Assembly (NCBI GenBank): GCA_030762935.1 | Contig: CM060898.1 | Location: forward strand, 101,749,281-101,813,280 | Direction of reading: 5' to 3' | Length of the DNA stretch: 64,000 nt | Source of the DNA: Hymenopus coronatus | Taxonomy: Eukaryota; Arthropoda; Insecta; Mantodea; Hymenopodidae | Shown here: positions 1 to 64,000 of the stretch, in pieces | Layout: each line of letters starts with the position of its first letter | Numbering within the stretch: position 1 is the stretch's first letter | The notes under the pieces: model-generated | What the model was told of the DNA's origin: nothing | The model's database searches: none | The model's input: only the letters and a program-made list of their open reading frames with translations | Position numbers and translations under genes: made by a program

Positions 1-620
1 AAAACGTCATTTCCTGTTTGATAAAGTTAAAGTAGTTCAAAATTGAAACTAAAAACAAGGAGTATCTCAGAAACCGTCACCTCTACATAAAAAACGATAT
101 AACATTATGTATTTTAACGAGATCTGCATTCTTGGTCTAATAAGTTTTTGTCTATCTCTTACGGTTTACAAAACTCATCCAAAGTAAAGTGTTCTTCAGA
201 GGCTATTTACAGAAAATTAAAAATATACATTTTATTTGTGATGAAATTATTCTTAATATACTGTATTTTAATAAAAATCATTAGAGCCATTTTTGTGAAA
301 AACGAAATATTCAAAAAGTATTCCATGTAAAGGATAGTTTGGGGCGCGGAGATTTTCCTCTAAAAATCTTTTTCTCTCATCCTTGGAAGATACTAAATCT
401 AAATATCAAGTTTGGTATTTAACGGTATTTTTGTTTTTGAGCTGTCCTATCCACACACATACACAGACACACAAACAAGGCTCATTTTCTAAAAATACTT
501 TTCGGACTCAGAGGACCCCAAAACAATATTCCCGATGAAATCTCGACATCGAACTTTTGGAAGGAATAAAATACCTGCGCTATCCGCTATGTACATTGTA
601 CATATGGGGCTAGTGGAAGG
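1..620 (+). repeat. Family A copy 1, left end outside window
   Basis: The window opens inside a family A copy. The conserved blocks run in the usual order: AACAAGGAGTATCTC, the TTACGGTTTACA block, CCATGTAAAGGATAGTTTGGGG, the CA-rich tract near 450-475, then the end palindrome around 590-606. The final word has decayed to GGAAGG. The next copy starts 9 bases later across an A-run, so the two lie head to tail. Confidence 0.85.
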
Positions 621-628
621 AAAAAAAA

Positions 629-775
629 TCTGATGTGTTTCATTCGCATGAATTTCGCTACATTTCTGTAACAAATTGATGTAGAAAAAGCTTATTCTTC
701 TATCTACATCATGCTAATGGAGGTAAACGTTACCAGATTGTGTCCTTATTACTTGGTCCCTTGTAAGTAGAAGAG
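629..775 (+). repeat. Family A copy 2, left-end fragment
   Basis: Begins TCTGATGTGTTTCATTCGCAT, a variant of the standard left end, and runs through the TTACTTGGTCCCTTGTAAGTAGAAG block. It is then cut off and another left end follows at 782. It contains only the first 150 or so bases of the unit. Confidence 0.8.
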
Positions 776-781
776 AGAAAA

Positions 782-1588
782 TCTAATGTGTTTCATGCAC
801 ATGATGTCCTCTAGCTGTTCGGCAAACAAACGTTTTATTCAAAAGATTTATCTTTTATCTACATCATGCTAATCAAGATAAACACAAGCCTCCTTGAAGT
901 AGACGGGAAATAAGCAAATACGCAGATTAAAGCGATAATCTCGTCCTTTGAAAGCCGTTCGCTATGTCAAACAATTGAAATTACAAGCTCTCTGCTTGCC
1001 AGGAGTAAACAAACGAGAAACGAGAAGAAAGATGTCTTCCCACTGAAACTAATAATCCGGAATGTCTCGGAAACGGTTAACTCTACAAAAAAATGTATAT
1101 GACAAACTGTGTCTTAATGAGGTTTAAATTTTTTGTATAGTACGTTTTTGTAAATCTCCTACGGTTTTTCAGTTACATAAAAGTTATCCAGAATTAAAGG
1201 CTACTCAAGATAGCAACACACTTCGTTTGTCATAAAAATATATTAAATATAAGGTATTTTAATCAAAATTATTAGAGCCATTTTTTAGAAAATAAAATGT
1301 TTTGAAAATTGTTCCATGTAAAGGGCAATTGTGGTGGGGGAACTTTCTTGAAAATCTTTGTATCGCATCCTTGGAAGATACTGATCTTAAATGTCAAGTT
1401 TGGTATTAGTGGACTTTCCGTTTTTGAGCTATGCTGCTCACACACACGGACATTTTTCTAAAAATGCTTCTTTTTTTATTCAGAAGGTCTCAAAACATGT
1501 ATTTCCGGTGAAATCTCGGTATCCAATTTTTGGGCTCAATACAATACCTTCTCTATACACTATGTACATAGTACCTGTAGAGAAAGCA
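782..1588 (+). repeat. Family A copy 3, near complete
   Basis: Left end TCTAATGTGTTTCATGCACATGA; right-end palindrome CACTATGTACATAGTACCTGTAGAGAAAGC at 1557-1587. All internal blocks are present, with a short CA tract at 1437-1448. Divergent from the young copies (older subfamily type, with AAACATGTATTTCCGG and AATACAATACC before the palindrome). Confidence 0.85.
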
Positions 1589-1592
1589 AAAA

Positions 1593-1845
1593 GGTCATTT
1601 TTGGAAAAAGGTGAACACAACTCAAAAGCGAAAACTCGGTAAAATACCACATTTAATATTTGTTTTATACTATCTTCCAAAAATGCGACACAAAGATTTT
1701 GAGGAAAAATCTCCCCACCCTAAACTACCCTTTACATGTAAAAAATTGCAAACATTGTAATTTCTCAAAAATGGCTCTCAACAATTTTGATTAAAATACC
1801 CTATGTTAAACATACTCGCTGGACAATCAAAATGTGTATCTTAAA
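1593..1845 (-). repeat. Family A fragment, inverted
   Basis: Carries the middle blocks in reverse: CTCAAAAGCGAAAACTCGG, the GATGCGACACAAAGATTTTGAGG block, the CCCCACCCTAAACTACCC block and AATGGCTCTCAACAATTTTGATT. It abuts copy 3 tail to tail. Neither end of the unit is present. Confidence 0.8.
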
Positions 1846-1849
1846 ACGC

Positions 1850-2114
1850 TTGTCATTTAACTGTCTTAAACATATGCTAATTTAATAAAAATACATCAAT
1901 TTTTCAGTAAAACAAAGTTGTAAAAATGTAGTCCCTGTAAACGGCAGCGTGAGGTGAGGGATTATTTTGAAAATCTTTGTCACATCCTTGGAAGGTACTG
2001 AGCATAACTTAATAATTAAGTACTTGGAAGATGCTGAACTTAAATGGTTATTATCGGTCTTTTAGTTTTTGAGCTATGCTGCGCGCGCACACGAACACAC
2101 AAGCACCTTTTTCT

Positions 2115-2159
<45 letters not shown>

Positions 2160-2239
2160 ACTCAGCCTGCGGCGAAATCTCGACATCAAATACCATACCT
2201 TCTCTGAACAATGTGAACATGGTACATATAGAGAAAATA
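1850..2239 (+). repeat. Family A right-half fragment with poly-T
   Basis: Right half only: CCTTGGAAGGTACTGAG, the TTTTTGAGCTATGCTG block, a GCGCGCACACGAACACAC tract in the CA position, then the end ACCTTCTCTGAACAATGTGAACATGGTACATATAGAGAAA. A partial duplication of the TTGGAAG-ATGCTGAACTTAAAT block is visible near 1995-2045. A 42-base T-run interrupts it. Confidence 0.75.
2117..2158. repeat. Poly-T run, 42 bases
   Basis: Uninterrupted T-run inside a family A fragment, just after the CA position where the unit normally has only a short T-run. Probably slippage expansion of that run. Confidence 0.95.
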
Positions 2240-2299
2240 AAAATATATCATTTTCTAAAATGTATATTTCTCTTTTCTCTTTTCGTTTCATTATCCATC

Positions 2300-3450
2300 A
2301 AACATATTTTAGGGAAAGCAACTGGTTATATTGGTATAGTGAAAGTAGAGTTCTTTATTACTTTATACGCAGCGACAGTTATTTCCACGATGACATATGG
2401 AGGAGAAATATGGGGGTGGGACCAAACAGGGAATCTGGACCGAATGAGGGCCCAATTTTTGAAAGGAATTCTGGGTGTAGGGAGGGGTACGGCAAACTGC
2501 GGAATAATGAGGGAATTTGGGGCGCATAGTGAAACGCAGTCTGCTACCGTGAACAGTTGCGAATGGAAGGTAATTCGACGTGGGCATCAAAATTAAAGAA
2601 AGTGTGGAAACCATTGGGATGGGATATACATTTGGTTGGTGGGGCAGGCAAACAGAGGGAGTATTTGGAGAAAAATTAAGAACCGCCTCTGTGATATTGA
2701 CAGACAGCAAATAATTGCGCAATGCACGAAGAAGGTTTCATTAGAAATGCAGTCTGGGCTAAAATCGGAGTGGGGTATGGAGCAATACATGAAAACAGGT
2801 ACCAAACTCATTAGAGAGTAGCTCGCGTATATTATACTAGGAGCATGCAGAAGCACAAAAATTGCTCACCAGAATGGTACGAGAATCTGTCCCATTTGCG
2901 AATAGGAAGCGTCGTGGACCCACATCTTGGCAAGATGTAGGGGTACGGTGGAATGGCGGGAAAAATATTTACCGCGCTTCTTTACCACCGCGAATGTAGA
3001 GCTAGAAGCATGTTGGACGTTACTGGAAGGCACGGAAGACGTGGACGGGCTAGGTAAATTTATACTTAAGGCAAGACAGCTGAGATCTGGCAAGGCTGCC
3101 AATAGAGAAGAGTGGTAGGAACAGCTAAACAAAAGTGACTACATAATATATTTTATGTCATACTTATGTCATTGTTGTGTATATATTTCTTTTAAGTGTA
3201 TTTACCTATTACAATAGGGTACTTTTATGCTTCTGAATAAGGTGTATTCTGTGCTGCAAATTTAAATTGCAGTATTTGATTATCTTTGTCTTTTTATTTT
3301 CGTGTTTACTCTTTTAATTCTTTGTTGCTTTAATATTGCTTTTTATGTTGTGTATTACAAAAGCACGTACGGTCTGTGGAACCGTGCGATTGTTGAAGTT
3401 CAATGTATGATATTGTTACGTCAATAAATACACTTATTCGTTCATACTTT
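2300..3450 (+). pseudogene. LINE-K: 3' half of a non-LTR retrotransposon, decayed
   Basis: 5'-truncated LINE remnant. Frame fragments from 2313 read like the region after the reverse-transcriptase palm in jockey-group LINEs of insects: YGGEIWGWDQTGNLDRMRAQ (the 'YG.EIWGW ... Q..FLK.ILGV' signature). Further downstream, in shifting frames, come WYENLSHLRIGSVVDPH and a C-terminal region ending near 3118. Many stops and frameshifts mean no functional protein. The 3' end near 3425-3450 carries CAATAAATACACTTATTCG, matching the 3' end of the shorter copy at 54557-55046, which confirms the family and its terminus. The exact LINE clade is not resolved; the assignment to a retrotransposon is firm. 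Confidence 0.75.
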
Positions 3451-3904
3451 GTATGTAGAGGGATAGAACCTAGGTTAGTTCCAAGCAATATAAATACTTA
3501 GACAAACGTTATAATTGAAAGGTTCTAGAGATCAAGCTTTTGAGTAATAAAGAGATGGTGGAATGGAAATGCAAACATTTCTCAATTAACACGGCAATTA
3601 ACTTAATTTGATGAGATTACTTAATTTTTCAAGAATTGCCCTTTTTCACCCTGTGTTTAATACGTTTATTTTTCTAAAACCAGCACTTAAAATTGTTTTA
3701 TTACACTGCAAACGTTTCTAAAACGGACACAATGATACCTTGATGTATATTTACACCACACTGATCCGCCATACTATACAATCACAGGACTTTTTCGTTA
3801 ATTCATATTTCATAGCTTTAGTAATACTACGCTTGTATTATGCTTAATTTCCTTCTACTTAGTTCTGTACCATTTGCCTTTCTAATTTCTCGATCACATA
3901 TGTA
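3451..3904. other. No recognised feature
   Basis: AT-rich sequence with no ORF of note and no match to the other repeats in the window. It could be single-copy host DNA. Confidence 0.5.
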
Positions 3905-4197
3905 AACTGTACGTAGTGGATAGTGAAGAAGTTGGATTCCATTCAATACCGAGATTTCGCCAGAAATATAAATTTTGAGATTCCTAAACCCAGAAAAGGA
4001 ATTTTAGTAAAAGATTCGTGTGTGTGTATGTGAGGAATTGAACTCAAAAACGAAAAATCCATTAAGTACCAAACTTGATATCCACCTCAGCATCTTCCAA
4101 GGATGAGACACGAAGATTTTCAAGACAATTCCCCCATTCCAAACTACCCTTTAATGAAAAAATGTTCTAAAATTTTAATTTTCTCAAAAATGGCTGT
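3905..4197 (-). repeat. Family A right-half fragment
   Basis: Runs from a degraded palindrome (GTACGTAGTGGATAGTGAAGAAG) through GAGATTTCGCCAGAAATATA, a GTGTGTGTATGTG tract and CCCATTCCAAACTACCC to AATGGCTGTATAA. It then meets an oppositely oriented family A left half at about 4200. Confidence 0.8.
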
Positions 4198-4199
4198 AT

Positions 4200-4552
4200 A
4201 AAACTTATTTTTAAAAAGCCTATACTTTTATCTACTTTAAGCTAATCGAGATAAACTTTAGCATAAACACTCTTATTGCTTTCTTCTTGTAAGTAGAAGG
4301 GAAATAAGGGAGTACACCAGGCTAAACATTTTAAAAGCTGGTTGCTATGTGATTGCATTTTTTTTCTTTTTTTTCTTTTTTTTTTGCATGACCAGGAGTT
4401 GACAAGTTCTCATATGAAAAGTTTTAAATATTTTAAAACTGAAACCAATAACGAGAAATATCTGGGTAGTGGATAATTCCACGAAAAAATGTATACAACT
4501 TAAATTATGTGTTCTAACGAGATCTATACCTTTTGTGATACACACAAAAAAC
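4200..4552 (+). repeat. Family A left-half fragment
   Basis: Contains TTTTTAAAAAGCCTATACTT, the CTAATCGAGATAAAC block, the TTGTAAGTAGAAGGGAAATAAGG block, AGCTGGTTGCTATGTGATTG and GGAGTTGACAAGTTC, ending at GATCTATACCTTTTGTGATAC. It is cut there by the start of the next, inverted copy. The first 40 bases of the left end are missing. Confidence 0.8.
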
Positions 4553-4559
4553 GCTTTTT

Positions 4560-5391
4560 ACTTTCTCTATACGTACTATATATAGCGTATAGAGTAGCTA
4601 TTGTATTGTACCCAAAAATTCGATACCGAAAAAGAAGGTTTGTGACCCCTTGAATACAAAAAAAAAAAAAAAAAAAAAAAAAAGAACCGTTTATAGGAAA
4701 ATGTGTGTGTCTCTGGGCCGATTAAAACCAAACTTGGTATTTAGGTTTGGTATCTTCCAAGGATGCGACACGAAGATTTTCAAAAAAACCTCCCCACCCC
4801 AAACTACCCTTTACATGGAAAAAAATTAGGAAATTTTGATTTTCTTAAAAATGGCTCTAACGATTTTGATTTAAATATCTTATATTTAAGATATTTACTT
4901 GCCAAATAAAGTGTATATTTTGAATTTTCTGGGAATAGCCTCTAAAGACCTCTTTATAATAGACGATTTTTATTGAATTTTGCATAACTGCTAAACAGTA
5001 AGAGATTGACAAAAACTTACTAAATAGAAAATGTAGATCACGATAAAACATCACAATTTATGTCATATATTTCTTTTTCATGGAGTGGATCGGTTCTGAG
5101 GTATTCCTTGGTATTGGTTTCAGCTTTAAAAAAAACATACTTCTCTCAGAAGCAATTTGTCAACTCCTGTCCATTCAAACAAAGGAACTTCAGTCACATA
5201 GCAACCAGCTTTTGACTATCACTTTAACCTATGGTACTTCCTTATTTAACTTCTACTTACAAGGAAGCAAGTAATAAGACTATTTCTGCTAATTTTTTCT
5301 TGATTAGCATGAAGTAAATAGAGGCATAAGCTTTTTAACAATAATTTGTTGCAGAGATGTAGAGAAAGTCATGTGAATGAATCACATCAGA
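4560..5391 (-). repeat. Family A copy, complete, 832 bp
   Basis: Starts ACTTTCTCTATACGTACTATATATAGCG (palindromic end) and finishes GAAAGTCATGTGAATGAATCACATCAGA. All internal blocks are present. A 26-base A-run at 4658-4683 expands the usual short A-run beside the GT tract. Followed after five T by the next copy in the same orientation. Confidence 0.9.
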
Positions 5392-5396
5392 TTTTT

Positions 5397-6271
5397 ACTT
5401 TCTCTAGCCCCATATGTACAATGTACATAGGGATAGAGAAGTATTGTATTCCACCCAAAATTCGATACAGAGATTTCACCGGAAATACATGTTTTGGGAC
5501 CCCCTGTATCCTAAAAAAGCATTTTCAGAAAAAGGTCCGTGTGTCTGTGAACACGATAACTCAAAAACGAAAAGTAGCTAAAATACCAAACTTGGTATTT
5601 AAGTTTAATACCTTCCAGAGATGCGACACGAAGATTTTCAGAAAAATCCCCCACCCCAATCTACCCTTTACATGGAATTTTTTTCGAAAATATCTATTTT
5701 CTAAAAAATGGCCCTAACGATTTTGATTAAGATATCATATATTAAAGATATTTACCTAACAAATAAAATATAAATCTTGAATTCTCTGGGAATAGCTCAT
5801 GAAGGCTTGTTTAATCTGGATGAATTTGGCTTAATTTGGCATAACTAGTAAACCGTAAGAGATAGACAAAAACTTACTATACAAAAAATTTAGGTCTTGT
5901 TAAAATACACAAGTTATGTCATATACATTTTTCTCGTGGAGCTTAACGTTTTCGAGGTATTCATTGTTATTAGTTTCAGCTGTGAAGTAGTTACTTTTCT
6001 CAGACGGGAGTGTCCGTTTTTCTTTTGTTCCACTCCTGGCCAAGAAAAGAAGCGATTTGTAATGACAATCGCATAATGACAGCTTTTAAAACATTTGAGT
6101 ATCGGTTTAGCCTAGTGTATTCCCTTATTTTCTTCCTACTCATACGGAACTAAATGATAAGAACATTGTGCTAATGAGTACCTAGATTAGGAAGGTGCAG
6201 AAAGAAGAAGAATCTTATGTATGAAGTTTGTAAAAGAGCTAGAGAAAGTCAGGTGAGTGTAACACATCAGA
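5397..6271 (-). repeat. Family A copy, complete, 875 bp
   Basis: ACTTTCTCTAGCCCCATATGTACAATGTAC at one end, GAGTGTAACACATCAGA at the other. It belongs to the older subtype with GTATTGTATTCCACCC beside the palindrome. A chance frame of about 120 codons crosses it and is not a gene. Confidence 0.9.
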
Positions 6272-6740
6272 TTTTTGTTATATAGCGGAGCATAATCTGG
6301 TGACTGGAGCACGTCAGCTTTTTGTTAATGCTAAACGCTGATTTGTGATCAGGGTGCGAAAACTGCCTTGTCTATGTCCAGTGAGGCTATCCAGGAGTAC
6401 TTTAAGGTAAATCTTGAGACTTGTTTGTTATCTTACATAAGAGCAAGTCCGACTTTACAGGACTCCGGCTATTGAGAACCTGTTCCTAGGTACATGGTGG
6501 ATTCTTTCACGTGTCCCCCGAGCTGGGTGTTGTACTGCGGCTACCTGAATGCATGTCTCGAAGCTCTGTGAAGAGATTGCTCCAACACAACATTCAACAG
6601 TAATCGGAAAACACTGTTCCAGTTAATTAAAAAACACACATTCACTGCATCACAATGATGTACCGTTTCTGAATCTCTCTGTGTTTGTCTTCTCAAGTGG
6701 CTTATAGGGAGAGGCAGATTACTAAGGCATGTCTTATGAT
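6272..6740. other. No recognised feature
   Basis: Mixed-composition sequence, less AT-rich than its surroundings, without a convincing ORF or a match elsewhere in the window. Possible single-copy DNA or an unrecognised old repeat. Confidence 0.45.
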
Positions 6741-6786
6741 ATTTTAGAAAAAAGGTTTGTGTATGTGTGTCCGTGAACAACATGCT
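6741..6786 (-). repeat. Family A scrap at the GT tract
   Basis: TTTTAGAAAAAAGGTTTGTGTATGTGTGTCCGTGAAC matches the GT-tract region of inverted family A. A mariner remnant starts directly after it. Confidence 0.55.
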
Positions 6787-7885
6787 AGGCACGTTCAATA
6801 AGTCCTTACAAAATCCAAGAAATTACACTCGTAGCATCCAGAAAAAGTTTCGTTGCCATAAGCGATTGAATCAACAATCCTTTTCTTATTTTGAAATATG
6901 GAAAAAAAACTAGTTTCTTGAGGTGATTAAACCCTTCTATTTAAAAGTCGAGTTGAATGAATATCATGATACATCTGTCCATGCGTTTGCAACAATTTAT
7001 AATTGGATACAAGAGAGGTGAATTGGATCAGTAAGAGAGAGGTGAATTGGATCAGTAAGAGAGAGGTGAATTAAGTAAAAATAAACAAAGGCCTTTCCTA
7101 CCTAAAAAAGAATTTTTGCTGAATTTAAAAAGACCTTGTATACAAAACGCTGAACATCGTTCCGGACGTCCAGTAGTAGTGACTTCATCCTAAACTATTT
7201 ACAAAACCCAGTGTTCTTAATTGTGCACCACCATTAGGTCTGACAAAGTTTTCGTCAAGATGGGTGACACGTTTTTCTCAATGGAGAAAACTCTTGTGAT
7301 CAATTCCGTCGCAATTATGAGTTTCTGCGACGATACATAACCGTGGATGAACTATGGATACACTACTAAACTCCAGAGACAAAAGTACAGTCAAAGCAGT
7401 GGATTTTTAAAGGCGAACCAGTCCGGAGATGGCAAAGGTGTCGAAACCTATAGACAAAGTGATGGTCTCGTTTTATTTGGGATGCACGCGGAATTATCTA
7501 CATTGATTATTTGCAGAACGGAAGAACAAATACATTGAGAGAATTATGCATCGTTATTGAAATCGTTGCATTCAATCAAGACAATGCAAGCAGTTTCGAT
7601 TGCGAAAATTATAGAACAAAGGTTCGAATTACTAAAACATCCACCGTAATCGCCAGATTTAGCCCTCGGTGACTTTTTTTATTTTAAAACTTGAAAAAGT
7701 GGCTTGGCGAAAACCATTCATGTGTAACGAAGAGGTCATCTCCCAAACAGAGCTTATTTTAAATACCTTCCGAAATCCTAGTTTTTGGAAGGCTTAAAAC
7801 AGTTGGAAAAACGCTGGGAAAAGTGTATCGAGCTAAATGATATTATATTGAAAACTAAAGAAAAAATTACCAAAAATGATTTGTT
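6787..7885 (+). pseudogene. Mariner-like transposase remnant (distinct from the irritans-like copies)
   Basis: Tc1/mariner DNA transposon, decayed. Mariner signatures appear in order but in shifting frames: SGRPVVV near 7160, then RRYITVDELWIHYYTPETK near 7327-7375, containing the first catalytic Asp. Next come FKGEPVR and WDARGIIYIDYL near 7475-7510, then FNQDNAS near 7575 with the second Asp. The block HPP-SPDLAP-GDFF near 7630-7680 holds the third Asp, and the C-terminal LKQLEKRWEKCIEL is at about 7790-7835. Several stops and frameshifts and a 24-bp tandem duplication at 7013 show it is dead. The element edge near 6790 (GTTCAATAAGTCCTTAC) partly matches the reverse complement of the far edge near 7880, consistent with worn terminal inverted repeats. 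Confidence 0.85.
7013..7072. repeat. 24-bp tandem repeat, 2.5 units
   Basis: Unit GAGAGGTGAATTGGATCAGT plus AAGA occurs at 7013-7036 and 7037-7060, with a half unit at 7061-7072. It lies within the 5' part of the mariner remnant, in a place where the protein would encode its N-terminal linker. Confidence 0.95.
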
Positions 7886-7889
7886 TTTC

Positions 7890-8371
7890 TATCTTTTTCT
7901 AAGGAGTTTTTTAAAGCCCCAATATTGTGTGTTCCATTCGTATAAGTTTGTATACCTGCTCTGCAACCAAAATTCTTACAAAAGATTATTCTTCCCTCTG
8001 TTCTTCTTGTCAAGGCGGTACGACTTCAAAGTTGAATTTCTTGGCCTTCTCAACAATGTTTTCAGGAATTTCTTTTCAGTACAATCGTAGTCCAATTTGG
8101 CATTCTCAGTTTTCTCAAATCATTCATGACGTCATTCTCAGCGGATTTTCGGTCTGCATGCTGCTCTGGTTCCCAAGGGTTACCATTTATGTATTCCTTT
8201 CACACGTCTTTAGTCTTCCATTCTTTTAACATGGCCAAACCAGCTTAATTTCATAGCCCTAATAAACTTCACAATATATTAGTTTTGTATTAGTTCATTT
8301 AAATTTTTATTGGTTTGTATTCTTCAGCTGCCACCTCTATATTTAGTGTGTCCGAAAATTCTTCTTAGGAT
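7890..8371 (-). pseudogene. LINE-R: reverse-transcriptase C-terminal fragment, part 2
   Basis: Reading the minus strand from 8371 gives LERRILRRIFGHTKYRGGS followed, after a stop, by NKNLNELIQN and YIVKFIRAMKLSWFGHVKRM. This is the end of the ORF2 of a common non-LTR group whose C-terminus reads 'ERRILR.I.G ... W.GHV.RM'. It continues the sequence at 9970-10094. The element was split by a later compound insertion (8372-9969). No intact frame remains. The rest to 7890 is presumably the degraded C-terminus and 3' UTR; that part is inferred. Confidence 0.7.
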
Positions 8372-9113
8372 TCTCCTTTCAAGGATTAACAACAATAACA
8401 GCTACCAAATTTCATTGGTATGGCTTCTATCCCATAAAGGCATTACCGGAAATGAAAAGGCAGATGTGATAGCTAAATATGCTACGAGACTTCAACAAAT
8501 TGAAGCTGGATTAATTGGTACATTTCAGGATGCTAAAAAAATGTTTAAAAGTCATATCGCGGACCGCTGGGACGAACAGTGGAAATCTACGCCCTCAAAA
8601 CTGCAACTGGTTAGGAAATCTATTGCAGAACCGGCAATATCACACCTTAAATTCCGAAGAAAACAAAAAGCCCTACTTACCAGGTTGCGCATCGGCCACT
8701 TCCTCAATCATGGTTATCTGATGAAGTTCAGCCCGAGAAGTCATATTAACATCTCACCCTATCCTCAAGTGCCCTGCTTTACTGATCTACAGAAGTAACT
8801 TAAACCTCAAGAGTGATCTGTGTTCCATTTTTAGCACCACTCAAGGATGCAGAAAAGTTATCAAGTCAATGAAAATATCACAAATATTGTCTTATTATAT
8901 AATGTGATTTTATTGTTATAACCAGAGTTTGATACGATTATAATTGTTTACCAATTTACATTTACTTTATTTTACTTTTACCAAAGTTCAAATATTTAAG
9001 TTTATGACCACAGTTGTAATGTATTTGTATTAAATTGTGTATCTTGTTATGTAAGAATATTGTGGTCGCTGATGACCTTAGTTGTTATAAAGTTACCTTA
9101 AATACATTAAAAA
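8372..9113 (+). pseudogene. LINE-J: 5'-truncated copy with RNase H remnant and A-tail
   Basis: Open frame 8310-8798 enters the LINE at about 8372. It reads VWLLSHKGITGNEKADVIAK, the last motif of the RNase H domain found in jockey/I-group LINEs, including its final catalytic Asp. It continues with the tail motif TRLRIGHFLNHGYLMKF that precedes the C-terminal Cys-rich end. After the stop at 8798 comes a 3' UTR ending ACCTTAAATACATTAAAAAAA near 9113. The same 3' sequence occurs inverted at 25801-25902 and 28070-28462, confirming the family. It lies between the two halves of LINE-R, so it inserted there. A family A copy sits directly on its A-tail. Confidence 0.8.
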
Positions 9114-9115
9114 AA

Positions 9116-9787
9116 TCTGATGTGTGACACTCACATGACTTTCTCTAGCTGTTCTACAAAACCTCTTACATAAGATTGTTCTTCTTTCCGCATCTTGCTA
9201 ATCGTTGTACTCATTAGTACAATGTTCTAATTATTTAGTTTTGTATAAGTAGCAAGAAAATAGGGGAATACGCTAGGCTAAACCAATAGTCAAATGCTTT
9301 AAAAGCTGTCGTTATGCGATTGTCATTACATATCGCTTCTTTACTTGGCCAGGAGTAGAAAAAAGAAAAACGGACACTCCCGTCTGAGAAGTATAAGTAC
9401 TTCACAACTGATACTAATAACAATGAATACCTCGAAAACTTAACAAGACCTAATTTTTTTGTATAAATAGTTTTGTCTATCTCTTACGGTTTACTAGTTA
9501 TGCCAAATTAAGAAAAATTCATCCAGAATAAACAGGTCTTTAGAAGCTATTCCCAGAAAATTTAAGATATACATATTATTTGTCGGCTAAATATCCTCTA
9601 AAATATTTTAGTCGAAATCGTTAGAGCCATTTTTAAGAAAATCAAAATTTTCGAAAAAAGTTCCATGTAAAGGGTGGTTTGGAGTAGGGGGATTTTTCTC
9701 AAGATCTTCGTGTCGCATCCCTGGAAGATATTAAACTTAAATACCAAGTTTGGTGCTTTACCGACTTTTCGTTTTTGAGTTATCGTG

Positions 9788-9838
<51 letters not shown>

Positions 9839-9965
9839 ACACACGGACCTTTTGTGAAAATGCTTTTTCTTTTGGATACAGGTGAAATCTCGATATCCAA
9901 TTTTTCGGTGGAATACAATACTTCTCTATCCCTATGTACATTGTACATATGGGGCTAGAGAAAGT
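9116..9965 (+). repeat. Family A copy, complete, 850 bp
   Basis: Starts TCTGATGTGTGACACTCACATGA on the A-tail of LINE-J and ends GTACATATGGGGCTAGAGAAAGT. It contains the longest pure CA tract of the window. The segment after the CA tract lacks the usual GGGACCCTAAAACATAT block, a small internal deletion. Confidence 0.9.
9790..9836. repeat. (CA)n microsatellite, about 23 units
   Basis: Pure CA tract at the fixed internal site of the family A copy, between GTTATCGTGTT and TGACACACGGACC. Confidence 0.97.
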
Positions 9966-9969
9966 AAAA

Positions 9970-10094
9970 ATAATAGTTTTGTTTTATTGATTTTTTCAGT
10001 AGCCAAGTTTCACAAGCGTAGGTCACAATTGGCCTTATTATGGTTCCATATAACTTCAATTTGGCTTCTTTCTACTAGTTTGCTTTTGGTCAAG
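9970..10094 (-). pseudogene. LINE-R: reverse-transcriptase fragment, part 1
   Basis: On the minus strand it reads LYGTIIRPIVTYACETWLLK, the 'LY.T.I.P.LTY..E.W' motif downstream of the reverse-transcriptase palm. It continues KSIKQNYYF. This joins in order, across the 1.6-kb insertion, to LERRILRR at 8371, so the two pieces were once contiguous. It ends where a family A copy begins at about 10095. Confidence 0.75.
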
Positions 10095-10861
10095 TTTTAT
10101 TATTCTTCGTTCTACTTAATGTTAAGCATTACCAAAATTGATCTTATAACATAGTTCCTTATAAGTAAAAGGTAACTAGGGGAATATACTAGGCTAAAGT
10201 GATAGTGCATTTTAAAGTTGCTATATAATTACATTGAAATTCACTTCTTTGCTTATCCAGAAGTAAAACAAAATAAACCCGGACGTCTTTGTTTAGGAAA
10301 GGTATAAATATTTTAAAATTCAAACCAATATATCTCGGAAATGGTTAGCTCCGCAGCAGAAATGTACGTATAGAAATTGTGAATTTTCGAGATCTATATT
10401 ATTTTTGTATATTAGATTTTGTTTATTTCTTACGATTTGCCAATTACCAAAAGTAATTGGGAATGAAGTGGACTCAGAGGAAACTCAAGATATGCATGTT
10501 ATTTGTTATGTATATTTAATATTACGGTATATTAATTAAAACACATTAGCACAATTTTTGACAGTCAAATATTTCGAAAATTTTTCCACATAACGGGTAA
10601 CTTGGGATGGAGGGATTTTCATGAAACTTCGTGTCGCATTCTTGATAGATACTAAAGTTAAATAGCAAGTTTGGTATTTAACGCACTTTTCGTTTTTGAG
10701 CTATGCAGCCCACAGGCGCACATAGACACATACTTTTTTTTTTATAAACTCTCTTTTTAGATTCAGGAGGTCTCAAACATATATTACTGGTGAAATCTCG
10801 GTATCGTTTTTTTGGGGTGGAATACCTACGACGTACATTTAACTTAGATGCTAGAGAAAGT
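10095..10861 (+). repeat. Family A copy lacking the left end
   Basis: Starts within the TTCTACTTAATGTTAAG block and runs to GTACATTTAACTTAGATGCTAGAGAAAGT. The CA position holds only CACAGGCGCACATAGACACATAC, an immature tract. Divergent copy. Confidence 0.8.
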
Positions 10862-10869
10862 AAAAATGA

Positions 10870-11440
10870 TATTTAAGTAAAGTATCTTCTAAGACTGGAA
10901 CAAGAAGATTTTCAAGACAATCCCCGTTTTCCAAAGTACCTTTTACACGCCAAAAGTTGCGAAATTGTTTCATTTTCTCAAAGTTGGCTCGATTTCTATT
11001 AAAATGTGGGATATTAATTATTTACATGACAAACAAAATGTATACCTAGAATTTTCTGAATTCTCTGAAGCTGATTCATTCTGAATGACTTTTGCATAAC
11101 TGGTAAATCGTAAGAAACACCAAAATGTTCTTCACAAAAAATGTAAATATCGAAGGAAACACACAGTTTGTGTCAAATGCATTTTATTTGTAAGTTAATC
11201 ATTTCGGAGATATTCCTTGTTATTGGGTTATATTTTATTATTAGTGTATATTTTCCAATATCTCGTTTTTCTTTTGTTTTTCTCCAGGTCATGCAACAGA
11301 TCTGAATGAAATGGATATGAACATACATGTCTATCCCTTTATCTTAGTATATTCCCTCGTGCACTTTGAACCTATAAGAAAATATGTAATAACACCATTT
11401 CTACAAATGTTTATCTTGATTGGCATGAAGTGTATAGAAG
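10870..11440 (-). repeat. Family A fragment, inverted, divergent
   Basis: Runs from the AAGACTGGAACAAGAAGATTTTC block through TTTTGCATAACTGGTAAATCGTAAGA to the TTGATTGGCATGAAGTGTATAGAAG block, lacking both extreme ends. High divergence suggests an old copy. Confidence 0.75.
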
Positions 11441-11775
11441 ATTCTCAAAATGAAAGTAAAAATCAAAGGGCAATGATCAGATTCGCCTAAAACGCAATAT
11501 CTGCTTACGAAGAATGTATTTGCACGCTTGCCAAGGAAGAATGGCGTTTAGCATTCAAAAAATGATTAGAAAGGATGAGATGTTGTAGAGAATACAATGG
11601 AAAATATTTTGAAAAGACCAAATGATCAGATCTAAATCTTTAATACTATAATGCACATATTTTGAAAACTTTTCAAAGTATAACAATTTATGTATTATGC
11701 ATATTGAAAGTCTCATGGAATGAGAAATTAGGCTTGTGATATTACTTATAATGGGGCATTCTGTTGAGCAAATAA
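11441..11775. other. No recognised feature
   Basis: AT-rich spacer between two family A fragments, with no ORF or repeat that I recognise. Confidence 0.45.
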
Positions 11776-11985
11776 TCTGATGTATTACATTCTCATGATT
11801 TTCTTGACTTTTCTTAAAAATACGTATTTTTCTATCTACATCATGCTAATCAAGATAAACTTTACTAGAAATTGTCTTATTGCATGCTTCCTTGTAAATA
11901 GAAGGTTATTAAGGAAAATCACTAAACTAAAGTGATACTAAAATATTTTAAGGTTATGTATGACTGAAATTTCATGAAAAATAAT
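11776..11985 (+). repeat. Family A left-end fragment
   Basis: TCTGATGTATTACATTCTCATGA start and the CATGCTAATCAAGATAAAC and CTTGTAAATAGAAGG blocks, then lost after about 210 bases. The next 100 bases (11986-12084) match nothing else in the window. Confidence 0.75.
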
Positions 11986-12134
11986 TTAAACATTCACTGG
12001 ATCTACAGCAAAGCAAAGGTGAAACTGTACTGGACTCGTCAAGAAAAACGACGAGATCTCATTCGCATCATACAAAGTAAAAAATCTGATGAGTTGCATT
12101 CACATTCCTTTCTCTACATCTCTGCAATAATTTT

Positions 12135-12390
12135 CTTTTTTTAATTCTTTCATTTATATAGCCCCCTTTAACATCTAAGGTCATACCGGGGGCTTTCCAC
12201 TTGAAACAACTCGTCTGTAGGTTCTTTTTACGTTTGTTTAAATCATTTTGTTTTACTCAAACACGCACACATTCACACTTCCAGACTCTGTGGGGGATAG
12301 GGAATAATTCTGGCTAGAGAAAAATTCCCCGCCCCCGCCGGGAATCAAACCCGGGACCCCGGGTTTGACCACTCGACCACGGAGGCAGTC
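12135..12390 (-). repeat. SINE-1 copy, tRNA-headed
   Basis: The minus strand begins with a tRNA-like head, TGCCTCCGTGGTCGAGTGG, with a B-box-like GGGTTTGATTCCCGG. A body with CCACAGAGTCTGGAAGTGTG and CCCCCGGTATGACC follows, and then an A-rich tail (top-strand T-run at 12136-12142). The same body occurs at 53332-53621. Flanks GCAATAATTTT and GCAACAAATTA are a degraded target duplication within family A. Confidence 0.85.
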
Positions 12391-12620
12391 GCAACAAATT
12401 ATTGTTAAAGTGCTTATGCTTCTATTTACTTCATGCTAATCGAGAAAAAAATAGCAGAAGTAGTCTTATTATTTGCTTCCTTCTAAGTAGAAGCGAAATA
12501 GGTGTACCATAGGTTAAAGTGATAGTCAAAGCTGGCTGCTAAGTGACTGAAGTTTCTTTGTTTGTATGGACACGAGTTGACACATTTCTGTATGAGAAAA
12601 AAAAAATTTAAAGCTTAAGC

Positions 12621-12621
<1 letters not shown>

Positions 12622-12653
<32 letters not shown>
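12622..12653. repeat. Poly-A run, 32 bases
   Basis: Pure A-run inside a family A copy, at the place where the unit has GAAACCAAAAACAAGG. Probably slippage growth, or the tail of a lost insertion. Confidence 0.95.
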
Positions 12654-12658
<5 letters not shown>

Positions 12659-13183
12659 TAGTCCACGAAAAAACTGTATATGACATAAATTGTGTGCTTT
12701 AACGTGCTCTACATTTTTGTGGTAAGTTTTAGTAGTTTTGCAAAATTTCGTAAAATTCATCCAGAATAAAGTAGTCTTCAGAGGCTATTCTCAGAATTCA
12801 AGATATACAGTTTATTTGTCAGGTAAATATCTTTAATATACGATATTTTAAGCAAATTCTTAGAGCCATTTTTGAGAAAATCAAAATGTTCAAAAAAAAG
12901 TTCCATGTAAAAGGTAGTTTGGGGTGGGGGGGATTTTTCTCCAAATCTTCGCGTCGCATCCCTGGAAGACATTGAATTTAATACTAAGTTTGGTATTTTA
13001 GCAACTTTTCGTTTTTGAGTTATCGTGTTCACAGACACACGGACACATACACACGGACCTTTTTCTGAAAATGATTTTTCTGGATACAGAAGATCCTAAA
13101 ATACATATTTCCAGTGAAATCTCGGTAGAGTGGAGTGCATTACCTTGTCTATATACTATGTGCATTGTATGTATAGAGAAAGT

Positions 13184-13754
13184 AAAAAAGAAGTTGTGCA
13201 GAAGAAAAGCAGCAATATAAGAAGAAAAGGATAGAAAAGGGAGCAACAGAAGAGAGGAAAAGGAAAGCTACATTAGGTTGGTAGGTCCAACCTACCAACC
13301 TGGTGCATTTTAATGTGAACCATGCATTCAAATCTTGCCTTGTTTTCTCACTATTGATATTTTCAACATTTTTCTTCCTGGAAAATGTTCCATTCGGAGC
13401 AGTTTTTCTGCTACACAAATAACATTTCTTTTAATTATATATTTTATGACAAAAAAAGCAATTCGCAACTTTAAAAAATATTGGGGACTACATCAAAGGA
13501 GACCACAAACCCGGGCAGTTTAAAAAAGTAGACGTATTGTAAACCTAGGTTAAAATATTGAACAAGAACTTTAATTTTTTTGTCGCAAGAGACTGTTTAG
13601 TAAAGTGACAAATATAAAACAACTTTGACAATAGCTTCCAAATCATTAGAGCAAAATGGATGAAATTCACAGTGTAACTTATTTGATTATATTACATATG
13701 CGGATATTTAAAGAAAAAAGCTAGCAAAATTAGTTTGGTATTTCAAACTTTCAG
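13184..13754. other. No recognised gene; contains a perfect hairpin
   Basis: Purine-rich start (13190-13265), then a perfect 12-bp hairpin at 13275-13301, then AT-rich sequence. Short frames on both strands show no family signature. Possibly single-copy. Confidence 0.45.
13275..13301. other. Perfect inverted repeat, 12-bp arms, 3-base loop
   Basis: AGGTTGGTAGGT, CCA, ACCTACCAACCT. It is GC-richer than its surroundings and does not belong to any repeat unit found here. Confidence 0.95.
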
Positions 13755-14562
13755 TTATGCATGTCCTAAAAGCTAGTCGCGTAGGAAACCATTGAAATTT
13801 GTCTGTCTTTGTATGCCAGGAATAAAACAAACCAGATATGAAATAAAAGATAGCTTCCCACTTGAGAACAGTTCAAGTATCTTAAAACTGTAAACGATAA
13901 AAATAAATATCTCGTAAACAGTTAACTCTCCAAGAAGTGTCTTTGACATAAATTGTTTTAAAGAGATTCATATCTTTGTTTACCAGTTATACAAAAGTCG
14001 TCCATAATTAAGAGGTCTTCTGAGCCCATTCCTAGAAAATCAAACTATATTCTGAGAAATTTGAAATTATCGAAAAATCTTGCATGTAAAGGGTAGTTTT
14101 GAGTGAGAGAGCGGATTTTTCTGAAAATTCTCGTGTCGCATCCATAAATACCACGTTTGGTTTTTCAGATATACTATTCAAACAGACACCCCTCACCTAA
14201 AGGCCCGGGTTCTATCCCAAACGACCGTTTGAGATATTTGTGGTGGACAATGCGGCGCAGGGGCGGGTTTTCTTCGGGTTCTCCGGTTTTCCCCACCATC
14301 ACATTCAACCGGTACTCCATCTTCATGCCATGTATCACTAGTGTCATCGCCTGCGGTGTCACAAATAGTAAAAGCGGGTTTCAAACACTAAAAAAAAAAC
14401 AAAAAAAAAAAAACAAAACACACTGACCATTTTCTAAAAACGTTTTTCTGGATTAAAGGGTCCTCAAAACATATACTTCCGTTTAAATCTCGACAGCAAT
14501 TTTTTGATCAATTACAATACCTTCTCTATGTACCACAAAATTGTTCATAAGCGCTAGAGAAA
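13755..14562 (+). repeat. Family A copy with SINE-2 in its CA tract
   Basis: Lacks the first quarter of the unit, then runs from GTCGCGTAGGAAACC to CTAGAGAAATAAT. A SINE-2 is inserted exactly at the CA position: CAAACAGACAC precedes it and ACACACTGACC follows. Old, divergent copy. Confidence 0.8.
14174..14418 (+). repeat. SINE-2 copy
   Basis: Partial tRNA-like head with B-box CCCGGGTTCTATCCC, then the family body: TTTGAGATATTTGTGG, GGCGCAGGGGCGGG, CATCACATTCAACCGG, GTGTCATCGCCTGCGG and AAAAGCGGGTTTCAAACAC. An A-rich tail runs 14390-14415. Related copies lie at 19897-20122, 34886-35020 and 56513-56718. Confidence 0.82.
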
Positions 14563-15465
14563 TAATAAAAAACACACATTCAAAACTGTATTTGTTCTTG
14601 AATAGAATATAGTAATTTCTCTACCTGCTATATTAGGCAAGAGATATAGTAAAAAGTTATTCAAGGGCTTTTGAATATGTAAAGTTTTGTCATCTGCTGT
14701 AGCATCCTGCGAGGTTGCTTTATTTACCAAACAGCTGCTCATGACAAACACACATTTCATCTATGTCTAGTTTTGTTTTTAAAAACAAATGTAATACGCA
14801 GTTTCGAAACACAAACGAATCGTCTAAAGCAGGAAGGAGTATTTTAAATTTAAGGTAGACAAGTTCAGTGACCTCTACAAAAAAGTAGCCACTCAGAACT
14901 GGAATCCGGATCAGTTCGGTACATAAAGTTATCGATCGAGAAACTCAACAATCAAACAATATATCTTTCTTGCTTCTGTGCAATTCCTCTCGACGACCCA
15001 GTTGTTTCCATTGGATTCCGTTTTACTGCTTTTTAAACGTTGAAACCTTGAAAGTAATGAATTCATTTAATTGGTTGCTCGTGTCGACAGCATTTTCTTG
15101 TTTCAAACCCGTTTTCTTGAAGAAAAACAGGTGTCAGGCCAAGCAAGGGAATATCTACTCCGGCTGCACTTAATATTTTAGTGTAATTGCTTCACAGTGT
15201 CGGATCTAGTAAGATTGTCATATAAATAATTGTTGCCTGCTATTTTACGCTGCTGAACTACAATGTTCCACAGACAAATGACTACGCGAGACAAAATAAT
15301 TGACTATTAACAATCATTACGACTAAGTAAACGCCAACTCGTGAAAAAGGCTGAGACAGTTTTGCTTAATTTCTTAAAGCAGCTATGGGCAAGTGGTGGG
15401 TTATTGTGAACTTTCTATCGGAGCAGTGGCGTAATGAAGTAAAACAAACTAGAAATTCCTATATT
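14563..15465. other. No recognised feature
   Basis: About 900 bases with no match to the window's repeats. A 62-codon frame at 14970-15173 and a 68-codon minus frame near 14554-14760 show no domain, signal peptide or conserved motif I can recognise. This is one of the better candidates for single-copy host sequence, without evidence of a gene. Confidence 0.45.
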
Positions 15466-15508
15466 TTATGAGGGGCACTATTTATATTTTGAGCACAATA
15501 ATAAAAAA

Positions 15509-16368
15509 TCTGATGTGTACCATTCACATGACTTTCTCTATATCCCTGCAACAAATTATTCTTAAAAATCTTATACTTCTATTTACTTTATGCTAATCAG
15601 AAGAAATTAGCAGAAATAGTCTTATTACTTTCTTCCTTGTAAGTAGAAGCAGAATAAGGGACTACCATACGTTAAAGTGATAGTCAAAAGCTGGTTGCTA
15701 TGTCAATGAAGTTCCTTTGTTTATATGGATAGGAGTTGACAAGTTCCTGTATCAGAAAAGTGTACGTTTTTCATAGTAAAACCAAAAATAAGGAATGTCT
15801 CAAAAACTGCGAACTCCACGAAAAAAATGTATATAACATAAATTGTGTGTTTTAATGTGCTCTACATGTTTTGTGTATTAATTTTTGTCCATCTCTTATG
15901 GTTTAGCAGTTATTCAAAGTTCAGTAAAATTCATCGAGAATAAACTACTCTTCAGAGGCTATTCTCAGAAAATTCAAGATATACATTTATTTTGTCAGGT
16001 AAATATGTTTAATATACGAAATTTTAATCAAAATCGTTAGAGCCATTTTTGAGAAAATAAAAAATTTCAAAAAAATTCCATGTTAAAGGTAGTTTGGGGT
16101 GGGGGATTTTTCTCAAAATCTTCGTGTCGCATACCTGGAAGATACTAAACTTAAATACAAAGTTTGGTATTTTACCGACTTTTCGTTTTTGAGTTATCGT
16201 GTTCAAAGACACACGGACACTGACACACGGACCTTTTTGTGAAAATGCTTTTTTTTGGATATTGGGGACCCTAAAACATATATTTCCGGTGAAATCTCGG
16301 TATCGAATTTTTGGGTGGAGTGCAATACCTTCTCTATATACTATGTACGTAGTGGGTATATAGAAAGT
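15509..16368 (+). repeat. Family A copy, complete, 860 bp, young type
   Basis: TCTGATGTGTACCATTCACATGA to TATATAGAAAGT, sitting in an A6 run of the mariner. Six A lie on each side, whereas the empty site at 45551-45560 has a single A6. The sequence is very close to the copies at 47278-48139 and 57636-58511. Confidence 0.95.
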
Positions 16369-16373
16369 AAAAA

Positions 16374-17340
16374 ACAGTTGTTTGTTACTGAAGATTTCTT
16401 TATTATTTCTCTACATATTCTCCTTTATGCTCAATACACTTTTGCATGTATTCAAACACTTGTCATTGCAATTTTTCCAATCTGCTTGGGACACCTCCAA
16501 AACGTGGTTTTTGGACTCAACAAAAATGGTTGTCCACGCATTTAATGCTTAAAGGGGAACAAAAAGGAGTCATTGAGGGTCAAACAGGACTGCACAGCGG
16601 ATGAATCATCAGTTCGATTTTTGATTGCTCATATTTGGTTGTTAGACGAGATGAGTGAGCGCTCGCATTGTCTTGATGAACGATTCGACGGCACTTGTTT
16701 GGAGACTTCCGGCAAACAAATGGTTGTGTACCATTCAGAATTAACCGTTTTACGTTCCTCTAAAGGCATGTTGCCAAATAACCAGTTTTGTTAAACAACA
16801 GGCAACCATTGTTTCGAAGTGCTTCGAGTGCGAACAACTTTTGTTAGATTTAGTTCATCTCAAAAAATCCATAAATTTGACTGCTGTTTGCGTTCGTCAC
16901 CTGTTACAATCATGATTGAATTTCTTGGGCATTTGTATGTAGCAGTCGACCCGAGCATCTTTTTGAGATTGTATCAAACTATGTGGAATCCAATGAGAGC
17001 AAACCTTTTTCACGACTAAATGATCATGCCATATTTTGTATGTGCTGGTGGAATTAATGCCTGGAGTTATCTCTATCTCGTCACATGTGGCTCGATGATC
17101 TTGCACTATTAATTTTTTCACAGCATCAATGTTTTCTGGCACTAGCGATTTTAGACGATCTTCACCATTTCCGTCAGAGAGTGAACAATGACCACTATTA
17201 AAATCGTCAGCATATTACAGACGCAAATAATGGAGCTATATCGCCAAATAGGTTGATCAATGTACTCTTGTTTTGATAATATACATTCGAAAAGCATAAT
17301 AAATCATCGCACGAATATTTTCAGGAGTTAAGTCCATATT
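16374..17340 (-). pseudogene. Irritans-like mariner transposase, inactivated
   Basis: From the right end, the minus strand reads the irritans N-terminus (MDLTPENIRAMIYYAF in pieces), then GHCSLSDGNGEDRLKS, then an open stretch (16897-17142) PENIDAVKKLIVQDHRATCDEIE. A second stretch contains STSTYKIWHDHLVVKKVCSH and QKDARVD, the helix-turn-helix and linker region. The remainder to 16374 holds the catalytic domain in broken frames, with frameshifts, stops and a deletion, so it cannot make transposase. The family assignment is secure from the N-terminal block. Sibling copies are at 33540-34790 and 45522-46860. Confidence 0.85.
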
Positions 17341-17363
17341 TTCGATGAGATACATCTTTAAAG

Positions 17364-17938
17364 ACTACCCTTCACATGGAACTTTTTCCGAAATTTTTGA
17401 TTTCCTTAAAACTGGCTCTAACAATTTTGATTAAAATATCGTATATTAAATATACTTACCTGAAAAATATGTATATCCTGAATTTTCTGGTAATAGCCTC
17501 TGAAATCTGGATGAAATTTACGGGATTTTGCATAACTGCTAAACCGTAAGAATTACATAAAAACTTATTTCACAAAAAATGTAGAGTACCTTAAGACACA
17601 CAATTTATGTTATATACATTTTTTTCCTGGAGCTTATCGTTTTTTTAAACATTCCTTGTTTTTTGTTTCAGCGTTAATAAACATACTTTTCTCATACTGG
17701 AATTCGTCAACTCCTATCCATACAAACAAAGGAACTTCAGTCACATAGCAACCAGCTTTTGACTATCACTTTAACCTATGGTAGCCCCTTATTTCGCTTT
17801 TACTTACAAGGAAACAAGTAATAAGACTATTTCTGCTAATTTTTTCTCGATTAACATGAAGTAAATAGAAGCCTAAGTTTTTTAACAGTAATTTGTGGTA
17901 GAAACGTTGAGAAAGTCATGTGAATGGAACACATCAGA
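17364..17938 (-). repeat. Family A fragment, left two-thirds
   Basis: Begins at the CTACCCTTCACATGG block and ends CATGTGAATGGAACACATCAGA. The right third with the GT tract and palindrome is missing where it abuts the mariner end. Confidence 0.85.
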
Positions 17939-17964
17939 TTTTTTCATAACTAGCTAACCATGTG

Positions 17965-18065
17965 ATCTCAAAACATATTTTCGTGAAATTTCAACAATGA
18001 ATTTTTGGACGGAATACAATACCTTCTCTACCTACTATGCACATAGTATGCACATGTATTGAAAC
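17965..18065 (+). repeat. Family A right-end fragment
   Basis: GATCTCAAAACATATTTTCGTG, then ATACCTTCTCTACCTACTATGCACATAGTATGCACATGTA. Only the last 100 bases of the unit are present, next to an inverted left end. Confidence 0.7.
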
Positions 18066-18179
18066 TAAAGGAATCAAAAAACTGATATGGCGTCAATTAA
18101 TGAATGTTTTCAGAGAAATGAAACAGTGATTAGCTATGCCAAAAGTGTAACCAAATGTCACAGTTCTCACATTGTAATT

Positions 18180-18390
18180 ACCTTATCGAACGCCTTATCT
18201 TAAAGTGTAACTCCTGAAAGGTCATATCAGATGATGAACGAACGAAATGAGTGAAATGAGCCCAGAGTTTTCCACAATTCATCTTAAAAGGATAAAGGAA
18301 CACCCCGAATAACTCGCTATAACCGAGATTTGAACCCATGACATGTTTGGATGCGAGACAGATACGCTACCACCGCACTACAGAGGTGTT
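18180..18390 (-). repeat. SINE-5 copy
   Basis: On the minus strand a tRNA-like head (CACCTCTGTAGTGCGGTGG; B-box GGGTTCAAATCTCGG), then the family body with GCGAGTTATTCGGGG, TCATTTCACTCATTTCG and ATCTGATATGACC, and the terminal AAGGCGTTCGATAAGG region. Related to 19865-20300, 29469-29715 and 58585-58734. Confidence 0.8.
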
Positions 18391-18399
18391 TAGCATTGC

Positions 18400-19862
18400 A
18401 GATTGTTATTTAAAATACTGAATTATTCTTACTTGTTTACTCAAATATGATGATCCAAAGTAGGCGACAATGAAGCTGCAAATTATAGGCCAATATCTCT
18501 CATTCCTGTTATTGGAAAAATTTTTGAGCACATTATGTTTGAGCATATAAACACTTTTTTCAAAAACTTTGACTTGTTTAACAAAAATCAATATGGCTTT
18601 TCTAAAGGTAGAAATATTACTGCAGCAATACAAAGTTTGTTCGATAAAATACATTCCTCATTTGAAAGCGGTGGATATGTATTAGCTAATTTTTGCGACT
18701 TGAGTAAGGCTTTTGATTCCATAGATGATAATATTCTATTAGAAAATCTTTCCTATTATGGCATACAAAATACTCAATTGAATTTCATTAAATCCTATTT
18801 ATTTTGTAGAAAACAATTGGTTTATGTAAATGGTGAATGTTCATCTATGTCCCACAAAGCAAGTGGTGTCCCGCAGGGTTCTGTTTTGGGCCCTTTGCTA
18901 TACTTAATTGTAGTTAATGCCTTACCAAGTAATATATCTACAGATACCATAATGTTTGCAGACGATACTACTTTTAAATGGAAATGACCTAAATGAATTG
19001 AATAATCAATATAAAGCCATAATGTCTAAAGCTTCGAATGGTTTGAAGCTAATAGTTTATTTTTAAATAAATCCAAGACTATCTCTGTTTTATTCACTTT
19101 AAAAAGGATATCAGACAACTTAGCATTACAGTATCAGACAAGTACTAAATTCTGAGATGTATATATTGATAACCAATTATCGAGGCCACGTATATTGAAT
19201 ATTTAAAAAATAGACTGTCTAGCAATATATTTTTAATTCGTAATTTGAGAGATTCTATCCCAATTGAATACGTTAGAAGTATGTATTTTGCTTTCTTTGA
19301 ATCTGTAATCAGACATGGCCTAATTCTTTGGGGTGGTGCTAAGAAAGTAAATGAAATTTTTTGTCTTCAAAAGAAAATTATTAGGATATTTCCTATAAAG
19401 TTCCTATATAACCCAATGTAGACCCCTATTTATTGAGTTAGGTATTTTAACTATTAATAATCTTCATATTTTAGATACTTTAGTATATATACATGCCTCT
19501 TGTCATAGACATATTTTGAGGATGGATATTCATAGTTATACTACTAGATATAGGTCCAATGTAATCTTTCCATATTATCGACTAACAAAGTCTCAGAATA
19601 GTTATAAATACTTAGGTATTAAGTTGTATAATAACTTGCCTGATAGTGTTAAATGTTTAAACATGCAGAATTTTAAGTCCAGGATATATACATGGTTAGT
19701 CAAATATCCATTTTATTCTATACATGAATATTTTAATAATAAATTTTGTGATCTTGTTTTGTAATTTATTATGACAAGGTTATTGTACTGCTTTCAACAG
19801 ACGTTGTCAATGCCTGTATAGTGCTTTTAGACAAAATAAAAATGAAATGAAATTGAATATTT
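18400..19862 (+). pseudogene. LINE-C: reverse-transcriptase and C-terminal fragment
   Basis: Non-LTR retrotransposon, 5'-truncated. An open stretch from about 18457 to 18984 covers the reverse-transcriptase core: KVGDNEAANYRPISLIPV (motif 1), KNQYGFSKGRNITAAI (motif 2a), LANFCDLSKAFDSIDD (motif A with its catalytic Asp). It continues ASGVPQGSVLGPLLYLI (motif B) and TIMFADDTTF (motif C, catalytic Asp-Asp). A frameshift at about 18985 breaks it. Downstream pieces read LSSNIFLIRNLRDSIP, FESVIRHGLILWGGAK and, at 19516-19764, YKYLGIKLYNNLPDSVKCL up to the stop. This is the usual C-terminus of CR1/jockey-like LINEs. The tail at 19826-19862 is A-rich with AAATGAAATGAAATTG. The RT block is one of the better preserved coding remnants of the window. 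Confidence 0.88.
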
Positions 19863-19864
19863 CG

Positions 19865-20300
19865 TTCGAAGGGTTGTAATCTCATTTAGGGTAGGTTATT
19901 TTTATAGTGTTTAACGCCCGCTTTTACTACTATGGCACCGCAGACGATGACACTGGTGATACGTGGAACGAAGATGGAGCACCGGTGGAATGCAATGGCG
20001 GGGGAAACCGGAAGACCACCCCTGCACGTTTTGTCCGCCACAAATCCCACATGTGATCGCTTGGGATCGAACCTGCCTTCGTGAGAGGCGTGTGGTCTAA
20101 CCACTACGCCACGGCGTAACCCTGGGGTAGGGTACACGATTAAGGATTTTTCCGGGGTTTTCCAGTAGCCTGAAAAGGGGAATGTGGATTAATTCTAAGC
20201 TCTATCGCCCCCGGATCATTTGAGCTCATTTCACCCATTTCATGTATAATCCGATATCATCTAACAAGTTAAAGGACGTTAAACTATGTAACAAAAACTT
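19865..20300 (+). repeat. SINE-5 copy split by a SINE-2
   Basis: The B-box part GGGTTGTAATCTCATTTAGGGTAGG lies at 19870-19893. The body resumes at about 20123 with GGGGTAGGGTACACGATTAAGG, GGGGTTTTCCAGTAGCCTG, CGGATCATTTGAGCTC and TTAAAGGACGTTAAACTA. The intervening 225 bases are a minus-strand SINE-2. TAGGGTA occurs on both sides, a likely target duplication. Confidence 0.8.
19897..20122 (-). repeat. SINE-2 copy, full length
   Basis: Best copy of the family. Minus-strand tRNA-like head GTTACGCCGTGGCGTAGTGG, with TTAGACCACACGCCTC and B-box GCAGGTTCGATCCCAAGC. Then the body GGATTTGTGGCGGAC, CATTCCACCGGTGCTCC, GTCATCGTCTGCGGTGCC and end AAAAGCGGGCGTTAAACAC. The A-box and B-box are recognisable, so it keeps the layout of an internal pol III promoter. 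Confidence 0.88.
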
Positions 20301-20464
20301 ACCCTTAGCATCTTGTGAAATTCAAAGTGGTAAAGGAAGATGGAACTATAGATATGAAATACCTAATAAAGTGTTTAAAATATTTTATCTTATTTATCTC
20401 CTGTTATTAAAGTAATATTACAGAATTAACAAGTTATTGCTTTCTGAACTACTCTATTATAATA

Positions 20465-20905
20465 AGTAGAGGAAATATTGCATACCGTCTAAAACATTTA
20501 CAGTAAAATTTCACTGGAAATACACCTTTTTAGACTCCCTGATAAATGAAGAGTTTTATAGAAAAGGTACGCGCCTCTGCATCTGTTACAGCATAACAAA
20601 AAAACAAAGAAACAAAAAAAGTGAAAAGTCGGTTAAATACCAAACTAGGAGACATGTTTGTTTGTTTTTTTTTTCTAAAATTTGCTCTAGCGAGTTTTAT
20701 TAAAGTATTTTATTCATATTGAAGTCATTCACAAGTCCAATAAAACCTATCTTGAATTTTCTCAAGCATCTTGTGAAATTCTCTCCTTTCTCAATATTTT
20801 TTTATAAATTCGTAAAACGTGAATTATAGACAATATTCTAACCACACAAAACATTTAGATATTAAAACACTCAATTTATGTAAATTAATATATTTTGAGG
20901 TGATA
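20465..20905 (-). repeat. Family A copy, old and degraded
   Basis: Recognisable blocks: TTTCACTGGAAATACACC, AGAAAAGGTACGCGCC, AAAAAGTGAAAAGTCGGTTAAATACCAAAC, TTGCTCTAGCGAGTTTTATTAAA and ACACTCAATTTATG. The ends and GT tract are eroded. Confidence 0.65.
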
Positions 20906-21177
20906 TCAGTTTGCGACATATTGGTCTTTTCTGAATGGCAAAGTCGCTATTCATTTTATCTTCTTATACAATGCATTTGAAATTCCAAAGCCCTCATATA
21001 TCGACAATAGAATATATCTATTGCTTTTGCCTACTGTATTTGCGGGTGGCCCAACTGCCCCGTATTTGTCGGGTGCAGATATCCCTTCGTGCGTTAAAAC
21101 AGGTGCAGAACTCCAACGATGAGCGACCTTCGATGGCCCGCTCACCGTCTCCACTGATAAGCAACTTAAAAACTATT

Positions 21178-21550
21178 AGAAAGCAATTCGACATATTCCA
21201 AGAATGTAACATGACGATTAAAAAATACTTCTCACCGAACTACCATTTACATGGAGATTTTTTTTCAATTTTTTTGGTCTTTTTAAAGATATCAAGCAAC
21301 TTTGATTTAAATACCATATATTTAAGATATTTTAATGGCGAATAAAGCGTGTTATATCTTGTTTTTTTTTTGTTTTTTTTTCGGAATAGTCTTTGAATAT
21401 GTCATTCTGGTTGACTTTTGCATTACTGGTAAAACGTAAAAGATAAACAAATGATCTCATTCATATACATATTGTCACATTCATCTTTTATGGAGTATAT
21501 TTTTTGTTTGTTTTGCACTCTTGCCCATGCGGCAAAGAACCGAATCTCCA
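21178..21550 (-). repeat. Family A fragment, old
   Basis: GACATATTCCAAGAATG, CTACCATTTACATGGAG, TTTGATTTAAATACCATATATTTAAGATATTTTAATGG and TTTTGCATTACTGGTAAAACGTAA are diverged forms of the inverted middle blocks. Neither end is kept. Confidence 0.65.
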
Positions 21551-21830
21551 GTTTCGATGTCATCATTTGATATCTTAAAATTATGGTATAAGAAACAATG
21601 AATTAAATTGAGAATGTCATAATATAATTTTAATTAAAATGAATTAATTAAAACCAACTTTAAAGTAAAAAGATTAATATTAAATAATAAATACCTAATT
21701 GAAATATTTATTTATGGTAACTAAGGATAATAGGTAATAAGTGTTTGAAACTTGAAGAAAAAAATTGCTGAAACTGAAATGTTTTTTGTTAGTTTATTTA
21801 ATATATAGTTATATTATATTATAGTTATAG
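21551..21830. other. No recognised feature; very AT-rich
   Basis: Long A/T stretches (for example TTAATTAAAATGAATTAATT) without an ORF or a recognised repeat. Confidence 0.5.
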
Positions 21831-22166
21831 TTTTTTTTTTGTAATAGGCTTACCCTCCCCATATTTAGGACTGACACCTCCCTAGGACTTACAAGCGAAT
21901 GCCTAGGGTCAGAGGCCTGTCAGGGACCTAATGGCACGAAACAGAATGGAGAACCTGGAATGAATGGTCGGCCTGTAGCCAGGCATGGGCGTGAGGAAGT
22001 GGATGATATGAAATGCAAGCGAAAATGGAGGATAGGAAAGTGATGATGGAATAAGCGATGGGGTAAACCGGAGGGCCCGGAGAAAAGCGCCCAGATGCCA
22101 CAAGGGATCCAACCCGAGCCGTCTAGGTGGGAGGCGAGCGATCTAACCACTTAGCCACGACGCTGC
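21831..22166 (-). repeat. SINE-3 copy
   Basis: The minus strand starts GGCAGCGTCGTGGCTAAGTGG (A-box-like). TTAGATCGCTCGCCTCCC and the B-box GCTCGGGTTGGATCCC follow, then CTCCGGGCCCTCCGGTTTACC, and it ends in an A-run (top-strand T at 21831-21841). It shares CTCCGGG.CCTCCGGTTTAC and TTTCATATCATCCA with 35671-35895. Confidence 0.82.
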
Positions 22167-22223
22167 CTTTATAAGATAAGTTTAGTAATAAAGATCAGGA
22201 ATGCTAGCCCCAGTTTTAGAAAT

Positions 22224-22515
22224 GAAATGACGTTTTATTTAAGGACGCTCTTTAACAGCTATGGTTCTCAGCGTCCCATCCTATTTTGGGCGTGAAAGAC
22301 CGCTTAATTTAGCTCGGATGACTCTCTATCAGGCTTGAGTTTCTTTTACCTGCCATAAATCTACGACACGGGATAAACGGCTTTACTTCCCTTCCGAAGG
22401 AAGCTCTGCTAAGGACTTTTACACCCGAACAAAATCCATCGTCCTCCGCCGGATTTGAACCCGCGATCTTGGGTGTATAAAGTTAGCATGGTAATCATTA
22501 CACCACGGAGGGCGA
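22224..22515 (-). repeat. SINE-4 copy with a perfect 15-bp target duplication
   Basis: Minus-strand tRNA-like head CGCCCTCCGTGGTGTAATGG with B-box CGCGGGTTCAAATCCGG. Body CCTTCGGAAGGGAAGTAAAGCC, TCGTAGATTTATGGC and GGTCTTTCACGCCC, ending AGAGCGTCC. CCCAGTTTTAGAAAT stands at 22209-22223 and again at 22516-22530, a complete target-site duplication that fixes both ends. Confidence 0.93.
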
Positions 22516-22654
22516 CCCAGTTTTAGAAATTAGGTACCTAGTGTTATATGGTATTGCACATTTTATTTATTAATGTATTTATTTATTTATGTATTTCGTC
22601 ATTCCTTTATACCTGAGAGGAAATATGAATCAAAACTATGTCTGCTAACGTTTA

Positions 22655-22755
22655 TCCCAATAAGCATGTAAGTAAGCAGAAAAATATGCTTATGTAAGAA
22701 TAGCTCGTTGTAGATTATGTAGAGAAAGTAATGTGCATTTAGCATATCAGGTTTG
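22655..22755 (-). repeat. Family A left-end scrap
   Basis: ATGTAGAGAAAGTAATGTGCATTTAGCATATCAG is a diverged inverted left end, preceded by TTATCCCAATAAGCATG, which corresponds to the CATGCTAATCGAGATAA block. Confidence 0.65.
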
Positions 22756-23344
22756 TCTAATTAGATTGGTTCTTCCTCGTGTACTTATTCGTTGAATTCT
22801 ACAAAACCAAGTGTATTAATAAGACAAGTAATATTTGGATCCTCTATTTATAAACCAATGCACATATCTGAAAGGCACATCCGGTTCAAGTTAGCGCCGT
22901 TTTTGCTTTCCATTCTTGAATTTCCAGCTCTTCGCTTGTTACCCTCCACATAGCTTCATTATTGATTTCCATTGTTGGCAAGTCGTGTTTATTCCTTTCA
23001 GTGCTCACACCGGAAATGTTTTTCCCGCAGAAAACGTGCACCAATGTGATCGAGAAAGTTTAATTCCAGGGCAAACGACGTACGCATAACAATGTGGTAG
23101 GCGCAACATAAAGTCTGTTTAAACGTTAGAGGCAAGGCAACTCCGTACACAGAATATGGCAGACAGGAAGAGGAAAAAAACTCTGTCCATTGACGAACAA
23201 GAGATACTAATTGGGTACTAAAGAAATGCAGACAAAAACCAGCTGTGATTTAGTATGAAACGTTACTGATTCAATGTGTACATCCAAATGTTGAAGCTAC
23301 TGGTACCTTATACCAGGGGTGTACAGTACCTACAAGCAAAAATG
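22756..23344. other. Unassigned; possible start of a pogo/Tigger-like transposase
   Basis: From 23156 a frame starts MADRKRKKTLSIDEQEILIGY, then a stop, then RNADKNQL. Basic start plus 'LSI.E...L.......ADKNQ' resembles the CENP-B-type helix-turn-helix at the N-terminus of pogo/Tigger transposases. Only about 20 codons are open, there is no catalytic part and I see no terminal repeats, so this is a weak call. The rest of the stretch is unassigned. Confidence 0.3.
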
Positions 23345-24097
23345 TCATTCATCTCATAAAAAATTTCTAACAAATTATTGTTAATAAGCTTATTCTTCTA
23401 TTTCATGCTAAAATATTAGCAGAAACGTCTTATTATTTAGTTCCTTGTAAGTAGAAAGGAAATTTGGAAATCCAAAAATGTAGATGTTATGGGATTCTTT
23501 GCGTGGCCAGGAGTTGACAATTTCCCGTAAGTATTTTAAAAGTGAAATATCAAGTCAAGAAATATCTTGAAAATGGCAAGCTTCACGAAAAAAATGTATA
23601 TAGCATATCTTGTGTATTTTAACAAGATCTACATTTTTGTTTAGTAAGTTTGTGTATCTCTTACAGTTTATAAGTTATGCCAAATTAAGCAAAATTCATC
23701 CAGAATAAACATCTTTAGAAGCTATTCCCAGAAAATTCAAGATATATATTTTATTTGTGATAGAAATAGCTTTAATATGTGGTATTTTAAGTAAAATCGT
23801 TAGAGCTATTTTTAAGAAAAACAACATTTTCGAAAATGTTACAATGTAAAGGGTAGTTAGGAGTGGGGGGACTTTTCTTGAAAATATTCGTGTCGCATCC
23901 TTGAAGATACCAAACTTAGTATTTAACCGTCTTTTCGTTTTTGAGCTATGCTAATCACACACACACGAACCTGTTTCTGAGCATTTTGTTTTTGGATCAA
24001 GGGGGTCCTAAAACATGTCGAGATTTCACCGGAAATACATCGAATTTTGGGTGGAATACAATAATTTTCTAATTGTACATACGGGACTAAAGAAAGT
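23345..24097 (+). repeat. Family A copy with an internal micro-inversion
   Basis: Nearly complete: the degraded left end lacks TCTGATG, and the right end reads CTAATTGTACATACGGGACTAAAGAAAGT. At 24018-24037 the block TATTTCCGGTGAAATCTCGA is present as its reverse complement, flanked by correctly oriented sequence. Confidence 0.85.
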
Positions 24098-24102
24098 AAA
24101 AA

Positions 24103-24905
24103 TCTGACTTTCTCTACATCTCTGTAACAAATTGTTGTTAATAAGCTTCTTCCTCTTATAAACCCTAAGAATTACACAAAAAATTACTATACAAAACGTA
24201 TAGATCTCGTTAAAACACAATTTGTCACATGCAGTTTCTTTGCGGAGTTCATTTCCGAGACATTCTTTGTTATTGGTTTCCATTTTAAAATACTTTAATC
24301 GAAGCGACTTCCTCAAAAAGATTGAAAGAGCTTGAATTTCAATTACACAGCAACCAGATTTTAAAAGATTTGAATGTCCCTTTAGCTTGGTGACTTCTCT
24401 TATATCCGTTCTACTTAGAAGGAACTAAAATAAACATTAGCAGAAATGCTCTAATCTCGAATAGTAAGAAGTTGAAGGATCAGGTTTTTTTTATAATAAT
24501 TTGAATGTGTTGCAGACATGTACAGAAATACCTAGTTTGGTATTTGTCTTTTCGTTTTCTAGCTATGCTGTCCAAAAACACACACACAGACAAGGAACTT
24601 TTTCTAAAAATGCTTTTTTTGAATACAGGGGGACCCAAAGCATGTATTTGCGGTGAAATCTCGGTATCGAATTTTTCGGTGTAATAGCAATACCTTCTCT
24701 AAACACTTAAATACGTAGTACGTATTGGGAAAAAATATTAATACGGTACGCGCGCGTGTGCGTGTGTGTCTGTAAATAATATAACTCAAAAACAAAAAGT
24801 CGGTTAATTATCAAATTTATTAATTGAGATCAGCACTTTCCAAGACTGGACATGAGGATTTTTAAAAACCTTCCCACCACAAACTACAGTCACATGAAAA
24901 TTTGA
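24103..24905. repeat. Mosaic of five family A pieces in alternating orientation
   Basis: Pieces: 24103-24150 (+, left end), 24153-24460 (-, left half), 24483-24530 (-, left end), 24531-24733 (+, right end with CACACACACAGACA and the palindrome), 24740-24905 (-, GT tract GCGCGCGTGTGCGTGTGTGTC and middle blocks). The joints are abrupt and no other repeat lies between them. Confidence 0.75.
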
Positions 24906-25674
24906 TATTGATAACATACAACCCGGTTTAGGTATCAATACATCATGCTGATGTATTACATATTTGATTTGATTTTTGTGTAGAGACCATGTGCTGCGCA
25001 CTAGCAAACGTATTTAAAATAATGTCGGGTAATAGCATTTGTTCTAACTGAATGCTATATATTATATTTAGTCATAAAATGCTAATTTTTGCAATAAATT
25101 CACTTAATTGACAGTTTAACTGACGTTAGACTCAGCCGTTTCAATATTCAACTGACAGTGGAGGTCTTGCTTAATTTAAAACACTGGTAGAAACGTTGGT
25201 AATCCTGTAGAATCTTGAAAGCAGCCCGACTTGTGCAGTAGACGTCTAATCCTCAGATTATACGTTTGATCCACATAATTCCATCTCAGTATGCGCAGGA
25301 CGTGGCATCGGTGTCAACAGAATGTGTGACTACATTGAGAACAGCCATCAAATCCTGCCAATCGTCCTCGACGTTTGCGCTTTCTCGACACGTTGAGTCG
25401 TGGAGACGTCGTAAATGTGCCTGTAAAGGCAACGCGACAAACGACGAGATGCAATTGCTGCATGTGTATGTGTGTGATAGGATTTAAGTGAATTGACTAT
25501 CGTGATAAAATCCTGTCGCATTCAAGGTATTCTGCTGGTGACGTTTTCGCAGATAATGAGAAATGTAGATTGCGTTTAAATTGCATTTTAACCGAACTCG
25601 TTGAATTCCCTACACTTAGGTTCTCTGATTGAATGGCATTACCTTCCTTGGTGGTGCTTTCTTGAAGATCTGAG
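24906..25674. other. No recognised feature
   Basis: About 770 bases without a match to the window's repeats. A 73-codon frame at 25266-25487 (Cys/Ser/Arg-rich) has no recognisable motif; coding status is doubtful. Possible single-copy DNA. Confidence 0.4.
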
Positions 25675-25789
25675 CAGAAACTACATTTGCTACGTTCACA
25701 TAACCTTCTCTACCTATGCTACATCAAACTACAGTTACAAAACCTACTCTCATTTCTACTTCATGCTTATCAAGATAAAACATCAATAG
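25675..25789 (+). repeat. Family A copy, left part, interrupted by LINE-J
   Basis: Left-end blocks CACATAACCTTCTCTACC and TTCATGCTTATCAAGATAAAACATCAATAGAAATAAT. The copy is cut at 25790 by the LINE and resumes at 28470 with the expected next blocks. Confidence 0.75.
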
Positions 25790-25902
25790 AAATAATGTTT
25801 CTTTTTTTAAATGTATTTATTTAAGGTCACTTTATAACAACTAAGATCATCAGCGACCATAGTATTCTTACACTCAAGACAATGTATATATAAAATTTAA
25901 CA

Positions 25903-28069
25903 CCGTAAACCAGGACGACTTTGTGACACCTTTTAGTGTTTTTGTTAATTATTTCAGAATATAAATTTTTAGAATTTTGGTAATAATTATGGGTACTGTT
26001 ATCTATAGGTGTGTGAATGCTTTAACATCACTGATCACATATAGAAACAAATAATATTTTAATAAAATTATTCTGGCAGGCATTTTCATCTGTAACAATG
26101 TTGCATCTATAAATGAATGCTTTGGGTCATGTTAAAATAAAGGGATAAGAAATTATGAATATAGTAATATATATGTAATAATACCATTATATATGTTTAT
26201 TGATGTGCAATTTAATAACTGTACATACCAAACGTTTTTTAAGGGAACAGTGTACCAAAGTTGAACCTAAAAATTGAAGTGAATCACTAAAAGTTCAGTT
26301 TATCATGTTTTTGTTTTTAAATTGGATTATTTCAGGGACATCAAACATTACTCGTTTTCCCCTTTTCCTTGGAACATATATTTTGCACATAATTTCCTCA
26401 TTTTGGTACCAAATTTCATCTTTGTTTGTAGGTCATCTCTAATGTTGATCTACTGGTTCCATTACATCAATCAATGCCCCTTTCAAACTAATTTTTGTTA
26501 TCGTTCCTGGATAATATGCTCCCTCATAATTTACAATAACAAAGCTTCCAATAGCTTTGTCATCTTCACTAAATGGCATGAATTCAGGTCCACGCTGCAC
26601 TTCAGAATTAGTCTTCTTCTTCCCAGATATCATCTGATTCGGCATATACTACACTTTCTGCATCACTCTCATCAGAACTGTCAAACGATTTACGAACCTT
26701 ATGACTGGACCTTTTTTGTGGTTTCAACAGAAACTGGTATATTCAAACCTGAAGTGCTTGGAAGATCTCTCTCTTATACTTCTTCCTGGTGGGATATTAA
26801 CTCTTCTTTTTCTTGTTTTCCTCTTGGTAACCAATTCTGTCTTTCTTTTCCAGATGCTTTATGAAGCTGTCGGTTACATTCTACCAATCTATTTATTCTT
26901 CTTCTTCCTGAACTTGACTGCTCAGACGTTTCAATGGCTCTTCTTGATTAAGGGGATGAATTCCAGACTTTCTGAATCCAGACTTCAGTTTCTTTCCGAC
27001 ATTTTCTTCCATTTTTGTAATCATCCTTTTGAGCAAGGCTGGTAATGCCTGCTTCTGTATTGTGACACTTCTGATTCCAACAGCAAACTGTTTCCACTCG
27101 GACAACACGGCTTTCCAATTCCTCTTCAGAGGTCGAAAGAATGCAACATCTAATAGTTGCAGTGAGTGGGTTGATTTTGGAGGCAGTGCTACAAATCTAA
27201 TATTATTTTCCTCGCTATGTCGAACAGCTTCCATGTTCAAATGAGATGTGAGGTTATCTCCAATGAAGACTTTAGTTCCTTCTTGCTTCTTTAGGATATG
27301 AGGTATTAAATTAACAAAGAAGTCCTGGAAAAAACAAGAATCAAACCAACCAGATGGAGTGCAATTGTATCTTGCTCCTCCAGGGCCATCTTCAGTCCAT
27401 GTATTCCACAAATGCTTCGATTTATAATTCACATATAGAGGGGCAAGCTTTCCATCTGCATTCCCACAGAACATAATTGAAGTATAAGCTTTTGAGGAAT
27501 TCCTGATTTTCTTCGGGTACTTTGTGCCTCTTTTTGTAATTACTGATACTGCCTGGGTCGTCTATGAGATAGTCTCGTCACAGTTCCATATGTTGGCACT
27601 TGGAACACCATTGATTTCAACTTGCAACTTGTCAAGAAAGCTATTGATAACATTCTCAATAAGCTGCTCTTGAAATTGATATATTTTGTGCAAATCTTTG
27701 TGATAGCATTTTGTGGCGCCCAGGAAGGAATTTTGCCATTCAACACCTGGGAAACTGTTTCGAAAACAAGGCCCAATACAGTCCATACAGTCCAGAAAGA
27801 CTTTCACTATGCATCTGAGATTAAATGCTGTAAAAGGGAAACCATAATTAGAAATCACAATACAATGGGACATTAGAGACACTATACTTACAATAGTTCT
27901 ACTAGGCAGTTGAAACAATTAGGAGGTAGTTCTAACTCTGCCGTCAGAGACCAACGTTATCTACCAGCACACCAGTGGTCTTCCCGTTTTCTGGCGGACT
28001 GTATATTGCCCATTGTAGCACAATAAAGGCCGTGCGGCGTCGTTGTTACAAAGTTGCCCTGGTTTACGG
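25903..28069 (-). mobile_element. Pogo/jerky-like DNA transposon, 2167 bp, both ends present
   Basis: Terminal inverted repeats CCGTAAACCAGG at 25903 and its complement CCTGGTTTACGG ending at 28069. The similarity continues inward (GACGACTTTGTGAC against GGCAACTTTGTAAC when both are read inward). It lies inside the 3' UTR of a LINE-J. The uninterrupted LINE at about 9023-9036 has, on the same strand, AATTTAATACAAAT. Here it is split as AATTTAACA / TACAAAT, so a TA target was duplicated, with the left copy since mutated to CA. TA duplication is the rule for pogo elements. The transposase is on the minus strand. Confidence 0.92.
26325..27918 (-). pseudogene. Pogo/jerky-like DDE transposase, nearly intact catalytic core
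   Basis: Minus-strand frame from 27918: GFPFTAFNLRCIVK and PGVEWQNSFLGATK, then IWNCDETIS with the first catalytic Asp (27565-27590). A TAG at 27559-27561 follows, after which the same frame continues VITKRGTKYP, MFCGNADGKLAPLYVNYK and WTEDGPGGARYN. Next come VFIGDNLTSHL with the second Asp, and THSLQLLDVAFFRPLK with the third. GFRKSGIHPLN and a stop at 26893 close this part. Further on, in other frames, are an acidic patch SDDIWEEED and a C-terminal module IGSFVIVNYEGAYYPGTI, then DEIWYQNEEIM and VPEIIQF near 26325. The N-terminal CENP-B-type helix-turn-helix is not visible and only about 150 bases remain upstream, so it may be deleted. All three acidic residues remain, but the stop and frameshifts make it a pseudogene. 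Domain order matches jerky-like pogo transposases of invertebrates. Confidence 0.9.
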
Positions 28070-28469
28070 TACAAATATATTACAACTGCGGTCATAAACT
28101 ATTTGAACTTTGGTAACAGTAAAATATAGTACATGTAAATTGCTGAACAATTATAATGGTATCAAACTCTGGTTAAAACAATTAAATCACATTATATAAA
28201 AGACAACATTTGTGACATCTCCATTAACTTGATAACTTTTCTGCATCCTTCGGTGGAATACAGATCACTCTGGAGGTTTTCCTTGTGACGTTCAGTAAAG
28301 CCTCGAGGATAAGGTGAGATGTTGATATGACTTCTCGGGCTGAACATTTTGGGCATGGATCTTTGGTTGTTTTCTTCATTAGAAAACCATGGCTGAGATT
28401 GAAGTGGCCGATGCGTAACCTGGTTAATAAGACATTTTGTTTTCTTCGGAATTTAAGATTTTAAATAAT

Positions 28470-29123
28470 TTCATTACTATATTATTCCTTGTAAAAGGAG
28501 AATAAGGAAATTCAATAAGCTAAAACGATAGTCAAATCTTAAAAGCCGGTCGCTATGCGACTTCTCTTCTCCTTCTTAACTAGTATGAAAAAATGTGAAC
28601 AACTTTCCATTTGAAAATAAAATATGAATAATAAAACGGATACTTCAAAAATACTTAACCCACAAAAAAGTTATTGGAAATTAAGTGTGTATTTGAAAGA
28701 TATCTAAATTATTCAACGTTTACAAGATTACATAAAATGTCTTTTCAACGAAGAGAACTTCACAGGCTATTTCCAAAAAGTTTAAGATAATAAACTTATG
28801 TTCATGTAAATATATTTAATATGTGGTATTTTAATCAATAGTATTAGCCATTTTTCAAGACATTATTTCTAAAAAGTGTTGCATGTAGATAGTAATTTAG
28901 GGCAAGCAGATTTTCGTGAAAAGATTCGAGTCGTATTTTAGGAAAATGCTGAACTTAATGCTACTCTTGGTATTTTTGTTTTTTAAGCATTCTGTTCACA
29001 CAAATACAAGAACACAAATAATATTTTTCTAATTTTTCTGATGGGACTTCAAAATATGTACCTCCGGTGATTATCGATATCGAATACTAGGCTGGAACAC
29101 CATTTATGACGTATAGAGAAAGT
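28470..29123 (+). repeat. Family A copy, right part after LINE-J
   Basis: Continues the copy begun at 25675: TTCCTTGTAAAAGGAGAATAAGG, AGCCGGTCGCTATGCGACTT, then through GTGTTGCATGTAGATAGTAATTTAGGG and CACACAAATACAAGAACACAAAT to TTATGACGTATAGAGAAAGT. Divergent, old copy. Confidence 0.8.
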
Positions 29124-29134
29124 AAAACGGTCTT

Positions 29135-29205
29135 CTGTGTGTGTGTGTGTGTGTGTGCCCCCGCGCGCGCGTGCGGTGCGGTGCGGTGTGTGAACAGTTT
29201 GTATT
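29135..29205. repeat. (GT)n followed by a CG/GCGGT tract
   Basis: About 12 GT units, then CCCCCGCGCGCGCGTGCGG and three GTGCG repeats, then GTGTGTG. This is the GT position of an inverted family A copy and by far its most GC-rich version. Confidence 0.9.
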
Positions 29206-29468
29206 AAGAAGCGAAAGTCAGTTAATATTTTCGTTCAGTGCACAAATGCTCAAAAGGAAATCCCACAGACCAAACTACTCTTTATAAGAAAAAACATAAT
29301 TATTTTTAATGTTCCCAAATATTTCTAATTATTTATATAAAATAATATATCTTTAAGATATTTTCGTGCATAAAAATATCTGAAACACTTGAGAATAGCA
29401 TGTGAATTCCTCTTCATTTCGGAGATTTGTCGCATAGTTTAAATTAATAAACGTTAAGAGACAGAAAA

Positions 29469-29715
29469 CGCCCGCTTGGGTAGTGTGAGGGCAGCGTGTC
29501 TGCCTCGCATTCCATAGGTCACGAGTTCAAATCTCGCTTAGGGTGAGTTACCCGGATATTATTTTTTTTTTTTTTTTTTCGGAGTTTTCACTTATCCTGA
29601 AAAGACGAATATCGAGGAACTTTAAACTCCATGGACTCCTAGATCATTTGACCATCATTTCACTAATTACATTTATCGTCCGATTTGACCAACTAGGATA
29701 AAGGACGTTAAGCTA
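29469..29715 (+). repeat. SINE-5 copy, full length
   Basis: tRNA-like head GCTTGGGTAGTGTGAGGGCAG, TGCCTCGCATTCC and B-box ACGAGTTCAAATCTCGC. Body TTAGGGTGAGTTACCCGG, a T-run, CTTATCCTGAAAAG, AGATCATTTGACC and TCCGATTTGACC, ending AAGGACGTTAAGCTAC. ACAGAAAA before it and ACAAAAGA after may be a worn target duplication. Confidence 0.85.
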
Positions 29716-29994
29716 CAAAAGAAACATAGTGCACAAAAACTGCAGGTTCCATAAACGCATACAATTTGTCATATTATAAATGCTGTTACCATTAAGCATT
29801 TCCTCGTGATGTCATGTAAGAGAATGGAAATTCAAGGCGAGCTGCTAAATATCTGACTATCGCTTTGGTTTGTTTCTCTATACCTACAACCGAATTTGTA
29901 ATGAAACAGTTTTTGGAAATGTATAGTTTGATTAATATGAAGCAGATAGAAAACAGAAATAATTGTAGGAATAAATGTAGAAGCTATGAAAAGA

Positions 29995-30288
29995 GATTGA
30001 TGTGTTTCTATTACATTACTTTCTCTACCTATTCTTCAACAAACTATTCTTACAAAAACTTGTTCTTGTTCTAAGCATCGACAGAAATATCCTTATTACT
30101 TACTTCTTTGTAGGCAGAATGGAAGTGCACTAGGCCAAAGCGAAAGTCAAATCTTTTTAAGATCTATTCACTGTAATATAGAATTTGAAATTCAGTTGTC
30201 TTTGCATGACCAGTATGAAGGGCGAATGGCCACTTCATTTTATTAAGATATAAGTGGTGAAATATTTCAAACAATAACAAGAAATATC
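29995..30288 (+). repeat. Family A copy, left part, interrupted by LINE
   Basis: GATGTGTTTCTATTACATTACTTTCTCTACC start, GCATCGACAGAAATATCCTTATTACTTACTTC and the GACCAGTATGAAGGG block, up to AACAAGAAATATCTG. It resumes after the LINE at 31665. Confidence 0.8.
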
Positions 30289-31664
30289 TGTGCTAAGCCT
30301 AAAATATGCTGTAAAATCTGCTACCAAGGCTCACCCATGTACTTCCTCCTATATCCTTTCCGGAAATCCTCTCATAATTTCTTCTAATAGAAATGATCGC
30401 ACCTTGCCTTTCTTAAGCAGAATCCAACAATTCCTCAGAGACTACAATTTGACGCTTCCACCGTTGATTCCTTACCCCTATGACGCAGAAATCATTCCTT
30501 GAAGATCCAAAACTCCCAGTATAAATATCTGTTTAGCGAGATACCGCAAAGAGACGACTGACAAGTTTACCTACCTCAAACTGTTTAACGAAATATGTTC
30601 AAGCTACCCCGATTATCAACACATCTATACAGACGGATCAAAATATGGCAACAGTTGTGGCTGTGCTGTATGCTTTCCCAAACTCACAATGTTGTACAGT
30701 CTACCCAAATATATCTCCATCTTCTCGTGTGAATTACTAGCCATTAAATTCGCTATGGAATATATTCTTCGAACCAATGAGCACCACTCCTACATCATCT
30801 TCAGTGATTCCATGAGTGCTCTAGTTGCTCTTCAGCAGAAGCACCCTACCCATCCACTGCTCATGGAGATCCAAACAATACATAGCAAAATACTGTCTTC
30901 TGGTAAAACAATCTTGCTCTTTTGGCTCCCGTTGCATGTAGGTATACCGGGAAACGAAAAGGCAGATGAAGCGGCCAAAGAAGCTACCAGACATCCGTGT
31001 AGCCTACCAGATTTCAAGAATCCTCACCGTGACTACAGCAACTTTGTTCAAGTGTCATTATCCAAAAGTGGAAACAAGAATGGTCTACCCTGTCCAACAG
31101 CAAATTGCATGAGGTACACACTCTCGCCGATTCTAGCCACTCATACAAATCATTTCATCGTAAGGACCAGACTGTACTGACTCGTCTGCTTATTGGACAT
31201 ACTCACTCACACATTCATACCTTCTGTCTCGTGAAAACCCACCGATGTGCTAACAGTGAAACATCTCATTACCAACTGCAGTCTCTATGAGGAACAACGA
31301 ACCACATGTAACGTGCCAAACGAACTCCCGACAGTCCTGGACCAACTACAATTCTCCAACAAAGTCTTGAACTTCTTACAAGTAATCCAATTGTATCATA
31401 AAATTTAATCTAAAGTTCTTGTTTCGATTTATATATTTCAAAATGTTAAAGTAAATGCTAAATATTGTCATAGTTCACAGAAATATAAAATAACTTTTCT
31501 CTTACTGTAAAATACTGCATTGAGTTTACTTTTTATGTATACCTTGTATGTCTGTTTAAATTTGCATTGAGAATGTATTCAACTAATGTACCGTAACCCT
31601 ATTGAGAAGTCGTGATATAACCATTGCAGTTAAAGCGACTTTAAATAAATTAAAAAAAAGAAAA
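30289..31664 (+). pseudogene. LINE with RNase H domain, 5'-truncated
   Basis: Jockey/I-group non-LTR retrotransposon fragment. 30290-30502 is the linker after the reverse transcriptase (LSLKYAVKSATKAHPCTSS). A frame running to 31180 reads an RNase H domain with all four acidic residues in place: IYTDGSKYGN (first Asp), FSCELLAIKFAM (Glu), FSDSMSALVAL (Asp) and HVGIPGNEKADEAAKEA (last Asp). A frameshift follows. The next frame at 31105-31290 holds DQTVLTRLLIGHTHSH, the motif before the Cys-rich C-terminus. The tail ends TTTAAATAAATTAAAAAAAAG at about 31664. GAAATATCTG before and GAAAATCTCTG after is a probable target duplication. It is of the same general type as LINE-J but a separate family by its 3' end. 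Confidence 0.87.
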
Positions 31665-32017
31665 TCTCTGAAGTTGTTGTTAAATAAAAGATCGGATACA
31701 TAGTTTGTACATTTATTAGATATAGTTTTTTTCCTTTCTTTTTTGTCTCTCTTACGTTGTAAAAGTCATCCAGAAAGAAGAAGACTTCAGAGGCTATTCC
31801 TAAAAAGTTCAAAATACAAGTTTCATTGATCAAGAAATAGTATTTTAATAAAAATCGTTAGTAAATTTTGAGAAAATCAAAAATTTCGAATAATGATCGA
31901 TGTTAAACATAGTTTGAGGTAGGGGTTTCCTTTAGAATTTTCTTGTTGCATCCTCGGAAGATACTGAATTTACATATCAAGTTTTTGTATTTAATGGACT
32001 CCTCGTTTTTGAGTTAA

Positions 32018-32051
<34 letters not shown>

Positions 32052-32236
32052 ACACACACACACGTGCGCGTACGTTCACGTACACTTGGACATACGGATA
32101 CACACGGACCTTTTTAAAACATGCTCCTTCTTTTTTGGATTATAAAACAAGTATTTCCAGGGAAATCTCAGTAGAGAACTTTTGGATGGAATACAATACC
32201 TCCTCTACTTATGACTATGTACGAAGTATAGAAAGC
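31665..32236 (+). repeat. Family A copy, right part after LINE
   Basis: Continues the copy from 29995: GATCGGATACATAGTTTG, TCTCTCTTACGTTGTAAAAG and GAGGCTATTCCTAAAAAG. A compound CA tract at 32021-32063 is followed by CGTGCGCGTACGTTCACGTACAC. The end reads CTATGTACGAAGTATAGAAAGC. Confidence 0.82.
32021..32063. repeat. (CA)n microsatellite, one interruption
   Basis: About 21 CA units with a single CC interruption, at the family A internal site. Confidence 0.95.
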
Positions 32237-32244
32237 AAAAATGC

Positions 32245-32803
32245 TTCACATGGAAAAAATTTCGAAAATTTTGCTTTTATCAAAAATGGCTCTAACGGTT
32301 TTGATTAAAATCTCTTATATTTAAGATACTTACTTGACAAATAAACTATATATATTCAATTTTCTGGGAACAATCCCTTAAGACATGTTTATTCTGGATG
32401 AATTTTGCGGAATTTTGCTTAAGATATAGACACAAACTTAACAAAAATGTAGATCTTGTTAAACAGATATCTACAATTTGTTATACAGATTTTTTTCGTG
32501 GAGTTGAGCGTTTTTTTTAGATATTCCTGGTTATTATTAGTTTCAACTTTAAAATACTTATACTTTTCTCATACAGGAATTTGTCAACTCTTGTTCATGC
32601 AAACAAAGGTATTTCAAACACACAGCAACCAGATTTTAAAATATTTTACTATCGATTTAGTGTATCGTATTCCCTTATTTCCCTTTTACTTGCAAGGAAG
32701 CATGTAATAAGGCCCTTTCTGCTAATTTTTACTCGATTAGTTTTAGGTAAATAGAAGAATTAGCTTTTTAACAATGGTGTAGAGAAAGTCATTTGAATAG
32801 AAC
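32245..32803 (-). repeat. Family A fragment, left two-thirds
   Basis: Starts at CACATGGAAAAAATTTCG and ends GAGAAAGTCATTTGAATAGAACACAT. The right third is absent. It abuts the preceding plus-strand copy tail first. Confidence 0.82.
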
Positions 32804-33539
32804 ACATTTTGTGTGGAATGCAATTCATCTATTTGCTATAGTAGTAGATAAATTAAGAGTTGCCTCTATAACGATGGAAAGCATAGTTCAGAATATGAAA
32901 TTTTGCATTTTACCTGTCTGTAGTTATAAGATGCATTAACAATTAGCCAAAGGTACAATTACGTGAAATGATCAACTCCCCTGCAGCACGGTAAACTTTG
33001 TTGTACCAGTTGGTGGTTTGTGGATTCAGTTTGCTCAACAGAAGGGTTGCTATGCAAAGTGTTCACCCCTTACTGGCAAACACATTCAACCCCTTATGTT
33101 TGTGTTGAATAACCCGATACCCGGACACAACTACAATAATTTATTTACGTACGAACAGTAGTCGGATAGTGACGTCAGCATGACTGAGTGCAATCTGCCT
33201 CTCCCCACTTCCAGTTAATTATTCCTTTTTTTACTTATCGCTCGCTTCCAAACATGTCAGCTGATGATGTACGGCCTTGACTTTGTGACAAACGAATTAA
33301 TAAACCTGTGAATGAGCATATGTTGATGTCTTAATGCTGCCGTCGAACTGGGGTCCACGGCTTTGTTAACCAATCATCAGGCTATTTATATAGTGAGGTA
33401 TTCTTCTTCTGTGAACAAATGCCGCGCGAGGTTCTGAGAAAAAATCAAAGGTGGGAGCCGTCTTTGAGTCACAGATTGAATACCTTTCCGGAAACCAGAT
33501 GCATTCATCCTACACAGGGCTGAACAAGAAATTTTGGAT
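32804..33539. other. No recognised feature
   Basis: About 735 bases of non-repetitive-looking sequence. GTGACGTCAGCATGACTGAG near 33170 and AATTAATAAACCTGTG near 33294 stand out but support no gene. 33451-33560 forms part of a chance frame into the mariner. Confidence 0.45.
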
Positions 33540-33788
33540 TTACGAGGGACACTATATTATGAGCATACTAATAAAAAATAGGAATTTGTCGTTGAAAATT
33601 GCTTTATTGTTTCGGGAAATATTTTCCTTTATGATCAAGACACTTTCGCATGTATCAGCCATTTGTCATAGCATTATTTCCAATCGGCTTGAGACCCACA
33701 AAACATGGTTTTTGAACGCATTAACGGCATCTTCTGCCTACGTCAATCATTGTTCGCGTATTTTATTCTTGATATTCGGGAATAAAAA

Positions 33789-34549
33789 TCTGATGTGTTC
33801 CATTCACATGACTTTCTCTATATCACTGCTTATTACTTGCTTCCTTGTTAGTAGAAGCAAAATAAGGGGGTACCATAGCTTAAAGTGATAGCCAAAAGCT
33901 GGTTGCTCTGCGACTGAAGTTCTTTTGTTTGTATGGACACGAGTTCACAAAGTCTTTATAGCTGAAAAAAAACAAGGAATATCTAAAAAAACAATCAACT
34001 CCACGAAAAAAATGTATATAACATAAATTGTGTGTTTTAAGGTGCTCTACATTTGTTGTGTGCTAAATTTTTGTCCATCTCTTACGGTTTAGCAGTTATG
34101 CAAAATTCCGTAAAATTGACCGAGAATAAAGTAGTCTTCAGAGGCTATTCCCAGAAAATTCAAAATATACATTTTATTTGTCATGTAAATATCTTTAATA
34201 TACGACATTTTAATCAAAATCGTTAGCCATTTTTTAGAAAACCAAACTTTTCGAAAAAAGTTCCATGTAAAGAGTAGTTTGGGGTGGGGGGATTTTTCTC
34301 AAAATCTTCGTGTCCCATCCCTGAAAGATACTATACTTAAATACCAAGTTTGGTATTTTACCGACTTTTCGTTTTTGAGTTATCGTGTTCACACACACAC
34401 ACACACACACACGGACGTTTTTCTGAAAATACTTTTTTTGCATACAGGGGACCCTAAAACATATATTTCCGGTGAAATCTCGGTATCGAATTTTTTAGTG
34501 GAGTGCAATACCTTCTCTATACACTATACATAGCACGTATACAGAAAGT
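33789..34549 (+). repeat. Family A copy, complete, 761 bp
   Basis: TCTGATGTGTTCCATTCACATGA to ACTATACATAGCACGTATACAGAAAGT. It has a deletion of about 60 bases near the left end (CACTGCTTATTACTTGC). Five A lie on each side; the sibling mariner at 45747-45751 has one A5 at the same site. Confidence 0.93.
34389..34412. repeat. (CA)n microsatellite, about 11 units
   Basis: Pure CA at the family A internal site, flanked by ATCGTGTT and GGACGTTTTTC. Confidence 0.95.
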
Positions 34550-34885
34550 AAAAAGAAGTAACTGAGTGTCAAATCAGAACTGTATTGGAGATGAATCATC
34601 AATTCGACTTTCTGAGTATTCAAATAGTCGGTTGTTAGACGAGATGTGCGAGTAGTCGTATTGTCTTGATGAAGAACAATCCGAAGGTACTTGATTGTTT
34701 TCCTTATTTCTCGGAAGACTTCCAGCAAACAAATGGTTATGGACCATTCAGAATTGACTTTTATATGTTTTTCTATATATATACCGAGTCTGAATTTTGC
34801 GGATTTGAGGAAGAAAATTAAAAATGAATACATGTTCCTATTCTTGTTGCCTAGATATTTGATATATGCCCATTAATGTTGTTAT

Positions 34886-35020
34886 TTTTCAATGGTGGAT
34901 GATGGTAGAGGGATTGAAGATGGAGCACCGGTGGAATGCGATGGCGGGGGAAACCGCAGAACCCGGAGAAAACCCGCCCCTGCGTCACTTTGTCCATCTC
35001 AAATCCCACAAGCGATTGCT
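34886..35020 (-). repeat. SINE-2 fragment
   Basis: Top strand GATGGAGCACCGGTGGAATGCGATGGCGGGGGAAACCG, then CCGGAGAAAACCCGCCCC and CAAATCCCACAAGCGATTGCTT, the minus-strand SINE-2 body. The tRNA-like head is lost. Confidence 0.8.
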
Positions 35021-35543
35021 TAAATGTATTTCGCAACATGTTCAAAGTGCACTTTGGTTTTTCCACCACAGAATCTTAATATTATAACAAATGACTTTTT
35101 GAATTAATTTTCAAAGTAAGTAAAATTATGTATTTTTATTAGCAAAATTAATGATTCCACAAAAAGTATGAAAAAGTATGAACGAGTAATTTATCATAAG
35201 TTTTCCTCCAGTAATATTTTATTAATTTGAATTTCATTTGATAATTTTAAAGTGTTATTTCCGGACGGTAGATATGAAGTTTTGTTATCAAATTTTGAAA
35301 ACTAAAGCGCAAGGAGTTTTTTGGTAGAGTAGTTAAAAAATCAAATATTAATTTTCTCAAAAAGTATAACAGTTATTTATCTCAAAATCTCAGAATTAGT
35401 TCAGAGGTACTTAGTAAAAAATGAACGTAATTGTTTACAAAATATTGAATTTGAAGTTTCCACAGGTTGGTCGTCGTAAAAAAAAAAAAAAAGGCATTTC
35501 AGAAATATTTTGATCTGCTGACTTCCATTATACGAAAATTATT
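35021..35543. other. No recognised feature; AT-rich
   Basis: Strongly AT-rich, with a 15-base A-run near 35479. No ORF and no recognised repeat. Confidence 0.5.
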
Positions 35544-35670
35544 ACTTTCTCTACACGTATATACAATGTACATAGTAGGGAGAGAAGGTACTGCATTCCA
35601 CCGATAAATTTCACCGAAATACATTTTTGAGGACACCTGAATCCATAAACATATTTATAGAAAAAGGTAC

Positions 35671-35895
35671 GGCCAAGTGTTTAGGCTGCTCGACTCGCAC
35701 ATAGATAGCCCGGGTTCGATTCCAGGGGACCACATGCGAGATTTGTTGTGGGCGAAGCAGCGTCTGGGCAGGATTTCTCCGGGTCCTCCGGTTTACTCCA
35801 CTATTCATTCTACCTGTTATTCCATACTCATTTCATATCATCCAATGTATTACTTTCATACCAGGCATTGGGCGGTGCTAAGTCCTACATAGTAA
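35671..35895 (+). repeat. SINE-3 copy
   Basis: Head GGCCAAGTGTTTAGGCTGC with TCGACTCGCACATAG and B-box CCCGGGTTCGATTCC. Body GATTTGTTGTGGGC, GGGCAGGATTTCTCCGGG and CTCCGGTTTACTCCAC, then TTTCATATCATCCAATG, ending GGTGCTAAGTCCTACATAG. Clear A- and B-box spacing of a tRNA-derived SINE. Confidence 0.85.
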
Positions 35896-36089
35896 GGAAG
35901 TTTTCATTCGCTTTTCCTTTGTTCTACTCCTTTCCATGTGAAGATAACAAAGTTTTAATGACGTTGCATAGCGATGTTTCTAAAAGTTTGGATTATTACT
36001 TTAGCCTAATATTTTCCCCTATTTCCCTTCTACTTAAAAGAAACTAAATAATAAAATCATTTCTGTAAATGTTATCCTGATTAGCACAA

Positions 36090-36090
<1 letters not shown>

Positions 36091-36158
<68 letters not shown>
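36091..36158. repeat. (GT)7(TA)n compound microsatellite
   Basis: GT units at 36091-36104 followed by about 27 TA units. It grew from the TAGCACAAAGTAAATAGAAG block of an inverted family A copy, not from the usual CA site. Confidence 0.96.
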
Positions 36159-36161
<3 letters not shown>

Positions 36162-36224
36162 TATGCTTTTGTAACAATGTTTGCAGAGTAGCTAGAAAAG
36201 GTCGTATGAATAGAACACATCCGA

Positions 36225-36511
36225 TTTGTGTTTTCATTGCTAGAGATGACACTTCAGTTTCAATATAGAGTCCTATATTTCTGAACCTTCGGCAAGAGGG
36301 GTAAAGGTCCTGTTTGTAATCTGTTATGTGGGAGGAGACAGCCTACACAAATCAAGTTTTCCAGGACTTGATGAAGTCCCCAGAGAACAGTTCTAACTCC
36401 AGCCCCCGCCGATCTTTCTGCAAGAGTGTATTATACAAAGAGCGATGATGTACTTTGTTGGGGCATGGATCGCAAATATGAACTAAAATACTGATGAAAT
36501 AGTACAAAAAA
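36225..36511. other. No recognised feature
   Basis: Non-repetitive-looking sequence with a GC-richer middle (AACTCCAGCCCCCGCCGATC near 36400). No ORF is supported. Confidence 0.45.
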
Positions 36512-37336
36512 TCTTATGTGCTCCATTCACATAAATGTTTCTAAATATCTGCAACAAATTAGTGTTAAAAAGCTTATTCTTCTATTTAATTTATGCTAAT
36601 CGAGAATAAAATTAACAGAAATAGTCGCATTACTTGCCTCCTTGTAAGTAGAAGCAAAATAAGAAAGTACCATTGTCTAAAGTGATAGTCAAAAGCTGGT
36701 TGCTATGTGACTGAAGCACCTTTGTTTGTATGGACAAGAGTTGACAAATTTCTATATGAGAAAAGAATCAGTTTATTAAAGCTGAAACCAATAACAAGGA
36801 ATATCTAAAACACGATCAACCCCACGAAAAAAATGTACATGACATAAATTGTGTTTTATTGTGTTCTACATTTTTGTGTAGTAAGTTTTTATTTATCTCT
36901 TACGTTTACCGTATGCAAAATTCAATAAAAACCATCCAGAATAACATGATCTTTAGAGCCTATTCCCAGAAAATTCAACATATACATTTTATTTGTCATG
37001 TAAATATCTTAAATATGAGAGACTTTAATCAAAATAATTTGAGCTATTTTTGAGAAAATCTAAATTTTCGAAATTTTTTCCATGTAAAGGACAGATTAGG
37101 TTGAGTGGATTTTCTTGAAAATTTTTGTGTCGCATCCTTGGAAGATACCGAACTTAAATACCAAGTTTTTGAGCTAAGCTGTCCACAGACGCACACATAC
37201 ACACTGACTTTTTCCAAATTTTTTTTTGATTCAGATGGACCCGGAACATGTATTTTCGGTCAAATCTGGATATCAAATTTTTAAGTGCAATACAGTACCT
37301 TTTCTATATACTAGGTACATAGCACATGTAGAGATA
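36512..37336 (+). repeat. Family A copy, complete, 825 bp
   Basis: TCTTATGTGCTCCATTCACAT to TATATACTAGGTACATAGCACATGTAGAGATAAT. The CA position is short (CACACATACACACTGAC). Lacks the GCCGACTTTTCG block before the tract. Confidence 0.88.
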
Positions 37337-38891
37337 ATATTAGATTACTATAGTGTTGAACATAACTTGAAATATGTATGGGGCACATAAAGTATATATT
37401 TGTGTTAAATTCACACTACTTTAACTGTCCTGTCTTTTAATTCTGCATAGCTATCACACATTATTCTTACAAAAGCGTATCCTTTTACGTACATTATTTT
37501 AATTGCGATAAAGTTTACATAAAAGTTTTATTACAGATTTCATTACAGAAACAAAATATGGGCAGTCAGATGTTTAATCATTTGTCGTTATACAGGCTAT
37601 TAGGGTATACATGCAGATATAGTAGAATCCAGAAATAATGGGTTGCTAGGAGACATGCTTTACCCTCGCGGTATATCGAAATGTGAACTTGGAAGTGACA
37701 AAGGTGATCCTGCGGGGGGAGGGGGACAATTCGTGCATTAATTAATTGCAGTAACTATAAGGTATGTGAAAGTACAGCATTTTAAATGCAATTACTCACC
37801 AGTTGTACACATTTTATATTAACCAAACTTTGCACTGTCTTAAAGCAATCGGTAACTTTTGTTTGGAGTATTAATTCAAAAAGATTTTTTCCGAGTATTG
37901 TTTGAATTGTAGCAAATGTCAATGCTAGGGGTGTGGTGAGGGCAAAAATTATTCTGTAGACCGCTCTTTGAAGAATTTTTTTAAAATCAGTTTTCTAAAG
38001 TAAAAGAGAAATACAAACAAATAAAAAGTACGGTGTTGTTTCGCGTGACATACTTTCCCCCTTGTTAAATCTAAATCCGTGGTGTTTCGGAGCGCGCTAT
38101 TTCGATCTTCTACTATATTTGCATTGGTAATTCAGAATAATGTAATAAAAAACGTTACATTAATATTTTTAGACTTCTAACTTTACTTAATAAATGTAAT
38201 ATGTTTTCAGGTTGGTTATCACCTGCAAGTAGGCGTGGCATATGCAAGACATACGTGTTTATTTTCTCTGAGACTGGGGGTCGGAAGGCGTAACATTAAG
38301 TCGGCATGCCTCACTGAAAGAATGCTTTGAGTTTGAATGTTTTCTGCAAAGACAATTATCCCACAATACCTAGGCCCACAGGACAAGTATTGAAGTGTAC
38401 AAACTTGGAAGCAAAACGAATGGTCTATAGTGACAGGCGTTGTTCATTTCACCGCGCAGCTCAGACCATACAAAACACATCAGATAGTAAGTTATGGCAT
38501 TATTTTTTTGGGAAAAGTTTAGACGCAGAGAAAAGACAACTAACACAATGAAGTGGATGAAAATTAAAATAACGTTTATCAAAATATCTATACCCCTAAC
38601 ATTGCGAGAAACAACTTCACAAAATGGCAAGGTGTTATAAAAATTAAAGCAATAACATACATATATACGAAATGCCTCTAGAACAATAAAAGTCATGTGA
38701 AATAAATTTTAGATATATTTTAAAAGGGTTATATTTTGTGTCCAGTAAGTGTTTCTCTATATCTTAAGGTATTCAGCTATAATAAATTATAGGAAATTCC
38801 ATAATAGAGAAGAGAACTTTCTAAGAAAGTTCAACATATACATATTAATGACAATGTTAATATCCTAAATATGTTATTTTTAAAATAAAAA
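37337..38891. other. Longest stretch without a recognised repeat
   Basis: About 1.55 kb matching none of the window's repeats. Includes GCGGGGGGAGGGGGAC at about 37714-37730 and small frames (for example 38327-38551, 74 codons; 38370-38696 minus, 108 codons). I find no domain, signal peptide or splice-like pattern that supports coding. The 38720-38880 part (CTATATCTTAAGGTATTCAGC, AGAAAGTTCAACATATAC) may be a very old family A remnant. Best candidate for single-copy sequence. Confidence 0.45.
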
Positions 38892-40632
38892 TCTGATGTG
38901 TTGCATTCAAATGACTTTCTCTATATCTCTGCATTTAATTATTTTTAAAAAGCTTATGCTTCTATTTACTTCCTGCTAATCGAGAAAAAATTAGCAGAAT
39001 AGACTTAATACTTGCTAACTTGTAAGTAGAAGCGAAATAAGGAAGTACCTTAAATTAAAGTGATAGTCAAAGGCTGGTTGCTATGTGACTGAAGTTCCTT
39101 TGTTTGTATGGACGCGAGTTCACAAAGTCCTGTATTAGAAAAGTATTAGTTTTTTATAGCTGAAACCAAAAACAAGGAATATCTCAAAAACAATTACCTC
39201 CACGAGAAAAATGTATATAACATAAATTGAGTGTTTTAAAGTGCTCTACTTTTGTTGTCTGGTAAGTTTTTGTCAATTTCTTACGGTTTAGGAGACATGC
39301 AAAATTCCGTAAAATTGACCCAGAATAAAGTAGTCTTCAGAGGATATTCCCAGAAAATTCAAAATATACATTTTATTTGTCAAGTAAATGTCTCTAATAT
39401 AAGATATTTTAATCAAAATTGTTAGAGCCATTTTTTGGAAAATCAAACTTTTCTAAAAAAAGTTCTATGTAAAGGGTAGTTTGGAGTGGGGGAATTTTTC
39501 TCAAAATCTTCGTGTCGCATCCCTGGGAGATACTAAACTTAAATACCAAATTGGTATTTTACCGACTTTTCGTTTTTGAGTTATCGTGTTCACGGGCACA
39601 CGGACACACCCACACACACGGACCTTTTTACTTTCTCCATACGCACTCTGTACATAGTGTATAGAGAAAGTATTGCACTCCACCAAAAATTCGATACCGA
39701 GATTTCACCGGAAATATATGTTTAAGGGTCCCCAATATCCAAAAAAAGCATTTTCACAAAAAGGTCCGTGTGTGTGTGTGCGTGTGTGTGTCCGTGTGTG
39801 TCCCGTGTGTCTTTGAACACGATAACTCAAAAACGACAAGTCGGTAAATTACCAAACTTGGTATTTAAGTTTAGTATCTTCCAGGGATGCGACACGAAAG
39901 TCTTGAGAAAAATCCCCCCACTCCCAACTACCCTTTACATGGAACTGTTTTCGAAAACTTTGATTTTCTCAAAAATGGCTCTAGCGATTTTGATTAAAAT
40001 TTCGGATATTAAACATATTTAACTGACAAATGAAATGTATATCTTGAATTTTCTGGGAATATCCTCTGAAGAGTAGTTTATTCTGGATGAATTTTACTAC
40101 ATTTTGAATGACTGCTAAACCGTAAGAGATGGACAAAAGCTTACTGCACAAAATAATGTAGAGCACTTTAAAACACACAATTTATGTTATTTACATTTTT
40201 TCGTGGAGTTCGTCGTTTTTGTGACATTCGTTATTTTTGGCTTCTGATATGAAAAACGTATACTTTTCTCATACAGGAACTTGTTAACTCCTATCCATAT
40301 AAACAAAGGAACTTCATTGACATAGCAGCCAGCTTTTGACTATCACTTTAACCTACGGTTGTCCCTTATTTCGCTTCTACTTACAAGGAAGCGAGTAATA
40401 AGGCTATTTCTGCTAATTTTTTCTGATTAGCATAAAGTAAATAGAAGTATAAGCTTTTTAAGAATTATTTGTTGCAGGGATATGGAGAAAGTCACGTGAA
40501 TGGTACACATCAGATTTTTTTTGGATACAGGGGACCCTAAAACATATATTTCCGGTGAAATCCCGGTATCGAATTTTTTGGTGGAGTGCAATACCTTTTT
40601 TATACACTGTACATAGTACGTATAGAGAAAGT
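38892..40632 (+). repeat. Family A copy split by another complete family A copy
   Basis: Outer copy: 38892-39629 starts TCTGATGTGTTGCATTCAAATGA and breaks after CACGGACCTTTTT. It resumes at 40515 with TTTTGGATACAGGGGACCC and ends ATACACTGTACATAGTACGTATAGAGAAAGT at 40632. Both parts are the young subtype. Confidence 0.92.
39630..40514 (-). repeat. Family A copy, complete, 885 bp, nested in family A
   Basis: ACTTTCTCCATACGCACTCTGTACATAGTGTATAGAGAAAG at the left and CACGTGAATGGTACACATCAGA at the right. Sits in a T-run of the outer copy. About 10 target bases (the outer consensus CTGAAAATGC) are missing at the junction. Confidence 0.95.
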
Positions 40633-40659
40633 AAAAGTCCATACAGTCGCTTTTGGGTG

Positions 40660-40815
40660 AATAAAGGGTACTTTATAAGAGTAACTATGGAACTAGGTTT
40701 TCTTTAAAATCTTCATTTCGCATCTTTGGAAGATATTGGCTATGAATTCCAAATTTGGCATTTATACAACGTTTCGTTTTTGAGCTATGCTGTTCACAAA
40801 CACATGCATACACCC

Positions 40816-40852
<37 letters not shown>

Positions 40853-40950
40853 TAGATGTACACAGGATCCTTCTAAAATGCTTTACTTAGGATTTAAGAG
40901 GCCTTAAAACATATGTACATCAGGAGTTTACTGTAGAACTAAATGTGTAG
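40660..40950 (+). repeat. Family A fragment with a GA/GACA tract
   Basis: AGGGTACTTTATAAGAGTAACTATGG, then the CATCTTTGGAAGATATTGG and TTTCGTTTTTGAGCTATGCTG blocks. CACATGCATACACCC is followed by (GA)n at 40818-40838 and GACAGACAGACA. It breaks off before the palindrome. Confidence 0.75.
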
Positions 40951-41019
40951 TATAGCTATATCTCAAACATTTAAATATATAAAATGTAGCATATATAAGA
41001 GTATTATGATTTATTACGT

Positions 41020-41719
41020 GAATTTCACTGTCTATTTTGCAAGAAACTGTTCTTACAATTGCTTATTCTTCTCTATATTCTGTGCTAATCGACATAAGCA
41101 TTACCAGAAATGTTCTTATTACTTACTTCCTTGTAAATTGAAGGTAAATAAAGGAATACGTTAGGCTAAAACGATACTCAAATCTCTTAAGAGATGCTCG
41201 CTATATAATTACTTTGAAAATCCTTTCACGCTCTTTAAATGCCTAGGTAGAAGAAAAGGACTTCTCATTTGAATCATTATAAATATTGGAAAGTTTAAAT
41301 CAGAAGCAAGGAACTCCACATTTGTTAGCTCCACACAAATGTATTTTTCATGAATTGTCTAATTTAAAAAGTTCTACCTTTACTGTTTGCAGTAGGATAT
41401 TAGCAACTTATTACGGCTTACAAATTATGCAAATGTTATCCAGAATAAAGATAGCTTCAGAGACTCTTTTGAGAAAACTCAAAATAAGCATTTTATTACA
41501 GATGTAAATATCGTCATATACGGGTTTTAATCTAATTATTGGTTATTTTAAATAAAAACGAAACTTTCGAAATGTCCTCCATGTAAATGGTAGTTAGTTT
41601 AAAGGGACTTTCTGAAAACTTTGTGTTGCATTCTAGGAAGATACTGAACATACACCAACAGTTATGCTGTCCACACACACACCCACACACCACACTAGAC
41701 ACACACACATTGACTCTTA

Positions 41720-41750
<31 letters not shown>

Positions 41751-41890
41751 TTTTTTATTCAGGAGTATTATAACGTATATTGCCAGTGAAATCTTTGGAT
41801 CGAATTTTTGGGAGCAATGCAACCTACTAAGTATAAGTAATAAACTTTCAACAAGAATAATCTCTGAAAAGGATGGATGGTAGAGAAAGA
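41020..41890 (+). repeat. Family A copy, near full length, old
   Basis: Begins ACTGTCTATTTTGCAAGAAACTG and carries GCTAATCGACATAAGCATTACC, CCTTGTAAATTGAAGG, TTATTACGGCTTACAAATTATGC and CTCCATGTAAATGG. Its CA tract is followed by a TA tract (41718-41750). The right-end palindrome is lost, with GGTAGAGAAAG near 41880 remaining. Confidence 0.8.
41718..41750. repeat. (TA)n microsatellite after the CA tract
   Basis: About 15 TA units with one GT interruption, directly downstream of the family A CA tract. A second TA tract lies at 41891-41919 after the end of the copy. Confidence 0.95.
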
Positions 41891-41959
41891 TATATATATA
41901 TACATATATATATATATACCGCAACTGATTTATTTATTTTTACTGAATATGAACATTAA

Positions 41960-42240
41960 ATTTGTTTATTTATTTATGTCGCTCTTTAACTGATGTGGTA
42001 CTTGGCGTTCCATTTTATATTGAGGATAAAAGACCGCTTAATTATGCTCAGAGGCTGCTTTATCAGGCTTGGGGTTCTTTTACGTACCGTAAATCTACGA
42101 CACCGGCTTTACTTACCCTTCGAAGGAAGCCTGGTTAAGAATATTTACTTTCGAAAAAAGTTATCACTCTCCGCTGGGTTTGAACCCGTTACCTTGAGAA
42201 TCAGAAGCTGGCATACAACCCCTAAATCACGAGGATGACT
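41960..42240 (-). repeat. SINE-4 copy
   Basis: Top strand: GCTCTTTAACTGATGTGG, AAAGACCGCTTAATTATGC, TTTTACGTACCGTAAATCTACGAC, ACCCTTCGAAGGAAGCC and B-box complement GGGTTTGAACCCG. The minus-strand head near 42230 is degraded (GTCATCCTCGTGATTTAGGGG). Confidence 0.82.
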
Positions 42241-42637
42241 TACGAAATATGAAATTATATGTGCCACTTTTGATGATACTTATTTCATTTTTACTTTTAC
42301 CTCTTTACACGCTTTCTCCCACTAACGCTTTTCCAACGCCTGGAAGTTATGCGTCCCTGAGGGCCACAAATCCTTCCAGCTGCTGGAAACTGGAGGGAGC
42401 TCCCGGTTCACGGAAAAGGTGGTGTAAAGATGAGAGAGAATAAAAGTTAAATACCTGCAGATAACATCTTTGAAATGTGATTAAAAATGGTCTTGTAAGT
42501 TAGTCTTTAGTGGCTTAGAACACTGGTTTATTTTATAAAAACAAAATCTCATCTCTTAAGGAGTCCACAGTTTGCTTTATCCATTATTTATTATCATAGC
42601 TATGTACAAATTATATATTGAATGCTTATTATTTTCT
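42241..42637. other. No recognised feature
   Basis: A 64-codon frame at 42249-42443 starts MKLYVPLLMILISFLLLP, which would pass as a signal peptide, followed by a Pro/Ser-rich stretch. It is short, isolated and has no recognisable mature domain, so I do not call a gene. Confidence 0.35.
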
Positions 42638-42755
42638 GTAGAGAAGGTAGAAGTAATGCATACCACACAAGTTCAGTAGAGACTACACAAATGCATGTTT
42701 TGAGGACCACTGAATAAAAGACATTATCAGATAAGGATTCATGTGATGGATAGCT
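42638..42755 (-). repeat. Family A right-end fragment
   Basis: CTGTAGAGAAGGTAGAAGTAATGCATACCACAC, ACACAAATGCATGTTTTGAGGACC and a short tail. No GT tract. Abuts an oppositely oriented fragment. Confidence 0.7.
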
Positions 42756-42889
42756 TATAGTTAGAGGATTTCCTTCAGAATCTTATTGCTGTATTCTTGG
42801 AAGATACTAAACATAAATATCAAGTTTGTCTTCTCGTTTTTGAGCTATGCTGTCCACAGACACACACTTACGTGCGCGGACCTTTTTCT
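42756..42889 (+). repeat. Family A middle fragment
   Basis: TTCTTGGAAGATACTAAAC, TTCTCGTTTTTGAGCTATGCTGTCCACAGACACACAC and GCGGACCTTTTTC. It is cut at its T/A-run by the next copy. Confidence 0.75.
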
Positions 42890-42896
42890 AAAAAAA

Positions 42897-43719
42897 TCTT
42901 ATGTGCACCATGCACATGAATTTCTCTATATCCCTGCAACAAATTATTCTTAAAAAGCTTATGATTCTATTTACTTCATGCTAATTTAGAAAAATTAGCA
43001 GAAATAGTCTTATTACCTTCTTCCTTGTAAGTAGAAAGGAAATAAGGGAGTAGCATAGGTTAAAGCGATAGTCAAAATCTGGGTACTATGTGACTGAAGT
43101 TGACAAGTTGACAAATTCCTGTATGAGAAAAGTAAAATTTTCGACCCTGAAAAAAAAACAAGAAATATCTCAAAAACGACTAACTCTAAGAAAAAAAATG
43201 TATACAACATAAATTGTGTGTTTTATTGTGCTCTACATTTTTTGTGCGGTAAGTTTTTGTCTATCTCTTACGGTTTAGCAGTTATACAAAATTCCTGAAA
43301 ATTCACTGAGAATAAAGTAGTCTTTAGAGGCTATTCCCAGAAAATTCAAAATATACATTTTATATATGATATTTTAATCAAAATCGTTAGCCATTTTTAG
43401 AAAATAAAAATTTTTGAAAAAAGTTACATGTAAAGGGTAGTTTGGGGTGGGTTTATCTTTCACAAAAGCTTCGTGTCGCATCCCTGGAAGATTCTAAACT
43501 TAAATACCAAGTTTGGTATATTTTATCGACTTTTCGTTTTTGAGTTATCGTGTTCACAGACACACGGACACACACACCCACGGGCCTTTTTCTGAAAATA
43601 CTTTTTTTAGATAAAGGGGCCCTAAAGCATATTTTTCTGGTGACATCTCGGTATCGAATTTTTAGGTGGAGTGCAATACCATCTCTATACACTATGCACA
43701 GAGTTCGTATAGAGAAAGT
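42897..43719 (+). repeat. Family A copy, complete, 823 bp, young type
   Basis: TCTTATGTGCACCATGCACATGA to ATACACTATGCACAGAGTTCGTATAGAGAAAGT. It lies directly on the A-run that ends the preceding fragment. The CA tract is short (CACACACACCCACGGGCC). Confidence 0.92.
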
Positions 43720-43724
43720 AAAAA

Positions 43725-43850
43725 ATGCCTTTTTTCGACTCAGGGGATCCTCAAAATATATACGTTCCATGACATCTCAACATCGAATTTCTGGAAGGAA
43801 TACAAAGCCCTCTCTAGCTATTATGTACGTGCTAGGGAAATTAAAAAGTA
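43725..43850 (+). repeat. Family A right-end fragment in tandem
   Basis: TTTTTTCGACTCAGGGGATCCTCAAAATATATACG, CATCGAATTTCTGG and AGCTATTATGTACGTGCTAGGGAAATT. A second, older-type right end immediately after the complete copy. Confidence 0.75.
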
Positions 43851-44084
43851 TCTGCGAATACTAGAGCATCACACCGTTCTCAAACGCTTACTGTTATTCG
43901 CTTCCCACTCTGTATGACCAAGCCAAGTTAGCTTGAGCGAGTGTTAGCGTGCAGTGGCGTGAAAGAGCAGTCATGTGTGTACACGTCGAGTGAATCGTTG
44001 TATAGCAGTGCATTATAGAATTATTTGTACATCATTTTAATCTAATAAACATGCGGGTCAGTTGAGATTCTCAATGTAATGCCG
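43851..44084. other. No recognised feature
   Basis: Contains GTGTTAGCGTGCAGTGGCGTGAAAGAG and, near 44042, AATAAACATGCGGGTC. It may be a 5' extension of SINE-6 or single-copy DNA. Confidence 0.4.
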
Positions 44085-44530
44085 GCATGGTAGCTCAATA
44101 GATGAGCAACCGGCTAGAGACCGGGAGACCCGTGGTTCAAATCACGGCTATTCGCATAAAATTTTCAGTCGGACTCTACCTATGCAACTCCTGTCCTACA
44201 CACAGCTTGTGTGAAAAAAACAATTAAACCAGTACCCATTTACCATAATAGTTGGCTATACTATGAATCCTGGGAAAGCATTGTAAGTCGCCATTGAGAA
44301 TGTCATCCCCAAATAATTTGGTATCACCTTGTGGTTTACCGGGAAACATGGGAGTTAATTAAAAAATTCAATGCTAATCCGGCATGTTGCCATGGTAGCT
44401 CAGTGGAAGAGCAACGTCTAGAGACCGGGAAATCCGTGGTTCAAATCCCGGCTATGACATTGATATTTTCAGTCTGACTCTACCTATCCAACTCCTATCC
44501 TACACTCGGCTTGTGTGAAGAAAAAAGAAC
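44085..44530 (+). repeat. SINE-6, dimeric tRNA-derived element
   Basis: Two tRNA-like units in the same orientation. First: GCATGGTAGCTCAATAGATG ... ACCCGTGGTTCAAATCACGG (44091-44150), then tail TTTTCAGTCGGACTCTACC ... CTTGTGTGAAAAAA. A linker of about 150 bases follows with GTCGCCATTGAGAATGTC and CTTGTGGTTTACCGGGAA. The second unit is CCATGGTAGCTCAGTGG ... ATCCGTGGTTCAAATCCCGG (44390-44453) with the same tail ending near 44525. The linker plus one tRNA unit recurs inverted at 53882-54112 and the tRNA-tail unit at 55062-55215. The acceptor stems do not pair properly, so these are not functional tRNA genes. Confidence 0.82.
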
Positions 44531-45170
44531 AAGTATACCAAAGACATGTTTACATATAAAAACATGTTCCAGACTTTTATCTCATAAAAGTTGTTACTGG
44601 AAACGCATCCTAACCGAAATTCTAACGTATGCTATTCAGATTACCAAACTCCTACATTAACTGACTTTTGAAGTGGATATAACTTTGGTGCAAGGAGATT
44701 CACATTATTTTCTTTCAGCCTTTTTGTTTCTCTTTCTCACTAAAATGCTTTCACAAGTTGAATTCATTCTTGTTACGTGGAGTACAAGCAAGTAACGCTT
44801 AAGTGTTGCACATTTAGGTCGTGAATTATTTAAGGCTGTCTCAGTGAAGTTAGCCAGTAAGAGAAAGGAGGTGGCGACAAGCAAGTCGCATACTATCAGC
44901 AGCCAATAACAATAAAAGATCGGGATTCCTGCACGGCTCGGTTAAAGCAGGCCAACTGGAGCGCCTGGTCGATTCTTCCTTTTAAAGCAGCCCGCAAAAT
45001 AAAACAAAACAAACGAGGTAAAGGACTGCTACTTGGAGAATATTCTTGTTCTGAAATATACGCTTGTAACTTGTTTAGTAGTGGCTTTCATACTATTCCA
45101 CTTTCTCTGTATATATCCTGGTTCCTTCCAATAAAGACGCAGAGACTGTATTCCTCTCAAATTAAAAACA
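44531..45170. other. No recognised feature
   Basis: About 640 bases, relatively GC-rich around 44860-45010 (CACGGCTCGGTTAAAGCAGG, GGAGCGCCTGGTCG). No ORF over 60 codons is supported and no match within the window. Confidence 0.45.
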
Positions 45171-45520
45171 TCTGATAGTTACATAGCCTTCTCTACCTAC
45201 TCTGTAACAAACTATTCTTTCAAAAGCTCATTCTTCTATCTACTTCTGGCTTATCAAGGTAAACATTAGAAAAAATAGTCTTATTACTTAGTTCCTTGTA
45301 AGTAGAAGAAACTGAGAGAAAATATAACGGTAAAGCGACAGTCAAATATTTTAAAAGCTGTCGCTATGTATTAAAATTCTCTTTGTATGACCAGAAGTAA
45401 AACAAAAGAAAAAGGAATAACAAATTCCGTTTTAAGAACAATTTAAAATATTTTGGAATTTAAACTAAAAATAAGAAAGCTCTCGGAAATGGTTAACTCC
45501 ACAAAAAATATATGCGATAC
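45171..45520 (+). repeat. Family A left-half fragment
   Basis: TCTGATAGTTACATAGCCTTCTCTACC to the GGTTAACTCCACAAAAAATATATGCGATAC block, cut where the mariner starts at about 45521. A possible continuation beyond the mariner (TTTATTTAGTACATTTTTTAC near 47020) is too degraded to be sure. Confidence 0.8.
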
Positions 45521-45521
45521 A

Positions 45522-46860
45522 TAAGGAGCACGATCTATATTTTGAGCCTAATAAAAAACAGTAATTTGTTATTGAAAATTGCCTGTGTTTTCTCGAAATA
45601 TTCTACTTTATCATGAACTCACTTTTGCATGGGTTCGAACTATTTTTCATAGCATTTTTTCCAACCTGTTTGAGACACTTCCAAAACGTGGGCTTCATTT
45701 GTTGACGAAAATCTTTTCCACACATTTTATTCTTGATTGTTGGTTACAAAAAGAAGTCATTGGGTTCCAAATCAAGTCTGTATGGCGGATGGGTCACCAT
45801 TTCGATTTTTTGAGTGTTCGGTTGTTGGACGAAGTGTGTGAGCGCTGGCAATATCTTGATGAAGAAGTATCCACGGGACTTGTTTGTTTTCTTTGCTTCA
45901 ACGAAGACTTCTGGCAAACAAATGTTTGTGTACCATTCAGAGCTGACCGTTTTACGTTTCTATATAGACACGGCTAACACATTACCAGTTTTTATGAAAA
46001 AAACAGGCAAACATTTGTTTCGAAGTGCTCTGATTGCGAACAACTTTAGTTGGATTTGGTTCATCTTGAAACACCCTTACAGTCGACTGTGTTTACGTTC
46101 GGCTCATATGCATAGATCGTAAATCGTCATCTGTTACAATTTTATATATGTCTTTTGAAGTACCATCATTGTATTTCTTTAGATTTGTGTGCACCAATTG
46201 ACACAAGCATCCTTTTGAAATTGTACACGAACTTGTACACGATACCACTGTATTAAGCTTTGGACAGTACCTGATTCTGGTACACTACTAGGATGGAAAC
46301 TACATCTAGACTTCCGGTCAACAACAATGATGGGCGCCATGATTGACACAATATATATCATACATTCTCGGCGTGATTTAAGAGAAGATGAGCTAGATCA
46401 CCTTCAAGATTTTCAAGATACAATAATAGGTATGCATCAAATGTCTGCAGTTGCTCAAAAAGCAAATTTAACTTTTAATCTAAATCCATGCAGATGGTAT
46501 AGCAAGAGAAAGGCCCGAATACAAGCAAACGAATACCTATAACTTGTAATCGAAATACAAAGTCAACAACAGAATCTAAGCACATCAATAGTTGATATGT
46601 ACTGATATGTACTATCAGTTTTTGCACAGCATTAATGTTTTCTGGCTCAACAATTAATTTGGGCGATCTTCACGAATTTCGTCGCCGGCCACGATTCAGC
46701 TCGTTATGCCAGCGTTTCACAGTAGCAAAGGATGGAGCTTCGTCGCCAAATGTCTTGTCTTGATAATCCACGCCGAAAATCATAATAAATCATCGCACAA
46801 ACATTTTGAGAAGTTTATTCTATGTTCTGGCTGAGGTACACATTTAAAGTTACTATATAC
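45522..46860 (-). mobile_element. Mariner, irritans-like, without the family A insertions
   Basis: Sibling of 15466-17362 and 33540-34790. From the right, the minus strand gives the N-terminal region near 46800, then PENINAVQKL near 46640. An unrelated segment follows (about 46300-46605). The linker piece GTVQSLIQ ... VQFQKDACVNW is at 46190-46290. The top-strand catalytic half (45560-45990) is broken. At 45551-45560 and 45747-45751 it keeps the uninterrupted A6 and A5 runs into which family A jumped in the siblings. Multiple stops; not functional. Confidence 0.83.
46300..46605 (+). other. Unknown segment inside the mariner, with a 71-codon frame
   Basis: The mariner coding sequence is interrupted between its PENINAVQKL and GTVQSL blocks. 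The segment holds a plus-strand frame (46327-46542) with an acidic middle (REDELDHLQDFQD) and a basic end (WYSKRKARIQANEYL), ending in a regular stop. I do not recognise it. It could be a fragment of a host coding exon or of another transposon carried in. GATATGTACTGATATGTACTATCAG near 46594-46610 is a short local duplication at its right edge. Confidence 0.4.
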
Positions 46861-47277
46861 AATACAAATAACGCTGTATTGACAAAATATATTATCTAGG
46901 TTAACCTCAACAATGTTCCAGTCAAAACACAGATGTTGCCTACAGATATCATTGTTACCAAAGCTCAAAACATAAATAGTGGCCTTCGTATAATATGGAT
47001 TTTTAACTATATCTGTATTTTTATTTAGTACATTTTTTACTATTTCTTATGGTTTACCCACACTATCCTTGATTTTATATTTGTATTTTCCAGAAATTTA
47101 ACTCTTCTTATGGGCAGTCATTCAAAGAGAACAGAAATTTCAATATGCATCACATAATGACCATCAGTTAAAATACTTTACTATGGCGCTTAAGACCAGT
47201 GTAATAATAGGATTTATAATTAAAAAATGTAATAAAACCAATTTACTAAATATTCTTATCTGCTCTAAAATAAAAAA
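46861..47277. other. No recognised feature; possible worn family A
   Basis: CTGTATTTTTATTTAGTACATTTTTTACTATTTCTTATGGTTTACC near 47017-47060 resembles the middle of family A and might continue the copy interrupted at 45520. The remainder matches nothing. Confidence 0.35.
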
Positions 47278-48139
47278 TCTGATGTGTACCATTCACATGA
47301 CTTTCTCCATATCCCTGTAACAAATAATTCTTAAAAAGCTTATAGTTCTATTTACTTTATGCTAATCAGAAAAAAAAAAATAGCAGAAATAGTCTAATTA
47401 CTCGCTTCCTAATCAGTAGAAGCGAAATAAGGGACAACTGTAGGTTAGTGATTGTCAAAAGCTGGTTGCTATGTCAATGAAGTTCCTTTGTCTATATGGA
47501 TAGGAGTTGACAAGTTCCTGTATGGGAAAAGTATACGTTTTTCATAGCAGAAACCAAGAATGTCACAAAAACGAGGAACTCCACGAAAAAAATGTATATA
47601 ACATAAATTGTGTGTTTAATGTGCTCTACATTTTTTGTGTAGTAAATTTTTTTCCATCTCTTACGGTTAGTAGCTATTCAAAATGTAGTAAAATGCATCC
47701 AGAATAAACTACTCTTCAGAGGCTATTCCCAGAAAATTCAAGATATACATTTTATTTGTCAGGTAAATATGTTTAATACACGATATTTTAATCAAAATCG
47801 TTAGAGCCATATTTGAGAAAATCAAAATTTTCGAAAAAAGTTCCATGTAAATGGTAGTTGGGGGTAGGGGGATTTTTCTCAAAATCTTCGTGTCGCATCC
47901 CTGGAAGATACTAAACTTAAATACCAAGTTTGGTATTTTACCGACTTTTCGTTTTTGAGTTATCGTGTTCAGAGACACATGGACACACACACACACACAC
48001 GGACTTTTTTGTGAAAATGCTTTTTTTGGATATTGGGGACCCTAAAACATATATTTCCGGTGAAATCTCGGTATCGAATTTTTTGGTGGAGTGCAATAAT
48101 TTCTCTATACACTATGCACATAGTGCGTATAGAGAAAGT
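47278..48139 (+). repeat. Family A copy, complete, 862 bp, young type (reference copy)
   Basis: TCTGATGTGTACCATTCACATGACTTTCTCC to CACTATGCACATAGTGCGTATAGAGAAAGT. All blocks are present. The CA site is short: GTTCAGAGACACATGGACACACACACACACACGGAC. Very similar throughout to 15509-16368 and 57636-58511. Confidence 0.96.
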
Positions 48140-48155
48140 AAAAAGATAAAAAAAA

Positions 48156-48584
48156 TCTGATGTGTTCCATTCACATGGCTTTCTCTACTTCTCTACAAAT
48201 TATTAAAAAGTGTATTTTATTTGCTTCATGCTAATCGAGAAAAAAATTAGATGAAATCGTCTTATTACTTGCTTCCATGTAAATAGAAGGGAAATAAGAG
48301 TACCATAGCCTAAAGTAACAGTCAAAAGCTGCTGGCTATATAATTGAAGTTCCTTTGTTTGTATGGACAGGAGTTGACAAATGAACTTCAGTCCCATAGC
48401 AACCAGCTTTTGACTAATACTTTAGCTTATGCTACTCCCTTATTTCCTTTCTTGTTGCATGGAAGCAAGTAATAAGACTATTTATTGCTATTTTTTTCTC
48501 GATTAGTATGAAGTAAAAAGAAGCATAAGCCTTTTAACAATAATTTGTTGCAGAGATGCAGAGATGTGAATGAAAAAGGTCAGA
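48156..48584. repeat. Inverted dimer of the family A left end (fold-back)
   Basis: 48156-48382 is a plus-strand left-end fragment (TCTGATGTG through GGAGTTGACAAATGAAC). 48383-48584 is the same region inverted (CTTCAGTCCCATAGCAACCAGC ... GTGAATGAAAAAGGTCAGA). The arms are about 200 bp with no spacer, so the locus can form a long hairpin. Complete copies flank it on both sides. Confidence 0.88.
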
Positions 48585-48592
48585 TTTTTTTT

Positions 48593-49454
48593 ACTTTCTC
48601 AATACGTACTATGTACATAGTGTGTAGAGAAGGTATTGCACTCCACCCAAAAATTCGATACCGAGATTACACCGGAAATATATGTTTTAGGGTCTCCTGT
48701 ATCCAAAAAAAGCATTTTCAGAAAAAGGTCCGTGTGTGTATGTGTGCGTGTCCGTGTGTCTGTGAACGCGATAGCTCAAAAAGTAAAAGGCGGTAAAATA
48801 CCAAAGTTGGTGTTTAAGGTTAGCATCTTTCAGGGATGCGACACGAAGATTTTGAGAAAAATCCCCCCACCCCCAACTACCGTTTACATGGAACTTTTAA
48901 CGAAAACTTTGATTTTCTCAAAAATGGCTCTAAACGATTTTGATTAAAATTTCCTATATTAAAGATATTTAAACGACAAATAAAATGTATATCTTGAATT
49001 TTCTGGGAATAGCCTCTGCAGACATCTTTATTCTGGATGAATTTTACGGAATTTTGCATAACTGTTAAACCGTAAGAGATGGACGAAAACTTACAACACA
49101 AAAAACGTAAAGCACCTTAAAACACACAGTTTAATTTATATGCATTTTTTCGTGGAGTTGATCGTTTTTTAGATACTTCTTGTTTTTTTGGTTTCAGCTT
49201 TAAAAAACACTCTTAACAATTAACAATTCCAGTCCATACAAACAAAGGAATTTTAGTCACATAACAACCAACTTTTGACTATCACTTTAACCAATAAAAA
49301 GCCCTTATTTCGCTTCTACTTACAAGGAAGCAAGTAGTAGGACTATTTCTGATGATTTTTTCTCGATTAGTATGAAGTAAATAGAAGCATAAGCTTTTTA
49401 ACCATAATTTGTTGCAGAGATGTAGAGAAAGTCATGTGAATGAAACACATCAGA
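48593..49454 (-). repeat. Family A copy, complete, 862 bp
   Basis: ACTTTCTCAATACGTACTATGTACATAGTGTGTAGAGAAGG at the left, CATGTGAATGAAACACATCAGA at the right. GT site GTCCGTGTGTGTATGTGTGCGTGTCC. Separated from the fold-back only by a T-run. Confidence 0.95.
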
Positions 49455-49918
49455 TTGTTTTATTTTGCCGTCTACTAACCAAATTATCTCTAAAGCTCTC
49501 TTCTTCTCTGACGCATGGGGTTCAATTTAATTTATGGATATTTTATTTGAACATTTTTGTACCTCTGGATTTCAGCGCCTTCTCCCTTCATTTTATTTTA
49601 TTCGCACTAATTTCAGGGCTTTTAGAACTTGCCAGATTCCCAAGTTGTCATGAAAACTTATTTTAAGTTTACATATAAGCTGCATTCCTCGCTTTATGGG
49701 GGGGGGGGGGTAACTTATTTTCGTGCTACCAACAATACAAGGCTCTAAAGGTTATCTAGAGACACTGGGAATGAAATCAATACTATTATTGCTCACAGGT
49801 TTGAAAATCGCTTTTCAAGGCAAATAGTTTTTGGAACCTTTGGGCATTCATGGAGAATCAAAATTTGCTGTCCTTCCTTAATTTAAATACTTCAATTTCA
49901 ACATCACACTCTTAAAAA
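49455..49918. other. No recognised feature; G13 run
   Basis: A homopolymer of 13 G at 49698-49710. A short frame (49409-49666) begins in family A and is not a gene. The rest is unassigned. Confidence 0.5.
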
Positions 49919-50822
49919 TCTGGTATGCTCCATTCACATCACTTACTCTACATTTCTGTAAGAATTTATTGTTAATAAGCTTATTTTTCTATCTATTTTA
50001 TGACAGAACATTAGCTGGAACAGTAGTATTACATAAGTCGCCAATCATTGACAAGTTCCCGTATGAGAAACTGAAATCAATAACAAGGAATATCTCGAAA
50101 ACGGCCAACTCCACGAAAAATATGAATATGACATAAATTGCGTGTTTTATCGAGATCTACAGTTTTTATGTGGTAAGCTTTTGTCTACCTCTTACGATTT
50201 ACCACTTATGCAAAATTCAATGAAGGTCATCCAGAATAAAGAGGTCTTTAGAGACTATTCCCAGAAAATTCAAGATATACATTTTATTTGTTATGTTAAT
50301 AACTTAAATATAAGTGATTTTAATAAAAATCGTTAGACATTTTTAAGAAAATCAATATTTTCTAATTATTTTCCATGTAAAGCGTAGTTTGGGGTGGGGG
50401 ATTTTCTTGAAAATGTTTGTATCGAATCCTTGAAAGATACTGAACTTATGTATCAAGTTTGGTATTTAACACACTTTTCGTTTTTGAGCTGCCCACAGGC
50501 ACACACATAGATTCACACACAGACTCTTGTAGATTCACGACACGTAAAAGAACCTCAAGCCTGATAGGCCTCTGAGCAAAATTAAGCGGCCTTTCACGCC
50601 CAATTTAGGATGGGACACTGAGTACCACAGTAGTTTAAGACCGTCCATAAATAACACGCCATTTAAATTTAGACACACACATATATACGGACATTTTTCT
50701 AAAATACTTTTTTTGTATTCACGGAGTCCCATAACATATACTGCCGATGAAATCTCGATATCAAATTTTTGGGTGCAATACAATACCTTCTCTTTACGCT
50801 ATGTACATAGTGCGTGTAAAGT
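49919..50822 (+). repeat. Family A copy interrupted by a SINE-4 fragment
   Basis: TCTGGTATGCTCCATTCACATCACTTACTC start. Internal deletion near 50040 (the CCTTGTAAGTAGAAG block is lost), then the standard middle. The CA region is split by SINE-4 (50531-50671) and the end is CGCTATGTACATAGTGCGTGTAAAGT. Confidence 0.88.
50531..50671 (+). repeat. SINE-4 fragment in a family A CA tract
   Basis: GTAGATTCACGACACGTAAAAGAACCTC, GGCCTTTCACGCCCAATTTAGG and CCATAAATAACACGCCATTTAAATT. The tRNA-like head is missing (5'-truncated). CA-rich sequence of the host repeat lies on both sides. Confidence 0.85.
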
Positions 50823-51268
50823 AAAAATTCCGTACTTCCACAATTTTGGACCCCCCAAATATAAGGTTAATAATTATATTTCATATTGGATACAGATTTA
50901 CATAAAATGTATAATCTCAAATTGCTTCGGGCTGTATAGCCATTTAAGGATCGTACATTTCACCTGTTTCTAATCATACTATTCATTAAGTAGCGTTTTC
51001 ACACTTTCAAAATGTTTCGCGCGTTTCAGTGTTTGTTTCAATACAACTAGAATATCCCATAAATTTAAGTATATGTCGTAATATTACAGGCGACAAAATT
51101 AACCTAATACAAATATTAACTTTTCAAAAATTTATTTTAATAAAAAGTGATTTAATTTTAGTTAAAATTTCTAACAGTTTAATATTTTTTTTCATAATTA
51201 ATAATCAAAGTTATTGGAATATAACCATGTAAAGTTTTGGATGTGGTTCAAAGTTTCAAGGCAAAAAA
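50823..51268. other. No recognised feature; AT-rich
   Basis: Short frames near 50713-50973 and 51029-51232 show no motif. No match to the window's repeats. Confidence 0.5.
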
Positions 51269-51843
51269 TCTTATGTGCTCCATTCACTTGACTTTCGCTA
51301 CGTTTCTGCAACGAATTGTTGTTGATTTTATTTACTTCATCGAGAAAAAATTAGCAGAACTTGTCTTATTACTTGCTTCCTTGTAGAAGGGAAATAAGGG
51401 ACTACCATGGGTTAAAGTGATAATCAAAACTGGTTCCTATGTGACTGAAGTTCGTTTGTATGGACACGAGTTGACAAATTCCTGTATGAGAAAAGTATGT
51501 TTTTTAAAGCTGAAACCAAAAACAAGGAATATCTCAAACACGATAAGCTCCGAAAGAAAATACGTGCAACATAAACTGTGTGTTTTAACGTGCTCTACAT
51601 TTTTGTGTGGTAAGTTTTTGTCCATTCTTACGGTTTAGCAGTTATGCAAAATTCCGTAAAATTCATCCAGAACTAAGTAGTCTTCAGAGGCTATTCCCAG
51701 AAAATTCATGATATACATTTTATTTGTCTAGTAAATATCTTTGGTATACGATATTTTAATCAAAATCGTTAGAGCCATTTTTGAGAAAATCACATTTTGG
51801 AAATTGCTTCTATGTTGGGGGGTGGGTGAGGGAGATTTTCTTA
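51269..51843 (+). repeat. Family A copy, left two-thirds
   Basis: TCTTATGTGCTCCATTCACTTGACTTTCGC to TTCTATGTTGGGGGGTGGGTGAGGGAGATTTTC. It is truncated before the CA tract and followed by an inverted left end. Confidence 0.87.
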
Positions 51844-51844
51844 A

Positions 51845-51913
51845 CAATAATTGTTTAACAATAATTTGTTACGGAGACGTAGAGAAAGTCATGTCAATGA
51901 AACACATTGGATT
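51845..51913 (-). repeat. Family A left-end scrap
   Basis: AACAATAATTTGTTACGGAGACGTAGAGAAAGTCATGTCAATGAAACACATTGGA, only the extreme end of the unit. Confidence 0.75.
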
Positions 51914-52235
51914 ATTAAGATATGTTGTTCAGAGACTTTGAATTTTGGGGCTTCAGGTCAGCTCAAAATATTAATTTGCAGTGAAATCTCGAAATGTAAG
52001 TTTTGTATGTACGTATTATGCTGCCTCTATCTAAATTATGTAGAATTCAAGGGCAAAAAAGAGGTCCTAACTACCATTAGGGTACGGCGTTATATTACTG
52101 TGATAGCCTCCTCTTCTGAACTTTATTGCTATTCCGTCTACGTTAATATTCCATGCGTTGTTCCACGTTGCTATGCCTTATTGTGTTACTCTGTGTAGTT
52201 TCAGATCTCTCCAATAACAAGCGGCTCAAGCAAGT
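51914..52235. other. No recognised feature
   Basis: 51950-52005 (TTGCAGTGAAATCTCGAAATG) may be an eroded family A right end. The remainder has a 115-codon chance frame without any motif. Confidence 0.4.
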
Positions 52236-52885
52236 ATATTTCTGGTGATGAAGTCTGTCTGTCTGCGTTTATGTGTGTGTGTCTGTGGTATTTAAGTTTG
52301 CTATCTTCCAAGGATCGACACGAAGATTTTCAAGAAAATCCTCCTACCCCAAACTACCTTTTACGTGGAAAATTTTTTGAAAATTTTGAATTTCTTAAAA
52401 ATGGCTCTAACGATTTTGATTAAAATATCGTATATTAAAGATATTTACCTAACAAATAAAATGTATATCTTGAATTTTCTGGGAATAGCCCCTGAAGACT
52501 ACTTTATTCTGGATGAATTTTACGGAATTGTGCATAGCTGCTAAACCGCAAGAGATGGGGAAAACCTTACTACACAGAAAATGTAGATCACAATAAAACA
52601 CACAATTTATGTCATATACATTTTTTTCGTGGAGTTGATCATTTTTACGATATTCCTAGTTTTTAGTTTTAGCTTTGAAAAACTTATATTTTCTCATACA
52701 GGAATTTCTTAACTCCTGTCCATACAAATAGAGGAGCTTCAGTTGCTTAGCAACCAGTTTTTGGCTATAATTTTAACCTATGGAACTCCCTCATTTCGCT
52801 TCTACTTACAAGGAAGCAAGTAATAAGACTAATTAGCATGAAGTAAATAGATGTAGAGAAAGTGATGTGAATGGAGCACATCAGA
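52236..52885 (-). repeat. Family A copy without the palindromic end
   Basis: Begins AGTATATTTCTGGTGATGAAGTCTGTCTG, has GTTTATGTGTGTGTGTCTGTGG at the GT site with the flanking CTCAAAAACGAAAAG block deleted, and ends GTGATGTGAATGGAGCACATCAGA. Confidence 0.85.
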
Positions 52886-52890
52886 TTTTT

Positions 52891-53165
52891 TTTAGATATT
52901 CCTTGTTTTTTGTTTCAGTTTTAAAAAACATCGTTTTCTCATACAGGAATTTGTCGATTCCTGTCCATATAAGCGAGGAACCTTCTGTCACATAGGAACC
53001 AGATTTTGACTATCACCTTAACCTATGGTGCTCCCTTATTTCGCTTCTACTTACAAATAAGCAAGTAATAACACTATTTTAGCATGGAATAAATAGAAAC
53101 TTAAGCTTTTTAACAATATTTGTTACAGAGATGTAGAGAAAGTCATGTGAATGGAACACATCAGA
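52891..53165 (-). repeat. Family A left-third fragment in tandem
   Basis: TTTAGATATTCCTTGTTTTTTG through CATAGGAACCAGATTTTGAC to CATGTGAATGGAACACATCAGA. Same orientation as the preceding copy, joined by a T-run. Confidence 0.85.
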
Positions 53166-53331
53166 TTTTTTTGCTCTCGATTGAAGAGATTCCTTAATAC
53201 CATAGCATTTATTTCTTCTCTGAGAAGCTCCATATACGGAAGTAAAGAACAATGTTCTCTCATCTCGCAAAGATGAGTATCCTTGTTCACCGTTGTATTT
53301 TTCTTGTCGTTATGACGATAACAAGGTTTTT

Positions 53332-53621
53332 GTTTGTTTTGTTTCGTTTTTATAGCCCCCTTTAACAGGTATGGTCATATCGGGGGCTTTGACTTGGAAA
53401 CAACTGCTGGTTCTTATCTCGCAGAACTGTAGGTTTCTTAACGTCGGTTTTTCGGTTTTATCCTATTAAACACACACTCATTCACTCTCACATTCATACT
53501 TCCAGACTCTGTGGGGGGATAAGGAATGATTCTGGTTAAAGAAAAATTCCCAGCCGGGAATCGAACCTGGGACCGTTGGATGAGAAGCCAGAATGTTGAC
53601 GACTCGACCGCGGAGGCAGTC
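53332..53621 (-). repeat. SINE-1 copy with a 7-bp target duplication
   Basis: Minus-strand head GACTGCCTCCGCGGTCGAGT, B-box CCCAGGTTCGATTCCCGGC, body CTTTAACCAGAATCATTCC, CCCCCACAGAGTCTGG and GATATGACCATACC, and an A-rich end. TAACAAG lies at 53319-53325 and 53623-53629. Confidence 0.88.
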
Positions 53622-53881
53622 GTAACAAGAAGTTTGATCATTATAATGACTTATAATGACTTACATAACGCATTGTGTAGTATAATATGTCTTATATTAT
53701 TAATTTACAATGCTTTATTTCAGTTTCGTAGATTTAAATCTCACGAACAACAGTTTTGCAATCTAACATCCATACATTAATTGTTTTTAACACAAAATGT
53801 GTAAGACTAATTATTTTGTTAATATTTATATCTTCATTAATATTTATTTTTGTATAGATAGTCAGTCAAAAATGCAATAAC

Positions 53882-54112
53882 ATAGCCGGGATTTGAACCA
53901 CAGATCTCTCATCTCAAGTTGGGGTCTCTAACCACTGAGCTACCATAGCAACAAGCCACCACGGCATTAAATTTCCCAACTGACTCGCATGATTCCCGGT
54001 AAACCACAAAGTGATCTCAAATTGCTTTGAGATGACATACCGTAATGGCGACTAATAATGGTGTAAATACTTTTAAGTCCTGGGGATTCACAGTTTAAGG
54101 ACTATGGCGTTA
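53882..54112 (-). repeat. SINE-6 copy: tRNA unit plus linker
   Basis: Top strand CATAGCCGGGATTTGAACCACAG and CTAACCACTGAGCTACCATAGC are the inverted tRNA-like unit. GATTCCCGGTAAACCACAAAG and CCGTAATGGCGACTAATAATGG are the inverted linker. A T-run follows at 54114-54126. Confidence 0.83.
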
Positions 54113-54542
54113 ATTTTTTTTTTTTTCTGATTCTATTTATAACATTTTCTTAGCCGTTCATTTTATAATTCATATTTGTCATACTTTTCTGGTTTATCAG
54201 TCACCCTTTGTTTTTACAATTGTGTATTTCAATTATATTTATCTAAGTGGCATATAGTATAGCTATATTTTGGCTATAACACGACTGTGAAACGTTCAAC
54301 ATAGAACTATATCTAATGAAACGTATATTTCTGGTGATGAAGTCCCACGACATTGCTAGTTAGCATAAATTTTCTTCAGTTTTTATACAGAAACAATGAA
54401 TTACAATTATGTTCCCTCTGTTTTCAGAACAATTACTAATTATAAACATATATTTATATAAATTATGGCTAACTATCGCTTCATCTCAAAACTGTTTGAG
54501 GTTCTCTTATCAGGAAATTCAGTTGGAAAATTTAGTGCTGTA
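54113..54542. other. No recognised feature
   Basis: AT-rich, begins with a T13 run. ACGTATATTTCTGGTGATGAAGTCCCACGAC near 54323 repeats a motif also at 52236, so a tiny family A scrap may be present. Confidence 0.45.
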
Positions 54543-54556
54543 AGGGAATATTGAAT

Positions 54557-55046
54557 GAATAAATAAGTGTATTTATGGACATAACAATATCATACATTGA
54601 ACCTCAACAATCGCACGGGCTCACAGACCGTAAGTGCTTTTGTAATACACAAACTAAAAAGGAATACTAAAACAACAACAGAGAATTGAAAGAGTAAACA
54701 CGAAAATAAAAAGACAAAGATATTCAAATACAGCAATTTAAATGTACAGCACAGAGTACACCTTATTCAGAAGCATAAATGTACCCTATTATAATAGATA
54801 AATAAATACACTTAAAAGAAATATATACACAATATATAAAACCATAGTACAACAATGACATAAGTATGACATAAAATATATGTATGTAAGACATCGTTTA
54901 GCTGTTCTTATCCCTCTATTGGCAGCCTTCTCAGATCTCAGCTGTCTTGCCTTAAGTATAAATTTTACTAGCCCGTCCACGTCTTCCGTGCCTGCCAGTA
55001 GTGTCCAACATGCTTCTAGCTCTACATTCGCGGTGGTAAAGAAGTG
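54557..55046 (-). mobile_element. LINE-K, 490-bp 5'-truncated copy with a 14-bp target duplication
   Basis: Minus strand matches the 3' end of the copy at 2300-3450: VDGLVKFILKARQLRSEK, then the 3' UTR with GCACTTACGGTCTGTGAGCC and the end AATACACTTATTTATTC. AGGGAATATTGAAT at 54543-54556 is repeated exactly at 55047-55060. This is a typical dead-on-arrival LINE insertion and it defines the 3' end of the family. Confidence 0.93.
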
Positions 55047-55061
55047 AGGGAATATTGAATA

Positions 55062-55215
55062 TTGCTATGGTAGCTCGTGGTTATGACAACGGGACGCAGA
55101 TCAGGAGATCCTTGGTTCACATCCCGTGTACGGCATGACTTTTTCAGTCTGACTTTACATTTCCAACTCGTGTTCTACATGGCTAGTGTGGAAGAAACCA
55201 TTTACTGACATAAAA
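55062..55215 (+). repeat. SINE-6 copy: tRNA-tail unit
   Basis: TGCTATGGTAGCTCGTGG, ATCCTTGGTTCACATCCCG and TTTTTCAGTCTGACTTTACATTTCCAACTCGTG, then GGCTAGTGTGGAAGAAACC. It begins right at the edge of the LINE-K target duplication. Confidence 0.78.
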
Positions 55216-55507
55216 TTGGTTAGTTAATCGTGGAAATGCCCCAATTTCCAAATAAAACTACTTCGTTGTTTGTAATTTACAAGATGATGTCAAGTTAGAG
55301 AGGGGTGGTGCAAATAAGGATGCTTTGAACTCGCCTCTTAACAGATGAAGCTCGTTATTAACTTAACAAGAGAATTCTGAACAAGAGCTTAAGAGGCTGC
55401 TCTACCAGATACAGGAAAAACTTGAGATGCAATGCTCAGCGCTTCAAACTGTGTTCGGAGCCACACAGGCTGAGGAGAAGCCCGTTTCCACATACAAATT
55501 ACTTTGT
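55216..55507. other. No recognised feature
   Basis: Unassigned, moderately balanced composition (GGAGCCACACAGGCTGAGGAG near 55457). Confidence 0.45.
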
Positions 55508-55665
55508 TTAGCACGTATGTAAAATGTACATAGTAGGTACAAAAAGTATTGTATTCCACCGCAAAATTTGATACGAGATTTCACCAGCAATATGTTTTGA
55601 TATCCTCTGAATTAAGAAAGAGGCATTTTTAGGAAAAGGTCAGTGTGTTTGTGATAGCAAAGCTT
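55508..55665 (-). repeat. Family A right-end fragment
   Basis: GCACGTATGTAAAATGTACATAGTAGGTACAAAAAG to AGGAAAAGGTCAGTGTGTTTGTG. It is cut at the GT site and the next complete copy follows in the same orientation. Confidence 0.82.
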
Positions 55666-55669
55666 TATT

Positions 55670-56503
55670 ACTTTTTCTATACGTGCTATGTACCTAGTGT
55701 ATAGAGAAGGTATTGCATTGTACCCAAAAATTCGATACCGAGATTTCAACGGAAATACATGTTTTGAGACCACCTGAATCCAAAAAAAAGCATTTTTAGA
55801 AAAATGTCCGTGTGTATGTGTGTGTCTGTGAGCAGTATAGCTCAAAAACGAAAAGACCGTTAAATACAAAACTTGGTGTTTAAGTTCAGTATCTTCCACG
55901 GATGCGACACGAAGATTTTCAAGAAAATCCTCCACCCCAAACTACCCTTCACATGGAAAAATTTTCGACAATTTTGATTTTCTAAAAAATGGCTCTAACG
56001 ATTTTGATTAAAATATCGTATATTAAAGATATTTACCTGACAAAGAAAATGTATATCTTGAATAGCTGCTGAAGGCTACTTTATTCTGGATGAAATTTAC
56101 GGAATTGTGCATAGCTGCTAAACCGTAATAAATGGGGAAAAACTTACTACACAGAAAATGTAGCTCACGATAAAACACACAATTTATGTCAAATACCTTT
56201 TTTCGTGGAGTTGATCATTTTTTAAGATATTCCTGCTTTTTAGCTTTGAAAAACATACTTTTCTCGTACAGGAATGTCTTGACTCCTGTCCATACAAACA
56301 AAGCAACTTCAGTTACATAGCAGATGATAAATATACACAGCTTTTAGCTATCATTTTAACCTATAGAACTCTCTCATTTCGCTTCTACTTACAATGAAGC
56401 AAGTAATAGGACTATTTCTGCTAATTAGCATGAAGTAAATAGAAGCATTACTACAATTTGTTGCAGAGATGTAGAGAAAGTCATGTGAATGGCACATATC
56501 AGA
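55670..56503 (-). repeat. Family A copy, complete, 834 bp
   Basis: ACTTTTTCTATACGTGCTATGTACCTAGTG to CATGTGAATGGCACATATCAGA. Small internal deletion at AATGTATATCTTGAATAGCTGC (the TTCTGGG part is lost) and a 20-base insertion near 56322 (GCAGATGATAAATATACACAGC). Confidence 0.92.
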
Positions 56504-56512
56504 CTTTTTTGT

Positions 56513-56718
56513 AGTGTTTAACGCCCGCTTTTACTACTTGTGGCACCGCAGGTGATATATGAAAAGAAGATGGAGCACCAGTGGAATGCGATGCGGGGAG
56601 GGGGGGACTAGAGAACCCCTGCGTCGCTTTAGCCACCGCAAATCTCATATGCGGTCGCTTAGGATCGAACCCGGACTGTCTAAGTGAGAGGCGAATGGTC
56701 TAACCACGCCGCGGCCCA
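56513..56718 (-). repeat. SINE-2 copy
   Basis: Top strand AACGCCCGCTTTTACTAC, GGCACCGCAGGTGATA, GATGGAGCACCAGTGG, GATCGAACCCGGACTGTC and TGGTCTAACCACGCCGCGGC. Nearly full length, with the B-box intact. It sits just past the left end of a family A copy, and family A sequence resumes after it. Confidence 0.88.
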
Positions 56719-56721
56719 GAA

Positions 56722-56835
56722 ATGTCTGTTAAATACCAAACTTGGTACTCAAGTGTACTATCTCCCAAAGATGCAACTCGAAGACTTCAAGAAAATCCTC
56801 TACCCAAACTACCCTTTATATGAATACTTTGAAGA
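56722..56835 (-). repeat. Family A middle fragment
   Basis: GTCTGTTAAATACCAAACTTGGTACTC, CCCAAAGATGCAACTCGAAGAC and CTACCCAAACTACCCTTTATATG. Confidence 0.78.
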
Positions 56836-57220
56836 ATGTAAGAACTGATAATGGGTGAAGAAAAAGGATACACAACGAATGGGAACAGCTTTGCGAGCTA
56901 TTGCAGATCTGTTGTGGCTAACAGCCCCCAGAAGGGTCTGATGAAGTACAAGAACCATAGCAGATTACAGGCCACAGGTGCGGAAGGTATTGACCGATAC
57001 CAGAGAGAACGTGCAACCGACCAGAGAGCCACTTAGTGTCCACGGGAAGCAATTATTCTATTGAGCTTGCCTCCGCGCCATATATCTACACCACCATACA
57101 GTATGAACCTGGAAACACACGTGAGAGATAAGCAAATGGAATAAAGGGGAAATGACGGAAAGTATATCACGGTAATTGAGAAATCACCTCAACTTTAGGC
57201 TAGCGGTCCGGAGAAAGTAC
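56836..57220. other. No recognised feature
   Basis: A 61-codon frame at 56851-57036 (MGEEKGYTTNGNSFASYC) has no recognisable motif. Composition is GC-richer than the repeats. Possibly single-copy. Confidence 0.4.
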
Positions 57221-57263
57221 AAAAAAAAAAAAAAAAAAAAAAAAAAATAATAATAATAATAAT
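57221..57263. repeat. A27 run followed by (TAA)n
   Basis: A-run 57221-57247 then about five TAA units. Reads like the tail of a retroposon on the plus strand, and is directly followed by an inverted tRNA-like head. Confidence 0.9.
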
Positions 57264-57264
57264 G

Positions 57265-57440
57265 GATCAGAGCAAGCGGTCCCAGGGATCGAATTCGAAC
57301 CCTGCCAAATCAGTCTCTCACGTTACTGCGGCGTCACCTCACTCAAAGATTCCGGTCCCCATGGCCGCGCTCGCCAAGGCGTCTGGCTTTGGTACTTCGT
57401 AGCGCAGGGGAATGTGGGTTTGAATCCCGCCTTAGGCATG
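57265..57440. repeat. Two tRNA-like heads back to back
   Basis: 57265-57340 read on the minus strand gives GACGCCGCAGTAACGTGAGAG and B-box CAGGGTTCGAATTCGATCCC. 57355-57440 on the plus strand gives CCCATGGCCGCGCTCGCC and B-box GTGGGTTTGAATCCCGCC. Both have tRNA-like A/B-box spacing but no body I recognise. They differ from SINE-1 to SINE-6. Neither closes a good cloverleaf by eye. Confidence 0.6.
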
Positions 57441-57444
57441 GGTG

Positions 57445-57508
<64 letters not shown>

Positions 57509-57519
57509 AAAAAAAAAAA
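57445..57519. repeat. (TA)n(TG)n(A)n compound microsatellite
   Basis: About 24 TA units, 8 TG units, then an A-run, directly after the plus-strand tRNA-like head. Confidence 0.96.
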
Positions 57520-57595
57520 GAAGAGAACAGCAATTCAGTAATCATACAGTAAACAAAGGGAAACAATTAGGTAAATAAAAGTAGGGTATACAGGG

Positions 57596-57618
57596 CCGGA
57601 GTCCCGACCAGACTCCGG
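57596..57618. other. Perfect hairpin, 8-bp GC-rich stem
   Basis: CCGGAGTC, loop CCGACCA, GACTCCGG. Lies 18 bases before a complete family A copy. No U-run follows and no gene is nearby, so it is not called a terminator. Confidence 0.9.
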
Positions 57619-57635
57619 AACTGTATTTAAAAAAA

Positions 57636-58337
57636 TCTGATGTGCACCATTCACATGACTTTCTCCATATCCCTGCAACAAATAATTCTTAAAAAGCTTA
57701 TACTTCTATTTACTTTATGCTAATCAGAAAAAATTAGCAGAAATAGTCTTATTACTCGCTTCCTTGTAAGTAGAAGCGAAATAAGGGTTTACTGTAGGTT
57801 AAGGTGATAGTCAAAAGCTGGTTGCTAGGTCAATGAAGTTCCTTTGTTTATATGGATAGGAGTTGACAAGTTCCTGTAAGAGAAAAGTATACGTTTTTCA
57901 TAGCAGAAACCAAAAATAAGGAATGTCACAAAAACGACGAACTCCACGAAAAAAATGTATATAACATAAATTGTGTGTTTTAAAGAGCTCTACATTTTTT
58001 GTGTAGTAAGGTTTTGTTCATCTCTTACAGTTTAGCAGTCATTCAAAATTTAGTAAAATTCATCCAGAATAAACTACTCTTCAGAGGCTATTCCCAGAAA
58101 ATTCAAGATATTCATTTCATTTGTCAGGTAAATATGTTTAATATCCGAAATTTTAATCAAAATCGTTAGAGCCATTTGTGAGAAAATCAAAATTTTCGAA
58201 AAAAGTTCCATGTAAAGGGTAGTTGGGGGTGGGGGGATTTTTCTCAAAATCTTCGTGTCGCATCCCTGGAAGATACTAAGCTTAAATACCAAGTTTGGTA
58301 TTTTACCGACTTTTCGTTTTTGAGTTATCGTGTTCAC

Positions 58338-58376
<39 letters not shown>

Positions 58377-58511
58377 CATTTTTGTGAAAATGCTTTTTTT
58401 GGATATTGGGGACCCTAAAACATATATTTCCGCTGAAATCTCGGTATCGAATTTTTGGTGGAGTGCAATACTTTCTCTATACACTATGTACATAGTGCGT
58501 ATGGAGAAAGT
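57636..58511 (+). repeat. Family A copy, complete, 876 bp, young type
   Basis: TCTGATGTGCACCATTCACATGA to CACTATGTACATAGTGCGTATGGAGAAAGT. Nearly the same as 47278-48139 apart from the longer CA tract (58341-58372). A chance minus-strand frame of 139 codons crosses it (58074-58493), reading VCVCV over the microsatellite. Confidence 0.96.
58341..58372. repeat. (CA)n microsatellite, 16 units
   Basis: Pure CA at the family A site. The sister copy at 47278 has only eight units in the same place. Confidence 0.97.
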
Positions 58512-58584
58512 AAAGAAAAAAAAAAAAGAAAGAAAGATCCTAAGTGGTTGCTAAGTGATGGGTCTGAAATGTCGTACTCTAGAC

Positions 58585-58734
58585 CGACCACTCGGGTGGG
58601 GTTTGCGTATCTGCCTCACATTCAAGAGTGCACATTTCGGTCAGAGTAAGTTACCAGAATAAGGACTTTTCAGAGTTTACTCTTGTCCTGCGAAGATAAC
58701 ATTTCACCCATTTCATTCATAGTTCCTCCCACAT
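58585..58734 (+). repeat. SINE-5 copy, 3'-shortened
   Basis: CCACTCGGGTGGGGTTTGCGTATCTGCCTCACATTC, degraded B-box TGCACATTTCGGTCAG, AAGTTACCAGAATAAGGACTTTTCAG and CATTTCACCCATTTCATTC. A SINE-4 follows at once. Confidence 0.72.
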
Positions 58735-59030
58735 TCATGTCGTCCTCTAGTCTAGGGGTAACATTCTAGCTTCTGGTGCCCAAGAAAGTGAGTTGAAACC
58801 CGGGGCAGGGCGCTGGGTTTTTTTTTGGGGGGGAGAGCGTAAGCAACTTAGAATGGTTTCCTTCGGAACGGAAATAAGCCGGTGGTCGCATGTTGTAGAT
58901 TAGCGGCACGTAAAAAAATCAAGTTTGATAAAGATACCTTTGTGCAAAGATCTTTCAAGCCCAAAATAGAATGCTGCGCTGAGAACCACAGTAGTTAAGA
59001 CCGCCCATAAATAAAACTCAATCTAACGTT
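58735..59030 (+). repeat. SINE-4 copy, divergent
   Basis: Head CGTCCTCTAGTCTAGGGGTAAC, B-box-like GTGAGTTGAAACCCGG, then GAATGGTTTCCTTCGGAACGG, GCCGGTGGTCGCATGTTGTAG, GCGGCACGTAAAAAAATC and GAACCACAGTAGTTAAGACCGCCC. Confidence 0.8.
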
Positions 59031-59309
59031 TTTGTCCAGTCTTTGAAATTAAAATATATTTACAATGTTCATTATCTATCAACTGCAGAAGCATCAGCGT
59101 CATTTCATTGGGGATTAGCCTGATGCCTGTTTTCATTTTCGCATTTAAATATTTATTTTTCCATATGGTTGGTATTCATTTGTTTCTTTAGAATATTTGG
59201 TTTTGTCTTCCTCTGCAAATGTTCCAAATATTTATTTATTTTGCTATTTGGAATACCAATATCTAATTCCTCTCTGATTTCTTAATTTCTTCTTAATTTC
59301 TATCTTTTC
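59031..59309. other. No recognised feature
   Basis: AT-rich. GGGGATTAGCCTGATGCC near 59109 is the only GC-richer patch. No ORF is supported. Confidence 0.45.
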
Positions 59310-59725
59310 TACGTACATAGTAGGTAGGTAGCTAAGTAGATATCGCATTTCACCTGAAACCTCCATTACGAGATATCTCTAGAAATACATATTTTAGGGA
59401 CCTCTAAATCTAAAAAAAAAAAAAAAAAAAAAATAAGAAAAGTCTGTGTATGTGTCTGTAAACAGTAAAACTAAAAAACGAAAAGTTTGTTAAATACCTA
59501 ACTGGATCTTTAAGTTCTGCATCTTTCATGGATACAACACCAAAATTGTTAAGAAAATTCCTCAATCTCTAACTACCCTTTCGTGAATTAATTTTTGAAA
59601 TTTTTGATTTTCTCAAGAATGGCTAACGATTTTGATACAAATACAATAGGTTTAAGATATTTTTATGATAAACGAACTGTATATCTTGCATTTTATGGGA
59701 ATAGTTTCTGAAAATCTCTTCATCA
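59310..59725 (-). repeat. Family A copy, right half, old
   Basis: TTCTACGTACATAGTAGGTAGGTAGC palindrome remnant, AGAAATACATATTTTAGGGACC, an A-run at 59411-59432, GTCTGTGTATGTGTCTGTAAACAG, then the middle blocks to TTTATGGGAATAGTTTCTG. An abrupt change to a second family A middle follows. Confidence 0.78.
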
Positions 59726-59732
59726 TTTCTAA

Positions 59733-60380
59733 AAGCCTTTACATGGAACATTTTCATTTTCTCAAAAATGATTCTAACGACTTTTATTAAAATACCATAT
59801 GTTTAAGATATTTTTATGACAAATGGAATGTATATCTTGAATTTTCTGAGTCGCCCTCCGTGGTGTAATGGTTACCAAGCTAACTTCATAACCCAAGGTC
59901 GCGGGTTCAAACCCGGCGGAGGACGATGGATATTTTCGGGCGTAAAAATCCTTAGCATAGCTTCCTTCGGAATGGTAGTAAAGCCGTTGGTCCCGTATCG
60001 TAGATTTACGGCACGTAAAAGAACCTCAAGCCTGATAGAGAGGCCTCTGAGCAAAATTAAGCGGTCTTTCACGCCCAATTTAGAATGGGATGCTGAGAAC
60101 CACAGTAGTTATAGAGCGTCCATAAATAGCACGCCATTTGCATTTACATTTGAATTTTTCGAATTACTCTTTATTCTGGATACTTTTTTACAACTCGTAA
60201 ACCGTAAGAAATAGACAAAATATTACCACCAAAACATTTAGTCTTGTTAAAACACACAATGTATGTCAAACGTTTTGTAGAGTTAATGCCTTGTTATTGA
60301 GTTCGGTTTTAAACTACTAAAACTATTCTCAAGCGGGAAGCCAACTTTCATTATATCTCTTTTGTTTTACTCCCGGAAAT
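59733..60380 (-). repeat. Family A fragment interrupted by a SINE-4
   Basis: 59733-59845 (CCTTTACATGGAACATTTTC ... TATATCTTGAATTTT) and 60150-60380 (TTTATTCTGGATAC, CGTAAACCGTAAGAAATAGAC, TCTCAAGCGGGAAG). The SINE lies between, flanked by TTGAATTTT on both sides. Confidence 0.83.
59846..60149 (+). repeat. SINE-4 copy, full length, with target duplication
   Basis: Best SINE-4: head CGCCCTCCGTGGTGTAATGG, TTACCAAGCTAACTTC, B-box CGCGGGTTCAAACCCGGC and GAGGACGATGGATATTTTCGGGC. Then ATAGCTTCCTTCGGAATGG, GTCCCGTATCGTAGATTTACGG, AGGCCTCTGAGCAAAATTAAGC and the end ATAAATAGCACGCCATTTGC. TTGAATTTT is at 59837-59845 and 60150-60158. A- and B-boxes are both intact. Confidence 0.93.
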
Positions 60381-60765
60381 GTTGAAACTAGAAACAGGGA
60401 ATATCTTAAAAACCATCAACCTCACAAAAGATGTATATAACATAAATTGTGTGTTTTAATGCGTCTAAATTTTCTATGTGATAAATTTTGTCCATCTTTT
60501 ACGGTTTAGCAATTATGCAAAATTCCGTAAAATTCATACAGAATATAATAGTCTCCCAGAAAATTCAAGATATACATTTTATTTGTCGTGTAAATATCTT
60601 TAATATGACATTTTAATCAAAATCGTTAGAGCTATTATTGAGAAAATGAATTTTTTTTAAAAAAGTTCCTTATAAAGGGCCGTTGGGGATGGGATTTTCT
60701 TGAAAATCTTCGTGTCGCATCTTTGGAAGATACCAAACCTAAATACCAAGGCTGGTTTTTAACGG
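60380..60765 (+). repeat. Family A middle fragment, opposite to its neighbour
   Basis: TTGAAACTAGAAACAGGGAATATC, AACATAAATTGTGTGTTTTAATGC, TTTTACGGTTTAGCAATTATGC and TCGTGTCGCATCTTTGGAAG, ending TTTTTAACGGT. It meets the inverted fragment 60150-60380 head to head, so 60180-60590 can fold back on itself. Confidence 0.83.
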
Positions 60766-61737
60766 TACAGATATTGTTGGATAGCTGCTAATTGGTATAC
60801 TATTTTGCTGTTATAATGGTATATAGCATATAATTATTGCGTTGCCCAGGGTGCACCAGGTGGTACCATTGCACCCCACTGAGGAAATATAACTATTCGC
60901 CTGGGAATTCTGCACCAAGTCCAAAGAAGGTGGAGGATGAAATGTTGGAAGAGAAAACGACGACGGCGAATATTTAATGTATCAAAAGTCAAGGTGACGT
61001 GTTGTCAGATATCTGTATCGCAAACAGTCACGTTGTTTGCAGATCCTTAGAGCACTAACGCACCGTGCAGATGGATATGAAAAGAAGTCGGGCAAGTCGT
61101 GAGATATTGATTTTCGAGGCTTAAAGGTCCCCCACCCCTTTCTCTCGTTATCTTATTCACATTTTCCTTTCCACCGGCTCTTTCTTTGTTGACTTTTTTT
61201 CCTCCCTTCTTTCTTAGCATGTCCCCGCCCCTTTTTCTTCCGCCATTCTTGAAGCCATCCTTGAGACTAGAGCAATATCGGCGCCGCTGGACCCGAGCAG
61301 CTCCTGCTGGATCAATGATACTAGTCCAGACAGAGAGAGCGAAATCTCCAGGGACGGGAAAAGGAGGGGGTGGAGACGCCATCTTGACTATAAGGGTGCA
61401 GGGGAGCAAGTAATTTTTCTCCATTCTCAGGGGAGCAAAAGACGCCATTTTTATTTTATTTCTGTTTTCCTTTCTTATCCAACACAGTCAAGACAAATCC
61501 AAAATCTTCAGAAGGAGCGAAAATTAATTTCCTTTTTAGATGCTGATTACATTCATATTTGAGCTTTGAAGAAGTTCAACAATTAATATATTTCTGTTAA
61601 AGCATGATCTTTTTTGTTGGTGACAAAAGGCAATATAAGTTTGACATTATCAACGGAGAAATATTCAAATATATTTTGAGCTTTACTGTAATCATATAAA
61701 CATACGAATGTGTCAGTTGAGTCTGTTCTATTGTTTG
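60766..61737. other. Non-repetitive block with a GC-richer, strand-asymmetric core
   Basis: 61120-61400 is much richer in C and G than the rest of the window. It has a top-strand pyrimidine-rich half (CTTTCCACCGGCTC, TTTTCCTCCCTTCTTTC, GTCCCCGCCCC) and then a purine-rich half (GGGACGGGAAAAGGAGGGGG). CpGs cluster at 61285-61310. GACGCCAT and AGGGGAGCAA each occur twice at 61375-61450. A 133-codon minus frame (61047-61448) is Gly/Lys/Arg-rich low complexity and I do not call it a gene. This could be the promoter or 5' end of a neighbouring host gene, which is inference only. Confidence 0.4.
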
Positions 61738-61835
61738 TTACTCTTCTACTGAGCACTCTGCGCATACATAGTAGGTATTGGAGGCATTTTATTCTACCCA
61801 AAAATTCGCTATAAGATTTCACCGAAAATACAGGA
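61738..61835 (-). repeat. Family A right-end fragment
   Basis: CTCTACTGAGCACTCTGCGCATACATAGTAGG, then CATTTTATTCTACCCAAAAATTCGCTATAAGATTTCACCGAAAATACAGG. Confidence 0.75.
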
Positions 61836-62454
61836 TTAATCATAAATACTTTCACAAAGGTTGAGAACTAGTTCTTTGCATCAAAACAAGAAAAGATGTC
61901 CATACATGCATGTGTCCCGAAAGCCTTCGTTTTCGATTTATTGAAGTTTAGAGTGTTATTAATCAAATCATTTTAAAATGACATGATCCTATTTTTGACG
62001 TTTTGACTCAAACGCTTGAAGTGTCCTCCTCATGTTCTTGACACAAATGCACTCGTCGCAGCGTGGACTGTGAATACTCTTGGTGCTGATGTTTTGCAGG
62101 GTTTCATGACTTACACATTAAGAGTTTCTTCATCCAGGATGTCTGTAGCACCTGTAAGGCGTGCTGGGAAGATGTATTCTCAATTGACAAGTGAAAACTG
62201 TAAACAAGCAGTCATGGCAACCAACATAAGGCCAACTCTGCAGGGAAAAATTGACGAAAACTTTCTATCAATGAGTGCATTCGAGTAGATACATGAAGTT
62301 ATTAGATTGGACCACGAAAACCCTTGAACGAAAACGCCCATCAATAAATTCATAACACAAAAACGAAGAGTTTTAGAGCATATGTTTCTACAGATCTATT
62401 TTCTTGTTACAATGTAAGGAATCCAATCCCAAATGTTATAAAAGTAATTTTGAA
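61836..62454. other. No recognised feature
   Basis: A 90-codon frame at 62016-62288 (MKCPPHVLDTNALVAAWTVN, then FMTYTLRVSSSRMS) is open from start to stop but shows no family I recognise. It could be a fragment of an unrecognised transposon or host exon. The rest is AT-rich. Confidence 0.35.
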
Positions 62455-62490
62455 TCACGCTGTACGTATGTTTTGAGGACTTCTGAATCC
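62455..62490 (-). repeat. Family A right-end scrap
   Basis: CACGCTGTACGTATGTTTTGAGGACTTCTGAATCCACTT matches the ACATGTTTTGAGGACC-CTGAATCC block. A complete copy starts at 62497. Confidence 0.65.
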
Positions 62491-62496
62491 ACTTTT

Positions 62497-63361
62497 ACTT
62501 TCTCTACACGTACTATGTACATAGTGCATAGAGAAGGTATTGCATTCCATCCAAAAATTCGATACCGAGATTTCACCGGAAATACATGTTTTGGGTCCCC
62601 CTACATCTAAAAAAAAAGAATTTTTGGAGAAAGCTCCGTGTGTGTGCTTGTGCGTGAGTGTGTGTGTTTGTATGTCTGTGGACAGCATAGCTCAAAAACG
62701 AAAAAGGGCGTTAAATACGCAACTTGGTATTCAAGTTTGGTATTTTCCAAGGATGCGACATGAAGATTTTCAAAAAAGTCCCCCCCACCCCCAACTACCC
62801 TTTACTTGGATTTTTTTTTGAAAATTTTGATTTTCTCAAAAATGGCTCTAACGATTTTGATTAAAATATTATATATTAGGATAATTACCTGACAAATAAA
62901 ATGTGTATCTTCAATTTTCTGGGAATAGCCTCTGAAGACTACTTTGTTCTGTGTGAATTTTACGGGGTTTTACATAACTGCTAAACCGTAAGAGATGGAC
63001 AAAAACTTACCACACAAAAATTGTGGAGCACGTTAAAACACACCATTTATGTTATATACATTTTTTTCGTGGAGTTGATCGTTTTTGAGATATTCCTTGT
63101 CTTCGGTTTCGGCTATGAAAAACTTATACCTTTCTCGTACAGGAATTTGTCAAGTCCTGTCCATACAAACAAAGGAGCTTAGCAACCACCTTTTGACTAT
63201 CACTTTAACCTACGGTACTCCCATATTTCGCTTCTACTTAGAGGAAGCAAGTATTTTCTAATTTTTTTATCGATTAGCATGAAGTAACTAGAAGCATAAG
63301 CTTTTTAACAATAATTTGTTGCAGAGATGCACAGAAAGTCATGTGAATGGAACACATCAGA
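62497..63361 (-). repeat. Family A copy, complete, 865 bp
   Basis: ACTTTCTCTACACGTACTATGTACATAGTGCATAGAGAAGG to CATGTGAATGGAACACATCAGA. GT site GTGTGTGTGCTTGTGCGTGAGTGTGTGTG. It is a hybrid: old-type right part (GTATTGCATTCC, ACATGTTTTGGG) with a left half close to the young type. Confidence 0.94.
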
Positions 63362-63365
63362 TTTA

Positions 63366-63440
63366 TACTTTCCACCCAAAAACTCGATACCAAGATTTCA
63401 CCGGAAATAGCCGTTTGAGGATCCACTGCCTCCAAATATC
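63366..63440 (-). repeat. Family A right-end fragment
   Basis: ACTTTCCACCCAAAAACTCGATACCAAGATTTCACCGG, then ATCCACTGCCTCC. The palindrome itself is deleted (ACTTTC joins directly to CACCC). Confidence 0.78.
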
Positions 63441-63825
63441 TCGCAAATGATTAATATCGCAAATCTGACAAATTGCTTCCATTACCGCTATCTACATTTT
63501 GTAAGACTATTAGTTACCAGCTATGAAAACAGCATCCAAAATGAAAATGATTTCGGAGGTAATTCCCAGGGAATTCAAAATATATATCTTTATTTTCCAT
63601 AAACTATCTTAAAATATGATATATGAAACAAAATCGTTAGATCTATTTTGAGAAAATAAAAATTTTCGTAAATTGTTCCCATGTAATAATTGGTTTGGGT
63701 TGGGCGAGTTTTTGAAAATCTTTTATTGCATCGCTGGAGGACACTAATCATAAGTTACAAGTTTGATTTTTAACCTACTTTTCATTTTTGGGAATACAGG
63801 TACACACACCACATGGATCCTTTTC
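63441..63825 (+). repeat. Family A middle-right fragment
   Basis: AATATCTCGCAAATGATTAATATCGC, TTTCGGAGGTAATTCCCAGGG and CCATGTAATAATTGGTTTGGG, then TACACACACCACATGG at the CA site, ending CCTTTTCTAAAC. The next copy starts on that A-run. Confidence 0.8.
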
Positions 63826-63831
63826 TAAACA

Positions 63832-64000
63832 TCTGATGTGTTCCTTTCACATCGCTTTCTCTATATCTAAATAACAAATTACTGTTAAAAAACTTATTCT
63901 TCTGTTTACTTCATGTTAGCCGAGATAAACATTAGCAGAAATGCTTTCTTGTAAGTAGAAGAGAAACAATGGAACACGCTAGGCTAAAACCATAGTCAAA
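63832..64000 (+). repeat. Family A copy, cut by the window end
   Basis: TCTGATGTGTTCCTTTCACATCGCTTTCTC, TTCATGTTAGCCGAGATAAAC, TTTCTTGTAAGTAGAAG and CTAGGCTAAAACCATAGTC, running off the window. Confidence 0.88.

Follow-up and report, generated by a model that had tools for sequence, protein, structure and literature searches.

A repeat that is very probably a HINE in the orchid mantis genome, and a Helentron lineage as its likely mobilizer

The question raised by this stretch of 64,000 bases from the orchid mantis Hymenopus coronatus, referred to here as the window, is what kind of repeat fills so much of it and what could have moved the copies into place. An earlier note on this DNA had proposed that a single repeat makes up about half of the window, which our profile HMM bears out: it finds 75 pieces that together cover 29,429 of the 64,000 bases (46.0%), with no match in either the shuffled or the reversed window. 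A blastn search using the five copies named in that note as queries covers 40.4% of the window, and all five are indeed copies with both ends. The profile was built from 12 copies: eight taken from the genome by their best matches to one window copy, with that window copy itself (L001) among them, and four more from the window. Both ends, defined as a match starting at model position 6 or earlier and ending at 871 or later, are kept in 13 of the window's pieces (Table 1). The consensus is 876 bp long and reads, 5' to 3', TTTTT followed by ACTTTCTCCATA, a near-perfect 42-bp palindrome, a (GT)n tract, TATGGAGAAAGT, a 5-bp hairpin, and CAGA followed by TTTTT. The earlier description of the CA tract, hairpin, palindrome, and A/T-run flanks holds, and the element begins at its ACTTTCTC end, as had been suggested. 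Exact-word counts are 11 for ACTTTCTCTA, 17 for TAGAGAAAGT, 9 for TCTGATGTG, and 5 for TATGTACATA.

Table 1. Copies of the repeat in the window, with the part of the 876-bp profile model that each one matches
Feature	Position	Strand	Model span	Remarks
HINE, both ends	783..1586	-	2-875	profile match
HINE, both ends	4560..5391	+	1-876	TTTTT joins it head-to-tail to the next copy
HINE, both ends	5397..6271	+	5-876	of the subfamily whose palindrome begins ACTTTCTCTAGCCCC; matched by the profile over 5407-6271, start taken from flank
HINE, both ends	9116..9965	-	5-876	ACTTTCTCTAGCCCC palindrome subfamily; profile match 9116-9955, start taken from flank
HINE, both ends	15509..16368	-	1-876	weaker paralogous empty site at 45521-45650
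HINE, both ends	36513..37334	-	5-875	
HINE, split	38892..39629	-	129-876	split by copy 39630-40514; remainder at 40516-40632
HINE, both ends	39630..40514	+	1-876	nested in another HINE
HINE, 5' part	40516..40632	-	1-118	part of split host HINE
HINE, both ends	42898..43719	-	1-875	sits in T-run of another HINE
HINE, both ends	47278..48139	-	1-876	
HINE, both ends	48593..49454	+	1-876	
HINE, both ends	55670..56503	+	1-876	
HINE, both ends	57636..58511	-	1-876	youngest subfamily; best match in the genome outside the window 97% identical
HINE, both ends	62497..63361	+	1-876	

The abundance of the repeat extends beyond the window. In twenty 10-kb samples, taken from contigs C1-C20 of the 3.13-Gb genome, the profile covers 25.1% of the sequence (bootstrap 16–34%); the proposal that the repeat is a major genome component stands, although its share in the samples, outside the window, comes to about a quarter rather than a half. 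A similar figure, 28%, has been reported for Helitrons in the house fly (PMC6327564). A single transposon family accounts here for a large share of the orchid mantis genome. The word "helitron" is absent from the main text of the 2023 orchid mantis paper (PMC10415354); passages of a 2025 paper describe Helitrons as a large component, H. coronatus showing an ancient burst only, and Helentrons are not named in these passages or in its sections 5 and 6 (PMC12908712). For another mantis, D. truncata, a Helitron burst of recent date is reported. The exact pattern of the 3' end had no match in the viral contigs or genome contigs scanned, nor did a blastn search with the repeat find a match in a plasmid collection.

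The structure of the ends supports the classification of the repeat, offered in the earlier note, as a non-autonomous Helentron of the HINE or DINE-1-like type, an assignment that we consider very probably correct. HINEs have subterminal inverted repeats (subTIRs) of 12–15 bp near both ends, and the consensus has a 12-bp pair, ACTTTCTCCATA and TATGGAGAAAGT, represented in older copies by ACTTTCTCTA and TAGAGAAAGT. The 5' palindrome, 42 bases in length, folds better than its shuffles (z -5.1; 0 of 200 shuffles). The 3' hairpin, ATGTG...CACAT, lies four bases from the end and corresponds to the short 3' palindrome of HINEs (5–10 bp); its folding is no better than that of shuffles (z -0.64). Both palindromes are conserved in sequence, and covariation is absent from each, with observed pairing of 0.892 against 0.893 in a column-shuffled control for the 5' palindrome and 0.839 against 0.831 for the 3' palindrome. 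The target is T-rich with T on either side, as for HINEs: T occupies positions -1 to -5 in 41–46 of 48 5' ends (position -6 in 12 of 48) and positions +1 to +5 in 58–62 of 66 3' ends (position +6 in 38 of 66). HINEs are described as leaving their target site unmodified; here no duplication extends beyond T, but both empty-site candidates have a doubled T-run, which a T-only target duplication would fit as well.

The HINEs of Metaseiulus occidentalis and Culex and DINE-1 of Drosophila, in the passages that describe them (PMC4067079), likewise have 12-bp subTIRs, a 5' palindrome, a short 3' stem–loop, a microsatellite, a T-rich target bordered by T at each end, clusters of head-to-tail copies, and a Helentron partner encoding a Rep-helicase-endonuclease. 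Unlike in those families, the 3' subTIR of the mantis element is 22 bases from the 3' end (27 including T5) rather than 38–60, a spacing reported there for mite HINE families and not for all. The mantis HINE also differs in making up about 25% of sampled sequence, in a partner identity of 79–85% instead of more than 95%, and in having a partner that carries a whole HINE homolog, hairpin included, as its leader.

The window itself contains no RepHel gene, as had been noted from its letters, and none of the 112 genomic PF14214 matches falls inside it. The longer relative with the same kind of ends that the note had recommended looking for is found elsewhere in the genome. This Helentron of about 8.9 kb (8,860 bp) encodes DUF6570, a Rep domain with the Helentron mark RGSPHEH, a PIF1 helicase, and a C-terminal endonuclease, a domain set pieced together across copies, none of those read being intact. 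The Rep motif QM(R/Q)GSPHE(H/Y) is present in 5 of the 20 weaker PF14214 loci read, with recognizable variants in nine more; one locus (L071) carries DUF6570, Helitron_like_N, and PIF1, and another (L097) carries Exo_endo_phos_2 (E 1.4e-8, above the cut-off). The GSPH Rep motif, PIF1 helicase, C-terminal Exo_endo_phos_2 endonuclease, subTIR, 3' hairpin, and T-run flanks are shared with Helentrons as described in PMC4067079; the mantis form differs from those in having two hairpins, a decayed one at the leader end and one at the true end, and in that RPA was not seen in the copy read (L071). At all 10 Helentron 3' ends read, the terminal structure is the HINE hairpin; the nine fetched Helentron 3' ends, like the ten leader loci considered below, were selected as matches that reached or neared the end of the query. 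These elements largely answer the question of the mobilizer, and we infer that this Helentron lineage moved the HINEs.

The 5' part of the Helentron is a HINE homolog whose own hairpin lacks the CAGA-TTTTT junction and has decayed to ...CATCAAGACGATG. These leaders span model positions 1–874 (C18), 2–874 (C10), and 3–871 (C12), another (C11) begins at position 1 and is in two pieces, and those on C19 and C15a are 5'-truncated; of the HINE at the C7 locus, the region fetched includes the 3' part only. The leaders have one origin: six form a single clade (support 100/98), and the inner junction is identical in 8 of the 10 leader loci fetched. The best HINE for each of the six leaders is 79–85% identical to it, and among the top-scored places read we did not find a partner copy more than 95% identical to the HINE. 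An identity above 95% characterizes published HINE/partner pairs (PMC4067079) and is not a defining feature of the ends.

We propose that transfer of the HINE would begin with nicking by the Helentron Rep-helicase-endonuclease protein at the 5' palindrome (ACTTTCTC...), after which the PIF1 helicase would peel off one strand by rolling-circle replication. Transfer would halt at the 3' subTIR, the ATGTG/CACAT hairpin, and CAGA, and the endonuclease domain may steer insertion into a T-run, so that about five T remain on either side. The long lineage that matches the HINE consists of the HINE-type leader with its decayed terminator, followed by the RepHel-endonuclease gene and by another hairpin terminator, which is intact. 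Given that the Helentron 3' end is the HINE hairpin and that the leader hairpin lacks CAGA-TTTTT, HINE and Helentron may differ by which of two hairpins ends rolling-circle transfer. For Helraiser and other canonical Helitrons, which share a 3' hairpin terminator and differ in their TC/CTRR ends, the lack of an endonuclease domain, and a Rep motif of GLPH rather than GSPH, hairpin bypass and truncation are described to give new 3' ends (PMC4778049), and it is from these events that we borrow the mechanism for the two mantis hairpins.

Two accounts of the leader deserve attention. There is about an even chance that the HINE arose from the Helentron simply by an internal deletion between the hairpins, or that the Helentron acquired its 5' part by capturing a HINE, neither of which involves a choice of terminator; the literature treats HINEs as deletion derivatives (PMC4067079), and either event yields the same sequence pattern. 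The base preceding ATGTG argues against this account: it is C in 49 of 57 HINE ends and in all 8 leader hairpins that could be read, whereas all 10 Helentron 3' ends have T, so that HINE ends match the leader hairpin and not the outer end of the Helentron. We tentatively entertain the somewhat less probable account that the Helentron is a composite with two terminators and with a complete HINE, from 5' palindrome to 3' hairpin, as its leader, so that a stop at the first hairpin would release a HINE and read-through to the second would produce the long form. If so, loss of CAGA-TTTTT at the first hairpin would part the two fates, and this could account for a gene-less by-product having spread over about a quarter of the sequence sampled from a 3-Gb genome. 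The leader and the two hairpins provide a testable case of gene-less rolling-circle elements out-multiplying their parents.

Mobilization as a MITE by a cut-and-paste transposase, with TTTTT as a 5-bp target duplication, is highly improbable, despite the T5 on either side, sharply bounded on the 5' side, and the 13 of 27 two-ended copies whose longest direct match between flanks is exactly 5. The T-run is doubled in both empty-site candidates (T5 to T5 plus T5, T6 to T6 plus T6; the HINE copies with empty-site candidates, as counted, number nine), so a target duplication would fit too, and DNA transposons bearing a pogo-like DDE_1 transposase occur in the window. However, the very termini lack the inverted repeats of a MITE (5' ACTTTCTC against 3' TGATGTG read back), the flanks differ apart from their T-runs with no duplication seen beyond T (after trimming of the T-runs a match of at least 3 remains in 1 of 27 copies; shuffled mean 0.57), and the long relatives with the same ends encode a RepHel-endonuclease and no DDE gene.

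Equally slight is the probability that the genome's canonical Helitrons, and not the Helentron lineage, mobilized the HINE. Canonical Helitron genes are common and best-scoring, with a QK.GLPH-type motif in 13 of the first 22 loci read, other GL.H variants being seen by eye, and they were the first candidate partner, dropped after two regions of 10 kb and 20 short ones. Their 5'-TC and CTRR-3' ends and insertion between A and T differ from the ACTTTC...CAGA ends of the HINE in T-runs, HINE ends are carried by the Helentron lineage instead, and no HINE-like end pair was found around the two loci L029 and L030.

A satellite or SINE, suggested by the high copy number and by some copies lying head-to-tail, has a negligible probability, given that copies are dispersed on both strands, that head-to-tail neighbors number no more than 8 for 72 3' ends, and that no Rfam match reaches the gathering score over the copies, unlike a SINE with its small-RNA-derived 5' part. 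TRF found no long tandem array of the repeat, although its period limit is 500. The head-to-tail arrangement noticed earlier is genuine, with 8 such neighbors no more than 15 bases apart among 72 3' ends in the window and the 200 kb of samples, where head-to-head and tail-to-tail neighbors number zero. Rfam does match two tRNAs, at 44084-44155 and 44389-44459, neither of them within a HINE copy.

The repeat that dominates the window belongs to the HINEs (non-autonomous, DINE-1-like Helentrons), a placement that rests on its ends, its target and its coding partner combined. The earlier note had described a single hairpin-ended repeat making up about half of the window, and our profile, built from 12 aligned copies, bears this out with 75 pieces covering 29,429 of 64,000 bases and no matches on either the shuffled or the reversed window; the five copies named in that note are all among the 13 window copies with both ends. 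In the element's own 5'-to-3' orientation, the 876-bp consensus starts with ACTTTCTCCATACGCACTATGTACATAGTGTATAGAGAAAGT, ends with TATGGAGAAAGTCATGTGAATGGTACACATCAGA and carries its GT tract at approximately positions 140–170; with 8 of its 12 rows being the best matches to a single window copy, it is skewed toward the youngest subfamily. Identity to this consensus has a median of 85.5% (range 70.5–97.8%) across the 85 copies that have 400 or more model positions. We found no covariation supporting the HINE hairpins, and the stability of the 3' hairpin (ATGTG...CACAT) was not out of the ordinary in a fold test. A distinct subfamily is formed by window 5397–6271, window 9116–9965 and 6888–7754 of genome locus L071, a tree group of three with support of 100/100, whose window members start with ACTTTCTCTAGCCCC.

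HINE insertion is into T-runs with no duplication beyond T; the flanking T may belong to the element or may stem from a target duplication. T occupies positions −1 to −5 in 41–46 of 48 5' ends and position −6 in 12, and positions +1 to +5 in 58–62 of 66 3' ends and position +6 in 38. In the window and the copies of loci L009–L028, the 5' run has a sharp limit at five T, beyond which 21 of 48 ends have A at −6; the 3' run often exceeds this length. The longest direct flank match was exactly 5 in 13 of 27 two-ended copies, and after trimming a match of at least 3 was left in 1 of the 27, versus a shuffled mean of 0.57. Searching 45 joined flank pairs against ~320 kb of sequence gave candidate empty sites for nine of the pairs, most of them weak or hosted by another HINE. 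The T-run is doubled in both non-HINE candidates, which are paralogous: L028 versus L006 (empty, GATTTTTACAATTG; filled, GATTTTT[E]TTTTTCCAATTG, where [E] is the inserted element) and window 45521–45650 versus copy 15509–16368 (empty, CTGTTTTTTATTAGG; filled, CTGTTTTTT[E]TTTTTTATTATTG), the latter being less similar, with 74% and 82% identity on its two flanks. Three copies lie inside other HINEs, two of these in T-runs; at the third, 39630–40514, about ten host bases are missing between two T-runs. Eight HINE neighbors are head-to-tail, three of them exactly E-TTTTT-E, and the window and samples contain no head-to-head or tail-to-tail neighbors.

The suggestion that the repeat could be a major genome component also holds. 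The genome comprises 3,126,739,099 bases in 384 contigs (window at C19:101749281–101813280), and we sampled twenty 10-kb stretches, one from each of contigs C1–C20, at round coordinates fixed before reading, with C21 (545.7 Mb) outside the sample. HINE matches (104 pieces) make up 25.1% of these stretches (16.5–34.3%, bootstrap over stretches) and are present in 16 and absent from 4; the window is therefore denser than the mean.

As the earlier note had it, the window contains no RepHel gene: none of the 112 genome matches to PF14214 lies there, and none of 14 control genomes has a match over the cut-off. We read 42 of these loci, 22 from the stronger and 20 from the weaker part of the list. 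Among the stronger loci, a script found the canonical Helitron motif QK.GLPH in 13, more GL.H-like forms were seen by eye, and the motif was unreadable in three (L036, L039, and L047). Among the weaker loci, five carry QM(R/Q)GSPHE(H/Y) (L065–L068 and L070), nine more carry recognizable variants of it (L051–L053, L055, L057–L059, L061, and L063), two have the canonical form (L056 and L060), and four have no readable Rep motif (L054, L062, L064, and L069). Replacement of GLPH by GSPH is given as a Helentron mark in PMC4067079. A second, canonical Helitron population with the GLPH motif and higher PF14214 scores (L029–L050) exists alongside the Helentrons; a structure search with the canonical Rep piece of L030 matched Helraiser only.

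The longer relative with the same ends and a Rep-helicase, proposed as a check on the class, was found elsewhere in the genome as Helentron copies (table), none intact among L071 and the C11 pieces read. In L071, the region after the helicase is split by the minus-strand HINE of the distinct subfamily. In the C11 copy, the corresponding region (L097) matches PF14529 (Exo_endo_phos_2; E 1.4e-8, 35.1 bits, cut-off 27.4) after a frame change, and its endonuclease piece has no match among solved structures up to E 10.

Helentron copies and leaders elsewhere in the genome, and non-HINE elements of the window
Feature	Location	Extent	Content
Helentron L071	C16:118475001–118485000		DUF6570, Helitron_like_N and PIF1 matches in separate frames
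Helentron, C11 copy	C11:16906365–16915224	8,860 bp	Leader, gene start, Rep (L070), endonuclease (L097), 3' end (L088), in this order
Leader C18		HINE model 1–874	
Leader C10		HINE model 2–874	
Leader C12		HINE model 3–871	
Leader C11		From HINE model 1	Two pieces
Leader C19		HINE model 31–874	5'-truncated
Leader C15a		HINE model 136–869	5'-truncated
tRNA match	Window 44084–44155 (+)		Rfam, 29.1 bits
tRNA match	Window 44389–44459 (+)		Rfam, 35.1 bits
Pogo-like DNA transposon	Window 26893–27561 (−)		DDE_1 (PF03184) open piece, E 2.4e-17
Non-LTR retrotransposons	Window 18454–18987 (+) and 30503–31180 (+)		Reverse transcriptase (PF00078) and RNase H (PF00075) pieces

The 5' part of these Helentrons is a HINE homolog, which we call the leader. 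We read the upstream side of ten loci with matches beginning near the query start, six of them further up; the sequence upstream of the leader is unlike between loci, and the leader itself is preceded by TTTTT at C10 and C11, seven T at C12 and one T at C18. At the inner end, the subterminal inverted repeat and hairpin are recognizable, with AAGAC... in place of CAGA and its TTTTT; next comes (G)AAAAGAAAGAGAAT, in some form. This junction is common to eight of the ten loci (with an A-rich insertion at one and partial changes at another); the C4 locus has lost part of it, the C7 locus instead carries a HINE 3' part whose end is intact, and L071 is truncated in this region. In a tree that combines 6 leaders with 49 HINE copies and is rooted for drawing only, a single branch (support 100/98) sets the leaders apart from all the HINEs, and the best leader-to-HINE identities are 79–85%. 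L071 also has a chimeric junction at 272–316, where a HINE palindrome ends mid-arm and continues directly as the 3' end of a second HINE (GGTACACATCAGATTTTTTTT); the junction resembles a template switch at ACATG.

A second hairpin closes the Helentron. L071 ends in TAGAGAAAGTTATGTGAATGGAACACATCAGA followed by TTTTT, where the HINE profile matches only the last 33 bases, and nine further 3' ends, taken from 17 of 44 match rows longer than 66 bases that reach the query end, all have the subterminal inverted repeat and hairpin, some with changes. Five or more T directly follow 8 of the 10 ends (L071 counted), the other two reading TCTTTT... and TTTTCC; farther out, the ends are followed by differing sequence. 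Counts of places from our genome DNA searches are lower bounds, since these searches score no more than 40 candidates.

This leader architecture suggests one 5' end with two outputs, set by the hairpin that stops transfer: a stop at one hairpin or at the other would yield a different product from the same 5' end. According to PMC4778049, the 3' hairpin of Helraiser terminates transfer, and bypass and truncation create new ends. Similar sequence would be left if the HINE were the product of a deletion between the two hairpins, and likewise if an older Helentron had captured a HINE as its new 5' part. Directly before ATGTG, a C stands in 49 of 57 HINE ends and in all 8 leader hairpins that could be read, and a T in all 10 Helentron 3' ends; this letter speaks for kinship of the HINE ends with the leader hairpin, without bearing on the order of events. 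At the level of titles and abstract openings, we found no description of a HINE leader with two hairpins in literature on Helentrons, DINE-1 and HINEs, on Helentrons in genomes or on Helitron terminator read-through.

Other elements occupy the window as well. ARAGORN called no tRNA at either Rfam tRNA match; similar sequence lies downstream of both (TTTTCAGTC.GACTCTACCTAT...), and the two resemble copies of a tRNA-derived SINE. Pieces of non-LTR retrotransposons are also present, and the pogo-like piece is consistent with the reported abundance of Tc1-IS630-Pogo elements in H. coronatus.
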